NCBI GenBank assembly: GCA_902790495.1
Contig: CADASK010000004.1
Coordinates: 1 to 57,975 of the forward strand
Source of the DNA: an uncultured Eubacteriales bacterium
Lineage (GTDB): Bacteria > Bacillota > Clostridia > Christensenellales > Aristaeellaceae
Direction: 5' to 3'
DNA length: 57,975 nt
Part shown: in pieces, positions 1 to 57,975 of the stretch
How the letters are laid out: each line of letters starts with the position of its first letter
Position numbering within the stretch: position 1 is the first letter of the stretch
Program-made: the position numbers and the translations under genes
The notes under the pieces: generated by a model
The model's input: the letters and a program-made list of their open reading frames with translations, nothing else
What the model was told of the DNA's origin: nothing
The model's database searches: none

Positions 1-1000
1 TAAACTTCTCAAACTCCGGCAGAATGCCGATGCCATCCGGATAGTGGGCGGCGAACTGCGGCACGGCGTGGCTCGGGAAGGAGTTGCCCTCGATGAACGT
101 CGGACCCTCCGGCGTGATCGCCACATCCCAGGCCACAAACCGCATCTGCGGCACCTTCTGCGCGGCCTCCAGGCACATGGCCTTGGCCTCCTCCCAGAAG
201 GGAATCTTAAAGCCAATGATCGGCGTGCCGGTCATCGGGTGCTTCTCGTAGGTGTTGCCGGCCTTGTCCGCGCCGACGGTCAGCAGCATGCCGCTGTCCA
301 GGTCGATGCGCGCCGCCATGCCGCCGCAGTCCACATTGTCCATCACCTTGCCGTTGCCGATGCGCAGGAAGGCGTAGACGATGCCCTGCTTCTTGTCGCC
401 CAGCAGGGTCGCGATACGGCAGGTGTTGACCGAGGTCGGGCACAGGGCCGCCATGTCCGGATGCTGGATGACGATCTCCTCGAGGATGCCGATGCCGTCC
501 CGCACCAGCCGGTCGCGGAAGGCCGCCATGCCGCCGGCCCAGTCCTCGGGCTGATACTTCTGGATGCCCTGGCCGCTGGAGCCCTCCAGGGGCTTGCCGA
601 TCAGAGGCTTGCCCGGGGCCGTGATGGCCTCCAGCTTGCTCAGCTCCGTGTCGGGGCTGAGCAGCACCCACTGCCGCTTCACATGGTCAGCAAACAGCGT
701 GTTGAACTCCGTCTTGTCGTCGAAGAAGTGCCAGTAGGCCTTGTCGTTCATCCGGCGGACGATGTCGTTGGAGATGCCGCGGGTGATCACCGTGCGCTTC
801 TGTCGGTCGTCCAGCTTCCACATCTGGGCGATCTTGTAGTCCATGTAGCCCGCGTTGTATTTCACGGCACAGCGCAGCATGTCGCACAGCAGCCACGCGC
901 GGCTCTTGCCGCTGCGCTCCACCAGCACGTTCATGGTGTCCGCCATGCGCTTGCGGTCAATGCGCACCACTCTGTGAAAGAAATAGCTCAGTCTGCTCAA
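1..1000 (-). CDS. Sugar-transfer-type ATP-grasp protein, 3' end cut by window edge
   Basis: About 333 codons are present and the frame runs off the left edge. The translation has the layout of the ATP-grasp family often found in polysaccharide or sugar-transfer loci: lysine-rich substrate loop (GKPLIGKPLEGSSGQGI), then NTCRIATL, and near the edge the metal-binding stretch WDVAITPEGPTFIEGNSF. The family is expected to make an acyl-phosphate intermediate and ligate an amine; the substrate is unknown. I chose a TTG start because GGAGG lies 9 bases upstream and no closer ATG has a site; an in-frame ATG follows at about codon 19. No partner gene is visible upstream, where 346 bases of non-coding DNA lie. 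Confidence 0.7.
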   Translation of the reverse strand, partial: MSRLSYFFHRVVRIDRKRMADTMNVLVERSGKSRAWLLCDMLRCAVKYNAGYMDYKIAQMWKLDDRQKRTVITRGISNDIVRRMNDKAYWHFFDDKTEFNTLFADHVKRQWVLLSPDTELSKLEAITAPGKPLIGKPLEGSSGQGIQKYQPEDWAGGMAAFRDRLVRDGIGILEEIVIQHPDMAALCPTSVNTCRIATLLGDKKQGIVYAFLRIGNGKVMDNVDCGGMAARIDLDSGMLLTVGADKAGNTYEKHPMTGTPIIGFKIPFWEEAKAMCLEAAQKVPQMRFVAWDVAITPEGPTFIEGNSFPSHAVPQFAAHYPDGIGILPEFEKF

Positions 1001-1110
1001 AGCACCCAACCTCCTATCCCCAACGCGCCGCCGCTCAAGAAATGCGCCGGCGCTGCGACAGCACAGCCGTCACTCAGCAGCCACCGTATCCAAAAGCGTG
1101 TGCGGGGGGT

Positions 1111-1155
1111 CTGGGGGACACACGTCGCAACGTGTCCCCCAGAAACCTTTGCTGC
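1111..1155 (+). repeat. Diverged relative of the palindromic repeat (hairpin)
   Basis: CTGGGGGACAC pairs perfectly with GTGTCCCCCAG around a loop containing GTCGCAACG, followed by AAACCTTTGC. The loop and tail resemble those of the dispersed repeat family, but the stem sequence differs completely. Membership of the family is inference. Confidence 0.35.
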
Positions 1156-1249
1156 TTTCCCTTTCGGGAAAGTAGAGTCATCAACAGGCGACGGCTGACG
1201 TTATTGAAACGCATAAAGATATGCCGACAGCCATGCTTCTATCAGCAGG

Positions 1250-1308
1250 GGTTCCGCGCCTGTGGGCGCAGGCAGGGGGCTTTGCGGTCGCCCCCTGCAC
1301 CCCTTCGC
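1250..1308 (+). repeat. Palindromic repeat, short form (copy 1)
   Basis: Contains the 5' GC hairpin region (somewhat decayed, CCGCGCC/GGCGCAG), then GCAGGGGGC, the loop TTTGCGGTC, GCCCCCTGC and the tail CCCCTTCGC. It lies between ychF and the ATP-grasp gene. Confidence 0.75.
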
Positions 1309-1346
1309 CTGCACTCCCTTCGCTTACAATACGTAAGGGTGCATGA

Positions 1347-2447
1347 TTAAACATTAAACCTGAACAGCGTCACATCGCCGTCCTTCATCACATAGTCCTT
1401 GCCCTCGGAACGGATCAGACCCTTCTCGCGGCAGGCGGCCATGGAGCCCATCTCCGCCAGGGTCTCGAAGGGCACGATCTCGGCCCGGATAAACCCGCGC
1501 TCGAAGTCGGTGTGAATCTTGCCCGCAGCCTGGGGCGCCTTGGTGCCCCGCTTGATCGTCCACGCGCGGCACTCGTCCTCGCCGGCGGTCAGGAAGGAGA
1601 TCAGCCCCAGCAGATGGTAGCAGGCGGTGATCATGCGCTCCATGCCGCTCTGGCCGATGCCCAGGTCGTTCAGGAACTCCGCCTTCTCCTCCGCGTCCAT
1701 CTGGCTGATTTCCTCCTCGATGGCGGCGGAGATCACCAGCATCTCGGCGCCCTCGCTGTCGGCGATGGCCTGCACCTTGTCCAGGTCCTTCACCTCGCTG
1801 ATGGGCTTGCCCAGATCCTCCTCGGCGATGTTCGCGGCATAGATCACGGGCTTGTCGGTCAGCAGGAAGAAGCTGCTCAGCAGGGGGCGGTCCTCCTCCT
1901 CGATCTCCAGCGTGCGGGCGGGCTTGGAGGCGGACAGGTGCTCGATCAGTCTGTCGCACAGCTCGCACTCGCGCAGGGCGTTCTTGTCGCCGCCGTTGCG
2001 GCTGCGCTGGGCCTTGTCGCGGCGGCGCTGCACGGTCTCCAGGTCGGCGAAGATCAGCTCGAGGTTGACCGTCTCGATGTCGCTGACCGGGTCGGTGGAG
2101 CAGTCCGCGCGAATGATGTTGTCGTCGTCAAAGCAGCGCACCACATGCACGATGGCATCCACCTCGCGGATGTGGGAGAGGAACTTGTTGCCCAAGCCCT
2201 CGCCGTGGCTCGCGCCCTTGACCAGGCCGGCGATGTCCACGAACTCCACAGTAGCCGGGGTCACCTTCTTGGGATGATACATATTCTCCAGCACGTCCAG
2301 CCGGTGGTCGGGCACCATCACCATGCCGGTGTTCGGCTCGATGGTGCAAAAGGGGAAATTCGCCGCCTGGGCGTTGCTGGTCTGGGTGATGGCGTTGAAC
2401 AGGGTGCTCTTGCCCACGTTGGGCAGGCCCACAACTCCGATCTGCAT
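1347..2447 (-). CDS. ychF: Redox-regulated ATPase/GTPase YchF
   Basis: 366 residues, close to the usual 363-367 of the family. The protein starts MQIGVVGLPNVGKST, so the P-loop is at residues 7-14, with the OBG-type switch segment (DIAGLVKGASHGEGLG) and a C-terminal TGS domain ending KDGDVTLFRFNV. YchF is an Obg-family protein that prefers ATP and binds ribosomes; it is linked to stress responses. The ATG at 2447 is chosen because AGAGGAGC lies upstream and homologues begin here; the open frame continues 34 codons further only into the promoter. It is transcribed from its own consensus promoter at 2487-2515. Confidence 0.97.
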   Translation of the reverse strand: MQIGVVGLPNVGKSTLFNAITQTSNAQAANFPFCTIEPNTGMVMVPDHRLDVLENMYHPKKVTPATVEFVDIAGLVKGASHGEGLGNKFLSHIREVDAIVHVVRCFDDDNIIRADCSTDPVSDIETVNLELIFADLETVQRRRDKAQRSRNGGDKNALRECELCDRLIEHLSASKPARTLEIEEEDRPLLSSFFLLTDKPVIYAANIAEEDLGKPISEVKDLDKVQAIADSEGAEMLVISAAIEEEISQMDAEEKAEFLNDLGIGQSGMERMITACYHLLGLISFLTAGEDECRAWTIKRGTKAPQAAGKIHTDFERGFIRAEIVPFETLAEMGSMAACREKGLIRSEGKDYVMKDGDVTLFRFNV

Positions 2448-2486
2448 GTCGGATAGCTCCTCTCGCAAGTTAGATTGGCATCGGAT

Positions 2487-2515
2487 ATTATACCCGCTGT
2501 TGGCGGGAAATGCAA
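2487..2515 (-). promoter_or_regulatory. Sigma-A promoter of ychF
   Basis: On the minus strand TTGCAT, a 17-base spacer and TATAAT, about 40 bases before the ychF start. Confidence 0.75.
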
Positions 2516-2577
2516 TGAAATAGAAGAAATCTTTGTATTTCAAACCCACGTAAACAAAACTGCTCTATCAGAGCTGC

Positions 2578-2703
2578 GGGCGAAGGTTTGCAAAGGGCTC
2601 GGAGCGCCCGGAAAATTCCATATTATGGAGTTTTCAGCGGAGAGCGGGCGGCAGCCCCGGACCGATCGCAAAGCCCCTGACCCGCGCCCGCAGGCGCGGA
2701 ACC
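2578..2703 (-). repeat. Palindromic repeat, long form, degenerate (copy 2)
   Basis: Read on the minus strand it has the GC hairpin, the TTTGCGATC loop, the CCGGGGCTGCCGCCCGC segment, an A/T-rich inner hairpin and the GCAAACCTTCGC tail. The two arms are mismatched here (CAGGGGCT against AGCCCTTTG), so this copy looks decayed or recombined. Confidence 0.8.
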
Positions 2704-2736
2704 CTTGCCGCCAAATCGTACAGAAGGCTTAATCCA

Positions 2737-3717
2737 TTATACTTTTCTTATTTGATACAGTTGCCGATAACTCTCCGGTGTCATCCCCGTGCGCTTGCGG
2801 AACAGCCGCGAAAAATAGCTCGCATCCTGATAGCCCACCTGCTCCGCAATCTCTGTCACCGGCAGACTGGTCTGCGCCAGGATGTGCCGCGAGCGCTCCA
2901 GCCGCACATGGATGATGAAATTGCCCACCGTCATGCCCGTGGCGCGCTTGAAGCAGTCGCTCAGGTACACCGCGGAGACATAGTGCCGCGCCGCGATCTC
3001 CGGGATCAGCAGCTTCTCGTGGTAGCGGGAGGCGATGTCCATCTGGGCCTTCGCCACCATCTCCTGATTCGCGTAGGCAAAGGCCAGCTCCCGCGAGAGC
3101 TCCGCCTCCAGCAGGAGGACGTTGACGTCGGTGTCCGTCTCGTGGAGCATGGAGCAGCCGATCCACGCCCCGCGCCAGGCGTCCTTGTTCAGATAGCCGC
3201 ACAGCAGCGCGCCCGCGGGCTTGGCCAGCGGCCTGACGCTGTGGGGCTGCTGATCCTGCGGCACCGGCCGCAGCGAGACGCAGACATAGCGCTCCGCCGC
3301 CTCGGTCTCCCGGGGACGCGCGGGCGCTTCCGCCAGCCGTTCGCGCAGCTTCTCCGCCGCGCGGCGCACCTCACCGATGGCCAGGGGCTTGAGCAGGTAG
3401 CAGCAGCTGCCCAGCTCCATCGCCTGCCGCGCGTACTCAAAGTCGCGGTAGGCGCTGACGATGCAGCCCGCCCGCACCAGGCCTTCCGCCATCAGCCGAC
3501 GAAGAAGGTCGATGCCGGACATCTCCGGCAGGCGGATGTCGGTGATGACAGCGTCCACAGGCCGGGCCGCCAGGGCGTCGTAGGCGTCCTCCGCCGTGCC
3601 GTACTCGCCAACGATCTCGAAGCCACTCTCCTCCCAGGAGATGATCTGCCGCAGGCCGATGAGAACCCAGGGTTCGTCGTCGACGAGGGCCAGGCGGTAC
3701 TTTTTCATTTCAGCCAT
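2737..3717 (-). CDS. Response regulator with AraC-type DNA-binding domain
   Basis: 326 residues. The N-terminal receiver domain begins MAEMKKYRLALVDDEPWVL, with the acidic pair DD, the phospho-acceptor Asp in AVITDIRLPEMSGID and the conserved Lys in YLLKPL. A linker of about 100 residues leads to a C-terminal pair of helix-turn-helix motifs (ITEIAEQVGYQDASYF-like, then RKRTGMTPESYRQ). This is the YesN-type architecture common in gut Clostridia, normally paired with a sensor kinase for carbohydrate sensing. No kinase gene is nearby. It starts 10 bases after the stop of the upstream ADP-ribosylglycohydrolase and has AAGGAA six bases before the ATG, so the two genes probably form an operon. Confidence 0.92.
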   Translation of the reverse strand: MAEMKKYRLALVDDEPWVLIGLRQIISWEESGFEIVGEYGTAEDAYDALAARPVDAVITDIRLPEMSGIDLLRRLMAEGLVRAGCIVSAYRDFEYARQAMELGSCCYLLKPLAIGEVRRAAEKLRERLAEAPARPRETEAAERYVCVSLRPVPQDQQPHSVRPLAKPAGALLCGYLNKDAWRGAWIGCSMLHETDTDVNVLLLEAELSRELAFAYANQEMVAKAQMDIASRYHEKLLIPEIAARHYVSAVYLSDCFKRATGMTVGNFIIHVRLERSRHILAQTSLPVTEIAEQVGYQDASYFSRLFRKRTGMTPESYRQLYQIRKV

Positions 3718-3727
3718 AGCAATTTCC

Positions 3728-4834
3728 TTATGATGGAGTGCATTCATTGAGACAGCCTGTGAAGTCGCCATATTTCCTCTGCCACGCAGGGTCGTCCGAG
3801 ATGGCGGCATCGCGCCACAGGTCGTCGGCCACCTCGAGGATCAGATCCCACAGTTCCAGGTGCTCCGTGTACTTGGCCGGAATGCCCGAGAGACCGACCT
3901 GCGCGCCGACGATGTTGCCGGCGATGGCGCCGGTGGAGTCGCTGTCCCCCTTGTGGTTGACGGCGGCGATCAGCGTCCCGTCGATGTCCCCGGCGTGCTT
4001 CACCGCGCAGTACACGGCGATGGCCAGGGCTTCCTCCCCGACCCAGCCCTCGCCCAGCCGGTGGATGGCCTGGAGATCCTGCCTGTCCTCGCCTGCCAGA
4101 TCCACCGCCCGCTTCATCAGACTGTCGAAGGTGCTCTTCTCCGCGCTGTCGGGGAAGATGGCGGCCACGGTCTCCAGCGCGCGGAGCACCGCGTCGGCGA
4201 TGGCCGCGCCGTCCTGACTCACCTCATGGACGATCAGGGCCAGGGCGGCTCCGGGCATCCAGCCCAGCGGATGGCCATGGGTGATGGCGGCGGCCTCCGC
4301 GCCGAGGCGGCCAATCTCCCGAATGTCCGTCCCGCGGTCGTTGAAGTACAGGCCGATGGGCGCCACCCGCATGACGCCGCCGCAGCCCTTGCTGTCGTTG
4401 ATCGTCTCCCGCACCGAGCCGAGTTTCCCGCTGCCCAGCGCCATGAGGCAGGTGTTGCCGGGGGCGCGGCGGCTGTAAAGCTCGGGGACGTTGCCCAGCC
4501 AGGCGGCCTTCGGATGCATGTCCGGCGTATAGCGGCCTCCCTGGGTTTTGAGCCAGTCCTGATAGCACAGGCCGATGGCGCGCGGGTCCAGGGTGCCGTC
4601 GCTCCGGATCAGGCCCTTTGCAGCGCCCAGGAGGAGGCCGTTGGCGGTGAAGAGCGTCATCTGGGTATCGTCAGAGATTCTGGCCAGGCCGCCGCTCAGG
4701 CGGTAGGCGGTGATGCCATCCGCACCGTATTCGCCGAAGATTTCCTCCTCGTCGAGGAATTCCACCGCGAAGCCGAGGGCGTCGCCGGCCGCGCCGCCGA
4801 TGAGGCATCCGCGGAATTTGTCCTGACTGCGCAT
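3728..4834 (-). CDS. ADP-ribosylglycohydrolase family protein (A)
   Basis: 368 residues of the DraG/ARH fold. Visible family marks are GGAAGDALG near residues 13-21, the first metal motif SDDT at 54-57 and the second, GDSDSTGA, around 296-303 with Asp297 and Asp299. These residues bind the two Mg ions in characterised members, which cleave N- or O-glycosidic bonds to ADP-ribose. Many bacterial relatives in sugar loci probably act on small glycosides instead. AAAGGAG precedes the ATG. It is followed at 10 bases by the response regulator gene. It is distinct from the three homologues at 21672-25998. Confidence 0.9.
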   Translation of the reverse strand: MRSQDKFRGCLIGGAAGDALGFAVEFLDEEEIFGEYGADGITAYRLSGGLARISDDTQMTLFTANGLLLGAAKGLIRSDGTLDPRAIGLCYQDWLKTQGGRYTPDMHPKAAWLGNVPELYSRRAPGNTCLMALGSGKLGSVRETINDSKGCGGVMRVAPIGLYFNDRGTDIREIGRLGAEAAAITHGHPLGWMPGAALALIVHEVSQDGAAIADAVLRALETVAAIFPDSAEKSTFDSLMKRAVDLAGEDRQDLQAIHRLGEGWVGEEALAIAVYCAVKHAGDIDGTLIAAVNHKGDSDSTGAIAGNIVGAQVGLSGIPAKYTEHLELWDLILEVADDLWRDAAISDDPAWQRKYGDFTGCLNECTPS

Positions 4835-4878
4835 GGTTGATGCTCCTTTCGCATTCGATTACTGCTTTCTGCTGCAGA

Positions 4879-5003
4879 GGTTCCGCGCCTGCGGGCGCGG
4901 GCAAAGGGCTTTGCGGTCGGTCCGGGGCTGCCCGCCCGCTCTCCGCTGAAAACTCCATAACATGGAGTTTTCCGGGCGCTCCGAGCCCTTTGCAAACCTT
5001 CGC
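4879..5003 (+). repeat. Palindromic repeat, long form (copy 3)
   Basis: Complete long form: CCGCGCC/GGCGCGG hairpin, GCAAAGGGCT pairing with AGCCCTTTGC, and the inner hairpin AACTCCAT-AAC-ATGGAGTT. The inner hairpin carries T-A/A-T where other copies have G-C/C-G, a compensating change. It abuts the collapsed epimerase gene. Confidence 0.9.
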
Positions 5004-5300
5004 TCGCTTTGCGGTTGTAGCGCAGGCCGGCCTGCTTCAGCCCCGGCAGCGGGATGAACAGCGGCCGCGGGATCCGAACCGCGAGGTGCTTCTCGGCCCA
5101 GGCCCGCACCGCGTCCACCAGCTTGCCGATGGCGGCGGAGAGGGCCGCGTCGCCCCGAGCCGATGGACGGCCTCGTCGTCGTCCGACGCGCGCACCAGCG
5201 CATACACCGTGGTGTGTTCCTGCCGCGCCAGCCTGGAAGCCAGTTCGGTGCCCAGGAAGCCGGTGGCGCCGGTCAACAAAACCACGTCACGCATCTGCAT
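5004..5300 (-). pseudogene. Collapsed NAD-dependent epimerase / SDR gene
   Basis: The first 48 or so codons (MQMRDVVLLTGATGFLGTEL) are an intact Rossmann-fold start with the GxxGxxG motif. After HRLG the frame breaks at a run of four G; adding one G continues as GDAALSAAIGKLVDAVRAWA and then IPRPLFIPLPGLKQAGLRYN, which looks like the far C-terminal end of the same family. About 200 or more central residues, including the catalytic Tyr-x3-Lys, are missing. The frame then reads into the palindromic repeat without a native stop. It overlaps the 3' end of the upstream HAD gene by 14 bases, consistent with a former operon. Confidence 0.7.
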
Positions 5301-6135
5301 CCTCCGTATCGCGCGTCAGGCCCAGCTGGTCGAAGGCCCGGGCGAGGCCGTCCTGCTCCACCGCGGGACAAACCATGGTGCTGACTGCCTTCAGGCGGGG
5401 GCTGCCGTTGTCCATGCAGACGGAGGTGCCCACGGTCTGCATCATCTCCAGGTCGTTCATGCTGTCCCCGAAGCCGATGGTGTCGCTCAGATCCATCCCG
5501 AAGTATTCCGCCACGCGCTTCACGCCGCGGCCCTTGTCGAAGCGGCGGTTGATCATCTCGCCGTTCAGGAAGCCCCGGGCGTCGGCGTCCTGCACCACGA
5601 AGTTGAAATCTGCCCCCAGGGCATCCATGGCGGGCCGTAGCTGCTCCATGGTTTTGCACATGAACACGATCTTGTAGATATCGCTGCCGTCGTACTCGCC
5701 CATAGGGCGGATGTTGAGCCGCTCGGTGATGGCCCTTCGCCAGCGTGCCAGCTCGCTGTTGCCCTCGCCCGCCTCGGCCATGAAGGCACTCAGATCCTCG
5801 TCGCCCCAGGTGGCGTCCCGGGACTCGATGGTGCGGAGCACGCGGTTCTCCCCCAGCAGCCTCATGCCGGTCTCGAACTGCTCCCTGCTCATCGGGCAGT
5901 CGAAGAGCACCCGGTCGCCCACGAACACGTAGCCGCCGGCGCAGGCCACCGCACCCTCGAAGCCCAGCGCCAGCACAGGGGCCAGCATGCCGGGGTTCCG
6001 GCCCGTGCACAGGAAGATGCGGTGGCCGTTCGCCTGGGCCTTGCGGACGGCGGCCATGGCGCTCTCCGGCGGGTTGTTGCTGCCCGCGGGGGTCAGGGTT
6101 CCGTCGATATCCAGGAAGATCAGCTTGCGTTGCAT
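5287..6135 (-). CDS. Cof-type HAD-superfamily phosphatase
   Basis: 282 residues. HAD motif I is FLDIDGTLT (nucleophile Asp9 and acid-base Asp11), motif II is in FLCTGRN, and the C-terminal motif IV is GFGDSMNDLEMM. A C2-type cap lies between. Members of the Cof/YbjI group dephosphorylate sugar phosphates, cofactors or flavin precursors in the cytoplasm; the substrate cannot be deduced. AAGGAGG lies 8 bases upstream of the ATG. The stop overlaps the start of the ruined epimerase gene downstream. Confidence 0.92.
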   Translation of the reverse strand: MQRKLIFLDIDGTLTPAGSNNPPESAMAAVRKAQANGHRIFLCTGRNPGMLAPVLALGFEGAVACAGGYVFVGDRVLFDCPMSREQFETGMRLLGENRVLRTIESRDATWGDEDLSAFMAEAGEGNSELARWRRAITERLNIRPMGEYDGSDIYKIVFMCKTMEQLRPAMDALGADFNFVVQDADARGFLNGEMINRRFDKGRGVKRVAEYFGMDLSDTIGFGDSMNDLEMMQTVGTSVCMDNGSPRLKAVSTMVCPAVEQDGLARAFDQLGLTRDTEDADA

Positions 6136-6216
6136 GGGGACAGCCTCCTTGACGCCCGCCGCTGCCGGCCGGCGTTCCTTTGGGAAGACGCATACGGCGT
6201 CCTCCCGGTTATGGAT

Positions 6217-6245
6217 ACCTTACCAAATCAGCGGCCCCGCGTCAA
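6217..6245 (-). promoter_or_regulatory. Weak candidate promoter for the HAD gene
   Basis: TTGACG, 17 bases, TAAGGT on the minus strand. The -35 is good and the -10 is poor, so this is tentative. Confidence 0.35.
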
Positions 6246-6322
6246 GCGGACTTGCAAATTGAGAGAAGGCAGGTCCGAACTTGTATATTTGTGTCATTTG
6301 GGTTACATTTGTCCAATTCGTC

Positions 6323-6351
6323 TTGACTTATAACCATATATCGTATAAAAT
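6323..6351 (+). promoter_or_regulatory. Sigma-A promoter of the first ABC transporter
   Basis: TTGACT, 17 bases, TAAAAT, about 40 bases upstream of the binding-protein start. An overlapping TATAAA with 15-base spacing is also possible. Confidence 0.65.
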
Positions 6352-6391
6352 GATGTCATCAATCTTCCACGAGAAGAGAGGAGAATCGCCC

Positions 6392-7603
6392 ATGAAAAAG
6401 TTTCTTGCCCTGGTCATGGCAGCCATAATGCTGCTTTCTCTGGTGTCCTTCGCCCACGCCGAGGACGTCGAGCTCGAGTTCCTGTACCACAAGTCTGAGA
6501 CCGACGCCATCAACGCGATGCAGAAAGTCATCGACCAGTTCAACGCCGAGAATCCCGGCATCAAGGTCAACTTCGTGCAGATCCCCGACGCGGCCACCGT
6601 GCTGCAGACCCGCGCCACCCAGAACGACCTGCCCGACATGTTCGGCTGCACCACCTCCACCACCTACGAGCTGATGTTCGAGAGCGGCCTGATCATGGAT
6701 CTGACCGGCCAGCCCTTCCTGGAGAACATCGCCCCCTCCACCCTGGCGCTGAGCGGCTATCATGGCAAGATCTACCGTATGCCCTACAGCCTGAGCTGCT
6801 ACGGCCTCTACGTGCGCACCGACATCTTCGAGCAGCAGGGCATCGAGCTGCCCACCACCTGGGAAGAGCTCATGGCGGCCTGCGAGAAGCTGCAGGCGGC
6901 CGGCATCTACGGCTTCGGCCTGCCGGACAAGGACATGGTCTATCAGCGCATGGAGCGCATGATGTCCATGCTCGCCGACAATGACGACGAGTTCAAGGCC
7001 ATCGCCGCGGGCGAGCTGGATCCCCATGAGTCCAAGGTGCTCAAGGGCTATGCCGAGGCCTCCCTGGACATCGCCAAGTACACCAACCCCGAGTCCAAGG
7101 GCGCGGGCTATGACGAGAGCTATCAGATGTTCCTGAAGGACGGCGCGGCCATGACCATCAACGGCCAGTGGTCCCTGGGCACCCTGCTGGGCTTCAACCC
7201 CGACCTGCCCGTGGCCATGATTCCGCTGCCCAACCCCACCGGTGAGCAGAGCAACGTCATCGTCTCCATCGACACCAGCTTCTGCATCTCCGCCAACACC
7301 AAGCACCCCGAGGAGTGCCTGAAGTTCCTGGAGTTCCTGGCCAAGACCGAGACCGCCCAGACCTACACCGACATCGAGGGCAGCCCCAACGTCATCAAGG
7401 GCGTGAACTACAGCGTGAAGCAGCTGGAGAAGATCAACGAGGCCATGAGCGAGGGCCACACCGCCCTGAGCTTGAACGCCATCTGGCCCTCCGGCCTGCG
7501 CAAGGCCCTGGGTGACGTCGCGACCAACCTGATCCTGGATCAGGATCTGGAAGCCTTCTACGCGGACGCGCAGATGACCATTGAGGACTATTACAACAAC
7601 TGA
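6392..7603 (+). CDS. Carbohydrate ABC transporter substrate-binding protein
   Basis: 403 residues with an N-terminal signal peptide (MKKFLALVMAAIMLLSLVSF then AHA-ED cleavage). The mature part is a family-1 extracellular solute-binding protein, with the usual VIDQFNAENPGIKVNF start and periplasmic-type two-lobe fold. It should bind an oligosaccharide or sugar and deliver it to the permeases at 7846 and 8755. No lipobox cysteine is visible at the cleavage site, unusual for a monoderm. GAGAGGAG lies upstream of the ATG. A hairpin terminator and a long repeat copy separate it from the permease genes, which may let the binding protein be made in excess. No ATPase gene is present; a shared MsmX-type ATPase elsewhere is likely. 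Confidence 0.93.
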   Translation: MKKFLALVMAAIMLLSLVSFAHAEDVELEFLYHKSETDAINAMQKVIDQFNAENPGIKVNFVQIPDAATVLQTRATQNDLPDMFGCTTSTTYELMFESGLIMDLTGQPFLENIAPSTLALSGYHGKIYRMPYSLSCYGLYVRTDIFEQQGIELPTTWEELMAACEKLQAAGIYGFGLPDKDMVYQRMERMMSMLADNDDEFKAIAAGELDPHESKVLKGYAEASLDIAKYTNPESKGAGYDESYQMFLKDGAAMTINGQWSLGTLLGFNPDLPVAMIPLPNPTGEQSNVIVSIDTSFCISANTKHPEECLKFLEFLAKTETAQTYTDIEGSPNVIKGVNYSVKQLEKINEAMSEGHTALSLNAIWPSGLRKALGDVATNLILDQDLEAFYADAQMTIEDYYNN

Positions 7604-7623
7604 TCAGGGAATCAAGTTTTCCC

Positions 7624-7660
7624 GGCGGGACTGCTGCCGTCAGTAGCCCCGCCCTTTTTT
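7624..7660 (+). terminator. Terminator between binding-protein and permease genes
   Basis: GGCGGG pairs with CCCGCC around a partly paired loop (ACT with AGT), followed by six T. It is likely a partial terminator, because the permeases show no obvious promoter of their own. Confidence 0.6.
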
Positions 7661-7672
7661 ACAGTCACGCAG

Positions 7673-7796
7673 GGTTCCGCGCCTGCGGGCGCGGGCAGGG
7701 GGCTTTGCGATCGATCCGGGGCTGCCGCCCGCTCTTCGCTGAAAACGCCATAACATGGCGTTTTCCGGGCGTTCCGAGCCCCCTGCACCCCTTCGC
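7673..7796 (+). repeat. Palindromic repeat, long form (copy 4)
   Basis: GC hairpin, GCAGGGGGCT pairing with the distant AGCCCCCTGC, and the inner hairpin AAAACGCCAT-AAC-ATGGCGTTTT. Compared with copies 3 and 5 the outer stem is changed on both sides together. It lies inside the transporter operon. Confidence 0.9.
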
Positions 7797-7845
7797 GCCG
7801 CACCTTTAGGATTCATACTTTATTCTTAGAGGAGAGTGAGTCCGC

Positions 7846-8754
7846 ATGACCGCCGTTCCGCGCAAGCCCAAGCCCCACGCGCTGATGCGCAGGGAGCAGT
7901 GGGTCACGTACCTGATCATGACCGCGCCTGGTCTGGTCCTGTACTGCGTGTTCCTGATCCTGCCCATCCTCATGGGTATCTACTATTCCCTGACGGACTG
8001 GACGGGCATCGGCAACACCTTCAATTTCATCGGCTTTGAGAACTATGTGAAGGTCTTCACCAACGACAAGCGCTTCGGCAACGCGCTGATCTTCAACCTG
8101 CGCTACACCATCTACCTGGTGCTGGGCATTGTGGTCATCGGCTTCGCGCTGGCCCTGCTGCTGAACCGGAAGATGAAGGGCCGTTCCTTCTTCCGCACCC
8201 TCTACTTCATGCCGGCCGTGCTGTCCATGATCACCATCGGCCTGGTATTCAAGCAGATCTACTTCTACGTGCTGCCCTCCATCGGCAAGAGCATCGGCAG
8301 CGCCGTGTTCTCGGAGAACATCATCGCCAACCGGCAGCTCGCCATCTACGGCATCCTCTTCGTCCACCTCTGGCAGGGCGTCGCGCTGCCCACGCTGCTG
8401 TTCCTGGCGGGCCTGCAGACCATCCCCGCCGACCTGTACGAAGCCGCCTCCATCGACGGCGCCACCGCCTGGCACCAGTTCAAGTCCATCACCGTGCCCT
8501 ACATCCTGCCCACCCTCTCGGTGGTGCTGGTGCTGGCCGTGAAGCAGGGCCTGAACGTCTTCGACTACATCAACGCCATGACCAAGGGCGGCCCCGGCGG
8601 CGCCACCACCTCCATCGCCATGCTGATCTGGCAGAACGCCTGGGAGCGCAACCGTTTCAGCTACTCCATCGCCCAGGCTGTTGTGACCGGTCTGCTCATC
8701 GCGCTGGTCTCCTTCATTCAGATCAAATTTACAAATGACAGGAAGGTGGAGTAA
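7846..8754 (+). CDS. Carbohydrate ABC transporter permease, MalF/UgpA type
   Basis: 302 residues with six predicted membrane spans. The cytoplasmic coupling loop EAASIDGATAWHQF, followed by the usual PYILPTL, is the EAA motif that contacts the ATPase. AGAGGAG stands upstream of the ATG at 7846. It is followed without a gap by the second permease. Together with the binding protein at 6392 it forms a CUT1-type sugar importer. Confidence 0.94.
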   Translation: MTAVPRKPKPHALMRREQWVTYLIMTAPGLVLYCVFLILPILMGIYYSLTDWTGIGNTFNFIGFENYVKVFTNDKRFGNALIFNLRYTIYLVLGIVVIGFALALLLNRKMKGRSFFRTLYFMPAVLSMITIGLVFKQIYFYVLPSIGKSIGSAVFSENIIANRQLAIYGILFVHLWQGVALPTLLFLAGLQTIPADLYEAASIDGATAWHQFKSITVPYILPTLSVVLVLAVKQGLNVFDYINAMTKGGPGGATTSIAMLIWQNAWERNRFSYSIAQAVVTGLLIALVSFIQIKFTNDRKVE

Positions 8755-9594
8755 GTGAGACAAAGCAAGCGTAACATGAACGCGCTGGCCTATGCCATCC
8801 TGATTCTCGGCGCGCTCCTGATTCTCTTCCCCCTGTACATCACGGTCATCACCACCTTCAAGACCTCCGGCGAGAGCGCCAACAGCTTCTTCACCCTGCC
8901 CCAGTCCCTGTACTTCGGGAACTACCAGGAGGTGCTGAAGAACCCGACCCTGGGCTACGCCTACCGCAACACGATCTACATCACCTTCCTCTCCCTGCTG
9001 CTGGAGCTGGTCGTGATGCCGCCCATGTCCTTCGCCCTCTCCCGCGGCATGTACCACGGCAGCAAGGTGTTCAAGGGCCTGTACTTCTTCTTCCTGCTGG
9101 GCATCTTCCTCCCCTTCCAGGTCCGCATGATGCCCCTGGTGAAGCTGCTGAGCGCCCTCAACATGATGAACCCCACGGGCATGGTGCTGCTGTACCTGGC
9201 CCACGCCACCTGCGAGAGTATGTTCCTCTACGTGGGCTACCTGGCCAGCATCTCTCCCTCGCTGGAGGAGGCCGCCTACATCGACGGCGCCACCACCGCC
9301 CAGACCTTCTACCGCATCATCTTCCCGCTGATGCGGCCGATCCTGGCCACCGTCATGATCCGCGAGGGCCTGGCCATCTGGAACGACTACATGCTCCCCC
9401 TGCTGTGCCTGAACCGCTCCAACACCATGTGGACGCTGACCCTGTTCCAGTACAACTTCCAGAGTGAGTTCAATGTGGACTACAACCTGGCGTTCTCGTG
9501 TCTGGTACTGGCGTCGCTGCCGATCATTGTGCTGTACTGCTTCATGCAGAAGCAGATCATCGGCGGTCTGACCAACGGCGCGGTCAAGGGCTGA
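8755..9594 (+). CDS. Carbohydrate ABC transporter permease, MalG/UgpE type
   Basis: 279 residues with six membrane spans and the EAA loop EAAYIDGATTAQTFYRI. The GTG at 8755 directly follows the TAA of the first permease, with GGAAGGTGGAG as ribosome binding site inside that gene's end, so translation is coupled. It is the second half of the membrane channel of the sugar importer. A strong terminator follows at 9621. Confidence 0.94.
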   Translation: MRQSKRNMNALAYAILILGALLILFPLYITVITTFKTSGESANSFFTLPQSLYFGNYQEVLKNPTLGYAYRNTIYITFLSLLLELVVMPPMSFALSRGMYHGSKVFKGLYFFFLLGIFLPFQVRMMPLVKLLSALNMMNPTGMVLLYLAHATCESMFLYVGYLASISPSLEEAAYIDGATTAQTFYRIIFPLMRPILATVMIREGLAIWNDYMLPLLCLNRSNTMWTLTLFQYNFQSEFNVDYNLAFSCLVLASLPIIVLYCFMQKQIIGGLTNGAVKG

Positions 9595-9620
9595 CGCGAT
9601 CCCTTTTCCCACGGATTCCG

Positions 9621-9649
9621 GCAGGAGGCTATTGTGCCTCCTGCTTTTT
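9621..9649 (+). terminator. Rho-independent terminator of the first transporter operon
   Basis: GCAGGAGGC pairs with GCCTCCTGC around TATTGT, then five T. Confidence 0.9.
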
Positions 9650-9719
9650 CGTGCCAAACAAAAACTCCGGCCAGCTAAAGACCGAAGTATTTTGTTTCTT
9701 TGGGGAATTGCTGTAAGAG

Positions 9720-9842
9720 ATTCCGCGCCTGCGGGCGCGGGCAAAGGGCTTTGCGATCGGTCCGGGGCTACCGCCCGCTCTACGCTGAAAACGCCATAAC
9801 ATGGCGTTTTCCGGGCGCTCCGAGCCCTTTGCAAACCTTCGC
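9720..9842 (+). repeat. Palindromic repeat, long form (copy 5)
   Basis: Complete long form with GCAAAGGGCT/AGCCCTTTGC and the inner hairpin AAAACGCCAT/ATGGCGTTTT. It lies between the converging 3' ends of the permease operon and the STAS gene. Confidence 0.9.
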
Positions 9843-9859
9843 CCGCAATCCTATACGCA

Positions 9860-10156
9860 TCACTCAAAGGTCAGGATATCGCTGAAGCCGGTGACGTCCA
9901 GCACTTCCATCACGTCGTCGTTGACGCCCTTGACGGTCATGCCGCCCTTGCAGCTCATTTCGCGCTCCGCGGAGAGCATCACGCGCAGGCCGGCGGAGGA
10001 GATGTAGGCCAGATCGGTGAAATCCAGGGTCAGCTTGTCGATGCTCCCGAAGCTGGCCTTCAGCTCTCTCTCCAGGTCGGGGGCAGTGGTGGTGTCCAGA
10101 CGGCCGCAAACAGCGACGGTCAGGTGGTTTCCGTTCAGGCTCTTCTTGATTTCCAT
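9860..10156 (-). CDS. STAS-domain anti-sigma-factor antagonist
   Basis: 98 residues, a single STAS domain (SpoIIAA/RsbV type). The signature LAYISSAGLRVM carries the serine normally phosphorylated by a partner anti-sigma kinase. Such proteins bind the anti-sigma factor when unphosphorylated and so free the sigma factor. No RsbW-like kinase or sigma gene is next to it. AAAGGAG precedes the ATG. Upstream on the same strand is the GH3-like relic. Confidence 0.9.
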   Translation of the reverse strand: MEIKKSLNGNHLTVAVCGRLDTTTAPDLERELKASFGSIDKLTLDFTDLAYISSAGLRVMLSAEREMSCKGGMTVKGVNDDVMEVLDVTGFSDILTFE

Positions 10157-10200
10157 CTTGGGACGCTCCTTTCAATTCGTGGCCTTCGTCAGACTGGGAA

Positions 10201-10776
10201 TCACTTTTTCTTCTGGAAGACATTCCAGTTCGGAACTTCCTGGTCGTCCTCGAGGAGGCCGAAGAAGAACTTCTGCTTCATGGGCACATCCAGCACGCGC
10301 ACGGGCTTGACCTGGTTGGCAGAGGAGCCCTTGTGCAGCTTCATCTCGCGCCAGAGCATGTGGGTCTGCTGCTGCTGGATCAGCACCAGCGGCACGTCCA
10401 GGTCGCCGCAGTCCACCACCGCCTGGTACTCGGGGTTGACCTCGCACAGGATCTTCTCCATCAGCTTCCCGTACTTGCCGTCCTTGTCGATCGGGATCGG
10501 GGTGTCGAAGCCCTCCCGGAAGACCCTTTCCAGCTCCGCGGCGCGCTCGGGCATCGGCCTGGTGACCTTCATCAGCTCGGCGCGGGTCTCGGGGTCGATC
10601 TCCACGTCGGCGTTGAAGCCGCCCGTGCGGATGTCCTCCACCAGTATCTCCCAGTTCCGCTGGATGTAGACCATCATGTCCACGAGGTTCGTCATGAACA
10701 CACTGAACATGAAGCTCGTGTCCCTGTCCGCCAGGATGTAGCGAGCCTTGAGGTACATCATGGGGATGTTCCCCAT
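10201..10776 (-). pseudogene. Probable relic of a GH3-like acyl-adenylating protein
   Basis: The open frame gives 191 residues. Segments such as YLKARYILADRDTSF, MPERAAELERVFREGFD and GSSANQVKPVRVLDVPMKQK resemble the middle and the C-terminal end of bacterial GH3 (auxin-responsive promoter-like) proteins of over 500 residues; this is from memory and moderate. The ATP-binding N-terminus and much of the centre would be missing. The true start is probably ATG at 10796, where AGGAG is well placed, but that frame stops after 12 codons. One added G in the GGGG at 10771-10774 would join the two as MAANPLTWGNIPMMYLK. As it stands, the stop and the inner ATG at 10761 overlap as ATGA. Confidence 0.5.
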
Positions 10777-10796
10777 GTCAGCGGATTGGCTGCCAT
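10758..10796 (-). other. 12-codon open frame with good ribosome binding site
   Basis: Reads MAANPLTWGTSP and stops at TGA overlapping an ATG of the downstream frame (ATGA). CAGGAGACAGAAAG precedes it. It is either the broken 5' end of the following gene or a translational-coupling leader. Confidence 0.4.
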
Positions 10797-10815
10797 CTTT
10801 CTGTCTCCTGTCTTC

Positions 10816-11547
10816 TCAGAAGCTCCCGCCCAGGTTTTCCAGCGTGTCGATCACGACCGCGCAGCCGGGAGAAACATGCTGCATCACATAGTACATCTGC
10901 TCCATCGGGATGGCCACGCAGCCGCCGGTGTAGGGCTTGCGGTCCCCCAGGCAGTGCAGGAAGATGGCGGAGCCCAGGCCCGGCGTGCCCTCGGCGTTGT
11001 AGCTGATGTTCAGGCAGTACTGGTACTGGTAGGTGTAGTCCACGATGTGCTCGCTGTCCTCCAGGTTCAGACCGGGGTAGTCCTTCAGGCTGACCAGCTC
11101 GTTGTAGCGCATGCCCTCCCGGACGTCGCCGGACCAGTAGCTGTCCTCGTCCACCTGCACATAGGGAATGGCGCAGCCCGGGTCGGCGGCGATGCCGAAG
11201 GCCCGGTTGAAGGAGAACACGCCCGCGGGCGTCATGCCGTCGCCCTCCTTCGTCTTGCCCAGGCCGTTTTTGCCGATGTAGCCCGGCGTGGACAGAATCA
11301 TCCTCCACTCGCCGCTCTCGTCCTTCTCGTGCATGGAAATCCAGGCCGTGGTGTTCTCGTACACCGCCACCACAAAGAGCTGCCCGGCCTCCTGCTGGGC
11401 CGCAAGAGCCTTCACCCATTCGGGCGAGGCCTCCGCCTCCAGACCGATGATCTCCCGGGGCGTCCGCAGCGCCGCGCCGGACTCTGCCCCGGCTGCCGCG
11501 GAAAGCGCCAGGCAGAGCAGCGTCGCCAGGCAAATCCACTTTTTCAT
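10816..11547 (-). CDS. Secreted L,D-transpeptidase (YkuD domain)
   Basis: 243 residues. A signal peptide (MKKWICLATLLCLALSAAAG) leads to a linker and a C-terminal YkuD domain. The catalytic signature is visible as HCLGDRKPYTGGC, with His198 and the nucleophile Cys210. Such enzymes form 3-3 cross-links in peptidoglycan or attach proteins to it outside the membrane. CGGAGGGACAGGGG stands before the ATG. A consensus promoter at 11595-11623 lies in the end of the MATE relic. The GH3-like relic follows about 20 bases downstream. Confidence 0.9.
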   Translation of the reverse strand: MKKWICLATLLCLALSAAAGAESGAALRTPREIIGLEAEASPEWVKALAAQQEAGQLFVVAVYENTTAWISMHEKDESGEWRMILSTPGYIGKNGLGKTKEGDGMTPAGVFSFNRAFGIAADPGCAIPYVQVDEDSYWSGDVREGMRYNELVSLKDYPGLNLEDSEHIVDYTYQYQYCLNISYNAEGTPGLGSAIFLHCLGDRKPYTGGCVAIPMEQMYYVMQHVSPGCAVVIDTLENLGGSF

Positions 11548-11594
11548 GTCCCCTGTCCCTCCGTATGGCTTTTTGTGTATGGGGTATTTTCATT

Positions 11595-11623
11595 ATTATA
11601 AAGAAAGACCAAGGATTTTTCAA
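11595..11623 (-). promoter_or_regulatory. Sigma-A promoter of the L,D-transpeptidase gene
   Basis: TTGAAA, 17 bases, TATAAT on the minus strand, about 50 bases before the ATG. Confidence 0.75.
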
Positions 11624-11814
11624 TAGTCTTTTTGCGCGTTTGCCGGTCTCGTCTCCGTTTCAGCCCCGGCCGGGGCGCGGCCGATGAACCAGGTGTCCGC
11701 CATGTTGTAGACCAGATTGATCAGCTGGCTGATGATGGTCGGGATGGCCATGCGCATCAGCGCCCGGGGCACAGGCGTGGTCTCAAAAAGCTCGGTTCGC
11801 GTGTCGGCGCGCAT
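11620..11814 (-). pseudogene. 5' fragment of a MATE-family exporter gene
   Basis: 64 codons. The first 46 or so (ELFETTPVPRALMRMAIPTI through YNMADTWFIGR) match the N-terminal helix of MATE transporters of about 450 residues; the remaining 18 residues are polar and unrelated, then a stop. GGATGGAGG precedes the ATG. About 400 residues are missing, so it is a relic and not a functional exporter. An intact MATE gene of a different sequence is at 13682. Confidence 0.75.
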
Positions 11815-11901
11815 GCGGTGTCCTCCATCCGGCGGTCACATTCTGGAAGATTATACCATAAAGCCGGCCGCTTGCAAAGGGCGCGCCGCATGACGATCCG
11901 G

Positions 11902-12819
11902 TCACTCCCCGCAAAACAGCGCCAGCTTGGCGTAGAAATCCTCCAGGGTCAGCCGGACGTCGACCGTGTCGTAGACCCGGATTTCCCTCGCGCCGGGCCT
12001 GGGCGCGTAGGTGCAGTCCGGCCGCACTAAGGGCGTTCTGCGCATGGTGTAGTTCTGCCGCTCCTGATCCTCCAGCAGGACGCCCACCGTGGGCTGATCG
12101 CCGATGCACCAGGTCTCGCCGTGGGGCCAGGACATCTCGCCCAGCCTGTCGTTGAGCTCCACCATCTGGCGGAAGAGGTACGCCCCCACCCGGCCGCAGG
12201 GCGCGACGCGGCGCTGCAGCTCCGCCAGGGAGACGTTCATCATCTTGTAGACCGGCTTGGGAATCTGCCACACCGCCACGCCCGAGGCGAAGACCACGTT
12301 GGCGGCGTGGATGTCCTGGTTCAGGTTGAATTCCCAGCCGCCCTCCGGGTATTGGTCGCCGCCGATCCAGATGGCGGTCAGGCGCGGCGCGATGGCCGGC
12401 TCCAGCAGCAGGGCCGAGGCCAGGTTGGTCAGCGTGCCCTGCAGAGCGACGAAGAGCGGCGTCGGCTCGTCCCGCATGGCCTCCTCGATGATGAGCCTCG
12501 CCGCCTCGCTGTCCTCCGGCGTGCTCTCGTCCGCCAGCGGATGCCGGCAGCCCCTGCACACCCGGTACCGCCCGGTGAGGTCCATCAGCTCCAGCATGTT
12601 GAGGATCTCGTCATAGCTGGCCTGCATGGTGTTCCCCTCGCCGTAGACGGCCTTCTGGGCCTCGAAGTGGGCGGCGTTGATGCCCCGCACATCCAGCATC
12701 GGGGTCATCAAGTGATGGGCCAGAGCGAACTGGTCGTCTGCCTCGTTCTTGCAGTCCGTGTCCACGATCATGCGCACCCGCTTCCTCGGGGGCACCTGAA
12801 ATTGCAGCGCGTTTTTCAT
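11902..12819 (-). CDS. Nucleoside hydrolase-like protein
   Basis: 305 residues. The N-terminal metal cluster RMIVDTDCKNEADDQFALAH matches the DxDxxxxDD calcium site of inosine-uridine nucleoside hydrolases; the later IWIGGDQYPEGGWEFNLNQD holds the substrate-binding Asn/Glu/Asp residues. The expected reaction is hydrolysis of an N-ribosidic bond, releasing ribose and a base, in the cytoplasm. GGAAGG stands before ATG 12819, chosen since the motif begins 17 residues later. Transcribed from an extended -10 promoter at 12899. Confidence 0.88.
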   Translation of the reverse strand: MKNALQFQVPPRKRVRMIVDTDCKNEADDQFALAHHLMTPMLDVRGINAAHFEAQKAVYGEGNTMQASYDEILNMLELMDLTGRYRVCRGCRHPLADESTPEDSEAARLIIEEAMRDEPTPLFVALQGTLTNLASALLLEPAIAPRLTAIWIGGDQYPEGGWEFNLNQDIHAANVVFASGVAVWQIPKPVYKMMNVSLAELQRRVAPCGRVGAYLFRQMVELNDRLGEMSWPHGETWCIGDQPTVGVLLEDQERQNYTMRRTPLVRPDCTYAPRPGAREIRVYDTVDVRLTLEDFYAKLALFCGE

Positions 12820-12898
12820 CTCATCCAATCCTTCCCGGCACGGTTCGCAGGCTTTCTCTCTCAGACAGACAGGTTTCCCCCGTCCTGCCAGTGAACAG

Positions 12899-12907
12899 AT
12901 TATACCA
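12899..12907 (-). promoter_or_regulatory. Extended -10 promoter of the nucleoside hydrolase gene
   Basis: TGGTATAAT on the minus strand, with no recognisable -35. The TG dinucleotide supports an extended -10. Confidence 0.55.
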
Positions 12908-13008
12908 CCGTTTGGGGGCCGCCGCCCCAGAAAAGCACGGAAAAGACAAGGCGCGCCGGCATCAGCCGGAGAAAAGGTTTCCCGCGCGCTTCCCATTTTG
13001 GACGATTG

Positions 13009-13017
13009 TGGTATACT
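13009..13017 (+). promoter_or_regulatory. Extended -10 promoter of the kinase-MATE operon
   Basis: TGGTATACT on the plus strand, about 42 bases before the GTG start; -35 not recognisable. Confidence 0.45.
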
Positions 13018-13058
13018 TGATGCCAGCGCTCCGGCGCGGACGAGGAGAGGATGGAGCA

Positions 13059-13685
13059 GTGGCAAGGATCATTACGGTCAGCAGACAGTTCGGCAGCGGA
13101 GGCCGCGAATTGGGCCGGCGCCTGGCGGACCTGCTGGGATGGGATTATTATGACCGGGAGATCATCCAGATGCTGTCTGAGCAGCAGGGCCTGGACCCGG
13201 AGTACGTGCACCATGCGCTGAGCAGTCACGGCTGGCACCAGTACCAGCTGACCTACCGCAGCAGCTTCCGCCAGCCCATGGGCTCGGCGTGGCGGCACAC
13301 GGAGGTGCTGGCGAAGCAGCGGGAGATCATTCAGGAGATCGCGGCGGAGGGCAATGACTGCGTCATCGTCGGCCGGGACGCGGACATCATCCTGCACGAC
13401 GCGTCGCCCTTCCGGGTCTTCGTGTGCGCGGATATCCAGAGCCGCCTCGCGCGCTGCGTCCGCTTCGAGGCGAAGAAGGAGGAGGCCGAGCGCCTGTCGG
13501 AGAAGGAGATCCTGCGGAACATCCGCCGCATTGACCGGAACCGGCGGCAGACCCGGGAGATCCTGACCGGGAAGAGCGCAGCGGACGGCAGCGCCTTCGA
13601 CCTGACGGTGAACGCGACGGGCTGGGACATTGGCAAGCTGGCGGAGGCCGTGGCGGATTTTTCCGCACGGTGGTTTGAAAGATGA
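13059..13685 (+). CDS. Cytidylate kinase-like family protein
   Basis: 208 residues beginning VARIITVSRQFGSGGRELGRRLA, where GSGG forms the P-loop. The middle has EGNDCVIVGRDADIIL and the C-terminal part RIDRNRRQTREILTG, typical of the AAA_26 cytidylate-kinase-like group, which is widespread in Clostridia and has no established substrate. The GTG at 13059 is chosen because AGGAGAGG lies eight bases before it and the family starts here. The stop overlaps the ATG of the MATE gene (ATGA), so the two are translationally coupled. Confidence 0.85.
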   Translation: MARIITVSRQFGSGGRELGRRLADLLGWDYYDREIIQMLSEQQGLDPEYVHHALSSHGWHQYQLTYRSSFRQPMGSAWRHTEVLAKQREIIQEIAAEGNDCVIVGRDADIILHDASPFRVFVCADIQSRLARCVRFEAKKEEAERLSEKEILRNIRRIDRNRRQTREILTGKSAADGSAFDLTVNATGWDIGKLAEAVADFSARWFER

Positions 13686-15043
13686 AGAACACGAGAGAAA
13701 AGACGAACCTGACGGAGGGCACGGTCTGGAAGAAGCTGCTGATCTTCTTCCTGCCCATCGCCGCGGGAACCATCATTCAGCAGCTGTATAACGCGGTGGA
13801 CGGCCTGATCGTCGGCCGGTTCGTCGGCACCAGCGCCCTGGCCGCCGTGGGCGGCAGCTCCGCCCAGATCATCAACGTGCTGGTCGGCTTCTTTGTGGCG
13901 ATGACCGCCGGCGCGTCCGTCATCATCGGCCAGATCTACGGGGCGGGCCGGATGCAGGACCTGAACAAGGCCATCGGCACCTCCATCACGGTGATGGGCC
14001 TGGTGGGCCTGGGCCTCACGGCGGTGGGCCTCGTGGCGTCCGATGGCATGCTCCGGCTGCTCAACACCCCGGAGGAGACCATCGAGGGCGCGGCCCTCTA
14101 CCTGCGCATCTACTTCCTGGGCGTCCCCTTCCTGATGGTGCTGAACATGGAGTCCAGCATCCTGCGGGCCCTGGGCGACTCCTTCCATCCCTTCCTGTAC
14201 ATGGTCGTGGGCTGCGTGCTGAACATCATCCTGGACACGGTGTTTGTGATCGTGTTCGGCTGGGGCGTGGCCGGCGTGGCCATCGCCACCGTGGCGGCCC
14301 AGATCGTGAACACGGCCCTGCTCACCTGGCTGCTGACCCGCAGCGGCCAGGAGTACCGGCTGAGCCTGCGGGACATGGGCATCAAGGCCGTCTACCTGAC
14401 CAACATGCTGCGCCTGGGCATCCCGGCCGGTCTGCAGTCCCTGATGTACAGCATCTCCAACATGATCATCCAGGTGGCCGTCAACTCCCTGGGCACCGTG
14501 GTGGTGGCCTCCTGGGCCATGAGCGGCAAGACGGACGGCTTCTACTGGGCCATCAGCAACGCCATCGGCGCGGCCATCACCAGCTTCATCGCGCAGAATT
14601 ACGGCGCGGGCCGCCACGACCGGGTCAAGCAGTGCGTGAAGCAGGGGCTGATCCTGCACTTCACGGCCACCGTGATCGCCAGCGCCGTGCTGATGCTGGT
14701 GGCCGTGCCCGCCCTGCGCCTGCTGACGCCTGACGAGGCGGTGGTGGAGACCACCTACCAGGTGATGTCCTACTTCGTGCCCTACTACTTCACCTGGGTG
14801 CTGGTGGAGGTGCTGTCGGCCGTGCTGCGCGGCGCGGGCGACGCGGTCTACCCGGTGGCCATCATCGGCATCGGCATCTGCCTGTTCCGGGTTGTGTGGA
14901 TCGCGACGGTCTTCGCCCACTTCGGCACCCTGTTCTCGCTGTGCCTGTCCTACACGGCGTCCTGGACCATCACGAGCGTCGTGCTGGTGATCTATTACAA
15001 GAAGGGCGGCTGGATCAACCGCAGACGGTTGGTGGATCGTTAA
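13682..15043 (+). CDS. MATE-family efflux transporter
   Basis: 453 residues and about 12 membrane spans in two pseudo-symmetric halves, beginning EGTVWKKLLIFFLPIAAGTI and QQLYNAVDGLIVGRFVG, typical of the DinF-like/NorM-related group. It should exchange cations for drugs or metabolites across the membrane. Start ATG overlaps the stop of the kinase-like gene by four bases. A bidirectional terminator follows at 15111. Confidence 0.93.
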   Translation: MKNTREKTNLTEGTVWKKLLIFFLPIAAGTIIQQLYNAVDGLIVGRFVGTSALAAVGGSSAQIINVLVGFFVAMTAGASVIIGQIYGAGRMQDLNKAIGTSITVMGLVGLGLTAVGLVASDGMLRLLNTPEETIEGAALYLRIYFLGVPFLMVLNMESSILRALGDSFHPFLYMVVGCVLNIILDTVFVIVFGWGVAGVAIATVAAQIVNTALLTWLLTRSGQEYRLSLRDMGIKAVYLTNMLRLGIPAGLQSLMYSISNMIIQVAVNSLGTVVVASWAMSGKTDGFYWAISNAIGAAITSFIAQNYGAGRHDRVKQCVKQGLILHFTATVIASAVLMLVAVPALRLLTPDEAVVETTYQVMSYFVPYYFTWVLVEVLSAVLRGAGDAVYPVAIIGIGICLFRVVWIATVFAHFGTLFSLCLSYTASWTITSVVLVIYYKKGGWINRRRLVDR

Positions 15044-15062
15044 GATTGCGAGATAGCAGCAG

Positions 15063-15087
15063 GGTTCCGCGCCCGCAGGCGCGGAAC
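15063..15087 (+). repeat. Palindromic repeat, 5' hairpin only (copy 6)
   Basis: GTTCCGCGCC-CGCA-GGCGCGGAAC, a perfect 10-bp stem matching the first hairpin of the repeat family. The rest of the element is absent. Confidence 0.65.
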
Positions 15088-15110
15088 TCCCCATGATAAG
15101 CCAATGAAAA

Positions 15111-15146
15111 GGATGCGCGGAATTGAGTCCCGCGCACCCTTTTTCT
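15111..15146. terminator. Bidirectional terminator between MATE and feo genes
   Basis: GGATGCGCGG pairs with CCGCGCACC (one bulge) around AATTGAGT, flanked by T runs on both strands. It serves the converging MATE and feo operons. Confidence 0.75.
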
Positions 15147-15301
15147 TATCCTTTTTTGTGACAGCTTCCCGCCATCGGGCAGCAACCACAGCTGCCGCCG
15201 CAGGTCGATTTCCCCTGCCTGCGATCCTTCCGCAGGGTGCTGACAATCCACACGACCAGGCCGATCAGGGCCAGGGTCACGGCCGCTGTTCCCGCGTTCA
15301 T
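15146..15301 (-). CDS. FeoB-associated Cys-rich membrane protein
   Basis: 51 residues. One N-terminal membrane helix (TAAVTLALIGLVVWIVS), a basic stretch, then CGGSCGCCPM and a further Cys near the C-terminus. This matches the small FeoB-associated Cys-rich proteins (FeoC-like position) that follow feoB in many Clostridia and are thought to assist ferrous iron transport. It begins five bases after the feoB stop, with GGTGTGAGGAT before its ATG. Confidence 0.85.
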   Translation of the reverse strand: MNAGTAAVTLALIGLVVWIVSTLRKDRRQGKSTCGGSCGCCPMAGSCHKKG

Positions 15302-15305
15302 ATCC

Positions 15306-17771
15306 TCACACCTTTCGGGTCAGCTTCGTGGCTTCGCTGTACTTCCGGATGAACAGCATGTAGATCATGCCGCCCAGCACCGCGGCCGCCGCGATGAGGC
15401 CGATGACATGCACCTGCCCGGTCACCAGTGAGCCGAACTGGTAGATCATCAGGCTGACGGCGTAGGCGAAGCCGCACTGGTAGGCGATGGCGAACCACGT
15501 CCAGCCGGCGTTGTTCATCTCCCGGCGGATTGCGCCGATGGCCGCGAAGCAGGGCGCGCACAGCAGGTTGAACACCAGGAAGGAGTAGGCCGCGATGCCG
15601 CTGAAGGAGGCGGCCAGGTTGGCGTAGGTCTGGGTGCCGCCGTAGAGAATGCCCATGGTGCCCACGATGTTCTCCTTGGCGATGAAGCCCGTGATGGAGG
15701 CCACCGTGGCCTGCCAGGTGCCGAAGCCCAGCGGCGCAAAGATCCAGGCGATCAGGCTGCCGATGCGGGCCAGGATGGACAGATCCAGCTCGTCCTCCTC
15801 CAGCATGCGGAACGCGCCGTCCGCGACGCCGAAGCGGGACAGGAACCACACCAGGATGGTGGAGAGCAGGATGATGGTGCCGGCCTTCTTGATGAAGCTC
15901 CAGCCGCGCTCCCACGTGGAGCGGAGCACGTTGGACAGCGTGGGCCAGTGGTAGGCCGGCAGCTCCATGACGAAGGGCGCGGGATCGCCCGCAAAGCGGC
16001 GGGTCTTCTTCAGCATGATGCCGCTCAGGATGATGGCCGCCATGCCGATGAAATACGCGCTGGTGGCGACCCAGGCGGAGCCGCCGAAGATGGCCCTGGC
16101 GATCATCGAGATGAAGGGCACCTTCGCGCTGCAGGGGATGAAGGTGGTGGTCATGATCGTCATGCGGCGGTCGCGCTCGTTCTCAATCGTGCGCGAGGCC
16201 ATGATGCCGGGCACGCCACAGCCCACACCGATGAGCATCGGGATGAAGGACTTGCCGGACAGGCCAAACTTGCGGAACACGCGGTCCAGCACGAAGGCGA
16301 TGCGCGCCATGTAGCCGCAGGCCTCCAGGAAGGCCAGCAGGAAGAACAGCACCAGCATCTGGAGCACGAAGCCCAGCACCGCGCCGACACCCGCCACGAT
16401 GCCGTCCAGGATCAGGCCCTTGAGCCAGGGCGCGGCGCCGATCTTGTCCAGACCCCGCTCCACCAGCGTCGGGATGCCGGGCACCCAGGTTCCGTAGGCA
16501 GCGGGATCGGGCGCGCCCACATCGGACTTGAAGCCGTCCTCGGTGCTCAGGTAGGCGTCCACCGCGGCCTGCAGGTCCGCCTTGCCCGTGCCGGGGTGCT
16601 CCTCGGTGGCCAGGGTCTCCTCGTCCTGGGTGATGTAGGTCACACTGGCGTCCTCGGGCACGGCGGCCAGCAAAGCGCTGAGGGACGCCTCCGGGTCTTC
16701 CCCGTCGATGGCCACGCCGTACTGCTCCGAGAAGGCCTCGAGGATGGCGTCGGTGTCGCCGTAGCGCTCCGCCGCCGCCTCGTACAGGGCCGTGCCCTGG
16801 CCGAACAGGTGCCAGCCGTCGCCGAAGAGGCCGTCGTTGGCCCAGTCCGTCGCGGGGGTGCCCACGGCCACCATGGCGATCCAGTACACTGCGAACATCA
16901 CCAGCGCGAAGATGGGCAGACCGAAGATGCGGCTGGTGACCACCCGGTCAATCTTGTCGGACACCGTCAGGCTCCCCTGGTTGTGCTTGCGGTAGCAGGA
17001 CTGGATCACGTGGGCGATGTACACGTAGCGCTCATTGGTGATGATGCTCTCCGCGTCGTCGTCCAGCTCCTTCTCCGCCGCGGCGATGTCGGCCTCGATG
17101 TGCCGCAGGGTCTCCGGGGCGATCTGCAGCTGCTCCAGCACCTTGTCGTCCCGCTCAAAGACCTTGATGGCGTACCAGCGCTGCTGCTCCTCCGGCAGGC
17201 CGTGGACGACGGCCTCTTCGATGTGGGCCAGGGCGTGCTCCACCGGGCCGGAGAAGGTGTGCTGCGGCACGGTCTTGCCACCGCCGGCCGCCTGGATGGC
17301 CGCCTCCGCCGCCTCCATGACGCCGGTGCCCTTCAGGGCGGAGATCTCCATCACCCTGCAGCCCAGCTGTCCGGCGAGATCCGCCGTGTTCAGCTTGTCG
17401 CCGTTCTTGCGCACCACGTCCATCATGTTAATAGCGACCACCACGGGAATGCCCAGCTCCACCAGCTGCGTGGTCAGGTAGAGGTTGCGCTCCAGGTTCG
17501 TGCCATCGATGATGTTCAGGATGGCATCGGGCCGCTCGCCGATCAGGTAATTCCGGGCGACCACCTCCTCCAGCGTGTAGGGGGACAGGCTGTAGATGCC
17601 CGGCAGGTCGGTGATGGTGACGCCGGGGTGCTTCTTCAGCTTGCCCTCCTTTTTCTCGACGGTGACGCCGGGCCAGTTGCCCACAAACTGATTGGAGCCC
17701 GTCAGCGCGTTGAAGAGGGTCGTCTTGCCGCTGTTGGGGTTGCCCGCCAGGGCGATGCGTATGTTGGCCAT
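15306..17771 (-). CDS. feoB: Ferrous iron transport protein B
   Basis: 821 residues. The N-terminal G domain starts MANIRIALAGNPNSGKTTLF (P-loop at 10-17), with DLPGIYSLSPY as G3 and NMMDV as G4. A helical GDI region follows, then a polytopic membrane domain with two Gate segments (VGCGVPGIMASRT and CSAKVPFISMI are visible). An acidic insert of roughly 110-120 residues (about 325-445) lies in an extracytoplasmic loop after the first span. FeoB moves Fe2+ inward. The third in-frame ATG is chosen on homology and because GAGGAG precedes it. It is preceded by two feoA genes. Confidence 0.96.
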   Translation of the reverse strand: MANIRIALAGNPNSGKTTLFNALTGSNQFVGNWPGVTVEKKEGKLKKHPGVTITDLPGIYSLSPYTLEEVVARNYLIGERPDAILNIIDGTNLERNLYLTTQLVELGIPVVVAINMMDVVRKNGDKLNTADLAGQLGCRVMEISALKGTGVMEAAEAAIQAAGGGKTVPQHTFSGPVEHALAHIEEAVVHGLPEEQQRWYAIKVFERDDKVLEQLQIAPETLRHIEADIAAAEKELDDDAESIITNERYVYIAHVIQSCYRKHNQGSLTVSDKIDRVVTSRIFGLPIFALVMFAVYWIAMVAVGTPATDWANDGLFGDGWHLFGQGTALYEAAAERYGDTDAILEAFSEQYGVAIDGEDPEASLSALLAAVPEDASVTYITQDEETLATEEHPGTGKADLQAAVDAYLSTEDGFKSDVGAPDPAAYGTWVPGIPTLVERGLDKIGAAPWLKGLILDGIVAGVGAVLGFVLQMLVLFFLLAFLEACGYMARIAFVLDRVFRKFGLSGKSFIPMLIGVGCGVPGIMASRTIENERDRRMTIMTTTFIPCSAKVPFISMIARAIFGGSAWVATSAYFIGMAAIILSGIMLKKTRRFAGDPAPFVMELPAYHWPTLSNVLRSTWERGWSFIKKAGTIILLSTILVWFLSRFGVADGAFRMLEEDELDLSILARIGSLIAWIFAPLGFGTWQATVASITGFIAKENIVGTMGILYGGTQTYANLAASFSGIAAYSFLVFNLLCAPCFAAIGAIRREMNNAGWTWFAIAYQCGFAYAVSLMIYQFGSLVTGQVHVIGLIAAAAVLGGMIYMLFIRKYSEATKLTRKV

Positions 17772-17840
17772 GTCTTCCATCTCCTCATCATCTTTCACAG
17801 TCCGCAGGATTAGATGTGGCTAACCTGCGTGCGCAAAAAA

Positions 17841-18062
17841 TCATTCCACCTCAATGTTCTCCGCGTCCGCCTTTCGGAGCGACAGCTCATAGCCGCGGAC
17901 GTTGATTTCGATGGGATCGCCCAGCGGCGCGACCTTGCGCACGTAGATCTCCACGCCCTTGGTGATGCCCATGTCCATGATCCTGCGCTTGACCGCGCCC
18001 TCGCCGTGAATCTTCACGACCTTCGCCGTGCCGCCCACCGGCACTTCCTTGAGATTGTACAT
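17841..18062 (-). CDS. feoA: FeoA family protein (second)
   Basis: 73 residues, a single SH3-like FeoA domain with the core AVKRRIMDMGITKGVEIYVR and GDPIEINVRGYELSLRKADA. FeoA is a cytosolic partner of FeoB required for efficient Fe2+ uptake. It lies between the other FeoA gene and feoB; AGGAGGCAGGAGC precedes the ATG. Confidence 0.93.
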   Translation of the reverse strand: MYNLKEVPVGGTAKVVKIHGEGAVKRRIMDMGITKGVEIYVRKVAPLGDPIEINVRGYELSLRKADAENIEVE

Positions 18063-18076
18063 GCTCCTGCCTCCTG

Positions 18077-18289
18077 TCAGATCATGATCCTGCGCGCCAT
18101 GGCTTCGTCGAGGCCGACGCGGGTTTCCTTCACCTTTACGATCAGATTCCCGTTCAGGGAAGAGATCACCGTCACCGTGCCGCCCATCACAAAGCCCAGG
18201 TTTTCCAGATGCTTCTTGACCTCCGGACTGCCTCCGATCCTGCGGATCACGGCTTCCTCACCGGGATTTGCATAGCTCAAGGGGATCAT
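18077..18289 (-). CDS. feoA: FeoA family protein (first)
   Basis: 70 residues. The body HLENLGFVMGGTVTVISSLN and GNLIVKVKETRVGLDEAMARR is the FeoA SH3-like domain, and shares little sequence with the neighbouring FeoA. GGGAGGCGGAAGG precedes the ATG at 18289; earlier codons are not supported because they read into the promoter. First gene of the feo operon. Confidence 0.9.
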   Translation of the reverse strand: MIPLSYANPGEEAVIRRIGGSPEVKKHLENLGFVMGGTVTVISSLNGNLIVKVKETRVGLDEAMARRIMI

Positions 18290-18355
18290 CCTTCCGCCTC
18301 CCTCCCGACCGATCCTGGATCGCCGAGTGAGTTTGCCTCGGCTAATTCCTGTGCT

Positions 18356-18384
18356 ATTATAGTTAATCTCACCTAACTTGTCAA
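18356..18384 (-). promoter_or_regulatory. Consensus promoter of the feo operon
   Basis: Perfect TTGACA, 17 bases, TATAAT on the minus strand, about 65 bases before the first feoA. Confidence 0.88.
18362..18377 (-). promoter_or_regulatory. DtxR/IdeR-like operator in the feo promoter
   Basis: GTTAGGTGAGATTAAC fills the spacer between -35 and -10. It resembles the DtxR/IdeR box (TTAGGTTAGSCTAACCTAA) and is an imperfect palindrome. A repressor loaded with iron would block the polymerase here. The protein encoded at 41745 is a candidate. Confidence 0.55.
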
Positions 18385-18545
18385 GGGCATTTGTGAAAAA
18401 AACGCCATGCCTGATCGACAACTGCTTTCCTCCGCTGCGGAAGACCGGCGCATCAGCCGTGCATTCTCCCCCGCTGAGCAGGAATGCCCCAGCCGCGTCG
18501 AATAGGATGAGATCATGACAGAGCGGAACGCAAGAGGAGGCTCAC

Positions 18546-18647
18546 ATGCTCGATTGGAAGGATCCCGGCGCCAGGCGGGGCGTCATCCTGGCAGTGGTCT
18601 TCGCCGCGGTGATGATTCCGCTGAGGACTATTACGCCGAGGCGGTGA
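18546..18647 (+). other. Tiny open frame, likely gene remnant
   Basis: 33 codons (MLDWKDPGARRGVILAVVFA, one membrane helix) with GAGGAGG before the ATG. Just after the helix a shift of frame gives EDYYAEAVK and a stop, which looks like the natural C-terminus of another protein. Probably a scrap of a deleted gene. The remaining 18290-18754 holds only the feo promoter and a terminator. Confidence 0.35.
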
Positions 18648-18712
18648 AGTGAGGGAGCAGAGAACCGCCCCTCGCTGCATACAAAACCTACCGATTGCGG
18701 TCTTTGGGCCGC

Positions 18713-18754
18713 AAAAAGACGCCCGCGGGGCGGTGAACCTCGCAGGCGTTTTTC
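18713..18754. terminator. Terminator after the secreted-protein gene
   Basis: ACGCCTGCGAGG pairs with CCCCGCGGGCGT (minus strand), followed by CTTTTT. A second small hairpin (TTGCGG/CCGCAA) lies beside it. Confidence 0.75.
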
Positions 18755-19810
18755 TTATTCTTCCATGCTCAGGGGAATGGCTTCCTCCATGCGCGGCTGC
18801 TGGTTCCCGTAAACCGGCACCAGGGTCAAGCCGTGCCAGTCCTGCACGGCGTCAAACAGGACGTCATAGACAAGCTGGTTTTCTCCGCTCACGCCACCGC
18901 CCTGCAGTCCGCTCTCCGCTAACACTTCCCCGTTGACGCAGAGCGCCCAGTCGTCGATCATGTCGATGTGCTCCGGGTTTTCCCAGGTATTCCAGACCTG
19001 AACCCACGCCTCCGGGCAGGTGACCGTGATCTTTCCGCGCAGGTCGATCTGCCCAGCTGTCAGCTCCGCCACAGCGGTATAATCCTTGCCGGCTCCGCTG
19101 CCCTTCAATCGAGTCAGCTCCGTGTTCTGTGTCAGGGTGAACGCAAAGGGAGTGGTTTCCCCCTTCTCCGTCCACTGCCGGTAGGTGGTTCCGTCCTGAA
19201 ACATGATGAAGTGGTGGCGGTAAAGCCTTACCTGGAAGGTCAGCGTCTCCTGCAGGCAGTCCTCGGGGATTTCGCATTCCTTCCATCCGATGACGCTGCC
19301 ATCCTCTTGGACGAGATTGTCCCCGCCGATGATATCCAGGTAGGTGCCGTCCGCCAGCGTCAGGCCGTCATGCAGCCCCTTGTCTGTGCAGTCGATCCAT
19401 CGCTGGCCTTGACCGTCCAGCTGCTGGATGGCCTGACGGCGCTCAGGCTCATCGCTGATCATCGATTGGGCGGCGATCATGTTTTCTTCCACCCAATCCC
19501 AGGCGATCTCACCCTCCGGTGCGCCTTCATGGAGGACGGTTGACGTCCTGTCCCCGCTCATCCGGTACGAAAGAAACACACGGTTTCCCTCATAGTAGGC
19601 CTGCTCGATGCGGAGGGTGACGCCGTCCTCCGTCGTCCATTCACGGTCGATGGCATCCGCGACCTTCTCCACCTCCGACAGCCTGCTGTCCCCGCGCGGA
19701 TCCTGAGCCAGCTCGCCGAACAGCCCCAGCCCCGCCGCCAGCACGGCTGTCATCGAAATCACAAGGAGCGCTATCACGAGAATAGCGGACGCAGAAATCT
19801 TTTTCACCAT
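18755..19810 (-). CDS. Secreted or membrane-anchored protein of unknown function
   Basis: 351 residues. An N-terminal hydrophobic segment (SASAILVIALLVISMTAVLA) is a signal peptide or anchor. The rest is predicted beta-rich: DGVTLRIEQAYYEGNRVFLS near residue 65 and paired segments to the end. This resembles the extracellular part of DUF4179-type (anti-sigma-like) proteins common in Clostridia, but the cytoplasmic anti-sigma part is lacking and no sigma-factor gene is adjacent. GAAAGGAG precedes the ATG. Function not assigned. Confidence 0.6.
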   Translation of the reverse strand: MVKKISASAILVIALLVISMTAVLAAGLGLFGELAQDPRGDSRLSEVEKVADAIDREWTTEDGVTLRIEQAYYEGNRVFLSYRMSGDRTSTVLHEGAPEGEIAWDWVEENMIAAQSMISDEPERRQAIQQLDGQGQRWIDCTDKGLHDGLTLADGTYLDIIGGDNLVQEDGSVIGWKECEIPEDCLQETLTFQVRLYRHHFIMFQDGTTYRQWTEKGETTPFAFTLTQNTELTRLKGSGAGKDYTAVAELTAGQIDLRGKITVTCPEAWVQVWNTWENPEHIDMIDDWALCVNGEVLAESGLQGGGVSGENQLVYDVLFDAVQDWHGLTLVPVYGNQQPRMEEAIPLSMEE

Positions 19811-19913
19811 GGGTTCTTCTCCTTTCAGATTTGACGCCTGATTCTATCTCGCCGTTGTTCATCTCCTCCATCCTATAAACGATCGAGAGGACCAAAAGCT
19901 TCAATGCTGACAG

Positions 19914-19946
19914 AAAAAAAGACCATCACCCAGAAAGATGATGGCC
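19914..19946 (-). terminator. Terminator of the kinase-glycohydrolase operon
   Basis: GGCCATCATC pairs with GATGGTC across a short loop, then seven T on the minus strand, about 35 bases after the DUF4387 stop. Confidence 0.8.
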
Positions 19947-19980
19947 GCAAACAATACAGAATCACTCGAATCCAGCCGTC

Positions 19981-20289
19981 TCAGGGAATCTCGATATCCA
20001 TCAGCGGCGCGTGCTGCTGGGCGCCGTAGACATCCCGGTCGCCCACCGTGCCGGAGGCGGTGTCCCGCAGGTAGGTGATCTTCACGCCCAGGCCCGGGTC
20101 ATACCAGGCGTAGTCCGTGATTCGCTCCACGGGAATCTGATACCGCGCCGCGACAGCCTCCCGGGTCAGCATCCCGCTGGCCTTCACGCGCTCGTAGGCT
20201 TCGCGGTTGTCGAAGAGCACATCCAGGGTCACCTGGAAGGGCCCGCTGTTCTTTGAGCGCAGCACATGTGCCAGATTATACAGCCGCAT
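19981..20289 (-). CDS. DUF4387 protein (AtuA partner)
   Basis: 102 residues: MRLYNLAHVLRSKNSGPF at the start and YDPGLGVKITYLRD near the end, the DUF4387 pattern. This small domain is commonly encoded right after an AtuA-like protein or fused to it. Its biochemical role is not established. The ATG at 20289 has GGAGG eight bases before it; the gene overlaps the AtuA-like gene by 14 bases. Last gene of the LacI-controlled minus-strand operon. Confidence 0.85.
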   Translation of the reverse strand: MRLYNLAHVLRSKNSGPFQVTLDVLFDNREAYERVKASGMLTREAVAARYQIPVERITDYAWYDPGLGVKITYLRDTASGTVGDRDVYGAQQHAPLMDIEIP

Positions 20290-21646
20290 CCGTCTCACCT
20301 CCGAACCACTCCACAGGGAAATAGGCGCAGGGATCGTCCACGTACATCAGGTGATACACCGAGAAGGCATACACCGCGCCGAAGGAAATGTCGCTCGGCG
20401 CGAAGGGGAAGGCGAGGTTGCCCGCCGTCGATTTCCGCCCCGGATAGCCATAGTGCAGGTAGGCGGATCGCACCGTCGCACAGATCGCGTCGGCCTTCTC
20501 CTGGGTGTCGGCGATCACCTCGAACATCAGGCCGATCTCATGGGGCAGCGTCCGGTCAGGCTCCAGCTCTCCCATCACGCCGTCGAGGCCGTAGTGCACG
20601 AAGCGGATCTGGTAGCTCTCCCGCGGGATGTCGCTGTAATAGCTCTCCACCGAGCGCACCACCTCCGCCTCCACCTCGTCCAGCTGGCTGATGAGCAGCG
20701 GATCGCGGATGCCGGCCAGCACAAAGGTGCGGTAGGCCACGCGCCGCGCGCCCTCCAGCTTGATGGCGTAGGGCGGAAAGCTGACGCGGCTGCCCGTGAC
20801 GCGCACTCTGCCGTCGCTCACCTGGGTGAAGGCGCACTGGGAGAGATCCAGCACGATGCCGGGCCCCTTGAGGATGTACGGGTGATCCTTCTCGTAGAAG
20901 GTGTGGGCCGCCACCGACGTGGGCGTGCACTTGCGGCGCGGGTCGGCCGCCCAGACCTCAAAGCCCGTGTCGTCCAGGAGGCCCAGCATCACGTCCTTGG
21001 CCGTGCCCGGCTCCGCGCACAGGGTGCCGCACTCGAGAATCTTGCCCAGGTGGTAGCAGAGGGCCGGATCATGGCCGCGCAGAATGCCCACCGCCGCGAA
21101 GGGCGCGGGGTCGTAGGCGCGGCCGCAGAGCACGATGTCCGGCTGCTCCCTCAGGGCCTTCAGGATCGGCTCAACGCCCATCTGCGCCACCACACCGTTG
21201 GTCTCCGCCAGCGTCTCCGGGGTGATGGCGGGCACGTTTTCGCTCATGGGCTCGATCTTGCCCTGAGCCTGGGCGGCGAGGATCGCTTCCTTGGGAATGT
21301 CCGCCCAGATCACCGCGATGCGCGGGTTCCAGCCCATCTTCCCCGCGATCTCCTGCACAATCTCCAGCGTCCACTGGGTGTGCTTGCGCGCGCCGGAGCC
21401 GCCCGAGGAGCCGACCAGCAGCGGGATCTTCCGCTCCTTTGCGCCGCGCATCAGCAGCGCGAGATCCTTCTTCGCCGCCATGCGGCTGACGATGGCCACG
21501 CCCGCGCCGAGCTTGTGCGGCCCCGCGTCCGTGCTGCCCGCGTCCACCACGATGGCGTCAGGTTTTTCCCGCAGGGCTGCCTCCAGGGACGCGGCGGGAA
21601 AGCCGTAGCCCAGGATGCCGCACGGGGAGAGTATCAGTGTACGCAT
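20276..21646 (-). CDS. AtuA-like protein (DUF1446)
   Basis: 456 residues. The start ILSPCGILGYGFPAASL and the stretches VDAGSTDAGPHKLG and LVGSSGGSGARKHT are hallmarks of the acyclic terpene utilisation AtuA family (DUF1446), for which no reaction is firmly known. Here it stands with glycohydrolases, a sugar kinase and an ABC transporter, so a terpene role is unlikely and a carbohydrate or lactone/acid substrate more plausible (inference). GGGAGG precedes the ATG at 21646. It overlaps DUF4387, its usual partner. Confidence 0.87.
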   Translation of the reverse strand: MRTLILSPCGILGYGFPAASLEAALREKPDAIVVDAGSTDAGPHKLGAGVAIVSRMAAKKDLALLMRGAKERKIPLLVGSSGGSGARKHTQWTLEIVQEIAGKMGWNPRIAVIWADIPKEAILAAQAQGKIEPMSENVPAITPETLAETNGVVAQMGVEPILKALREQPDIVLCGRAYDPAPFAAVGILRGHDPALCYHLGKILECGTLCAEPGTAKDVMLGLLDDTGFEVWAADPRRKCTPTSVAAHTFYEKDHPYILKGPGIVLDLSQCAFTQVSDGRVRVTGSRVSFPPYAIKLEGARRVAYRTFVLAGIRDPLLISQLDEVEAEVVRSVESYYSDIPRESYQIRFVHYGLDGVMGELEPDRTLPHEIGLMFEVIADTQEKADAICATVRSAYLHYGYPGRKSTAGNLAFPFAPSDISFGAVYAFSVYHLMYVDDPCAYFPVEWFGGETDAAV

Positions 21647-21671
21647 AAGCAAGCCTCCCTGTTCCTTCGCC

Positions 21672-22658
21672 TCAGCGGATCAGCGCGGCCAGCTGTCTGC
21701 CGGTCTCCATCAGGTCCAGGCCCTTGGTGAACTGCAGGCAGGTGCCGCTGGGATAGCGGGTCTTCTCGATCCACCGCTGAGGGATCGCGCCCGCGCCGTA
21801 CTTGGCGCCGAGAATCGCGCCCGCCACCGCGCCGATGGTATCCGCGTCGCGCCCGAAGTTGCCCGCCAGGATCACGCCCCTGCGGAAGTCGCTGTGCTCC
21901 ATCTTGAGGCAGGCGAAGGCGGAGGGGATCGCCTCGGCCGTGGTGGCCCAGGCGCTGGAGAGCAGGGCGTCGTGCAGGGGCATCCAGGCGTCCAGCACGC
22001 TGCCGTTGGCCTTCTCCACGATGTCGAAGGCCATGTTCATCGCGGCCCACAGCCAGCTGTCGTGGGGAATCACCGCCATCGCCGCGTCGATGATCTCGTC
22101 CATCGTCGCGTCGGTCATGGCCACGGACACAGCGGCCGCCACGGCCTGTGCGCCCCAGATGCCGTCGCGGTAATGGCTGATGGAGGCGTCGATTTCCGCC
22201 ATCGCGGCAGCCGCCGCGGGATCGCCTGCGCAGATGACGCCCACCGGGGAGATGCGCATGGCCGAGCCGTCGCTCATGTGGAAGGTGGAGTACATGCCGC
22301 TCTGCGGCGGACGCAGGCCCCTGCGCAGGTTCATCGCCGCGGAGGTCTCGCTGGCCCCGCCGCGCTTGAATTCATCCTGCACAGCCACGTCCCGCAGCCA
22401 GGCCTCCACCACATGATCCGTGGTCAGCTTGCCGCCGCAATCGATCAGGGTGCGCGCCGTGAGCAGGGCGAACTCCGTGTCGTCCGTCGACCAGGATGCG
22501 CCCTGGTTGAAATCCGTCGTGATGCCATAGTTGACGCGGTTGTCCTGCTTGCGGGCGGCATCGCCGAAGCTGTCGCCGATGGCCAGGCCGCAGATGCAGC
22601 CGATGGCCTTGTCCTCGGCCAGGGCGCGGTTGTTGATCAGATCCTGACGAGTCAGCAT
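21672..22658 (-). CDS. ADP-ribosylglycohydrolase family protein (B)
   Basis: 328 residues. Metal motifs are intact: STDDT (57-61) and GRDADTIGA (269-277, Asp271 and Asp273). It begins with about 18 extra residues before the family's CICGLAIGDSFGDA. The fold hydrolyses glycosidic bonds to ribose-type sugars; the true substrate is unknown. GGAAAGGAAGG lies upstream. It is the third of three glycohydrolase genes in a row, and the three are quite different in sequence, so they probably act on different bonds of a pathway and are not recent duplicates. Confidence 0.92.
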   Translation of the reverse strand: MLTRQDLINNRALAEDKAIGCICGLAIGDSFGDAARKQDNRVNYGITTDFNQGASWSTDDTEFALLTARTLIDCGGKLTTDHVVEAWLRDVAVQDEFKRGGASETSAAMNLRRGLRPPQSGMYSTFHMSDGSAMRISPVGVICAGDPAAAAAMAEIDASISHYRDGIWGAQAVAAAVSVAMTDATMDEIIDAAMAVIPHDSWLWAAMNMAFDIVEKANGSVLDAWMPLHDALLSSAWATTAEAIPSAFACLKMEHSDFRRGVILAGNFGRDADTIGAVAGAILGAKYGAGAIPQRWIEKTRYPSGTCLQFTKGLDLMETGRQLAALIR

Positions 22659-22719
22659 AGGGTGTACCTTCCTTTCCGAAATCCGGTCTCATGTCCTTTG
22701 GGCTAAACAGTTTTGCTTA

Positions 22720-23886
22720 TCAGGCTTCAAAGCCCTTGAGAACCCCAAGCTCCCGCTGCATGCGTTCCGCATCCTGGGCCTGGATGCGGCGCACGCTCTG
22801 CAGAAAGCGCTCCGCCTCGACCTCCAGGCTCAGGCGGCTGCGGCTGTCCACAGCCTGGACCTCCCCGGGATCGAAGATACCCGCACCGTGGAGCGCGCCG
22901 GCGATGACCGAGGTCATCACACCGATGGAGTCCGCGTCGCGCCCGCTGTTCACCGCGCGGATGACGGCCTGAGCCGGGTCATCCTCCCAGATGAGCAGAT
23001 AGGCCAGGGCGATGGGCAGCTCTTCAATGGAGAAGAATCGGCTGGGCGTAAAGTTGAGCACAGGCTTGCCGATCTGGCTCTCCGGCCTGCGGGTATCATC
23101 GCCGATGGGGGAATAGGGCAGGATGGCCGCGTGCAGCTGCCGGATCACCTCCGCGTGGTTGTCGCGGAGGCCGCGCAGACCGCGGGCCTTCTCCGCCAGC
23201 GCCGCAACGGCTTCACGGGTTCCCTCCTTGGCCACCGAGAGGGCAGCCGAGAGGACGGTCTCCATCGTAGCGTCCGGCAGGAAGGCCGCCGCGACGCAGG
23301 CCGCCAGCACGCCCGCGGCCTCCAGGCCATAGCTCTGCTGATGGGCCATCGCGAAGGTAATCGCCTCGTCGTAGGCCGCCCCGGGCCTGCCCGCATTGAC
23401 GACGCCCACCGGGGCGATGTACATGGCCGCACCGCAGTTCACCGCGTTACCCAGGCCGCCCTGCCTGGGATCACAGTGGGCCAGCAGCAGGCGGTTGAAG
23501 ATATGCTTCTCGGCGTAGAAGAGGCGTTCCGCAATCATGCCGATGCGGTCAAACTCAGGGATATAGCGCTCGCGGTAAGCGATCTCCCGTATCATGCCAT
23601 CCGCCATATCCCAGGCGTCCAGATGCCGGCCCACCTCATTGTAGACGTGCATCAGCGCCAGGGTCATCAGGGTATCGTCCGTGATCACGCCGTAGCCCCG
23701 CACCCGGCCCAGGCGGCGGAATGCCGGCTCGTCCTCTTTGTACCACGGCACGAGGACGGTTTCCACCTCCGCGCCGTAGTGATCCAGAATCTCCTGATGC
23801 GACAAATGCTCCACCGGCGCGCCGAGGGCGTCGCCGTAGGCCGTCCCGTAGACCACCCCGCGCACACGTTCCGCAAAGTCAGGCAT
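22720..23886 (-). CDS. ADP-ribosylglycohydrolase family protein (C)
   Basis: 388 residues starting MPDFAERVRGVVYGTAYGDA. Metal motifs TDDT at 69-72 and GRDADSIGV at 315-323 (Asp317, Asp319) are present. A C-terminal extension of about 45 charged residues follows the catalytic domain. The start is 12 bases after the stop of glycohydrolase D, with GGAGGATGCGCC before it, so the genes are coupled. Confidence 0.92.
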   Translation of the reverse strand: MPDFAERVRGVVYGTAYGDALGAPVEHLSHQEILDHYGAEVETVLVPWYKEDEPAFRRLGRVRGYGVITDDTLMTLALMHVYNEVGRHLDAWDMADGMIREIAYRERYIPEFDRIGMIAERLFYAEKHIFNRLLLAHCDPRQGGLGNAVNCGAAMYIAPVGVVNAGRPGAAYDEAITFAMAHQQSYGLEAAGVLAACVAAAFLPDATMETVLSAALSVAKEGTREAVAALAEKARGLRGLRDNHAEVIRQLHAAILPYSPIGDDTRRPESQIGKPVLNFTPSRFFSIEELPIALAYLLIWEDDPAQAVIRAVNSGRDADSIGVMTSVIAGALHGAGIFDPGEVQAVDSRSRLSLEVEAERFLQSVRRIQAQDAERMQRELGVLKGFEA

Positions 23887-23898
23887 GGCGCATCCTCC

Positions 23899-25998
23899 TC
23901 AAACCGTTTCTGTCACATGCATGTTGCCGTAGAGGGTGCGTCCCATGCCGGGCTTGGCGAAGCCGACCATGCCGTAGGCGAAGGCGCTGTCCCGGGCGGT
24001 GAGGACGGGCTGGCCGTCAATGGAGAAGGTCAGGACGTCGCCCTTCGCCTCCAGGATGAGCTGATAGGTCTGGCCGTACTGCCAGTCATAGGACCCGGCG
24101 TCCAGGATCTCCAGGCCGAAATCGTTGCGGTAGAGCGCGATGGCTCCGGGCTTCACGAAGCCCGCCATGTAGCCGCGCTGCACACCCTGGGCCCGCGCCA
24201 GCAGCATGTGACCCTCGCCGTTTTCCGGGGTGACAGCCGCCTCGACGCGGATATCCCGGGCGAAGTAGTTGCCGGTGAACGCCTGGGCCAGCTCGCAGGT
24301 CATAGCCCGCAGCCCGCCGTCCTCCAGCGTCCACGCGCCGTGATCCTGGGAGAAGGGCGTCACGCATCCGAATTCCTTGCGGGACTTCGACAGGTCGATC
24401 GTGTAATCCGCAGGTCCGGTGACGGTGAAGTCGTCCAGGTACAGTTTGCCCAGGATCTTCACCTTGCAGTTGCCCTCATACTCAAAGCCCAGCTCATCGA
24501 TGGGTTCGCCCTTGCTGTCCGGGATCTGCCAGGTGAAGGTCATCCACTCGTTCCGCTTCATCGTGACCAGCTGGCCGTAGAGCAATTCGCCGGACATGCT
24601 CAGGCGGCAGTAGGGCCGCACGTTGACGGGGTCCCAGCCCTCCCACTGATCCAAGTACAGCTTGAAGCTCAGGGTCTGGCCGCTGGCAACCTTGGGCGAG
24701 AACACCGGGCTGTAGCGCTCGTCGCTGAAATCCGCCCGGCGGTAGAAGGGCTTCCAGAAGACGCGGCTACCCTGGAAGCGGAGCACCCGGTCGATGAGGA
24801 TCGACAGCGACCCGCGGCCGCCGGCGGCCACCTTCTCACTGTGCTCCAGCCGGGAGAAGAAGGGGTCGGACACGCGGAAATTGTGTGTGCTGCCGGGCAG
24901 CTCGAAGTCGAAATGGATCTCGCCCTCCCGGATGCTGCCGCGTACCTCCTCCGGCGCTTCCTCGCCCGCCAGCCGGTAGCCGAGCAGCGCCAGTTCCCTG
25001 GCGTAGGTGGGGATGTCCAGCATGTTCAGCCAGCCCGACACACCGGAGAGCACGATACCGTCGTTGATCGGCTCCCGGTAGCAGGCCTTCATGCCCTCCA
25101 CACCGCGCATCACGCCGAGGATGGTGCCCACGTTGCCCGCGTTGCAGTCCGTGTCCCAGCCGCACATGGCGGCGATCTCCACGGTGCGGTTGAAGTCCCC
25201 CGCACCGTAGAGCAGGGAGAGCACGCACACGCCCGCGTTGGGGATGATGTGGCACACGCCGGGATAGCGGTCGTAGCCCCACTCGTCCTCCAGGAACTGT
25301 CTGCAGGCCCGCCAGTCCTCCGGGTGCTCCCGGTGGAAGGCCTGCACCGCCCGCAGCACGGCGCTGTAGGTGGAGGCCGGGTTCAGCTGCTTTGCGGCCT
25401 CCTTTACTATTGCTTCGATGTCGTCCATGACAAAGGCCAGGGCGATGGCCGCGCAGATGAACCTGGCGCCCTCCAGGCCCTCGCCGTCGTGGGAGACGCT
25501 GGCGGAAACAGCGCCTCTGCGGGCCGCCGCCTCCGGGTCGCCCGGGCTGACCAGGCCCCAGGTGTCGATGAAGATCTGTCCGCCGATCTGCTCCGCCAGG
25601 GTCTTGCCGTTCTGGGCAATGGAGCCCGACTGCGGCGCAGGCACGCCGTGCTTCAGGTTGAGGTAAGCGGTGTGCTCTGTGCTGACGCCGTAGCCGCCCC
25701 ACCAGAACATGCCCACACCCTCCCGGGCGTAGTTGAGCCAGGCCCGGGCGATGTCCTGGGGCACCGGCTCGCGGTCCTTCGCGTCGTCATTGAGCGCGCG
25801 CAGGAAGTGCACGGGGCCGTTGGCGTCGTCATCCGCAGCGAAGTTGATGTAGTCCTTCACGTAATGGGTGAATTCCCCATAGGTGTCGCGGATGCGCTCG
25901 TAGGTCCAGATGGTCGGCTCCACCGGCGCGCCGATGCGGATGCCGATGTTCATGCCCAGAAAACCGCCGTAAACCTTTTCCAGATAGTTTGGAACCAT
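23899..25998 (-). CDS. Two-domain ADP-ribosylglycohydrolase (D) with beta-sandwich tail
   Basis: 699 residues. Residues 1 to about 365 form a divergent DraG-like domain: AADDDANGP replaces the usual TDDT, and MCGWDTDCNAGNVG carries the second Asp pair. Such divergent members occur in carbohydrate loci of gut bacteria. The C-terminal 330 residues are beta-rich and seem to hold two lectin-like units (LSFKLYLDQWEGWD; later GYMAGFVKPGAIALYRND and VLTFSIDGQPVLTARD), similar in type to laminin-G or GH-associated carbohydrate-binding folds. No signal peptide. Of two ATGs, the second (25998) has GGAGG at proper spacing. Confidence 0.85.
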   Translation of the reverse strand: MVPNYLEKVYGGFLGMNIGIRIGAPVEPTIWTYERIRDTYGEFTHYVKDYINFAADDDANGPVHFLRALNDDAKDREPVPQDIARAWLNYAREGVGMFWWGGYGVSTEHTAYLNLKHGVPAPQSGSIAQNGKTLAEQIGGQIFIDTWGLVSPGDPEAAARRGAVSASVSHDGEGLEGARFICAAIALAFVMDDIEAIVKEAAKQLNPASTYSAVLRAVQAFHREHPEDWRACRQFLEDEWGYDRYPGVCHIIPNAGVCVLSLLYGAGDFNRTVEIAAMCGWDTDCNAGNVGTILGVMRGVEGMKACYREPINDGIVLSGVSGWLNMLDIPTYARELALLGYRLAGEEAPEEVRGSIREGEIHFDFELPGSTHNFRVSDPFFSRLEHSEKVAAGGRGSLSILIDRVLRFQGSRVFWKPFYRRADFSDERYSPVFSPKVASGQTLSFKLYLDQWEGWDPVNVRPYCRLSMSGELLYGQLVTMKRNEWMTFTWQIPDSKGEPIDELGFEYEGNCKVKILGKLYLDDFTVTGPADYTIDLSKSRKEFGCVTPFSQDHGAWTLEDGGLRAMTCELAQAFTGNYFARDIRVEAAVTPENGEGHMLLARAQGVQRGYMAGFVKPGAIALYRNDFGLEILDAGSYDWQYGQTYQLILEAKGDVLTFSIDGQPVLTARDSAFAYGMVGFAKPGMGRTLYGNMHVTETV

Positions 25999-26140
25999 CT
26001 TCATTCCTCCCAGGCCTGACCGACTCCGCCGGCCCAGCCGTTATTGCCAAAGGGTATCAGAGAACGTTTGGAGCACCTTGACCCGCCGCACGATGGGCGG
26101 TGTCTCCGCATCGATGGGGCCCTATCCGTCCGGTCGCGCG

Positions 26141-27064
26141 TCACACCGCGCGCATGTCCAGGAAGGCAAGGGTCTCCTGCAGCGTGGGGATCGAGGTCTG
26201 TGCCCCGGCGCGCCCCACCGAGATCGCCGCCGCCGCGTTGGCGAAGCGGATGCTCTCCTCCATCCCCGCGCCCTCCGCCAGCTTGGTGCAGAAGGCCGCG
26301 CAGAAGGTATCACCCGCCGCGGTCGTGTCCACGGCCTTCACCGGGAAGCCCGGCACCTCCAGGGTCTGCCCCGGCGTCACCAGCAGGGCGCCGCGCTTGC
26401 CCACCGTGGCCAGCACCGCGCCGGCCCCGCGCTCGAGCAGCGCACGGGCCGCCTGTTCGGCCTCCTCCGCGGAGCCCGTCGGCAGGCCCGAGAGCCGCTC
26501 CAGCTCCGTCTCGTTGGGGCAGAGGATGTCGATCAGCGGGTAAATGTCCTCCGGCAGGCGTTCCGGCGCGGGAGCCGGGTTGAGCACCACCGTGCGCCCG
26601 TGCTTCTTCGCCAAGCGGATGGCCTCGAACACGGCCTCGTGGGGAATCTCCATCTGCAGCAGGACGACCTCGCTGTCCGCGATCATGGCCTCGTGGGCGC
26701 GGATGTGGTCCACATCGCACCGGGCGTTGGCCCCGGGAATCACGATGATGTTGTTCTCCCCGTCCGCGGAGACGTTGATCACCGCCAGGCCGGTCGGCGC
26801 GTCGCAGAAGCCGATGCCTGCGGTGTCCACGCCGGCCTGCGTCAGGTTCTTGGCCAGGACCTCGCCGTGGCTGTCCCGGCCCAGCATGCCGATCATGGCC
26901 GCGCCCCTGCCCAGGCGTCCGGCGGCCACAGCCTGGTTGGCCCCCTTGCCGCCTGGGATGTAGCCCCGCAGCTCGCCCATCAGCGTCTCGCCCGCCCGGG
27001 GGATCGCCGGCACGCCGAGCACCATGTCCATATTGAGACTTCCGATGATCAGAAGCTTGTTCAC
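26141..27064 (-). CDS. PfkB-family sugar kinase, ribokinase-like
   Basis: 307 residues. N-terminal GGKGANQAVAAGRLG is the sugar-binding signature; DTTAAGDTFCAAF near the C-terminus contains the catalytic Asp of the GAGD motif with Ala in place of the first Gly. Closest in layout to ribokinase (RbsK), which makes ribose 5-phosphate; the exact sugar is not proven. GTG 27064 is chosen because AAGGA lies nine bases upstream and homologues start NKLLIIGSLNMD. First gene of the minus operon under promoter 27173-27201. Confidence 0.9.
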   Translation of the reverse strand: MNKLLIIGSLNMDMVLGVPAIPRAGETLMGELRGYIPGGKGANQAVAAGRLGRGAAMIGMLGRDSHGEVLAKNLTQAGVDTAGIGFCDAPTGLAVINVSADGENNIIVIPGANARCDVDHIRAHEAMIADSEVVLLQMEIPHEAVFEAIRLAKKHGRTVVLNPAPAPERLPEDIYPLIDILCPNETELERLSGLPTGSAEEAEQAARALLERGAGAVLATVGKRGALLVTPGQTLEVPGFPVKAVDTTAAGDTFCAAFCTKLAEGAGMEESIRFANAAAAISVGRAGAQTSIPTLQETLAFLDMRAV

Positions 27065-27147
27065 CGAATCACTTCCTTTGCAGCACATGCAGCACAGCCG
27101 CCGAATCATGCAGCCGTCGGGTGTCTGTGAATCGCAGAAGCGGATGA

Positions 27148-27162
27148 GAGAAACCGTTTACT
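27148..27162 (-). promoter_or_regulatory. LacI-family operator O1
   Basis: GAGAAACCGTTTACT (plus strand), core palindrome AAAC-C-GTTT. It begins about 13 bases after the -10 of the kinase promoter, so repressor would cover the transcription start. The same 14 bases recur before the second transporter. Confidence 0.8.
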
Positions 27163-27172
27163 CTGCGTCTTG

Positions 27173-27201
27173 ATTATATCTGCAGGTTTTCAGCTTGTCA
27201 A
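27173..27201 (-). promoter_or_regulatory. Consensus promoter of the kinase-glycohydrolase operon
   Basis: Perfect TTGACA, 17 bases, perfect TATAAT on the minus strand; such strength suits a tightly repressed promoter. Confidence 0.88.
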
Positions 27202-27204
27202 GTG

Positions 27205-27221
27205 GGAAACCGTATTTTCTC
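27205..27221 (+). promoter_or_regulatory. Possible auxiliary LacI operator O2
   Basis: GGAAACCGTATTTTCTC shares GAAACCGT with O1 and lies between the divergent promoters of the kinase operon and the repressor gene. It could give autoregulation. Confidence 0.45.
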
Positions 27222-27228
27222 AAAAAGA

Positions 27229-27257
27229 TTGCTATTCCCGGGATTTGATGGTACAAT
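27229..27257 (+). promoter_or_regulatory. Promoter of the LacI-type repressor gene
   Basis: TTGCTA, 17 bases, TACAAT, about 20 bases before the ATG. Confidence 0.7.
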
Positions 27258-27278
27258 GGAAGCAAAGGAGGCCTTCGC

Positions 27279-28283
27279 ATGGGAAAAACCATTTCAGATA
27301 TCGCCAAAATCGCCAATGTATCGAAAGCAACCGTATCCAGGGTCATCAACCACAAATCCCAGGGTGTGAGCCGCGAAACCGCCGAGCGCATCCGCCGCAT
27401 CATCGAGGAGGAGGGCTACCTCCCCAACAGCCTGGCGCGGAGCATGGTCAGCTCGAAAACCGGCACCCTCGGCTTTGTCGTGCCCGACATCGGCAATCCC
27501 TTCTTTTCCCAGATTGTGCGCGGCATCGTGCGCTGCGCCTCCCAGCGGGGCTATACGGTGTTCCTGTGCAATTCCGACAACAATCCCGCCCTGGAGAAGA
27601 CCTATATCCAGTCCATGCTGGAGAAGCGGGTGGACGGCCTGGCGCTGATCTCCAGCGAGAAGGATCCCCAGCCCTCCTTCGCCGCCCTGCGCAGCCTGGA
27701 CATCCCCGTGGTCCAGGTGGACCGGCTGATCAACCGCCAGGACGCCAGCGTGGTGATCGACAACCGCGCCGGCATGCAGCAGGCAGCCTCCTATTTCCTG
27801 AAGAAGGGCTGCACGCGCCTCGCTTTTCTCGCTGGAACCAGGGGTGTCTACACCACCGAGCAGCGCCTGCTGGGGCTTCGGGACGCCCTGGAGGAGGCCG
27901 GTCTGAGCCTGCAGGATATCTGGATCGATTACGGCCATTACTCCGTGGCCTCCGGGGCCCAGATGGCGGAGAGGCTACTGGATTCCGGCGCCTCCTTCGA
28001 CGCCGTCCTGGCCGGCTGTGACACCATCGGCCTGGGCGTGCTGCGCACCTGCCGCAGCCGTGGCATCCGCGTGCCGGAGGATTTTGAGCTCATGGGCTTT
28101 GACGGCATCGCCCTGACCGAGATCGTCGACCCCGTGCTCTCCACGGTCCTGCAGCCCATCGACGAACTGGCCGAGGAAAGCACCAATCTGCTCATCGGCA
28201 TGGTAGAGGGAACGGTTACGAGCACGCGGCACCTGGTCATCGAGCCCCAGCTCATGCTCCGCGGAACCACCAAATCAGGTTGA
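27279..28283 (+). CDS. LacI-family transcriptional repressor
   Basis: 334 residues. The DNA-binding headpiece is clear (TISDIAKIANVSKATVSRVI, then the hinge LPNSLARSMVSSKTGTLGFV), followed by a periplasmic-binding-protein-like sensor domain. AAGGAGG precedes the ATG. The gene lies between two operons that share an AAACCGTTT operator and is the obvious candidate repressor of both. The inducer is probably the imported sugar or its phosphate. Confidence 0.95.
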   Translation: MGKTISDIAKIANVSKATVSRVINHKSQGVSRETAERIRRIIEEEGYLPNSLARSMVSSKTGTLGFVVPDIGNPFFSQIVRGIVRCASQRGYTVFLCNSDNNPALEKTYIQSMLEKRVDGLALISSEKDPQPSFAALRSLDIPVVQVDRLINRQDASVVIDNRAGMQQAASYFLKKGCTRLAFLAGTRGVYTTEQRLLGLRDALEEAGLSLQDIWIDYGHYSVASGAQMAERLLDSGASFDAVLAGCDTIGLGVLRTCRSRGIRVPEDFELMGFDGIALTEIVDPVLSTVLQPIDELAEESTNLLIGMVEGTVTSTRHLVIEPQLMLRGTTKSG

Positions 28284-28353
28284 ACCGCTTCCGTATTTTC
28301 CATGCGTCCTCAGAATAGAACAGAGAAATTTTCAAAAAAGTTTGCAAAGGGGC

Positions 28354-28382
28354 TTGCAATTCCAGTCGGCAGCGTATATAAT
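28354..28382 (+). promoter_or_regulatory. Sigma-A promoter of the second ABC transporter
   Basis: TTGCAA, 17 bases, perfect TATAAT. Operator O3 begins 9 bases after the -10. Confidence 0.8.
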
Positions 28383-28390
28383 AGCGCTGA

Positions 28391-28405
28391 GAGAAACCGT
28401 TTACT
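28391..28405 (+). promoter_or_regulatory. LacI-family operator O3
   Basis: GAGAAACCGTTTACT, identical to O1 over all 15 bases, placed just after the -10 of the transporter promoter. Confidence 0.8.
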
Positions 28406-28470
28406 TTCCCTGTGAAACACCTGCGACCGACCCATCGATCTGCGGATCTCAAGGAAAGAAGGAAAAGCCT

Positions 28471-29403
28471 ATGACCAACGGCCTGCAGGCAGCCAAGCCG
28501 AAGTCCTCCCGCGCGCGGAAACTGGCGAAGCTGCGGGCTGATCGCATCCTTTATCTGATGCTTGCCCCGACCCTGGTTTATTTCATCATTTTCCGCGTCT
28601 GGCCCATCATCAACATGCGCCTCGCCTTCTACGATTTCAAGGCGAAGAAGGCCTGGGTCTTCGCGGGCATGAAGTATTTCAACACCATCTTTGCCAGCCC
28701 GCAGTTCGGCAAGATCCTGACGAACACGCTGATCATCAGCTTCATGAAATATGTGCTGCTGTTCCCCGTCTTCGTCATCTTCGCCATCCTGCTCAACGAG
28801 ATGCGTTCCGTCCGGCTCCGCAAAACCGTGCAGGTGGTCTCCTACCTGCCGCACTTTCTTTCCTGGGTCGTCATCGCCGGCATCTGGATCGGCATGCTGG
28901 ACACCACCGGCGCGGTCAATCAGCTCACGGCCTTGTTTGGCCAGGCGCCGGTCAACTACATGACCAGCAAGTCCGCCATCCGCTGGATCCTGATGCTCTG
29001 CGAGGGCTGGCGAAGCCTCGGCTGGGATTCCATCGTGTACTTCACCGCCATCATCGCGATCGACCGCTCACTGTACGAAGCGGCGGACGTGGACGGCGCG
29101 AACCGCCTGCAGATCATCCGCTATGTGGTGCTGCCCGCCCTCCTGGTGCCCATGACCACGATGTTCATCCTCAACCTGGGCTACTTCCTCAACGCGGGCT
29201 TCGACCAGGTGCTGAACATGACCAACGACTCGGTCAACAGCGTCATCGACATTCTGGATACCTACATTTACCGCATCGGCCTGGAGAAGGGCCAGTATTC
29301 CCTGGCCACGGCCATGGGCATGCTCAAGGGCATCGTCGGCACGGTGCTGGTGCTGACCACCCACGTGACCTCCAAGAAGCTGACCGGCTCCGGCGTATGG
29401 TGA
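28471..29403 (+). CDS. ABC transporter permease, LplB/UgpA type
   Basis: 310 residues. A basic N-terminus is followed by six membrane spans starting DRILYLMLAPTLVYFIIFRV. The EAA loop is EAADVDGANRLQIIRYV. It belongs to the LplB-like group that serves complex saccharides in Clostridia and Bacilli. The ATG at 28471 has GAAAGAAGGAAAAG before it. First gene of the LacI-controlled transporter operon. Confidence 0.94.
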   Translation: MTNGLQAAKPKSSRARKLAKLRADRILYLMLAPTLVYFIIFRVWPIINMRLAFYDFKAKKAWVFAGMKYFNTIFASPQFGKILTNTLIISFMKYVLLFPVFVIFAILLNEMRSVRLRKTVQVVSYLPHFLSWVVIAGIWIGMLDTTGAVNQLTALFGQAPVNYMTSKSAIRWILMLCEGWRSLGWDSIVYFTAIIAIDRSLYEAADVDGANRLQIIRYVVLPALLVPMTTMFILNLGYFLNAGFDQVLNMTNDSVNSVIDILDTYIYRIGLEKGQYSLATAMGMLKGIVGTVLVLTTHVTSKKLTGSGVW

Positions 29404-29413
29404 GGTGATGACG

Positions 29414-30298
29414 ATGTTGAAAAAGAAGCTTTCCGTCAGTCAGATCCTCCTGGCCCTGGTGATGATTCTCATCAGCCTGACCATGGTGGTGCCCCTGCTC
29501 AACATCCTGGCGCGCTCCATCTCCGTTCCCGAGCGTTCCGCGTCCATGAGCGGCCTGGAGATCCTCCCCCGCGGCCTGAGCTCCCTGAACTATCAGATCA
29601 TTTTCTCCAACCCGGTGCTGCTCCCCAGCATCCTCAATTCCATCAAGATCACGGTCATCGGCACGCTGATCAACGTGGCGCTGACCACCAGCGCCGCCTA
29701 TGCCCTGAGCCGCAGGGATCTGATGTACAAGAAGGCCATCATGGTCTTCCTCATCATCATGATGCTCTTCGACCCTGGCCTGGTGCCGGAATACCTCGTG
29801 GTGCAGAAGCTGGGCCTGATGAACACCCACTGGTCGGTCATCCTGGTCACCGCCGTCAACGTCTATTACCTCATCATCTGCATGCGGTATTTCGAGGCCG
29901 TGCCGGAGTCCCTCTATGAGGCGGCGCTGCTGGACGGCGCGGGCCATCTGCGCATCTTCGCCCAGATTTACCTGCCCCTGGCCAAGGCCGGCGTCGCTAC
30001 GATCTTCATGTTCTACGCGGTCGTGCGTTGGAACGACTACTTCCGCCCCGGCATCTACCTGCTGTCCTCCTCCAAGACCACCCTGCAGGTGATTCTGCGC
30101 CAGTTCATCGTCTCCGGCGACACGGCCTCCATCATCGGCGCCCAGAACCTGCTCAGCTACAACGAGTTCGCCAAGGTGGACTACACGGCCCTGAAGAACG
30201 CCACCATCGTGGTGGCCATCATCCCCATCCTGCTGCTCTATCCCCTAGTGCTCAAGTTCTACACCAGCGGCGTCATGGCCGGCGCGGTGAAGGAATAA
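29414..30298 (+). CDS. ABC transporter permease, YtcP/UgpE type
   Basis: 294 residues, six membrane spans, EAA loop EAALLDGAGHLRIFAQI. It begins 10 bases after the previous stop; GAGGTG suits the ATG at 29414, though an ATG two codons earlier is possible. The C-terminus YTSGVMAGAVKE is typical. It pairs with the permease at 28471. Confidence 0.93.
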   Translation: MLKKKLSVSQILLALVMILISLTMVVPLLNILARSISVPERSASMSGLEILPRGLSSLNYQIIFSNPVLLPSILNSIKITVIGTLINVALTTSAAYALSRRDLMYKKAIMVFLIIMMLFDPGLVPEYLVVQKLGLMNTHWSVILVTAVNVYYLIICMRYFEAVPESLYEAALLDGAGHLRIFAQIYLPLAKAGVATIFMFYAVVRWNDYFRPGIYLLSSSKTTLQVILRQFIVSGDTASIIGAQNLLSYNEFAKVDYTALKNATIVVAIIPILLLYPLVLKFYTSGVMAGAVKE

Positions 30299-30364
30299 GC
30301 TCCCCCATGATACTCAGGCCGGTGGCATACGGTCTGGATATATAATCTGAAAGGAGAACCCACC

Positions 30365-31810
30365 ATGAAGAAACTGATTGCCTGGATCCTGGTCTGCTGC
30401 CTGACCCTGGGCTGCACCGCTGCCCTGGCTGAGGGCATCGGCTCCCCCGACAAACCCGTGAAGGTCACCATTCTCGAGAAGGACGTCAGCCCTGAGGTCG
30501 ACCCCGAGATCCTGAAGATCGAGGCCGCCATCGAGGCCGGCATGGCCGCCAACGGCGACTATGTGGATCTGGAATGGCTGGAGGCTCCCGCCGGCAAGTA
30601 CATCGACGTGGTGCCGCTGGCCCTGCGCACCGGTCAGTTTGAGGCCGATATCGTGTATTTCCAGAACGGCGTGGAGTATGAGCTGGCTCAGGAAGGCATG
30701 CTCGCCGACCTGACCGACTACGTCAAGAACTCCACTTATCTCCAGAAGCTCTACAAGGACTACAACTGGACCCGCCTGGACAACTTCCCCTACCTGCTCT
30801 GGCTCGCGCCGGCCTTCACCTACACCGCGGAGATCCGCAGCGACTGGTTCGACCAGCTGGACAGCAAGGAAGCCTTCTTGGCCGATCCCACGCCCGACAA
30901 CTTCTACGCCGTGCTCAAGGAGCTGAAGGACAAGGGCATCTGCCAGTATCCCCTGACCACCGACAACAACAAGCTGCGCTTTGACGGCTTCATGAACGTG
31001 GCCTTCGGCATCGAGTCCTCCCTCACCAAGGTGGACGGCCGCTGGGTCTTCGCCGAGGTGACCGAGGGCACCAAGGAGAAGTTCAAGTTCCTCAACAAGC
31101 TCTACAAGGAAGGCCTGCTGGATCCCGACTTTGTGACCAACGCCTGGGATTCCATGGAGCAGCGCTTCTACGAGGGCACCAGCGCCGTCATCGGCGGCCG
31201 CGTGGGCGCCACCACCAAGATCTATGACGACAAGATGAAGGCCACCAACGGCGAACAGGCCACCCTGACCATCCTGCCCCCGCTCAAGGGCGAGAAGCAG
31301 GCCTACGCGGCGGTGGACGTGCTCCGCGAGCCCCGCGGCTTCGCCATCATGGAGGATTCCGAAGTGAAGGACGCCGCCTTCGCCGTGTTCGACTACATGT
31401 GCAGCCCCGAGGGCCGCAAGCTCGACCTGCTGGGCTTTGAGGGCGAGCAGTACAACGTGGTGGATGGCAAGACCGTCGTGACCGAGAAGCTCGCCGAGTG
31501 GTGGACCCGCTTCTTCGAGACCAACGAAGGCCTGGAGCTGGAGAATCCGCTGGCCGCTCCGCTGTATTCCGACGCGGTGCAGGCTTCCATCGACATGTCC
31601 AACCAGTACTACATCGAAGACACCAACATCCTGACGCCCAACGAGCTGATCACCCAGAAGGACGCCATGACCAATGTCTACAATGAGTACTACTTCGACT
31701 TCGTGACCGGCGTGAAGGACATCGACGCCGAGTGGGACACCTACGTGGCCGAGTGGAACGCCAACGGCGGCGACGCCTTCGCGGACTACCTCGCGACTGT
31801 GATGAAGTAA
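30365..31810 (+). CDS. ABC transporter substrate-binding protein (large)
   Basis: 481 residues, a length typical of LipO/LplA-like binding proteins. Signal peptide MKKLIAWILVCCLTLGCTAA with a likely ALA-EG cleavage. A Cys sits in the hydrophobic part, but the three residues before it (TLG) do not form a good lipobox, so a lipoprotein is uncertain. GAAAGGAG precedes the ATG. As with the first transporter, no ATPase gene is present. Followed by a strong terminator. Confidence 0.93.
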   Translation: MKKLIAWILVCCLTLGCTAALAEGIGSPDKPVKVTILEKDVSPEVDPEILKIEAAIEAGMAANGDYVDLEWLEAPAGKYIDVVPLALRTGQFEADIVYFQNGVEYELAQEGMLADLTDYVKNSTYLQKLYKDYNWTRLDNFPYLLWLAPAFTYTAEIRSDWFDQLDSKEAFLADPTPDNFYAVLKELKDKGICQYPLTTDNNKLRFDGFMNVAFGIESSLTKVDGRWVFAEVTEGTKEKFKFLNKLYKEGLLDPDFVTNAWDSMEQRFYEGTSAVIGGRVGATTKIYDDKMKATNGEQATLTILPPLKGEKQAYAAVDVLREPRGFAIMEDSEVKDAAFAVFDYMCSPEGRKLDLLGFEGEQYNVVDGKTVVTEKLAEWWTRFFETNEGLELENPLAAPLYSDAVQASIDMSNQYYIEDTNILTPNELITQKDAMTNVYNEYYFDFVTGVKDIDAEWDTYVAEWNANGGDAFADYLATVMK

Positions 31811-31830
31811 GCCACCCTGATGTAACAGAA

Positions 31831-31868
31831 AGCAGACCATTGAGCTTGCTCAATGGTCTGCTTTTTTA
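31831..31868 (+). terminator. Rho-independent terminator of the second transporter operon
   Basis: Perfect 14-bp stem AGCAGACCATTGAG/CTCAATGGTCTGCT around CTTG, then T6. Confidence 0.95.
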
Positions 31869-31879
31869 TTCTCTTTTCT

Positions 31880-32660
31880 TTATTCCGTCACCACAGGGAT
31901 ACCGTTGTCATGCGCCCACTGAGCGGCGTAGCTGCCCGCCGGCGCGTGGATGACCACCTGGTCACACCCATAGAAATTGTTAAAACCGATGCTTTGCACG
32001 CTGGCAGGGGATATTCCTGATTCAGCTGGATGCCGGTCACCGGCTCCCTGGAGCCCTCACCGCCGTTGGCGTCGAAGGAGATGGTTACCTCGCCATTGTA
32101 CGGATAGTCGCATACAGTGCACTTCAAGGTGCTGTAATCAAAGGTGTGCGGCGAGATGGTGGCGTCCTCGCAGTACTCGCAGACCATCATGTGCGCTTCA
32201 TTGGTGCGTTCCCAGCCGTGATCGGTATGCTGACAAAGCTCCATACGCTTCGACGGTTCCGCCGGAGATCGTGATCGTACCGGAAAAATCACCGCCCCCG
32301 TGCAGCTTGGAGGTATTGCCCGTGATGCTCATCCCGCTGATCGAGAGCGAACCCCTCGTGTCGTTGAAAATGCCGCCGGCGTCGTCGCCGGTGTTGCTGC
32401 CGATGGTGCCGCCGCTGATCTCCAGCGTGCCATTGGAATAGATGCCGCTGCCCCGGCTGTCCTTGAGGGTCAGCATCGCGCCTTCGTGCACCAGCAGGAT
32501 GTGCCCTAGTCCGTCGCCGGATGAACGGTTGCGGTTCAGCGTGTAACCGTTCAGATCCAGCGTCACGGTCACGCCGCTCGGGATCTGAAGCGCCGAGTCG
32601 CCCGAGCCGGCGGCAGAGATCGAGCATAAGAAGCGCCTCTTTGTCATGGACAGTGTACCA
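31880..32660 (-). pseudogene. Broken surface-protein gene (beta-helix / InlB repeat)
   Basis: Three frames are needed. First, from about 32650: VTVTLDLNGYTLNRNRSSGD, EISGGTIGSNTGDDAGGIFN and ISGGTVEAYG, a right-handed beta-helix. Next, after a break near 32230, a Cys/His cluster (MMVCEYCED...LKCTVCDYPYNG) and an InlB-type repeat start VTISFDANGGEGSREP. Last, after a break near 32010, the tail APAGSYAAQWAHDNGIPVVTE, typical of BspA-like leucine-rich proteins. No start codon, signal peptide or ribosome binding site remains. It was once a secreted adhesin-like protein. Confidence 0.7.
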
Positions 32661-32735
32661 CAGCGGGGCCCAGAAAGGCGAGGTTTCTTTCTGCACGAAC
32701 TGTCATTTTCTGAAAACAATGAGAAGAAAAAGCTC

Positions 32736-32764
32736 TCGACAGCCCCCTCTTCATGGACTATAAT
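32736..32764 (+). promoter_or_regulatory. Sigma-A promoter of the orphan small gene
   Basis: TCGACA, 17 bases, TATAAT, about 82 bases before the ATG. Confidence 0.7.
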
Positions 32765-32845
32765 GAAGTCCATGGCACCGTTGAAGAACCGGATGACCCC
32801 CCTGCGCTCCCTACCGGAAGCATAGACATCGGGAGGATGAAACAT

Positions 32846-33160
32846 ATGCCGTCGATCGAAAATGAGCGCAAGTACCTGCAAAAGGCTGTGCAAATGATCG
32901 AGGAAGGTCAACTGCACACGCGTTTCAATTTAGAGCATTACCCGCTGACCGCGCGCCTGTGGGTTGAAAAGATCGGTGAGAAGTATTCCCTTCGTCTGGG
33001 AATCCATGAGATCGGTTCGGATCGGCTCCACAGCTATTTCCTGCTGTCCGGCTCCCAGGAGGAGATCAGCCAAAAGCTGCGTGAACCGGGCATTGTGGAT
33101 GAATTGACGCACCACCTGAGCAACCTTGTCCTTCGATGGATTCAGTCGGATGACGACTGA
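32846..33160 (+). CDS. Small cytosolic protein of unknown function
   Basis: 104 residues, no signal peptide or membrane span. It is charged and probably helix-strand mixed: MPSIENERKYLQKAVQMIEE, RLGIHEIGSDRLHSYFLLSG, and an acidic end WIQSDDD. I do not recognise the family. The second ATG of ATGAAACATATG is chosen because GGGAGG then has nine-base spacing. It has its own good promoter and terminator, so it is a real single-gene unit between the broken adhesin gene and the dehydrogenase trio. Confidence 0.65.
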   Translation: MPSIENERKYLQKAVQMIEEGQLHTRFNLEHYPLTARLWVEKIGEKYSLRLGIHEIGSDRLHSYFLLSGSQEEISQKLREPGIVDELTHHLSNLVLRWIQSDDD

Positions 33161-33188
33161 AGCACGTCGTGACAGAGACCGGAAAAAC

Positions 33189-33235
33189 AGCAGCAGCGAT
33201 TTCGTGCCCGCAGGCCCGGAATCACTGCTGCTTTT
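33189..33235. terminator. Long stem-loop terminator
   Basis: GCAGCAGCGATT...GCC pairs with GGC...AATCACTGCTGC around CGCA, followed by TTTT and preceded by AAAAA. It serves the orphan gene on plus and the dehydrogenase trio on minus. Confidence 0.7.
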
Positions 33236-33275
33236 GCATGCCGCAAGATATTGAACCGGATGTTCAGGCAAGCCG

Positions 33276-34247
33276 TCACAGGGCCGCCCTGCACTGGGCG
33301 TAGAGGCGCAGCAGCGTCTGCATGGTGGCCTCGCAGGACGCGGGATCATTGGCGTAGGGCTCGCCCGCTTCGATGCTGCGGTAGAAGTCCGCGATGCAGG
33401 CCTTGTGGCCCGCGCCCCAGTAGGAGCGTCCGATCACGGGATCGGTCTCGCAGGCGATGTCCTGCTTTTTGCCGTCCCGGATCACAGTCATCACATCGCC
33501 CTCCAGGCGAATCACCGCCTGCTCGAAATGCCACTCGATCAGCACCGGGGCGTCCTGGCTGTAGGCCGTCGAGGCGTAGAGCAGCGCGGCGACATTCCCC
33601 TTCCTCAGGTAGATCTCCGCCGTATCCTCCACCTCGATGCGGCCCCGCAGGTGATGGTTCATCATCGTGGCTTCGATCTGCTCGGGCATGCCGAGGCAGG
33701 CGACGATCAGGTCCAGGGTGTGGATCGCCTGGTTGATCAGCGCGCCGCCGCCCTCCGTGGCCCACTTCCCCTTCCAGCTCGCCGCGGCGTAATACTCCGC
33801 GGTGCGGTTCCAGGTGACGAAGGCCCGGATGCCCAGCAGCGCGCCGTAGGTGTTCTCCCGTAAAAAGCGTCTGCAGGCCTGGATGTGCGGGTGATAGCGG
33901 TTCTGAAAGCAGATGCCCACCGGCACCCGCTCCGCCGCGCGCTTGACGGCCTCCCAGCCCTCGGCGTCGATGGCCGGGGGCTTTTCCGTGAAGACCCGAA
34001 CGCCGCGCCTGGCCGCTTCCTCCGCCATGATCGGATGCAGGTGATGCGGGGTGCACAGGTGCACGGCGTCCAGCTTCTCCCGGTCCAGCATGGTCAGCCA
34101 GTCCGTGTAAGCCCTGCAGCCGTAGCGCCCGGCCCGCTCCGGCAGGATATCGGCGCAGGCGGCCAGCTCCGTGTTTTCCAGCTCCCCGAGCACATGGGCG
34201 TGGACGGCGGAGATGCCTCCGCAGCCGATCAAACCGACACGGTACAT
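33276..34247 (-). CDS. Gfo/Idh/MocA-family oxidoreductase (1)
   Basis: 323 residues. The N-terminal Rossmann motif is VGLIGCGGISAVHAHVL; the family EKP motif is present as FTEKPPAID; and the C-terminal catalytic His region reads ALINQAIHTLDLI. Members oxidise or reduce sugars, inositols or their derivatives with NAD(P). It is the last of three tandem, diverged homologues, 35 bases after the second. Confidence 0.93.
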   Translation of the reverse strand: MYRVGLIGCGGISAVHAHVLGELENTELAACADILPERAGRYGCRAYTDWLTMLDREKLDAVHLCTPHHLHPIMAEEAARRGVRVFTEKPPAIDAEGWEAVKRAAERVPVGICFQNRYHPHIQACRRFLRENTYGALLGIRAFVTWNRTAEYYAAASWKGKWATEGGGALINQAIHTLDLIVACLGMPEQIEATMMNHHLRGRIEVEDTAEIYLRKGNVAALLYASTAYSQDAPVLIEWHFEQAVIRLEGDVMTVIRDGKKQDIACETDPVIGRSYWGAGHKACIADFYRSIEAGEPYANDPASCEATMQTLLRLYAQCRAAL

Positions 34248-34282
34248 AACGATTCCTCAGCTTTCGTTGTCTTGGATGATGC

Positions 34283-35365
34283 TCAGAGGCCCGTGACCTT
34301 CACCGCCTGGGCCTGCGCCTGGAGGCACAGCTCCGCGGCCTTGAAGGTGTGGGCCTGGGTCATGGCGTTCTCGGTGCGGTTCAGGCAGTCCAGGATCAGC
34401 TGGCCGAAGAAGGGGTAGCCCGTCACGCCGGTGGCGTTAACGTACTTCTCGCCCTTGCCGTTGACCAGGTAGACGTGATTGCCGTCCACGGTGTCGGCGG
34501 CCAGGTTGATGTATTTGCGGATCTCGATGAAGCCCTCGGTGCCCAGGATGAAGGTGCGCCCGTCGCCCCAGGTGCGCAGGCCGTCCGGGTTGAACCAGTC
34601 CACGCGGAAATAGTTGGTGCTGCCGTTCTTGCCGGTGATGGAGCAGTCGCCGAAATCCTCCAGCTCGGGGTACTCGGGATGGGCGTAATTGCCGATGCGG
34701 CTGAACTGCACGGCCGCGTCCTCCTCGCCGGCGAAGTGCAGGTACTGCTCGATCTGGTGGCTGCCGATATCGCACAGGATGCCGCCGTACTTCTCGCGCT
34801 CAAAAAACCACCGGGGCCGCCCGGCCGCGCCGAGGCGATGGGGGCCGAAGCCGGTGACGCTGATGACCTTCCCGATCTCCCCCGCGTCGATCATGTAGCC
34901 GGCCAGGATGGCCCCCTCCACATGCAGGCGCTCGGAGTAGTACACCATGTACTTCCTCCCGGTCTTCTGCACGGTCTCTTTGGCGTCGCTCAGCTGCTGG
35001 AGGGTGGTGAAGGGCGCCTTGTCCGAGAAGTAATCCTTGCCGGCAAGCATCGCCTTCACGCCCAGCGGGCCGCGCTCGCTGGTCACATTGGAGGAGCAGA
35101 CCAGCCGGGTCTCCCGATCCTCCAGCACCTGCTCCAGGCTGGCGGCGGGCTTCGCCTGCGGGTAGGCCTTCAGAAAGGCCTCCACCTTCTTCGGGTCGGG
35201 ATCGTACACATACTTGATGGTGCCGCCGGCCTCGGTCAGGCCATTGCACATGCCGTAGATGTGGCCGTGGTCGATGTGCGCCGCGGAGAAAACGAATTCG
35301 CCCGGCTTCACCACGGGCTTCGGCTTACCCTGAGGCGCGTAATTCATGCCGTCTGCAACGTTCAT
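34283..35365 (-). CDS. Gfo/Idh/MocA-family oxidoreductase (2)
   Basis: 360 residues. Its N-terminus is unusual: about 25 polar residues (MNVADGMNYAPQGKPKPVVK) precede the strand FVFSAAHIDHGHIYGM, where the canonical GxGxxG is replaced by HIDHGHIYG. The EKP position reads SDKAPF. CDIGSHQIEQYLHF marks the catalytic region. This is a divergent group whose cofactor binding may differ. It starts one base after the stop of gene 3 of the trio, so the two are translationally coupled. Confidence 0.9.
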   Translation of the reverse strand: MNVADGMNYAPQGKPKPVVKPGEFVFSAAHIDHGHIYGMCNGLTEAGGTIKYVYDPDPKKVEAFLKAYPQAKPAASLEQVLEDRETRLVCSSNVTSERGPLGVKAMLAGKDYFSDKAPFTTLQQLSDAKETVQKTGRKYMVYYSERLHVEGAILAGYMIDAGEIGKVISVTGFGPHRLGAAGRPRWFFEREKYGGILCDIGSHQIEQYLHFAGEEDAAVQFSRIGNYAHPEYPELEDFGDCSITGKNGSTNYFRVDWFNPDGLRTWGDGRTFILGTEGFIEIRKYINLAADTVDGNHVYLVNGKGEKYVNATGVTGYPFFGQLILDCLNRTENAMTQAHTFKAAELCLQAQAQAVKVTGL

Positions 35366-35366
35366 G

Positions 35367-36536
35367 TCATTTCTTCTCCTTTTCTCCCAGATCGCTTCCG
35401 AAGGTCAGCGTGCCTTCCTGCTCCATGACAGACGTGGTCTTCTCGTAGAAATGGGGAACGTTCGCGCGGATGCCCTCCACCGTGTAGAAGGGATCGTCCT
35501 TCTGAAGCGGCAGGCTGACGGGCAGACGGGTGGACCCGGCCTTGTAGATGGCCGTGATCAGCTCGATGGTGCGGCGGCCGTCCTCGCCCGTGATGGCGGG
35601 CTGCCCGCCGGTCTCCAGCGCGGTCAGCACATTGTCCAGCTGGCCGGTGTGATGCTCGTAGGGCAGCGGCGGCAGGGCCGCCAGGTAGTCCGTGAGCTGC
35701 TTCTCGAAGGCCTGATCCGAGTTCTTGAGCGGAAAGCCGTTGGGCATGGGCTGGGACACGAAGGCGTCGAAGGGCGCCGAGATGCGCGCCTTCTCGCACT
35801 GGAAGACCAGCTTCTGATCCTCGCCGTGATGCACCACGGAGGCTGTCACGGTGGCCAGGGCGTGGGGGTACTCCATCACCGAGATGGAGAGATCCTCGAC
35901 CTCGGCGTTGTCGTGGCCCGTGTTGGCCAGCACGCTGGTGATTTTTTCGGGCAGCCCCATCATCCAGACCAGCATGTCGATGTGGTGGACGGCGTGGTTC
36001 AGTGTGCAGCCGCCGCCCTCCTTCTCCCAGGTTCCGCGCCACCACAGATCATAATAGCTGTGGCCGCGCCACCAGAAGCTGTCGATCTCCGCGTGGCGCA
36101 CCGGGCCCGCCAGCCCGCTCTCCAGCAGGGCCTTCAGGTCGCGGATGGGCTTGCGGAAACGGTTCTGCGCGATGATGGAGAGCAGCTTGCCGCTCTCGTC
36201 GCGGGCCTTCAGCATGGCGTCGCACTCCTCCAGGGACGCCGCCATGGGCTTCTCGCACACTACGTTTTTGCCCGAGCGCAGCGCGTTGATGCTGATGGAG
36301 GCGTGCACATAGGGCGGCGTGCACACATCCACCAGGTCGATGTCCCCGCGCGGGAGGATGTCCTCGTGGTTTTCGTAGGTGTCGCAGACCAGACCAAACT
36401 CCTCCATGAAGCGGCGCGCCTTGCCGGGGATGATATCCACCAGCGCGACCACCTCGCAGCGGTCCTTCAGGGTCTGGTAAGCCTCCATATGGGCGTGGGC
36501 GATGCCGCCCGTTCCGACAATTGCGACTCGTATCAT
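35367..36536 (-). CDS. Gfo/Idh/MocA-family oxidoreductase (3)
   Basis: 389 residues. MIRVAIVGTGGIAHAHMEAY is the Rossmann start, VVCEKPMAASLEE the EKP motif, and CTLNHAVHHIDMLVWM the catalytic segment. AAAAGGAGG precedes the ATG at 36536. It is the first gene of the three-dehydrogenase operon. Serial dehydrogenases of this family often interconvert keto and hydroxyl forms of a sugar or glycoside, as in oxidation-elimination deglycosylation; that is only a suggestion here. Confidence 0.93.
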   Translation of the reverse strand: MIRVAIVGTGGIAHAHMEAYQTLKDRCEVVALVDIIPGKARRFMEEFGLVCDTYENHEDILPRGDIDLVDVCTPPYVHASISINALRSGKNVVCEKPMAASLEECDAMLKARDESGKLLSIIAQNRFRKPIRDLKALLESGLAGPVRHAEIDSFWWRGHSYYDLWWRGTWEKEGGGCTLNHAVHHIDMLVWMMGLPEKITSVLANTGHDNAEVEDLSISVMEYPHALATVTASVVHHGEDQKLVFQCEKARISAPFDAFVSQPMPNGFPLKNSDQAFEKQLTDYLAALPPLPYEHHTGQLDNVLTALETGGQPAITGEDGRRTIELITAIYKAGSTRLPVSLPLQKDDPFYTVEGIRANVPHFYEKTTSVMEQEGTLTFGSDLGEKEKK

Positions 36537-36554
36537 GCGAAAACCTCCTTTTGC

Positions 36555-36760
36555 GCGCAGGTCTGATGGCATCCTGTCACAGATAGTGGCTCAGCCTGTA
36601 TTTTACCACAATCATCCGCATTTTGAAATCTGTTTTTGTGTCAGCGGGCACAGCCGCATCCTCGTGGAGGACCCGGATCTGAAGCCCCGGCGGGGCGACG
36701 TGCTGATCGATCCGCCGGGCATCCCGCGAACTGATCCGCGCGTCACCTGGAACGCCCAAC
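36555..36760 (+). pseudogene. Fragment of an AraC-family regulator (cupin part)
   Basis: The frame reads DGILSQIVAQPVFYHNHPHF, EICFCVSGHSRILVED and RRGDVLIDPPGIPR, the N-terminal cupin of AraC-type regulators (HxHxxFEI is typical). The helix-turn-helix part is missing; after about 65 codons the frame loses homology and meets a terminator hairpin. It diverges from the dehydrogenase operon, so it was probably its regulator. Confidence 0.6.
36600..36608 (-). promoter_or_regulatory. Candidate extended -10 promoter of the dehydrogenase trio
   Basis: TGGTAAAAT on the minus strand; the -35 region is weak. It lies inside the AraC relic. Confidence 0.35.
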
Positions 36761-36776
36761 GGAATAGACTAAAACG

Positions 36777-36827
36777 CAAACGCCGACGGCCTCCCCTTGC
36801 GAGACCGTCGGTGTTTGTTTGGTTTTC
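36777..36827. terminator. Terminator-like hairpin after the AraC relic
   Basis: CAAACGCCGACGG pairs with CCGTCGGTGTTTG around a 15-base loop, with T-rich sequence after it. Confidence 0.6.
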
Positions 36828-36957
36828 AGCCGATTGCCATAAAATGGGGCCTTCGGCGCTTGTATTCATCACGCACAGAGGTTATCATGGAAATGTGATA
36901 TCGTTTTTCCAGATAACGCCAGGAATCAGTGAGCAAGTGTTTCTCTCTTTGAGGATC

Positions 36958-37270
36958 TGCCGACACCGTCGCAACGGCCGTCTGGCTGTCGGACGGCCAC
37001 AGCGTGCTCATGCTGCCCGCGTCCCTGCAGATCATCGAGGACGAGGCGTTCATGGACAACACTTCGCAGGAGGAAGTCGCGCTGCCCGCGTCTGTCACGC
37101 GGATCGGGAACCGGGCCTTCGCCCACAGTTCTGTCAAATGCATCAACCTGCCGGCGAGCCTCACCGCCATCGCCGACGATGCCTTCAAGGGCTGCGACCT
37201 CCAGTCCGTCACCGCCGAGGGCGAGGCTGCCCAGGCCTGGTGCGTCCGTCACGGCATCCCGGTGAAGTGA
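36958..37270 (+). pseudogene. 3' fragment of a leucine-rich (BspA-like) surface protein gene
   Basis: Reads LPASLQIIEDEAFMDNTSQE, LPASVTRIGNRAFAHSS and LPASLTAIADDAFKGCD, three LRR_5 repeats, then the usual tail AWCVRHGIPVK and stop. No signal peptide or credible start remains. The last 22 bases overlap the 3' end of the converging DUF3089 gene. Confidence 0.65.
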
Positions 37271-38295
37271 GTCGCCAGATAGGCCCGGATGCGGTCCGCA
37301 ACGTTCTTCTCCAGATTGCGGTAGAAAAACTGATAGTCATACAAATGATAAACTCCCGGCGCCAGGTTCGGCAGCGTGTTCGAGTAGATGGCCGGATCAA
37401 TGTCCGTCACCTTCAGCGTGCCGCGCTCCCCGTCCAGCCAGGCGCCGGTCAGTTCAGGGATCTCTTCGAGAATCGTCCCCTCGTAATCCGTGAAGCAGGC
37501 CCCGAGGTTCCGCTCCTTCTCCGCCAGCTCCCCGTCGGTTCTCCAGTTCAGCGGATTGATCGCCAGCGTTTTCTCTCCCGCAGGGACGATGCTCGAATCC
37601 CGCACGTCCTCCGCCTCCGAATTGAACGAGACGATGACCCCGGTGTCCGTCTCCCCCTGCGCCGCGCGAAGCTGGGGCCAGGTTTCCGTTTCCTCCTGCG
37701 ACAGCGTCCAGCCGATGGCATAGCAGGCGATCAGGCGCGACCGAACGGCCTCTTCTCCCAGGCAGTCCTTCATCAGGCGGATCGCCAGCTCCGCCCCCTG
37801 GGAAAAGCCGGCCAGGATGAACGGCCTGCCGTGATTCAGATGCTCCAGATAGTAGGTGAACGCATCCTTCACATCCCCGTAGGCAAAGTCCTTCAGCTGT
37901 TTCACCTGCTCTTCCGGCAACTCATTCCCGTACACCCTGTAGCCCACCTGGCGGTAAAACGGCGCGTAGAATCGCGTTTCGTCGTCGTAGATGCCTTTTT
38001 CCATGTTGATCACCCCGACGAAATTGGCCCTGCCCTTCGCATTCTGCAAATCCATCAGGTAGGCGCCTTCCTTGCCGCCGAATGCGGATGGCGTCAGGAA
38101 GAACACGTCCGCCGCAGTCTCGCCGCTCTCTTCGCCGGCATACGCCCAGTTCTCTGCGTCGCTGTAGTCAAGCGGTTCCCGCGAAGCCGCCGCTTCTTCC
38201 GCCGACACGGTGCCGCATAGCAGAACCATCGCCAGCAGCAGCACCGCGGCGATGCATCCCCGTAACCTGTTCAAGCTGATCTGGATTGGCATCAT
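37249..38295 (-). CDS. Secreted DUF3089 alpha/beta-hydrolase
   Basis: 348 residues. A signal peptide (LRGCIAAVLLLAMVLLCGTV then SAEE) precedes a DUF3089 domain with VFFLTPSAF, YAPFYRQVGY and the nucleophile elbow GFSQGAEL. Family members resemble lipases or esterases; the substrate is unknown. Among in-frame starts, the ATG pair at 38295/38292 follows GAGGGG at suitable spacing and directly begins the signal peptide. It is monocistronic and converges with the LRR fragment. Confidence 0.83.
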   Translation of the reverse strand: MMPIQISLNRLRGCIAAVLLLAMVLLCGTVSAEEAAASREPLDYSDAENWAYAGEESGETAADVFFLTPSAFGGKEGAYLMDLQNAKGRANFVGVINMEKGIYDDETRFYAPFYRQVGYRVYGNELPEEQVKQLKDFAYGDVKDAFTYYLEHLNHGRPFILAGFSQGAELAIRLMKDCLGEEAVRSRLIACYAIGWTLSQEETETWPQLRAAQGETDTGVIVSFNSEAEDVRDSSIVPAGEKTLAINPLNWRTDGELAEKERNLGACFTDYEGTILEEIPELTGAWLDGERGTLKVTDIDPAIYSNTLPNLAPGVYHLYDYQFFYRNLEKNVADRIRAYLATHFTGMP

Positions 38296-38438
38296 CTTGC
38301 ACCCCTCGCTTTCATGTTTCCAGAAGATTGTATCACAGGAAGTCAATCCCATGCGCACCCAGGCGGTAGCAGCCGTGGAGACTTCGCAGGATTCGACACC
38401 CAAAAACCTTTTTGAAAGAGATTCCAGGCCGATAGAAA

Positions 38439-38475
38439 GGGCCGTCCTGCGCGTGTCAGGACGGCCCTGGCTTGT
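38439..38475 (-). terminator. Hairpin after the InlB/LRR gene
   Basis: GGGCCGTCCTG/CAGGACGGCCC, perfect 11-bp stem around ACACGCG, followed on the minus strand by TTTCTAT. The T run is short. Confidence 0.6.
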
Positions 38476-38476
38476 C

Positions 38477-40512
38477 TTAATGGCTGGCCAGCCAGTCTTC
38501 ATCCATGGGCACGAAGGTCAGGCCTTCCGCAGCGGCCGCGAAGGTTTCAACGGCGGAGCCCACGAAGCCGTAGACATACTCCACGGCGCTGCCCGCAAAC
38601 GGGTTTCCGGCAATGTCCGTCACAGAGGCCGGAATGATAACCGCCTCGGCCGCGATCCCGGCGAAGGCCTCATCCTCCAGGCTGGTCAGCAGGGCGGGGA
38701 GCTTCAGGACGCCGTCCGGCTCGGGGATCAGCCAGCCGGCGTACAGGGTGAGATCCGCCGTCACCGGGATTTCAAAGCTAAACAGGTCGCCCGCTTCGCC
38801 CGCGGCGGCCGTATACCAGCCGGTGAAAACCGCGCCGATCCTGACGGGAGACTGGGGTTCGGAAACCGTTTCGCCGCTCTGAAGGGTCTGGGTCTCAGGC
38901 TCCGGTGTGCCGCCCCGGGCGTCGAAGGTGACGGTATACTCGGGCGTCTTCCCCTCTGTGATCTCAAACTCAAAGACTGCCGCGTCCATCCATTCCTTTT
39001 CCTCTGCCTCCTGGATGACCAACTGATAGGTACCCGCTGCCGCATGGATTCCATCCATATCCGTCCACGCCCAGAATTTGCCATAATCCGCATACACGCG
39101 CCAGATATACGCAGCAAGGCCGTCTTCTTCCAGTTCGGCCCAGCTCGTTTTTCCATCGTCCACCAGGAACTGCTTGCTGTCGTAGGGGCTGAAGACCACG
39201 GGCTCTCCGTCATATTCCTTGTCCAGCGGCGCAGTCAGCTGGTAGGTATGTCCAAATGCATGTCCCCGGATACTGAAAGGAACCGTCAAGACGACATCTT
39301 CTCCAACCAGGATATCCAGCCTGTATTCGCCGATCTCGCTCGGCCCCTGGTAGATCCAGGTCTTGTAGGTGGAATAGTAGTAGCTGCTGCCTTCGATCTC
39401 AACAGCTTCTTTGTCAATAAGCTGATACCAGCGGAAGGTTTCTTCACCGGTACACGGGGTAAACAGCCAGGCCGGCGCAAAGGATACGCACTCTCCGCTG
39501 TACTCCATGCTCAGATCCGTATCTGGAAGCAGTTCATAGGCGGGCAGCTCCGGTCTCGGATCCTCATAGCTGAGCAGATAGCCTGATTCTGTCGCAGTCA
39601 GAGTCAGGAGCACTTCATATCCCCCGGTACGAACAGCATATCATCCGATGCAGCCGGTGCGCCTGATGCCGTCAAAACGGCGCTGCACGCCTCACTGGGG
39701 GAAGAATTTGCAGCATACCAGACGTTCGTAAGACCCTCCCTGTCTTTTTTGCTGCGGCGGACGGAAACATAGCTGTCTTCACTGAACTGTACCGTCAAGG
39801 TGTAAACACCTGCTTCCGCTGTTTCAGAGAGACGATAAGCGCCAGTCGGCTCAGTGCCTTCATCACAGGCAACAGGTGCGCCGTCCATATAGCCGTAAAG
39901 CTCCAGCACATCCAGGTCCAGAGGCACAAAGGTGATGGTATCGTGTGTGCTGCTGTAGCGCTGCGCCTCCGTACCGATGTAACCGTACATGGTAAAGTTT
40001 CTCAGGGTATAACCGTTGTAGCTGAGAATGCCGTTGATTCCGATCGCCGTGACCCCCGGCGGCACTGTGATATCAGGAATCGCACAGTTTGAAAACGCTG
40101 CCGTGCCAATGGTCCGAAGACTTTCAGGAAGCTTGATGGAAAAGCACTCGCTCTCCTCATATTGGGTCTCGTCATAATAGGCGCGGACCACCCACCTGTC
40201 GGAGGTCGCAGCCTGGGTGTACGTGATCACGGTTTTCATGTCGGGCTGCAGCCCGGTCTCGATGGTTTTTTTCTCGGCGAATCTCCAGCCGCTGCCGCCC
40301 CAGAACCCGCCGTCAAAGTAATACGAATAGCCGAGGACGACCCTTGTCGGCGTGAAGTTGGTCGTCCAGCTGATCTCGCGCCCGCCGTCCGGGACGATGG
40401 TGCCCCCAGCAGGCTGGCGCGTGAAGGAAGGCGCGTCCGCCAGCGCCGCGCCGGCGCACAGCGCCAGGATCAGCGCTGTCAGGGCCATGACGACAAACCA
40501 TTTTCGCTTCAT
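38477..40512 (-). pseudogene. Secreted InlB/LRR-type surface protein, single frameshift
   Basis: Two overlapping frames form one protein of about 678 residues. The first (302 codons) has a signal peptide (MALTALILALCAGAALADAP), an Ig-like part and one LRR_5 unit; it ends MLFVPGDMKCS. The second continues LLTLTATESGYLLSYEDP, with an InlB-type repeat (YTVTFDARGGTPEPETQ to ADLTLYAGW) and a final LRR. Adding one G to the GGGGG at 39621-39625 gives VPGGYEVLLTL and joins them; the second frame has no ribosome binding site. GGAGG precedes the first ATG. Promoter at 40573-40602. Confidence 0.75.
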
Positions 40513-40572
40513 GCTCTGTTTCCTCCCTCTCGCTTCGGTTCGCCTATGAAAAACGCATATCTGTCCATTGAA

Positions 40573-40602
40573 ATTGTATCAGATATCAGGAGTGTTTGTC
40601 AT
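40573..40602 (-). promoter_or_regulatory. Promoter of the InlB/LRR protein gene
   Basis: ATGACA, 18 bases, TACAAT on the minus strand. Confidence 0.55.
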
Positions 40603-40618
40603 GGGCCATACGGCCCAT
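40601..40618. promoter_or_regulatory. Palindrome between divergent promoters
   Basis: ATGGGCC-ATAC-GGCCCAT, a perfect 7-bp dyad next to the -35 of the surface-protein promoter. It could be an operator; nothing else supports it. Confidence 0.3.
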
Positions 40619-40732
40619 TTGTGGGCGGAATTGAAAAAAGTGTCGCGGCTTCTGATGGGGAGGAAGGGTGTTTCCCCCTCTTATCTTGCATCCCTTCCGA
40701 ACCCTTTGCTGGAAGTCTTTGGCTGCCGCCGC

Positions 40733-40761
40733 TTGACGGTTTCGCCTCGCGGGACTATAAT
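40733..40761 (+). promoter_or_regulatory. Sigma-A promoter of degV
   Basis: TTGACG, 17 bases, TATAAT, 33 bases before the ATG. Confidence 0.85.
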
Positions 40762-40794
40762 AAGGGTGCACTTGTGACATAAGGAGGCGATTTG

Positions 40795-41655
40795 ATGTTT
40801 CAAATCAATGGGGAAAACGTCGCCCTGGTGACGGATACCTCCTGTGATCTGGACGACGCGCTTCTGGCCAAATATGATATCCGCACCATCTGCCTGCGCC
40901 TGACGACCTCCCAGGGCGAGTATCGCGACCGGCTGGAGATCAGCCAGGACGAGCTGTACAAGATCCTCGAGACCGAGGTGCCCAAGACCTCCCTGCCCCT
41001 GCCGGAGGACGTCTCCGAGCTCTACCGCTCGCTGAAGGCCGAGGGCTGCGACCGCATCCTGCACGTGAGCATCTCCTCCGGGCTGAGCGGCACCTACAAC
41101 ATGGTGCGCATGATCGCCGAGGATTTCGCGCCGATGCCCATCCACGTGGTGGACAGCAAGACCCTCTCCTGCGGCCTGGGCCTCCTGGTGCTCACCGCCG
41201 CCGAGGCGCTGCAGGCCGGCGCGACGGTGGAGGAGGTCATCAGCCTGATCGAGCGCACCCGCGCCACCCAGCTGGGCACCTTCGTGATCCGCACGCTGGA
41301 GTTCCTGCGCAAGGGCGGGCGCATCGGCCTGGTCGAGGGCGTGGTGGGCAGCCTGCTGCAGATCAAGCCCGTCATCTTCGTCAACGACGACGGCGTCTAC
41401 CAGACCCTGGTGAAGGGCCGCGGCTTCTCCAAGGCCCTCAGCGCCATGACCGAAGAGTTCTTCCAACGCTACACCGGCAAGAAGGTGCGCCTGGCCATCG
41501 TCCACGGCAACGCCTACGAGGAGGCGCTGAAGCTGCGGGACGCCTTCGTGGAGCGGCTGCAGCCCATTTCCAGCATGGTCTCCCCGGTCAGCCCCTGCCT
41601 GGCCATCCACACAGGCCCCGGCCTGCTGGGCGCCATCGTGCAGGAAGTGCTCTGA
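40795..41655 (+). CDS. DegV family fatty-acid-binding protein
   Basis: 286 residues. VALVTDTSCDLDDALLAKYD starts the first domain, and ISSGLSGTYNMVRM is the lipid-head-group loop with the conserved Ser residues; FLRKGGRIG is the family signature in the second domain. DegV/FakB proteins present a fatty acid to FakA kinase for phosphorylation. No fakA is nearby. AAGGAGG precedes the ATG. Confidence 0.94.
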   Translation: MFQINGENVALVTDTSCDLDDALLAKYDIRTICLRLTTSQGEYRDRLEISQDELYKILETEVPKTSLPLPEDVSELYRSLKAEGCDRILHVSISSGLSGTYNMVRMIAEDFAPMPIHVVDSKTLSCGLGLLVLTAAEALQAGATVEEVISLIERTRATQLGTFVIRTLEFLRKGGRIGLVEGVVGSLLQIKPVIFVNDDGVYQTLVKGRGFSKALSAMTEEFFQRYTGKKVRLAIVHGNAYEEALKLRDAFVERLQPISSMVSPVSPCLAIHTGPGLLGAIVQEVL

Positions 41656-41744
41656 CCCCTCGCAACGCAACCCTGTTGCAAACGCGCACACCCGGCGAAG
41701 ATCGGCGGCCCTTGCGCGTGGCTGCCAGCAAGAGGTGAAACCCG

Positions 41745-42137
41745 ATGAAGCAGACCAAATCCGTTGAAGATTATCTGGAAGCGATCCTCATGATCGAGGA
41801 GGAGAAGGGCATCGTGCGGTCGGTCGACGTGGCCGCCCACCTGAATTATTCCAAGCCCAGCGTGAGCATCGCCATGCACAACCTGGAGGAGGACGGCAGC
41901 ATAAAGCGCGGCGACGACGGCCGTCTGCTCCTGACCGAGCGGGGCCGCGCCATCGCCGAGCAGACCCTCGCCCGCCACCGCTTCCTCACAGGCTTCCTGG
42001 AGGACATCGGCGTGGACGCGGACGTGGCCGAGCGCGACGCCTGCGGAATGGAGCACTCCATCAGCGCGGAGACCTTCGACCACCTGCGCGAATGGTACAG
42101 CGCGCTGAAAGCGTCCGACAGCGGCGCGAAAGACTGA
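41745..42137 (+). CDS. DtxR/MntR-family metal-dependent repressor
   Basis: 130 residues: N-terminal winged helix (SVEDYLEAILMIEEEKGIVR, VAAHLNYSKPSVSIAMHNLE) and a dimerisation domain with the metal ligands ERDACGMEHSIS. It lacks the SH3-like third domain, as in MntR. Such proteins repress metal uptake genes when Fe2+ or Mn2+ is plentiful; the feo promoter at 18356 carries a fitting operator. AGAGGTG precedes the ATG. It may be co-transcribed with degV, 89 bases upstream. Confidence 0.9.
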   Translation: MKQTKSVEDYLEAILMIEEEKGIVRSVDVAAHLNYSKPSVSIAMHNLEEDGSIKRGDDGRLLLTERGRAIAEQTLARHRFLTGFLEDIGVDADVAERDACGMEHSISAETFDHLREWYSALKASDSGAKD

Positions 42138-42145
42138 GTTTCGGC

Positions 42146-42176
42146 ATCCCCGCAGCCTGTGCTGACGGGGATTTTC
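42146..42176 (+). terminator. Terminator after the DtxR-type gene
   Basis: ATCCCCG pairs with CGGGGAT around 13 bases, then TTTTC. Confidence 0.6.
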
Positions 42177-42210
42177 AAATAGGACAGGCTACCAGCCATC
42201 GGAGGCGTCT

Positions 42211-43761
42211 ATGCTGCAAACCCTGCTGCCCGAGGAAATGAAGGTCCTGGAATCGGACTACATGAAGGCCACCGGCATGCCCTCCATCCTGCTGATGGAG
42301 AAGGCCGCCCAGGCCGTCGCAGACGCCGTCGCCCGCCATGCCCCGCAGAGCGCCGCGGTGCTCTTTCTGTGCGGGCCGGGCAACAACGGCGGCGACGGCT
42401 ACGCGGCGGCGCGGCTGTGGGCCGAGCGCGGCGGCCGGGCCGCCATCTGGGAGCTGAACGGCAGCGACCACGGGGACGCGGGCACCGAGCGCTTTCTGGC
42501 GCGGCAGGCCGGCATCCCGATCCGTCTGCTGCAGGAGGAGGACACAGCGCAATCGCTGTGCCCCGCCTCCTTCGACGCCGTGGTGGACGCCCTGTTCGGC
42601 ACGGGGCTGTCCCGTCCCGTCGAGGGCGCAGCAAAGCGGCTCATCGGCAAGGTGAACCGCTCCGGTCTGCCCGTCGTCGCGGTGGACATCCCATCCGGGC
42701 TGAACGGCGCCACCGGCGAGGAGCTGGGCGGTGTCGGCGGGGCTGTCCGCGCGGCGGAGACCGTCACCTTTCACCGCCCGAAGCCCGGCCTGTACCTGCG
42801 CCAGGGCTGCGTCTGCGCGGGCCGGGTGACCGTCGCACCGATCCTCATCCCGGCGGACTGGGGCGCTGTGAAAGGCCTTTCCGTCCTCGAGGAGAAGGAT
42901 CTCGCTCAGCTGATCCCCGATCGCGCCGCCGACGCCCACAAGGGGGTCTTCGGCCGGTCGGTCCTTTTCGCGGGCAGTACCGGCATGGCGGGGGCCGCCG
43001 CCCTGTGCGCCATGGCCTGTGTCCGCGCCGGGGCCGGCCTGACCACCGTGCTGTGCAGGCGGCAGGTGCTGCCCGTGGTGCAGACCCTCTGCCCCGGCGC
43101 CACCTGCGTGCTGTTGCCGGAGGCTGAGGCAGAGGCAGATCACGGCAGTAGTCGTCTGCTGCCCGAGGCCGCCGGCATAGTGCGCAGCGTCCTCCGCGAC
43201 GCCAGCCGAGCCGCCATCGGCCCCGGCCTGGGCCAGGACGAGACGCTGCTGCCCATCCTGCGCGCGTTCCGCGAGGCCGAGTGCCCCGTCGTCTGGGACG
43301 CGGACGCCCTGAACCTGCTGGCGCTCCACGACGACACGGCATCCCTGCTGCCCCTGAAGCCCCAGGACATCGTCACCCCGCACCCCGGCGAGGCCGCGCG
43401 CCTGCTGGGCCAGAGCGTCTCTTGGGTCACCGGGCACCCGCTGGAGGCCTTGCGGGCGCTGCACCGGCGCTGCGGCTGCGCCGTGATCCTCAAGGGTGCG
43501 CGCACCCTGATGACCGTCGACGGCGAGCACTGTGCGGTCAACGCCGTCGGAGCGCCGGCCCTGGCCAAGGGCGGCAGCGGCGACATCCTGACCGGCGTCC
43601 TCGCGGGTCTGCCCCGACTCCCGAAGGGCAGCGCCCCGCGCCTGGAGGACCTGCAGGCCGCTGTGCTCGTGCACGCCCTCGCCGGGCAGCAGGCCGCGGA
43701 AACCTATGGCACCCACAGCACAGCCCCGGAGGATGTGGTGCGCTGCATCCGCGTCGGTTGA
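42211..43761 (+). CDS. nnr: Bifunctional NAD(P)H-hydrate epimerase / ADP-dependent dehydratase
   Basis: 516 residues, the usual length of the fused enzyme. Residues 1 to about 210 form the YjeF_N epimerase with GPGNNGGDGYAAARL and DALFGTGLSRPV. The rest is the ribokinase-like dehydratase with AIGPGLGQDE and GGSGDILTGVLAGL. It repairs damaged NADHX and NADPHX in the cytoplasm. GGAGG precedes the ATG. It is followed by a terminator shared with rpe on the other strand. Confidence 0.95.
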   Translation: MLQTLLPEEMKVLESDYMKATGMPSILLMEKAAQAVADAVARHAPQSAAVLFLCGPGNNGGDGYAAARLWAERGGRAAIWELNGSDHGDAGTERFLARQAGIPIRLLQEEDTAQSLCPASFDAVVDALFGTGLSRPVEGAAKRLIGKVNRSGLPVVAVDIPSGLNGATGEELGGVGGAVRAAETVTFHRPKPGLYLRQGCVCAGRVTVAPILIPADWGAVKGLSVLEEKDLAQLIPDRAADAHKGVFGRSVLFAGSTGMAGAAALCAMACVRAGAGLTTVLCRRQVLPVVQTLCPGATCVLLPEAEAEADHGSSRLLPEAAGIVRSVLRDASRAAIGPGLGQDETLLPILRAFREAECPVVWDADALNLLALHDDTASLLPLKPQDIVTPHPGEAARLLGQSVSWVTGHPLEALRALHRRCGCAVILKGARTLMTVDGEHCAVNAVGAPALAKGGSGDILTGVLAGLPRLPKGSAPRLEDLQAAVLVHALAGQQAAETYGTHSTAPEDVVRCIRVG

Positions 43762-43783
43762 ACAGCCTCCTCATCGGCATATG

Positions 43784-43814
43784 AAAAGCGGCAGAGCGAG
43801 TCTGCCGCTTTTTG
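43784..43814. terminator. Bidirectional terminator between nnr and rpe
   Basis: AAAGCGGCAGA/TCTGCCGCTTT around GCGAG, with T and A runs on the two sides. Confidence 0.9.
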
Positions 43815-43826
43815 CGTATCTCATTT

Positions 43827-44465
43827 TTACAGCCCATGCGCTTCCCGCACCAGGGCGGCGGGATCCTCCGCGCGGAAGAAGGCCGTGCCCATCACCGCGA
43901 CATCCAGGCCGTGGGCGGCCAGAGCGGGCAGGTTGGCCGCGTTCACGCCGCCGTCCACCTGCAGCAGGCCCTTGAAGCCCATGCGGCGCAGCGCGGTCAG
44001 CTTCTCCATCTGCTCCGCCATGAAGGATTGGCCGCCGAAGCCCGGCTCCACTGTCATCACCAGCGCCAGGTCGCACGCATCCAGGTAGGGCGCGAAGGCC
44101 TCCGCGGGCGTACCGGGCTTCACGGAGAGGCCGGCCTTGCAGCCGAGGCTGTGGATCGTCCGCAGCGCCTCGCCCACGTCGCCCGGGATCTCCACGTGGA
44201 TCGTGATGCGCGCCGCCCCGGCCTTCGCGAAGGTGGCCAGGTACTTCTCGGGGTTGTCCAGCATCAGGTGCACGTCCAGCGGCAGCTCCGGAAAGCGCCG
44301 GTGCACCGCCTTGCACAGATCGGGCCCAAAGGAAAGGTTCGGCACAAAATGGCCGTCCATCACGTCAAAATGCAGCCAGTCGCAGCCGCTCTCTACGGCG
44401 CGGGCGATGTCCCGCTCCATGTTGAGCGCATCCGCGGCCAGGATCGAAGGCGCCACCTTAATCAT
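43827..44465 (-). CDS. rpe: Ribulose-phosphate 3-epimerase
   Basis: 212 residues, TIM barrel. Signatures are APSILAADALNMERD, LHFDVMDGHFVPNLSFGP (metal His and Asp), HLMLDNPEKY, MTVEPGFGGQSF and QVDGGVN. It interconverts ribulose 5-phosphate and xylulose 5-phosphate. Its start overlaps the rsgA stop by eight bases. Last gene of the priA-rpe operon. Confidence 0.97.
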   Translation of the reverse strand: MIKVAPSILAADALNMERDIARAVESGCDWLHFDVMDGHFVPNLSFGPDLCKAVHRRFPELPLDVHLMLDNPEKYLATFAKAGAARITIHVEIPGDVGEALRTIHSLGCKAGLSVKPGTPAEAFAPYLDACDLALVMTVEPGFGGQSFMAEQMEKLTALRRMGFKGLLQVDGGVNAANLPALAAHGLDVAVMGTAFFRAEDPAALVREAHGL

Positions 44466-45360
44466 ATCGATTCCTCCATGTCTCCCTCACCTCGCCGAGC
44501 AGCGCACGGTAGCGCGCCCAGCGCTTCGGGTGAATCTCACCATCCCGGACGGCCGCCCGCACCGCGCAGTCCGGCTCCGCGTCGTGATAGCACGGCTGAA
44601 AACGGCATTTCCCCTCCAGCGGCGCGAACTCCGGATAGGCCTCCTTCAGCTTCACCGGGTCCATCACCTCGCCGAACTCCAGCAGGGAAAAGCCCGCCGT
44701 GTCCATCACCCGCAGCCCGTCCACGCACAGCAGCTCCGCCTTGCGGGTGGTATTTTTGCCACGGCTGATCTTCCGGCTGATCTCGCCGGTCTCCAGCTCG
44801 GTGCCCAGCAGGCGGTTGAGCAGGGTGCTCTTGCCGACGCCGCTCTGGCCCGTGAGGCAGCAGACCTCCCCGCGCATCAGCGCGCGCACGGCCTCCACGC
44901 CCTCGCCGGTCTGGCCGGAGACCGCCAGCACCGGGCAGTCGGCGGAGGCGTATTCCTCCCGCAGCCGCTCCGCCAGCGAGGCGTCCAGATCGCACTTGGT
45001 CACCAGCAGGGCCACGCGGATCTCCTGCATGCGGCACATGGCCATCATGCGGTCCGCCAGCACGAGATCCGGCTCAGGCTCCGGCGCCACCACGATCAGC
45101 ATCAGCGACACGTTGGCCACCGGCGGGCGGATGAAGCCCGAGCGCCTCGGGCCGATGTCCTCCAGCCAGCCGTCCTCCTCCTCGCCCCCGCCGGGCACGA
45201 AGAAGGCCTCGTCGCCGGCCAGAGGGGTCAGGCGGCGGTGGCGGAAGTTTTTCTTGCAGCGGAGGGTGTAGGTGGCTCCGTCGTCGCCGAGGATGGTGTA
45301 GAAGCTGCCGACGCCGCGGAGGATGACTCCGTGGAGGCGGGTATCATTGATCTCAGACGT
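44458..45360 (-). CDS. rsgA: Ribosome small-subunit biogenesis GTPase RsgA
   Basis: About 300 residues. An OB-fold (LHGVILRGVGSFYTIL) is followed by a circularly permuted GTPase: G4 VTKCDLD comes before the P-loop GQSGVGKSTLLN and DTAGFSLLEFG. The C-terminal zinc knuckle is CRFQPCYHDAEPDC. RsgA helps mature the 30S subunit. The start is odd: no in-frame ATG, GTG or TTG lies near the strong AAGGAGG at 45368-45374; seven bases after it is ACG (45360), which I give as the start. The nearest in-frame ATG (45471) is inside the palindromic repeat. One extra C in the CCC about 30 bases downstream would put a nearby ATG in frame. Confidence 0.9.
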   Translation of the reverse strand, partial: TSEINDTRLHGVILRGVGSFYTILGDDGATYTLRCKKNFRHRRLTPLAGDEAFFVPGGGEEEDGWLEDIGPRRSGFIRPPVANVSLMLIVVAPEPEPDLVLADRMMAMCRMQEIRVALLVTKCDLDASLAERLREEYASADCPVLAVSGQTGEGVEAVRALMRGEVCCLTGQSGVGKSTLLNRLLGTELETGEISRKISRGKNTTRKAELLCVDGLRVMDTAGFSLLEFGEVMDPVKLKEAYPEFAPLEGKCRFQPCYHDAEPDCAVRAAVRDGEIHPKRWARYRALLGEVRETWRNRYD

Positions 45361-45388
45361 AGGTCTGCCTCCTTCGCTGATTTTGTGC

Positions 45389-45511
45389 GTTCCGCGCCCA
45401 AGGGCGCGGGCAGGGGGCTTTGCGATCGGTCCGGGGCTGCCGCCCGCTCTCCGCTGAGAACGCCATAACATGGCGTTTTCCGGGCGCTCCGAGCCCCCTG
45501 CACCCCTTCGC
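45389..45511 (+). repeat. Palindromic repeat, long form (copy 7)
   Basis: GCAGGGGGCT/AGCCCCCTGC outer stem and AACGCCAT-AAC-ATGGCGTT inner hairpin. The 5' hairpin loop differs (CCGCGCCCAAGGGCGCGG). It lies between prkC and rsgA. Confidence 0.9.
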
Positions 45512-45550
45512 CCGCCGCCTTTAATAGCAGAAGAAAAGGGGTTTTATCTT

Positions 45551-45594
45551 GGCTCTCCCTCTGGGAGAGCTGTCACCGCAGGTGACTGAGAGGG
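45551..45594 (+). repeat. Tandem hairpin element next to the palindromic repeat
   Basis: GCTCTCCC-TCT-GGGAGAGC followed by GTCACC-GCA-GGTGAC and TGAGAGGGC. A similar pattern is common between genes in other gut Clostridia (recalled, not searched). It directly abuts repeat copy 8. Confidence 0.55.
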
Positions 45595-45649
45595 CCGCGC
45601 CTGCGGGCGCGGGGCAGGGGCTTTGCGATCGCCCCTGACAACCCTTCGC
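45594..45649 (+). repeat. Palindromic repeat, short form (copy 8)
   Basis: CCGCGCC/GGCGCGG hairpin, CAGGGGC-TTTGCGATC-GCCCCTG and the tail ACCCTTCGC. Between prkC and rsgA. Confidence 0.85.
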
Positions 45650-45682
45650 AGCACCCTTTTTCAGCAGGTTGCGCATCAAGTT

Positions 45683-47614
45683 TCAGTCGATCTTCACTTC
45701 GCTCTGATACTTGTACTCATCGTTGATGTACACCCGATAGACATAGGTGCCGCCCTGAGGCGTCATCAGGGTGACCTTCGGGTGGCGGGTCGCGTCTGCG
45801 GTGTACTCGCCCTGGTAGGCGGTGACCTCCGCGCCGGCGACCACCAGCGCCACGCGCACGACCGAGAGGCTCTCGCTCTGCTGCAGGTCCAGCACCACCT
45901 CCGCCGTGTGCATCAGCGAGGGCACCTGGTGCACCGAGAGCGAGATGACCGTGGCCTGCATGACCTGCCGGCCCGCCTCGATGGACTGGGCGGCCACGCG
46001 TCCGTGCAGGGTCACGTCCTCGGTGGAGATGTACTGCACCGAGGGGCTCACCGTCAGCCCGGACTCCGTCAGCAGCTGCTGGGCCTCCTCCAGGGGCAGG
46101 TCGATCACCTTGGGCACGGTGGCCGCGCCGCCGGAGACCGTCACCTGCAGGATGGAGGCGTTAGCGTCCACCACCGTGCCGGCCTCGGGGGCCTGGGAGA
46201 GCACGAAGCCCTCCTGGACGTCCACGGAGACCACGCGCTCCACCACCGTCAGCGCCAGGTCGACGGCCTTCGCCGCGGCGATGGCGTCCGTCGTGGTCAG
46301 GCCCACCACGGAGGGCACATACTTGGTCGTCGGGCCGATGGACATGGTCAGCACCACGGTGGCGCCCTTCTTCAGCGTCATGCCTTCGCCGGGGGCCTGC
46401 TGGACGATGGTGTCCTTGGGCAGGTCCGTGTTCACCTCCACGAAGGTCACGTTGAGGCCCGCCTTGGCCGCGGCCTTCTCGGCGGAGGCCTTGTCCATGG
46501 AGACGAAATCCGGCACCTCGGTGGAGTTGACCACCCGGTCATAGATCGCGTTGCCGCCGGCCCACAGGCCATAGAACACCGCAGCCGCCACCAGCAGGGT
46601 GGCCGCCCACCAGATGTAGTTGATGCGGCGGCGCTTCTTTTTGCCCTTGCGCACGCCGGTGCGCTGACCGGTAGCCCCGGCGGCCTGGGCGGTCTGGCCC
46701 GGGTTCTGGAAGGTCTGAGCCATCTCGGGGATGGGCAGCATGCCCGTGGTCTCAGGCCCCATCGGGTCGGCGGGATGGGTTCGCATCATGTCCGTGCGGC
46801 CGTCGATGGCCATGCGCAGATCCGCGGCCATGTCCCGGGCGCTCTGGTAGCGGTACTTGGGATCCTTGCTCATGGCCACCATGCACACGTGGATGATGGA
46901 GGCCGGCACCTCGGGCGCAATGCTCTCGATCGGCTGGGGCTGACTGTGGATGTGCTGCATGGCGATGGCGACCTGCGTGTCGCCGTCGAAGGGCACGCGG
47001 CCCGTCAGCATCTCATAGAGGGTGACGCCCACGGAATAGATGTCGCTGCGTGCGTCCACGCTGGCGCCGCTGGCCTGCTCCGGGCTGAAATAGTGCACGG
47101 AGCCCATGACGATGTCGCCGCGGGTGATGGTCGAGGAATCCGCCATGCGGGCGATGCCGAAGTCGGCCACCTTGATCAGGCCGTCCGCGTTGACGAGGAT
47201 GTTCTGGGGCTTGATGTCCCGGTGGATGATGCCGTTGCTGTGCGCGTGCTGCAGGGCGGAGAGGATGCGGATGGTGATCTGGGCGGCAACGTCCGGGCTG
47301 ATCCGCCCGCGCTCCTGGATCACCTGCTTGAGCGTCTTGCCCTGCACGTACTCCATCACCAGGTAGCGGTTCTCACCGTCCATGCCCACGTCCAGCAGGT
47401 TGACGATGTTGTGGTGGGTCATCTTGGCCGCGGCCTCGGCCTCGCGCTGGAAACGGCTGACATAGTCCGTGTCCTGGGCCAGGTCGGGCCTGAGCACCTT
47501 GACCGCCACGCTGTGGCCTGTGCGCTGGTCAATCGCGCGGTAGACGATCGCCATGCCGCCCACGCCGATCTGCTCGACCAGCGTATAGCGGTCGGCTAAC
47601 ACTTTTTCACGCAT
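45683..47614 (-). CDS. prkC: PASTA-domain serine/threonine protein kinase
   Basis: 643 residues. Kinase domain about 1-270 with the Gly loop IGVGGMAIVY, catalytic Lys39, HRDIKPQN (Asp133) and DFG (Asp151). After a basic juxtamembrane part comes one span (YIWWAATLLVAAAVFYGLWA, about 325-345), then three extracellular PASTA domains (starting VPDFVSMDKASAE, VPSVVGLTTTDAI, VPKVIDLPLEEAQ) and a C-terminal beta-rich end. The kinase senses cell-wall fragments and phosphorylates growth and translation factors. GGAGG precedes the ATG at 47614, which overlaps the phosphatase gene by eight bases. Confidence 0.97.
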   Translation of the reverse strand: MREKVLADRYTLVEQIGVGGMAIVYRAIDQRTGHSVAVKVLRPDLAQDTDYVSRFQREAEAAAKMTHHNIVNLLDVGMDGENRYLVMEYVQGKTLKQVIQERGRISPDVAAQITIRILSALQHAHSNGIIHRDIKPQNILVNADGLIKVADFGIARMADSSTITRGDIVMGSVHYFSPEQASGASVDARSDIYSVGVTLYEMLTGRVPFDGDTQVAIAMQHIHSQPQPIESIAPEVPASIIHVCMVAMSKDPKYRYQSARDMAADLRMAIDGRTDMMRTHPADPMGPETTGMLPIPEMAQTFQNPGQTAQAAGATGQRTGVRKGKKKRRRINYIWWAATLLVAAAVFYGLWAGGNAIYDRVVNSTEVPDFVSMDKASAEKAAAKAGLNVTFVEVNTDLPKDTIVQQAPGEGMTLKKGATVVLTMSIGPTTKYVPSVVGLTTTDAIAAAKAVDLALTVVERVVSVDVQEGFVLSQAPEAGTVVDANASILQVTVSGGAATVPKVIDLPLEEAQQLLTESGLTVSPSVQYISTEDVTLHGRVAAQSIEAGRQVMQATVISLSVHQVPSLMHTAEVVLDLQQSESLSVVRVALVVAGAEVTAYQGEYTADATRHPKVTLMTPQGGTYVYRVYINDEYKYQSEVKID

Positions 47615-48572
47615 GGCCGCCCTCCTGATCCAGCAGCAGCACAAGGCTGACGTTGTCCCGTCCGCCGGCGTCCAGCGCGGCCTCCAGCAGCCTCTGCGCC
47701 TTGTTTTCCAGGGAAGCGCTCTCGTCCGTGAGGATGGCCCGCATCTCGTCGTCGCTGACCATGCCGTGCAGGCCGTCGGAGCAGATCAGCCACAGATCGC
47801 CCTTCTCCCGCGGGAAGTGCAGCATGTCGATGTCCACGCCCTGGTCGGTGCCCACGGCGCGGGTGATCACGTTACGCATCGGATGCACATGGGCCTGCTC
47901 CCGGGTCAGCGCGCCGGCGCGCACCATCTCCATCACCAGGGAGTGGTCGTCGGTCATCTGCTGCAGCTCGCCGCCGCGCAGCCGGTAGCAGCGGCTGTCC
48001 CCCACGTGGGCGATCAGCGCCTCCACATCGCCAAGCCAGAGCACGGTCAGGGTGGTGCCCATGCCGCGCAGGTGCTCGTCCTCCTCGGATTTGAGGAAGA
48101 CCCGGCGGTTGACCGCCTCCACGCCCGTGCGCAGGGCAGCGGCGTCCGGCTCCTTGTCCCGCAGCAGGGCGATCAGGCCGTCCCGCACGATGGCGGAGGC
48201 CGTCTCGCCGCCCAGGTGTCCGCCCATGCCGTCCGCAACGCCCGCCAGCCGTCCCGCGAGGATCACGGCGTCCTGGTTGTTCGCGCGCACCTTGCCCACG
48301 TCCGTGCGGCTGGCCGTGAGGAAGGGAGCCTCCGGATCATCCGCAGGCTGGGCTTCCCGGGCTTGATCCGCCTCCGCCTTCGCGGTCTCGGGCGTCTCCG
48401 CGGCCGTATCGCAGGGCGCAGCGGGTGCGTCCTGGGCAGGCGGGATCTCCGTCGCCGAAGCGGCGGACGGGTCCGCCGGGGTTTGGGCCTCGGCGGTCTC
48501 CTCCGGCTGGCTGAAGTCCTTCATGCGCTCTGAGCTTTCGCGGGAAAAATGAAAGCGATGCTTCTTCATGGT
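47607..48572 (-). CDS. prpC: PP2C-type protein phosphatase with acidic N-terminal extension
   Basis: 321 residues. The PP2C domain begins near residue 85 (SRTDVGKVRANNQDAVI) with metal motifs GVADGMGGHLGGE, HVGDSRCYRL, CSDGLHGMVSD and GRDNVSLVLL. It reverses phosphorylation by the adjacent PASTA kinase. Ahead of it lies an 80-residue stretch rich in Ala, Glu, Pro and Thr, which the usual PrpC of about 245-255 residues lacks. The ATG at 48572 follows GGAGACACACC. Codon use in the extension matches the rest, so I take it as translated. Confidence 0.93.
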   Translation of the reverse strand, partial: TMKKHRFHFSRESSERMKDFSQPEETAEAQTPADPSAASATEIPPAQDAPAAPCDTAAETPETAKAEADQAREAQPADDPEAPFLTASRTDVGKVRANNQDAVILAGRLAGVADGMGGHLGGETASAIVRDGLIALLRDKEPDAAALRTGVEAVNRRVFLKSEEDEHLRGMGTTLTVLWLGDVEALIAHVGDSRCYRLRGGELQQMTDDHSLVMEMVRAGALTREQAHVHPMRNVITRAVGTDQGVDIDMLHFPREKGDLWLICSDGLHGMVSDDEMRAILTDESASLENKAQRLLEAALDAGGRDNVSLVLLLDQEGGHA

Positions 48573-48665
48573 GTGTCTCCGATCGTTGGTGGGAAATAGC
48601 GCTTGCATAAGCGGCAAACTTCTTGTTTTGATGCTTCTATAATCGTCCGCATCAAAAGGATGCTG

Positions 48666-48724
48666 GCGAAGGGGTGCAGGGGGCGATCGCAAAGCCCCCT
48701 GCCCGCGCCCGCAGGCGCGGAACC
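48666..48724 (-). repeat. Palindromic repeat, short form (copy 9)
   Basis: On the minus strand: CCGCGCC-TGCG-GGCGCGG, GCAGGGGGC-TTTGCGATC-GCCCCCTGC, CCCCTTCGC. It faces copy 10, 17 bases away. Confidence 0.9.
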
Positions 48725-48741
48725 CTGCTTTATGCAGAAGA

Positions 48742-48799
48742 TTTCGCCGCCTGCGGCGGCGACCAAAGGGCTTTGCGATCACCCTTTGGAAACCTTCGC
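48742..48799 (+). repeat. Palindromic repeat, short form (copy 10)
   Basis: The first hairpin is TCGCCGCC-TGC-GGCGGCGA, changed on both sides compared with CCGCGCC/GGCGCGG. The second is CCAAAGGG(C)/CCCTTTGG around TTTGCGATC, then AAACCTTCGC. Between rlmN and prpC. Confidence 0.85.
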
Positions 48800-48823
48800 A
48801 GCTCCGATTATCTCATGATAACG

Positions 48824-49888
48824 TCAGGTATCCATCTGCTGCTGGATGGTTCTGCGGCGAAGCTGGCCGCAGGCGCCCTCGATGTCGTCGCCCATCTCGC
48901 GGCGGCGCGTCGCGGAGATGTGGCGGGCCTCCAGCACGCGCAGGAAGCGGCGCACGGTCTCCTCGCTCACGCCCTGCAGGCCGCGCTCCGGCACGCTGTT
49001 GAGCGGGATCAGGTTCACATGGCACTGCATGCCGCGCAGCACGTGGGCCAGCTCCTCGGCGTCCCGCTCCGAGCTGTTGAAGCCCTCGGTCATGGCGTAC
49101 TCAAAGATGACCCGGCGTCCAGTCTTCCCGATGTAATACCGGCAGGCGTCCAGCACGTCCTCCATGGGGTAGGTGTTGGCGATGGGCATCAGCTGGCGGC
49201 GGATGCGGTCGTTGGGCGCGTGCAGGGAGACGCAGAGCGTCACCGGCAGGCCCTCCTCCGCGAAGCGCCGCATCCTGGGCACCAGGCCGCAGGTGGAGAG
49301 GCTGACCCCCCGCAGGCTGATCGGCGTGCCCTCCTCCTCGCGCAGCAGGCGCAGGAAGCGCACCACCTCGTCATAGTTGTCCAGCGGCTCGCCGCTGCCC
49401 ATGAGCACCACGTTGTGCACGCGCTTTTTCTCGTCGGGATCGCCGCCCTCCTCCTGGGACAGGTAGCGGTTGGCGGCGATGATCTCCCCCAGCATCTCCC
49501 CGGCGGTCAGGTTCCGCACGCAGCCCTCGAGGGTGCTGGCGCAGAAGGCGCAGCCCATCCGGCAGCCCACCTGGGTGGAGATGCACAGGGTGTCCCCGTG
49601 GTGGTAGCGCATCAGCACGCCCTCCACACAGTTGCCGTCCCGCAGACCGAAGAGGAACTTGACCGTGTCGTCAATGGCGGAGCGGCGCTGCTGCAGGATG
49701 CGCACAGGCTGCACCACCGCCTCAGCGCTCAGCTTTTCGCGCAGGGCCTTGGGGAGGTTCGTCATCTCCTCCCAATCCGCGCCGCGGTGCATCCAGCCGA
49801 AGATCTGCCCCGCGCGGAAGCCGGGCAGCCCCTGCTCCCCGCACCAGGCCTTCACTTCAGCCAGCGTCATGCCCGTCAGCTCTGTCAT
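48824..49888 (-). CDS. rlmN: Dual-specificity RNA methyltransferase RlmN
   Basis: 354 residues. The radical-SAM motif is QVGCRMGCAFCAS (CxxxCxxC); later GSGEPLDNYD, LSTCGLVPRM and ISLHAPND-like VSLHAPNDRIR segments, and the C-terminal catalytic Cys region. It methylates C2 of A2503 in 23S rRNA and A37 in some tRNAs. The ATG follows GGAGGAAGCGCGT and overlaps the rsmB stop (ATGA). Confidence 0.97.
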   Translation of the reverse strand: MTELTGMTLAEVKAWCGEQGLPGFRAGQIFGWMHRGADWEEMTNLPKALREKLSAEAVVQPVRILQQRRSAIDDTVKFLFGLRDGNCVEGVLMRYHHGDTLCISTQVGCRMGCAFCASTLEGCVRNLTAGEMLGEIIAANRYLSQEEGGDPDEKKRVHNVVLMGSGEPLDNYDEVVRFLRLLREEEGTPISLRGVSLSTCGLVPRMRRFAEEGLPVTLCVSLHAPNDRIRRQLMPIANTYPMEDVLDACRYYIGKTGRRVIFEYAMTEGFNSSERDAEELAHVLRGMQCHVNLIPLNSVPERGLQGVSEETVRRFLRVLEARHISATRRREMGDDIEGACGQLRRRTIQQQMDT

Positions 49889-51825
49889 ACGCGCTTCCTC
49901 CGCATCCGGCAGATATAGAAGCCGCAGCCGTCCCTGTGGGGCAGCAGCTGCAGGCCGAGGCCATCCTGTCCGCGCCATCTCTCCGGGAAGCTCTCGGGCA
50001 TCTCCGCGGCCTCAAACTCGGGGTGAGCGGCCAGGAAGGCCGCCGCCTGGCGCTCGTTCTCGTCCTTGAGCACCGAGCAGGTGGAATACACCAGGGTGCC
50101 GCCGGGCTTCACGTAGGCGCTCACGGTATCCAGCAGGCGCGCCTGGAGCTGCGCCAGCTCGGCAGCGCTCTCCGGGGTCACGCGGAATTTCACGTCGGGC
50201 TTCTCGGCCATATCGCCGGTGCCGCTGCACGGCGCGTCCAGCAGCACGACGTCCATCGTGCCGGTCAGGTCCTCGCGCAGCGTCAGGGCGTCGCGAGTCA
50301 TGGGGCGCACGGATTCCAGCCGCAGGCGCTTCACCTGGGCCTCGATCAGCTTCGTGCGGTGCTCGTGCAGCTCCCAGGCCTGCACGCGGCCCGTGTCGCC
50401 CATCAGCTCGGCCATCAGGCAGCTCTTGCCGCCGGGGGCCGCGCAGCAGTCCAGCACGCGCTGGCCGCGCTTGGGGTCGGCCGCCAGGCAGGCGAGGATG
50501 GAGCCCTCGCTCTGGATGGAGAACAGGCCCTGCAGGAAGTCGGCATCCTGTCCGATGTTCAGCATGCCGCGCAGGAGCCAGGTGTGGGGCAGCTCGCCCC
50601 GCTGGTGCTCCCAGACCTTCTTCTCCAGCAGCTGCTCGAAGGCCTCATCGGTCACGCGCAGGCTGTTGGAACGGATCAGCATCGGCTTGTCGCGGCCCGT
50701 GCAGGCGGCGAGCTTGGCCGCCTCATCCCAGCCCCAGTCCTTCACGAGGATCTCCAGCAGGCCCTCCGGCACGCTCTCCTTCACGGAGAGGGCCTTCAGC
50801 GGCTCGGTCTGGGCGTCCGGGAAGGTCAGCTCGTCCTTCTGACGGATCAGGTTGCGGAGGACGCCGTTGCACACACCCGCCAGCCCGTCCAGGCCGATGA
50901 GGCGGCACAGCTCCACCGAGGTGTCGGTGGCCGCCATCTCCGGGATGCGATCCTCCAACAGCAGCTGGCACGCGCCCAGGCGCAGGATGTTGACCAGCTT
51001 GATGTCCGTGTCCGGCTTCGCCATCACCTGGGCCAGGGCGTGGTCGAGGTAGATGCGGTTGTCCAGCGTGTCGTAGACCAGGCGCGCCGCCAGGCGGCGG
51101 TCGGCAGCGGACAGGGTGCACTTCTGCAGGGCGTCGTCCAGGGCCAGGGAGGCGTAAGCGCCGTTCTCGGTGACGCGGCGAATCACATCCAGGGCCAGCT
51201 TGCGAGCCGGAATGCCGTCGGTGTTGCCGGGGCGCGGCGCGGGCGCGGGCCTGCCGTAGGGGCCTCTGCGCGGAGGATTCCCACCGGGACGGCGGTCAAA
51301 ACCACTTCCAGGGCTGCGGTTCCCACGGAAAGGCGCGGAATGCCCCTCGGATGCGGGGCGGCTGCCACGATCGTGGCGATCATCCCCACGGAAGGGTGCG
51401 TGTCCCCCACGGAAGGGGCGACCGTTCCCACCGGCGGGTCTGCCGAAGCCGCCGGACGGGCGGTCAGTCCCACGCGGGGGCTGATCCGGGCGGGTTTGCG
51501 CCTGCTCCTTGTCCCCGAATGGGGCGTGTTCCCCACGTTCCTGGGTGAAGAGCCTGCGATCCGGATAGCTGTTCCCACCGTGGGCAGAATTCTCACCGCG
51601 ATAGGGCGGTTTGCTCCCACCTTGGCGGGGATAGCTGCCCTTCGGACGCCCGCCATGGGCGCCGGCGGACGGGCGAGGCCCACGGTCGTGTCCATGATTC
51701 CCACTTGTACTGCCATATCGTCCGTTTTCAGGACGTCTTTCCCTACTTTCGTTCCGATTATTGCCGTGATATCCCTGGTGATCCCCACTCTGCTTGTCGT
51801 GATCCGGGCGATGTTCCTCTGCCAT
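49885..51825 (-). CDS. rsmB: 16S rRNA m5C967 methyltransferase with RG-rich N-terminal extension
   Basis: 646 residues against about 440-450 for the family. From about residue 205 it is a normal RsmB: a NusB-like domain (KLALDVIRRVTENGAYASLA) and a SAM-dependent methyltransferase domain with CCAAPGGKSCLMAELM, DAPCSGTGDM and the second catalytic Cys in VYSTCSVLKDENE. The first 200 residues are low-complexity, rich in Gly, Arg, Asp, Pro and His with repeated FRG and RPxGG units, and should be disordered and RNA-binding. AAAGGAG stands before the ATG at 51825. It is followed by rlmN with ATGA overlap. Confidence 0.95.
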   Translation of the reverse strand: MAEEHRPDHDKQSGDHQGYHGNNRNESRERRPENGRYGSTSGNHGHDRGPRPSAGAHGGRPKGSYPRQGGSKPPYRGENSAHGGNSYPDRRLFTQERGEHAPFGDKEQAQTRPDQPPRGTDRPSGGFGRPAGGNGRPFRGGHAPFRGDDRHDRGSRPASEGHSAPFRGNRSPGSGFDRRPGGNPPRRGPYGRPAPAPRPGNTDGIPARKLALDVIRRVTENGAYASLALDDALQKCTLSAADRRLAARLVYDTLDNRIYLDHALAQVMAKPDTDIKLVNILRLGACQLLLEDRIPEMAATDTSVELCRLIGLDGLAGVCNGVLRNLIRQKDELTFPDAQTEPLKALSVKESVPEGLLEILVKDWGWDEAAKLAACTGRDKPMLIRSNSLRVTDEAFEQLLEKKVWEHQRGELPHTWLLRGMLNIGQDADFLQGLFSIQSEGSILACLAADPKRGQRVLDCCAAPGGKSCLMAELMGDTGRVQAWELHEHRTKLIEAQVKRLRLESVRPMTRDALTLREDLTGTMDVVLLDAPCSGTGDMAEKPDVKFRVTPESAAELAQLQARLLDTVSAYVKPGGTLVYSTCSVLKDENERQAAAFLAAHPEFEAAEMPESFPERWRGQDGLGLQLLPHRDGCGFYICRMRRKRV

Positions 51826-51880
51826 ACTAATCTCCTTTGCTGGGTATTCTCTCTCATTCTTCTGTCTTTACACCTCAAGG

Positions 51881-51939
51881 GGTTCCGCGCCTGCGGGCGC
51901 GGCCAAAGGGCTTTCCGATCGCCCTTTGGAAACCTTCGG
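51881..51939 (+). repeat. Palindromic repeat, short form (copy 11)
   Basis: CCGCGCC-TGCG-GGCGCGG, then CCAAAGGGC-TTTCCGATC-GCCCTTTGG and AAACCTTCGG. Between fmt and rsmB. Confidence 0.9.
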
Positions 51940-51987
51940 GTGCCATATTAAAGCTCTTCCCTTGAGAAATGAGAGATACTGGTCGGT

Positions 51988-52908
51988 TCAGCCCAGATGG
52001 GTTCCAACGGGAATCGGGTGACCGCGCAGGTAGTCGGTGGCCGCCATGGCCTTGCCGCCGGGGGCCTGCAGCTGAGTCACCGCCACGGCGCCTTGGCCGC
52101 AGGCGATCACCAGGCCCTGCTTGCCGGAGGCGATCACCTCGCCCGGCTCGCCCTCGCCCTCGGCGGGGAGCGCCCGGAGCAGCTTCAGCCTGCCCTCGCC
52201 CCAGGGCACGGAGCAGCCCGGCCAGGGGTTCAGACCCAGGATCTGGTTGGCGATGTCCTGCCCGCACTGCGACCAGTCGATCTCCCCCATCTCCTTCTTC
52301 AGCATGGGGTCGTAGGTCATGCGGCTCTCATCCTGGGGCACCGGCGTCAGGGTGCCGGCGTCCATGGCGGCGAGGGTCTCCAGCAGCAGCTCCGCGCCGA
52401 CGCGGCTGAGCACCTCGGTCAGCTCGCCGCAGGTCATCAGCGGATCGCGCTTGAGGCTCTTTGCCAGCAGCATCGCGCCGGTGTCGATGCCCTTGTCGGT
52501 CAGCATCGTCGTGACGCCAACCTCCTCGTCCCCCTGCAGGATGGCCCAGGCGATGGGCGCGCTGCCGCGGTGCCGGGGCAGCAGGGAGGCGTGCACGTTC
52601 ACCGTGCCCAGGCGCGGGATATCCAGCACCTCCTGGCTCAGAATCTGCCCGAAGGCCGCGGTCACGCACAGATCCGGTGCCAGGGCGCGCAGATCCTCCA
52701 CGCCGTCGCGGCGGATGCGCTCGGGCTGGAACACCGGGATGCCGTGGCGCTGCGCCAGCTGCTTGACCGGCGAGGCCTGCACCTTGCCGCCGCGTCCCTT
52801 GGGCCGGTCGGGCTGGGTGAACACGCCGATCACCTCATGGGGCGAATCGATCAGCGCCTGCAGAGAGGGCACGGCAAAATCCGGCGTGCCCATGAATACG
52901 ATTCTCAC
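51988..52908 (-). CDS. fmt: Methionyl-tRNA formyltransferase
   Basis: 306 residues. RIVFMGTPDFAVPSLQALI starts the Rossmann domain; the formyl-transfer site NVHASLLPRHRGSAPI is intact, with Asp in TDKGIDTGAML. A C-terminal OB-like domain follows. It formylates initiator Met-tRNA. The start is GTG at 52908, which overlaps the def stop as GTGA. Confidence 0.97.
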   Translation of the reverse strand: MRIVFMGTPDFAVPSLQALIDSPHEVIGVFTQPDRPKGRGGKVQASPVKQLAQRHGIPVFQPERIRRDGVEDLRALAPDLCVTAAFGQILSQEVLDIPRLGTVNVHASLLPRHRGSAPIAWAILQGDEEVGVTTMLTDKGIDTGAMLLAKSLKRDPLMTCGELTEVLSRVGAELLLETLAAMDAGTLTPVPQDESRMTYDPMLKKEMGEIDWSQCGQDIANQILGLNPWPGCSVPWGEGRLKLLRALPAEGEGEPGEVIASGKQGLVIACGQGAVAVTQLQAPGGKAMAATDYLRGHPIPVGTHLG

Positions 52909-53405
52909 TGTTCGTCATCCTCCGGCACATGGCCCTCGATCTCTTCCTCGCTCAGCTCGCGGTCCATCTCGTCGATGTAGAGCACGCCGTCCAGGTGATC
53001 CAGCTCGTGGCAGATGGCGCGGGCCAGCAGGTCCTCACCCTCCAGCTCGAAGAAGCGGCCGTGGCGGTCCTGGGCGCGCACCTTCACGCGCTTGGGCCGG
53101 GTCACGATGCCCTGACGGCCCGGCAGGGACAGGCAGCCCTCGCGGCCGCACTGGGTCTCCTCCGAGCGCTCGATGATCTCCGGGTTGATCAGCTCCCGCA
53201 CGCCGGCCTCGTCGCCCAGGTCGATGATGACCACGCGGCGGAGGATGCCCACCTGGGGCGCGGCCAGGCCGACGCCCTCGGCCTTGTGGAGGGTGTCCGC
53301 CATGTCTTTGAGGAGGATGTGCAGGCGCAGGTTGAACTGCTCCTGCTTTTTGCAGACCTTGCGGAGGGAAGGATCCCCGAGTTCCAGAATTTTGCGAATG
53401 GCCAT
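52905..53405 (-). CDS. def: Peptide deformylase
   Basis: 166 residues. All three motifs are present: GVGLAAPQVG, EGCLSLPG (Cys ligand) and ICHELDHLDG (two His ligands and catalytic Glu). It removes the formyl group from new proteins, completing the cycle begun by fmt, with which it overlaps. ATG 53405 has AGGAG about ten bases upstream; a TTG three codons earlier is an alternative. Confidence 0.97.
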   Translation of the reverse strand: MAIRKILELGDPSLRKVCKKQEQFNLRLHILLKDMADTLHKAEGVGLAAPQVGILRRVVIIDLGDEAGVRELINPEIIERSEETQCGREGCLSLPGRQGIVTRPKRVKVRAQDRHGRFFELEGEDLLARAICHELDHLDGVLYIDEMDRELSEEEIEGHVPEDDEQ

Positions 53406-53462
53406 GGTTCTCAATCTCCTATTGCTTGCAGTGGTTACTGTTTGTCATCTATTCTTAACAGA

Positions 53463-53521
53463 GGTTCCGCGCCTGCGGGCGCGGGTCAGGGGCTTTGCGA
53501 TCGCCCCTGACAACCCTTCGC
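53463..53521 (+). repeat. Palindromic repeat, short form (copy 12)
   Basis: CCGCGCC-TGCG-GGCGCGG, TCAGGGGC-TTTGCGATC-GCCCCTGA, then CAACCCTTCGC. Between priA and def. Confidence 0.9.
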
Positions 53522-53560
53522 GCGATCGCCTCAATTCGATAGCGCTTTGGGAAAATTGTT

Positions 53561-55795
53561 TTACATCATCGTCACTGGGTTATATTCAAAGTAGACGTCC
53601 GCCCGGCCGGTGTGGGCGCGGGCCAGGTCGTTGAGGCGGGCGCAGAGGGTTTCCGCGGCGTCGCCGGCCCAGAGCTTCATCAGGATGTGCCAGCGGTGTT
53701 TGCCGCGCAGCAGCTTCACCGAGGGCTGGTCGAGGGTGCGCAGCAGCACGCACTTGCCCAGCTCCTTCTCCGTGCCCAGCAGGGCATCGAGGGCCTCGCT
53801 GAGCTCCTCCGCGGTGCGCTGGGCGTCGCCGGGGAGCTTTGCCTCCACCAGCAGACGGGCCATCACCGTGAAGGGCGGATAGAGGCCCATGCGCCGGTGG
53901 GTGATCTCCTGGCCGTAGAAGGCCCGGTAGTCCTGGGCCGCCGCGCTGCGGATGGTCGGATCGTCGGGCTTGTAGGTCTGGATGATGACCTGCCCCGGCG
54001 TGTCCCCGCGCCCGGCGCGCCCGGCCACCTGGGTCAGCAGCTGGAAGGTGCGCTCCCTGGCGCGGTAGTCCGGCAGGTTCAGCGAGAGGTCCGCCGCGAT
54101 CACCCCGACCAGGGTCACCCGGGGAAAGTCCAGACCCTTGGCGATCATCTGGGTGCCCACCAGCAGCCGCGCGCGGCCGGAGCGGAACTCGTCCAGCAGC
54201 TTGGCGTGGCCGTCCTTGCCGGAGGTGGTGTCGATGTCCATGCGCACGATGCCCGTGTCCGGGAACATCCGCCGCAGCTCCTCCTCCACCTTCTGGGTGC
54301 CCGCGCCGAAGTAGCGGATGTAGCGGCTGCCGCACTGGGGGCAGGTCTCCGGCGGCATCTCCGTCGCGCCGCAGTAGTGGCAGTGAAGCCGGTTGTCCGC
54401 GCCGCCCACGTGGTAGGTCATGGAGACGTCGCACTGGCGGCACTTGACCACATAACCGCAGGAGCGGCAGGAGACGAAGGAGTTGTAGCCCCGGTGGTTC
54501 ATCAGCAGCATGGCCTGCTCGCCCCGGGCGACGCACTGGCGCAGCGCCTTCTGCAGGCTGTCCGAAAACACCGAGCGGTTGCCGAGGATCAGCTCCCGCC
54601 GCATGTCCACCACCTCCACCTCGGGCAGAGGCCGGTCCATGACGCGGGTGGGCATCTCCAGCAGCCGATAGCGGCCCTCCCGGGCCCGGGAGAAGGAGAG
54701 GATGCTCGGCGTGGCGCTGGCCAGCAGCAGGGTGCCGCCCTCGCGCTCGCAGCGCCAGGCCGCCACATCGCGGGCGTCGTAGCGGGGATGGCGGTCGCTC
54801 TGGTAGGTGGTCTCATGCTCCTCGTCCACCACGATGAGGCCCAGCCTTTCCACCGGGGCGAAGACCGCCGAGCGCGCGCCGATGACCACCCGCGCGTCCC
54901 CGCGGCGGATGCGCCGCCACTCGTCGAAGCGCTCGCCCGCGCTCAGCCGGGAGTGCAGCACCGCCGCCACCTCGCCGAAGCGGGAGCGGAACCAGCCCAC
55001 CATCTGCGGGGTCAGGGCAATCTCCGGCACAAGGATCATGGCCCCCTTGCCCATCGCCAGCACGTGGCGCACCAGGCGGATGAAGACCTCGGTCTTGCCC
55101 GAGCCGGTCACCCCGTGCAGCAGGAAGCGCCCCTCGCCCGCGTCCACCGCGGGGATCAGGGCCTCGAGGGCCTCGCGCTGGGCGTCCATCAGCGGCGGAT
55201 CGATCACGTCCGCGCGGAGCTCGCCGCCCGGCCTGCGCAGGAGCTCCCGGGAGCCCAGCTCCACCAGGCCCGCCTCCTGCAGCTGGCGCAGGGGCGCCTG
55301 CGGATCCCGCACCAGCATCGCCAGCTCGGCCACGGGCCGCCACGCGCCGCCCTGCAGCAGCTGCAGCAGCGTCCGCCGCTTGACCGAGCGACCCTGGGCG
55401 CCGATGGCCGCCTCCAGCTCCTCCGCCGGGATGGCCAGGCGCGCCACCGGCTCCTCCTTCACCCGCACACGGCCGCCGCGCATCTCCGCGGGCAGCATCA
55501 GCCGCAGGGTCTCCGCCAGCGGGCAGTGGGCCTCCTCCGCCATGCGCGCCGCCAGGTCGATCAGGGCCGGCAGCACCGCCGGGTAGGGCTCCAGGGCCTC
55601 CGCCACGGGGCGCACCTTCTCCGGGGGCAGGTCGCAGGTCTCGGTCAGGGAGAGAACGATGCCCTCCAGCCGCCGCGGCCCGAAGGGCACCAGCACCCGC
55701 TGGCCCGGCGCGAGGGTCAGCCCCTCCGGAATCAGGTAGGTGAAGGTGTGCGCCACGTTTTCATGCACGATGTCCACAATCACCTGCGCGTACAA
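53561..55795 (-). CDS. priA: Primosomal replication-restart helicase PriA
   Basis: 744 residues. Order: N-terminal DNA-binding domain (VIVDIVHENVAHTFTYLIPE), Walker A HGVTGSGKTEVF, DEEH box VVDEEHETTYQSD, zinc cysteines (CRSCGYVVKCRQC, CHYCG, CPQCG) and helicase C domain (LLVGTQMIAKGLDFP, QVAGRAGRGDTPG). It reloads the replisome at stalled forks. The TTG at 55795 is chosen because GGGAGG lies seven bases before it; the upstream ATG at 55813 has no site. First gene of the conserved operon. Confidence 0.96.
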   Translation of the reverse strand: MYAQVIVDIVHENVAHTFTYLIPEGLTLAPGQRVLVPFGPRRLEGIVLSLTETCDLPPEKVRPVAEALEPYPAVLPALIDLAARMAEEAHCPLAETLRLMLPAEMRGGRVRVKEEPVARLAIPAEELEAAIGAQGRSVKRRTLLQLLQGGAWRPVAELAMLVRDPQAPLRQLQEAGLVELGSRELLRRPGGELRADVIDPPLMDAQREALEALIPAVDAGEGRFLLHGVTGSGKTEVFIRLVRHVLAMGKGAMILVPEIALTPQMVGWFRSRFGEVAAVLHSRLSAGERFDEWRRIRRGDARVVIGARSAVFAPVERLGLIVVDEEHETTYQSDRHPRYDARDVAAWRCEREGGTLLLASATPSILSFSRAREGRYRLLEMPTRVMDRPLPEVEVVDMRRELILGNRSVFSDSLQKALRQCVARGEQAMLLMNHRGYNSFVSCRSCGYVVKCRQCDVSMTYHVGGADNRLHCHYCGATEMPPETCPQCGSRYIRYFGAGTQKVEEELRRMFPDTGIVRMDIDTTSGKDGHAKLLDEFRSGRARLLVGTQMIAKGLDFPRVTLVGVIAADLSLNLPDYRARERTFQLLTQVAGRAGRGDTPGQVIIQTYKPDDPTIRSAAAQDYRAFYGQEITHRRMGLYPPFTVMARLLVEAKLPGDAQRTAEELSEALDALLGTEKELGKCVLLRTLDQPSVKLLRGKHRWHILMKLWAGDAAETLCARLNDLARAHTGRADVYFEYNPVTMM

Positions 55796-55828
55796 GCCCT
55801 CACCTCCCGGCATAGAAATCCAGTTTGT

Positions 55829-55857
55829 ATTATACCGTTTTTTGCGGGTATTGGCAA
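55829..55857 (-). promoter_or_regulatory. Sigma-A promoter of the priA-rpe operon
   Basis: TTGCCA, 17 bases, TATAAT on the minus strand, about 33 bases before the TTG start. Confidence 0.82.
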
Positions 55858-55887
55858 GGCGGATTTCTTTTGGAAAAAGCGGCAGCA

Positions 55888-55933
55888 GAAAAGCCGCCGC
55901 GGCAGCAGGTGAGGCTGGCGCGGCGGCGGTTTG
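55888..55933 (-). terminator. Terminator after the beta-galactosidase gene
   Basis: CCGCCGCGCCAGC pairs with GCTGCCGCGGCGG around CTCACCT, then CTTTTC on the minus strand. Confidence 0.7.
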
Positions 55934-55991
55934 AAACAGGTGTCTGAAAGATTCAGTTTGTGCGGTCAGGTTCGTGGCAGAGGGTCTGCGC

Positions 55992-57975
<1,984 letters not shown>

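What the first reader, a model, noticed from the sequence alone, without database searches (positions are those of the whole stretch)
1250..53521. Dispersed palindromic repeat family with compensating stem changes
About twelve copies (1250, 2578, 4879, 7673, 9720, 15063, 45389, 45594, 48666, 48742, 51881, 53463) lie between genes. The short form has hairpin CCGCGCC/GGCGCGG, then a stem around the loop TTTGCGATC, then a tail (A)ACCxTTCGC. The long form splits the second stem and inserts about 65 bases with a further hairpin closing on AAC. The second stem changes on both sides together: CAAAGGG/CCCTTTG, CAGGGGG/CCCCCTG, TCAGGGG/CCCCTGA. The inner hairpin does the same (ACGCCAT/ATGGCGT versus ACTCCAT/ATGGAGT) and so does the first hairpin in copy 10. 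The loop and tail stay nearly constant. That is the mark of a conserved RNA or cruciform structure; a protein-binding loop, a mobile hairpin element or a processing signal are all possible. I know of no named family with this form.
Basis: partly seen in the sequence, partly recalled or inferred. Interest (0 to 1): 0.82.

Follow-up and report, generated by a model that had tools for sequence, protein, structure and literature searches.

The report
Mobile DNA repeat with triplex-pseudoknot core
Hundreds of short DNA repeats scattered between the genes of a bacterium share a small core that looks built to fold into a knotted, probably three-stranded shape, and in a related bacterium the same core sits inside small elements that appear to have jumped into the hairpins that follow genes.

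Summary
The twelve places are right (11 with the full core, one first-hairpin only), and a 14-letter core word occurs 328 times in the genome. Paired changes are real in hairpin 1, stem 2 and the inner hairpin. The tail is not constant: it pairs with the stem-2 loop (CCGA:TCGG 105 and GCGA:TCGC 73 of 209 hits in eight genomes; GCGA with TCGG and CCGA with TCGC absent from that set). The linker between stem and tail mirrors the stem and tracks its length (7-10 bp), as a third strand of an intrastrand triplex would.

In a sister genus the core lies inside 215-225-bp elements with inverted-repeat ends resembling those of IS1182-family insertion sequences. Their ends abut hairpins at 25 of 32 boundaries (random windows 63 of 1,140), and 5 of 12 copies are flanked by a directly repeated whole hairpin. 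There the core is 97.8% identical, the arms 69-74%.

Best reading: a lineage-wide, hairpin-targeting, MITE-like family with a constrained triplex-pseudoknot core, apparently no longer moving in this genome. Folding, movement and function are not shown by experiment.

The parts
1248..1308 (+). short core: hairpin P1 + stem P2 (GCAGGGGGC class) + linker + tail; the orthologous site in G005 holds a different P2 class
2580..2705 (-). long form (P3 module inserted after the P2 loop)
4877..5003 (+). long form
7671..7796 (+). long form; RNA fold z = -3.8 for 7671-7815
9717..9842 (+). long form
15061..15094 (.). P1 hairpin only, extended palindrome; no core
45386..45511 (+). long form
45589..45649 (+). 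short core with arms of two classes (read as a chimera), abutting another repeat family
48666..48726 (-). short core, head-to-head with the next copy
48738..48799 (+). short core with a covarying P1 (TCGCCGCC/GGCGGCGA)
51879..51939 (+). short core of the CCGA/TCGG loop-tail class; flanks hold a partial inverted repeat
53461..53521 (+). short core (GTCAGGGGC class); RNA fold z = -3.6 (plus), -4.7 (minus)

Best explanation
The copies are cores and remnants of a lineage-wide family of MITE-like (non-autonomous, inverted-repeat-ended) elements that insert at hairpins, probably intrinsic terminators. In one sister genus the likely mover is an IS1182-family DDE transposase. The conserved part is a central core of about 55-60 nt: hairpin P1, then hairpin P2 whose loop pairs with the 3' tail (a pseudoknot), and a linker that behaves as a third strand of the P2 stem, obeying the purine-motif triplex rules G.G-C, A.A-T and T.A-T when read on the minus strand. 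Shown by sequence: the paired changes, the length coupling, the mirror rule, the inverted-repeat ends, and the hairpin-abutting and hairpin-duplicating ends in genome G455. Inferred: that the core folds when one DNA strand is exposed, that the fold is what is selected (recognised by a protein during movement or repair), and that the family no longer moves in the window's genome, where no IS1182-type (PF13751), Y1, TnpB or reverse-transcriptase domain was found (94.5% complete assembly).
For: Loop-tail pairing with loop and tail left free: 209 hits, CCGA/TCGG 105, GCGA/TCGC 73, CCGG/TCGG 6, GCGG/TCGC 5, 20 singletons; first pair C-G 112, G-C 83, unpaired 4 of 199 family members. Three P2 classes occur with both loop-tail types, each time matched. 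Pairing sits at linker = stem minus 3 in 190 of 199 (7 bp 53/56, 8 bp 36/37, 9 bp 95/98, 10 bp 6/7, 11 bp 0/1); a fixed linker of 6 explains 96 of 199. Triplex rule 813 of 855 levels, shuffled maximum 84.2%. Inverted-repeat elements in G455, hairpin-abutting ends 25/32 against 63/1140, hairpin-length direct repeats in 5 of 12. PF13751 genes in G455 and G478, the G478 one named IS1182 by NCBIfam, its ends sharing CTGTTGACAAAG with the element. Core 97.8% identical against arms 74.1% and 69.0% in 20 copies. In the window genome the median distance from the upstream stop is 40 nt in tandem gaps, and 5 of 110 copies are in divergent gaps, against 34 of 260 gaps being divergent.
Against: In the window's genome inverted-repeat ends are recognisable in only a few copies, flank pairing does not exceed shuffled partners, and PF13751 was not found. 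7 of the 12 testable G455 copies show no flanking duplication. The G455 end-like match beside an IS1182-type gene shares 11 letters, not 12, and that gene has an internal stop; other G455 pieces showed no clear matching end. The shared stretch resembles a promoter -35 box. The mover of the G002-type element (ends TACYRATCTCAG) is unidentified. First-level T.C-G (24 cells) and the last linker level do not fit the triplex rule. Loop-tail departures favour the plus strand (G.T 15, A.C 3), the triplex rule the minus strand. Shuffles ignore relatedness; only about a dozen common stem classes exist. Gene conversion could keep the core uniform without selection on the fold. Only 9 of 63 G000 copies and 6 of 64 G002 copies have a terminator-like hairpin within 80 nt on either side (random single 80-nt windows 3 and 2 of 300).
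Confidence: 0.6

Rival explanations
1. REP/BIME-like palindromes moved by a RAYT (Y1 tyrosine transposase).
For: Hundreds of intergenic palindromes, in the window genome just after stop codons, often in inverted pairs, as described for REPs (PMC3733652: abstract and genome-distribution section read).
Against: Y1_Tnp was not found in G000, G001, G002, G005 and G010, the genomes of the genus richest in copies, and was found only in G006, G007 and G009, which have 28, 0 and 3 model matches. No GTAG or CGTC tag beside the hairpin in the 43 aligned copies.
Confidence: 0.08
2. A transcribed structured RNA (3'-end stabiliser, processing signal or regulator) whose fold is selected at the RNA level.
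For: Compensated stems, loop-tail departures G.T 15 against A.C 3, position after stop codons in the window genome, RNA fold z-scores -2.7 to -4.7 for five sequences.
Against: In tandem gaps of the window genome the plus strand lies opposite the genes in 55 of 84 (a smaller set gives 32 of 50, and no bias in four other genomes). Stem-2 departures symmetric (13 G.T, 14 A.C). The linker rule fits a purine-motif triplex, which I recall to be poor in RNA. No U-run directly after the core.
Confidence: 0.22
3. The core is ordinary filler of a MITE, and its uniformity and paired changes come only from gene conversion among copies, without selection on the fold.
For: Copies with arms of two classes, read as chimeras joined at the shared loop. 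Orthologous copies at window 1248 and L152 differ in stem and tail together. Core far more uniform than arms.
Against: Conversion spreads classes but does not make new classes that satisfy stem pairing, loop-tail pairing, length coupling and the mirror rule at once. 104 of 115 hits with spacing 10-16 have an unbroken stem, wobbles allowed.
Confidence: 0.15
4. Type III antitoxin-like or TnpB guide-RNA (omegaRNA) pseudoknots.
For: Small pseudoknots; core arrays in L116 and L162; ToxN genes in two of 12 genomes of the genus.
Against: The sequence before those two ToxN genes is unrelated by eye (the repeat finder reported nothing in L372). No TnpB C-terminal domain in 12 of 12 genomes. Genes beside the two arrays look like housekeeping genes from their translations, not searched.
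Confidence: 0.02

Closest known systems
IS1182-family elements and their possible MITEs (compare IS1272, PMC5678879)
   Same: Inverted-repeat ends sharing CTGTTGACAAAG with IS1182 elements of a related genome; stem-loops of varying sequence at the ends
   Different: IS1272 is reported to replace the target stem-loop without duplication (abstract, one section and passages read); 5 of 12 G455 copies have the whole hairpin directly repeated. A triplex-pseudoknot core is not mentioned in what I read of that paper.
Intrastrand triplex motif TM-ECO (PMC4666352)
   Same: Intergenic G/C-rich repeats that can fold as a purine-motif intrastrand triplex, many copies per genome
   Different: Other sequence and order of stems, shorter third strand, an added loop-tail pseudoknot and P1 hairpin, and signs of mobility; TM-ECO is reported as not associated with transposons, phages or plasmids (abstract, one section and passages read)
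REP/BIME repeats
   Same: Position, copy number, inverted pairs
   Different: No tag tetranucleotide, no RAYT in copy-rich genomes of the genus, loop-tail pairing and linker rule
H-type RNA pseudoknots with a long third loop (recalled, from no call)
   Same: Order stem, loop, stem, linker, loop partner
   Different: Here the linker copies the stem letter by letter and the copies are dispersed by the hundred

Membership tests
MITE of the IS1182 family | Short, inverted-repeat ends matching an IS of the same genome | tested here: inconclusive
   G455 elements 215-225 bp with ends like CAGACTGTTGACAAAG. IS ends in G478 share 12 letters; the one end-like sequence beside a G455 gene shares 11.
MITE of the IS1182 family | The same ends on the window's copies | tested here: not met
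   Only a few G000 copies keep a recognisable inverted repeat, and of another sequence
MITE of the IS1182 family | Stem-loop target or target duplication | tested here: met
   G455 only: 25 of 32 ends abut a hairpin; 5 of 12 copies have hairpin-length direct repeats
REP/BIME | GTAG or CGTC tag at one side of the palindrome | tested here: not met
   Alignment A2, 43 copies: the flank is mostly purines then TT
REP/BIME | RAYT gene in the genome (GTAG type) | tested here: not met
Intrastrand triplex motif | Third strand obeying purine- or pyrimidine-motif rules | tested here: met
   813 of 855 levels against at most 84.2% in 500 shuffles; the last level was left out of this count and does not fit
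Intrastrand triplex motif | Triplex forms in vitro or in vivo | not testable with these tools
   needs CD, NMR or DMS footprinting
Rfam families | Match at gathering score | tested here: not met
   0 in the window; only hits below gathering score at relaxed settings
Type III antitoxin | Array directly before a ToxN-type toxin gene | tested here: not met
TnpB omegaRNA | TnpB gene in the genome | tested here: not met
   no PF07282 match in 12 of 12 genomes of the genus

The most novel reading that the evidence does not exclude
A natural DNA element, hundreds of copies per genome and with model matches in 12 of 50 sampled genera of one bacterial family, whose selected form is a pseudoknotted intrastrand triplex of single-stranded DNA; it is the recognition and copying signal of a transposon that inserts at terminator hairpins and duplicates the whole hairpin.
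Probability: 0.35. Interest if true: 0.88.

Novelty: new variant of a known kind. Interest (0 to 1): 0.72.

Why it matters
Whether triple-stranded DNA matters in living cells is hard to test. Here the third strand can be tested as a base pair is, by changes that track the stem across hundreds of copies and several species. The family also offers a clear case of a mobile element with hairpins at its ends and hairpin-length duplications, relevant to how IS1182-type transposases choose sites and to what happens to transcription termination afterwards.

Tried and rejected
Outer stem joining the flanks: true pairs no better than shuffled partners (107 copies of G000 and relatives, 96 of 110 G000 copies) and only slightly better in G002. 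Link between the upstream purine tract and the tail class: none seen by eye. Partners tested: Y1/RAYT, DDE_3/IS630 (one partial gene in G002 without a matching end), ToxN (79, 83), TnpB (91), reverse transcriptase (93: only in G003 and G009). Exact pattern in 391 genomes of the class: 226 hits in G000 and one each in three others, which look like coding sequence. Plasmids no match, phages one partial match. Search of papers for the core letters: 15 papers listed, all for a 10-letter word only, none for three longer words; titles and starts of abstracts seen. Ten paper searches in all showed no description of this family, in an open-access library only. The idea of a pyrimidine-motif third strand was dropped: leading A's do not fit it; the purine motif on the other strand fits them.

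Rows dropped before counts: 34 odd-spaced hits (30 of them spaced as inner hairpins) were left out of the stem-2 and class counts, while two evenly spaced inner-hairpin hits stayed in; one search used the 115 hits with spacing 10-16. In one search, 10 of 209 hits were set aside as not family. Two loci fetched from G561 on model hits gave no row with my descriptor. In one search, 8 of 21 G455 copies lacked one or both readable ends and one more had too little flank. The viral loci were not analysed.
Full report
What is in the window. Six are short cores of 61-62 nt, five are long forms of 126-127 nt, one (about 15061-15094) is the first hairpin alone. Two are on the minus strand. The core word TTTGCGATC occurs 8 times in the window against 0.49 expected and 369 times in the 2.47-Mb genome against 0 for the word read backwards; GGGCTTTGCGATCG occurs 328 times.

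Anatomy of the core (plus strand): a purine tract and TT; hairpin P1, mostly with loop TGCG; stem P2 of 7-10 bp; loop TTT-xCGx-TC; the 3' arm; a linker; TTCGx. The long form inserts a P3 module after the loop. Its hairpin has seven fully paired variants, among them ACGCCAT/ATGGCGT, ACTCCAT/ATGGAGT, ACAGTCC/GGACTGT and ACTGTCC/GGACAGT; 6 of 56 hits are imperfect.

Covariation. On 32 distinct rows of the 9-bp class, 97.1% of cells pair against 85.8% in shuffles; 5 of 9 P2 pairs and 1 of 4 loop-tail pairs have changes on both sides; the covariation score is 0.349 against 0.155, with 0 of 500 shuffles as high; slid controls fall to 39-51% paired. Two weaker measures were reached by 27 and 34 of 500 shuffles. 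P1 has a few changes on both sides (1, 2 and 3 cells at three pairs, 43 rows).

Pseudoknot. With loop and tail left free, a search of fetched stretches from eight genomes (G000, G001, G002, G005, G006, G009, G010, G011) gave 209 hits: CCGA with TCGG 105, GCGA with TCGC 73, CCGG with TCGG 6, GCGG with TCGC 5, and 20 singletons; GCGA with TCGG and CCGA with TCGC did not occur in that set. One GCGA/TCGG case appears in the earlier, looser lists. Among 199 family members the first pair is C-G 112 times, G-C 83 times and unpaired 4 times. The P2 classes CCAAAGGGC, CCAGAGGGC and GCCGGGGGC each occur with both loop-tail types, matched each time, so loop and tail have changed together against a fixed stem more than once, or stem and linker against a fixed loop-tail. 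Three further genera (G455; G484, G548, G508; G538) keep the rule, but there pairing was part of the search, so these are not independent counts; two loci from G561 gave no hit.

Length coupling and linker rule. Loop and tail pair at exactly stem length minus 3 in 190 of 199 copies (53/56 for 7 bp, 36/37 for 8, 95/98 for 9, 6/7 for 10, 0/1 for 11), whereas a fixed linker of 6 explains 96. The linker copies the stem level by level: G to C 551 of 561, leading A to A 230 of 235, A after a G to T 31 of 31, last G to T 195 of 199. Read on the minus strand the first three are G.G-C, T.A-T and A.A-T, the purine-motif triplex rules as given in PMC4666352 (passages read): 813 of 855 levels, shuffles mean 81.6%, maximum 84.2%. 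First-level T.C-G (24) and the last level do not fit. The shuffles ignore relatedness, and only about a dozen common stem classes exist. Whether a triplex forms is not shown.

Which strand. Loop-tail departures are G.T 15 against A.C 3, favouring the plus strand. P2 departures are symmetric, 13 against 14 (two inner-hairpin hits are in that count). The triplex rule favours the minus strand. In the window genome the plus strand lies on the C-rich strand in 78 of 110 copies, which would put the minus strand on the lagging-strand template if G-rich marks the leading strand (general knowledge). In G002, G010, G005 and G001 the split is 36:28, 16:14, 13:12 and 7:4, no clear bias.

Place in the genome. 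Of 110 copies in 435 kb of the window genome, 84 lie in tandem gaps, 13 convergent, 5 divergent, 5 inside called genes, 3 at edges (all gaps of 20 nt or more: 191, 35, 34). In tandem gaps the median distance from the upstream stop is 40 nt, and 55 copies are opposite and 29 along the genes (with my own simple gene caller). These stretches were chosen because they hold copies. In a smaller set the orientation bias is 32:18 (p = 0.065), with no bias in four other genomes, and the distance is larger in G002, G005 and G010 (medians 111, 257, 248).

Spread. A covariance model of the core, with about 150 candidates scored per genome, finds 151, 150 and 150 matches in G000, G010 and G002, 94 in G005, 73 in G001, 28 in G006, and 8, 6, 3, 2, 1 and 0 in the other six genomes of the genus. 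It finds matches in 29 of 150 genomes of the family, 12 of 50 genera, at a stricter filter. Core-only relatives occur in named records: L094 (CALMXN010000182.1) and a short array in L116 (CADAPI010000204.1), and a long form in L086 (CAMNLM010000066.1).

Recombination. The copy at window 1248 has an orthologue in G005 at the same site, with the same unusual P1 loop but another P2 and tail class. At least four copies have arms of two classes and read as chimeras joined at the shared loop. So cores seem to be exchanged between sites, or replaced in place.

Mobility. In 375 kb of G002, 22 places match an outer 5' end (core of it TACYRATCTCAG) and, by eye, roughly 18 of them also the inverted 3' end, with the core between. 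In G010 several cores come in tail-to-tail pairs with a linker. In G455 the elements are 215-225 bp with ends like CAGACTGTTGACAAAG. Among 20 copies the core is 97.8% identical on average, the arms 74.1% and 69.0%. 25 of 32 outer boundaries abut a hairpin of at least 6 effective pairs within 4 nt, against 63 of 1,140 random windows of the same loci, many of them probably coding. In 5 of 12 copies the flanks are a direct repeat of a whole hairpin, 46, 26, 28, 30 and 17 bp, at the element's ends (one offset by one base); the other 7 show none. T-runs after some of these hairpins, as in intrinsic terminators, were seen by eye. PF13751 transposase genes occur in G455, G478, G001 and G003 but were not found in the other 16 of 20 genomes searched, among them G000, G002, G005 and G010. 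The two proteins checked, from G478 and G003, are IS1182 by NCBIfam NF033551. IS ends in G478 read GGACCTGTTGACAAAG, sharing 12 letters with the G455 element; the end-like sequence beside one G455 gene reads GGACCTGTTGACAAAA, sharing 11, and that gene has an internal stop. Part of this stretch resembles a promoter -35 box, so the match is weaker than its length suggests. IS1272 of this family is reported to use stem-loops as targets by replacing them without duplication (PMC5678879: abstract, one section and passages).

How it most likely works. Shown by sequence: structure-like constraint on the core, inverted-repeat ends, hairpin-abutting ends in G455. Inferred: an IS1182-type transposase moves the element in trans in that genus; the core is kept because its folded single-stranded DNA form is recognised, or because copies convert one another; in the window's genome the arms have decayed and mostly the core is kept.

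Compared with what is known. It resembles REPs in position and number but fails the tag and RAYT tests. It is like the intrastrand triplex repeats of PMC4666352 in principle but not in sequence or order, and adds a pseudoknot. Filing it as an IS1182 MITE is supported only in G455 and is not complete even there. No Rfam match at gathering score in the window. My ten paper searches showed no description of it, in an open-access library only.

Noticed in passing
window about 45560-45595; L146, L127, L415: A second dispersed repeat (CTCCCCTATGAGGGGAGCTGTCA...TGACTGAGGGGTTG type) shares intergenic regions with this family; a variant abuts the copy at 45589.
   Followed up: no
L116 1720-1850; L162 (minus strand, near 2135-2260): Arrays of cores: units of about 25-35 nt in an uncultured Ruminococcus record and about 62 nt in G005.
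   Followed up: partly
G002, e.g. L334 16720, L337 10182: A second kind of insertion, a small hairpin module within the 5' arm of P2, identical in 15 of 16 matches found.
   Followed up: no
L372, L373: ToxN-type type III toxin genes in two genomes of the genus, preceded by repeats unrelated to the core by eye.
   Followed up: partly
MT839442.1 3089-3134: A partial match (46 bp, 87%) to the start of a long form in an unannotated human faecal phage record.
   Followed up: no
L131 8743-11373 and L149: Two neighbouring copies and the gap between them are nearly identical in two species whose surrounding DNA is about 84% identical, which hints at recent exchange.
   Followed up: no
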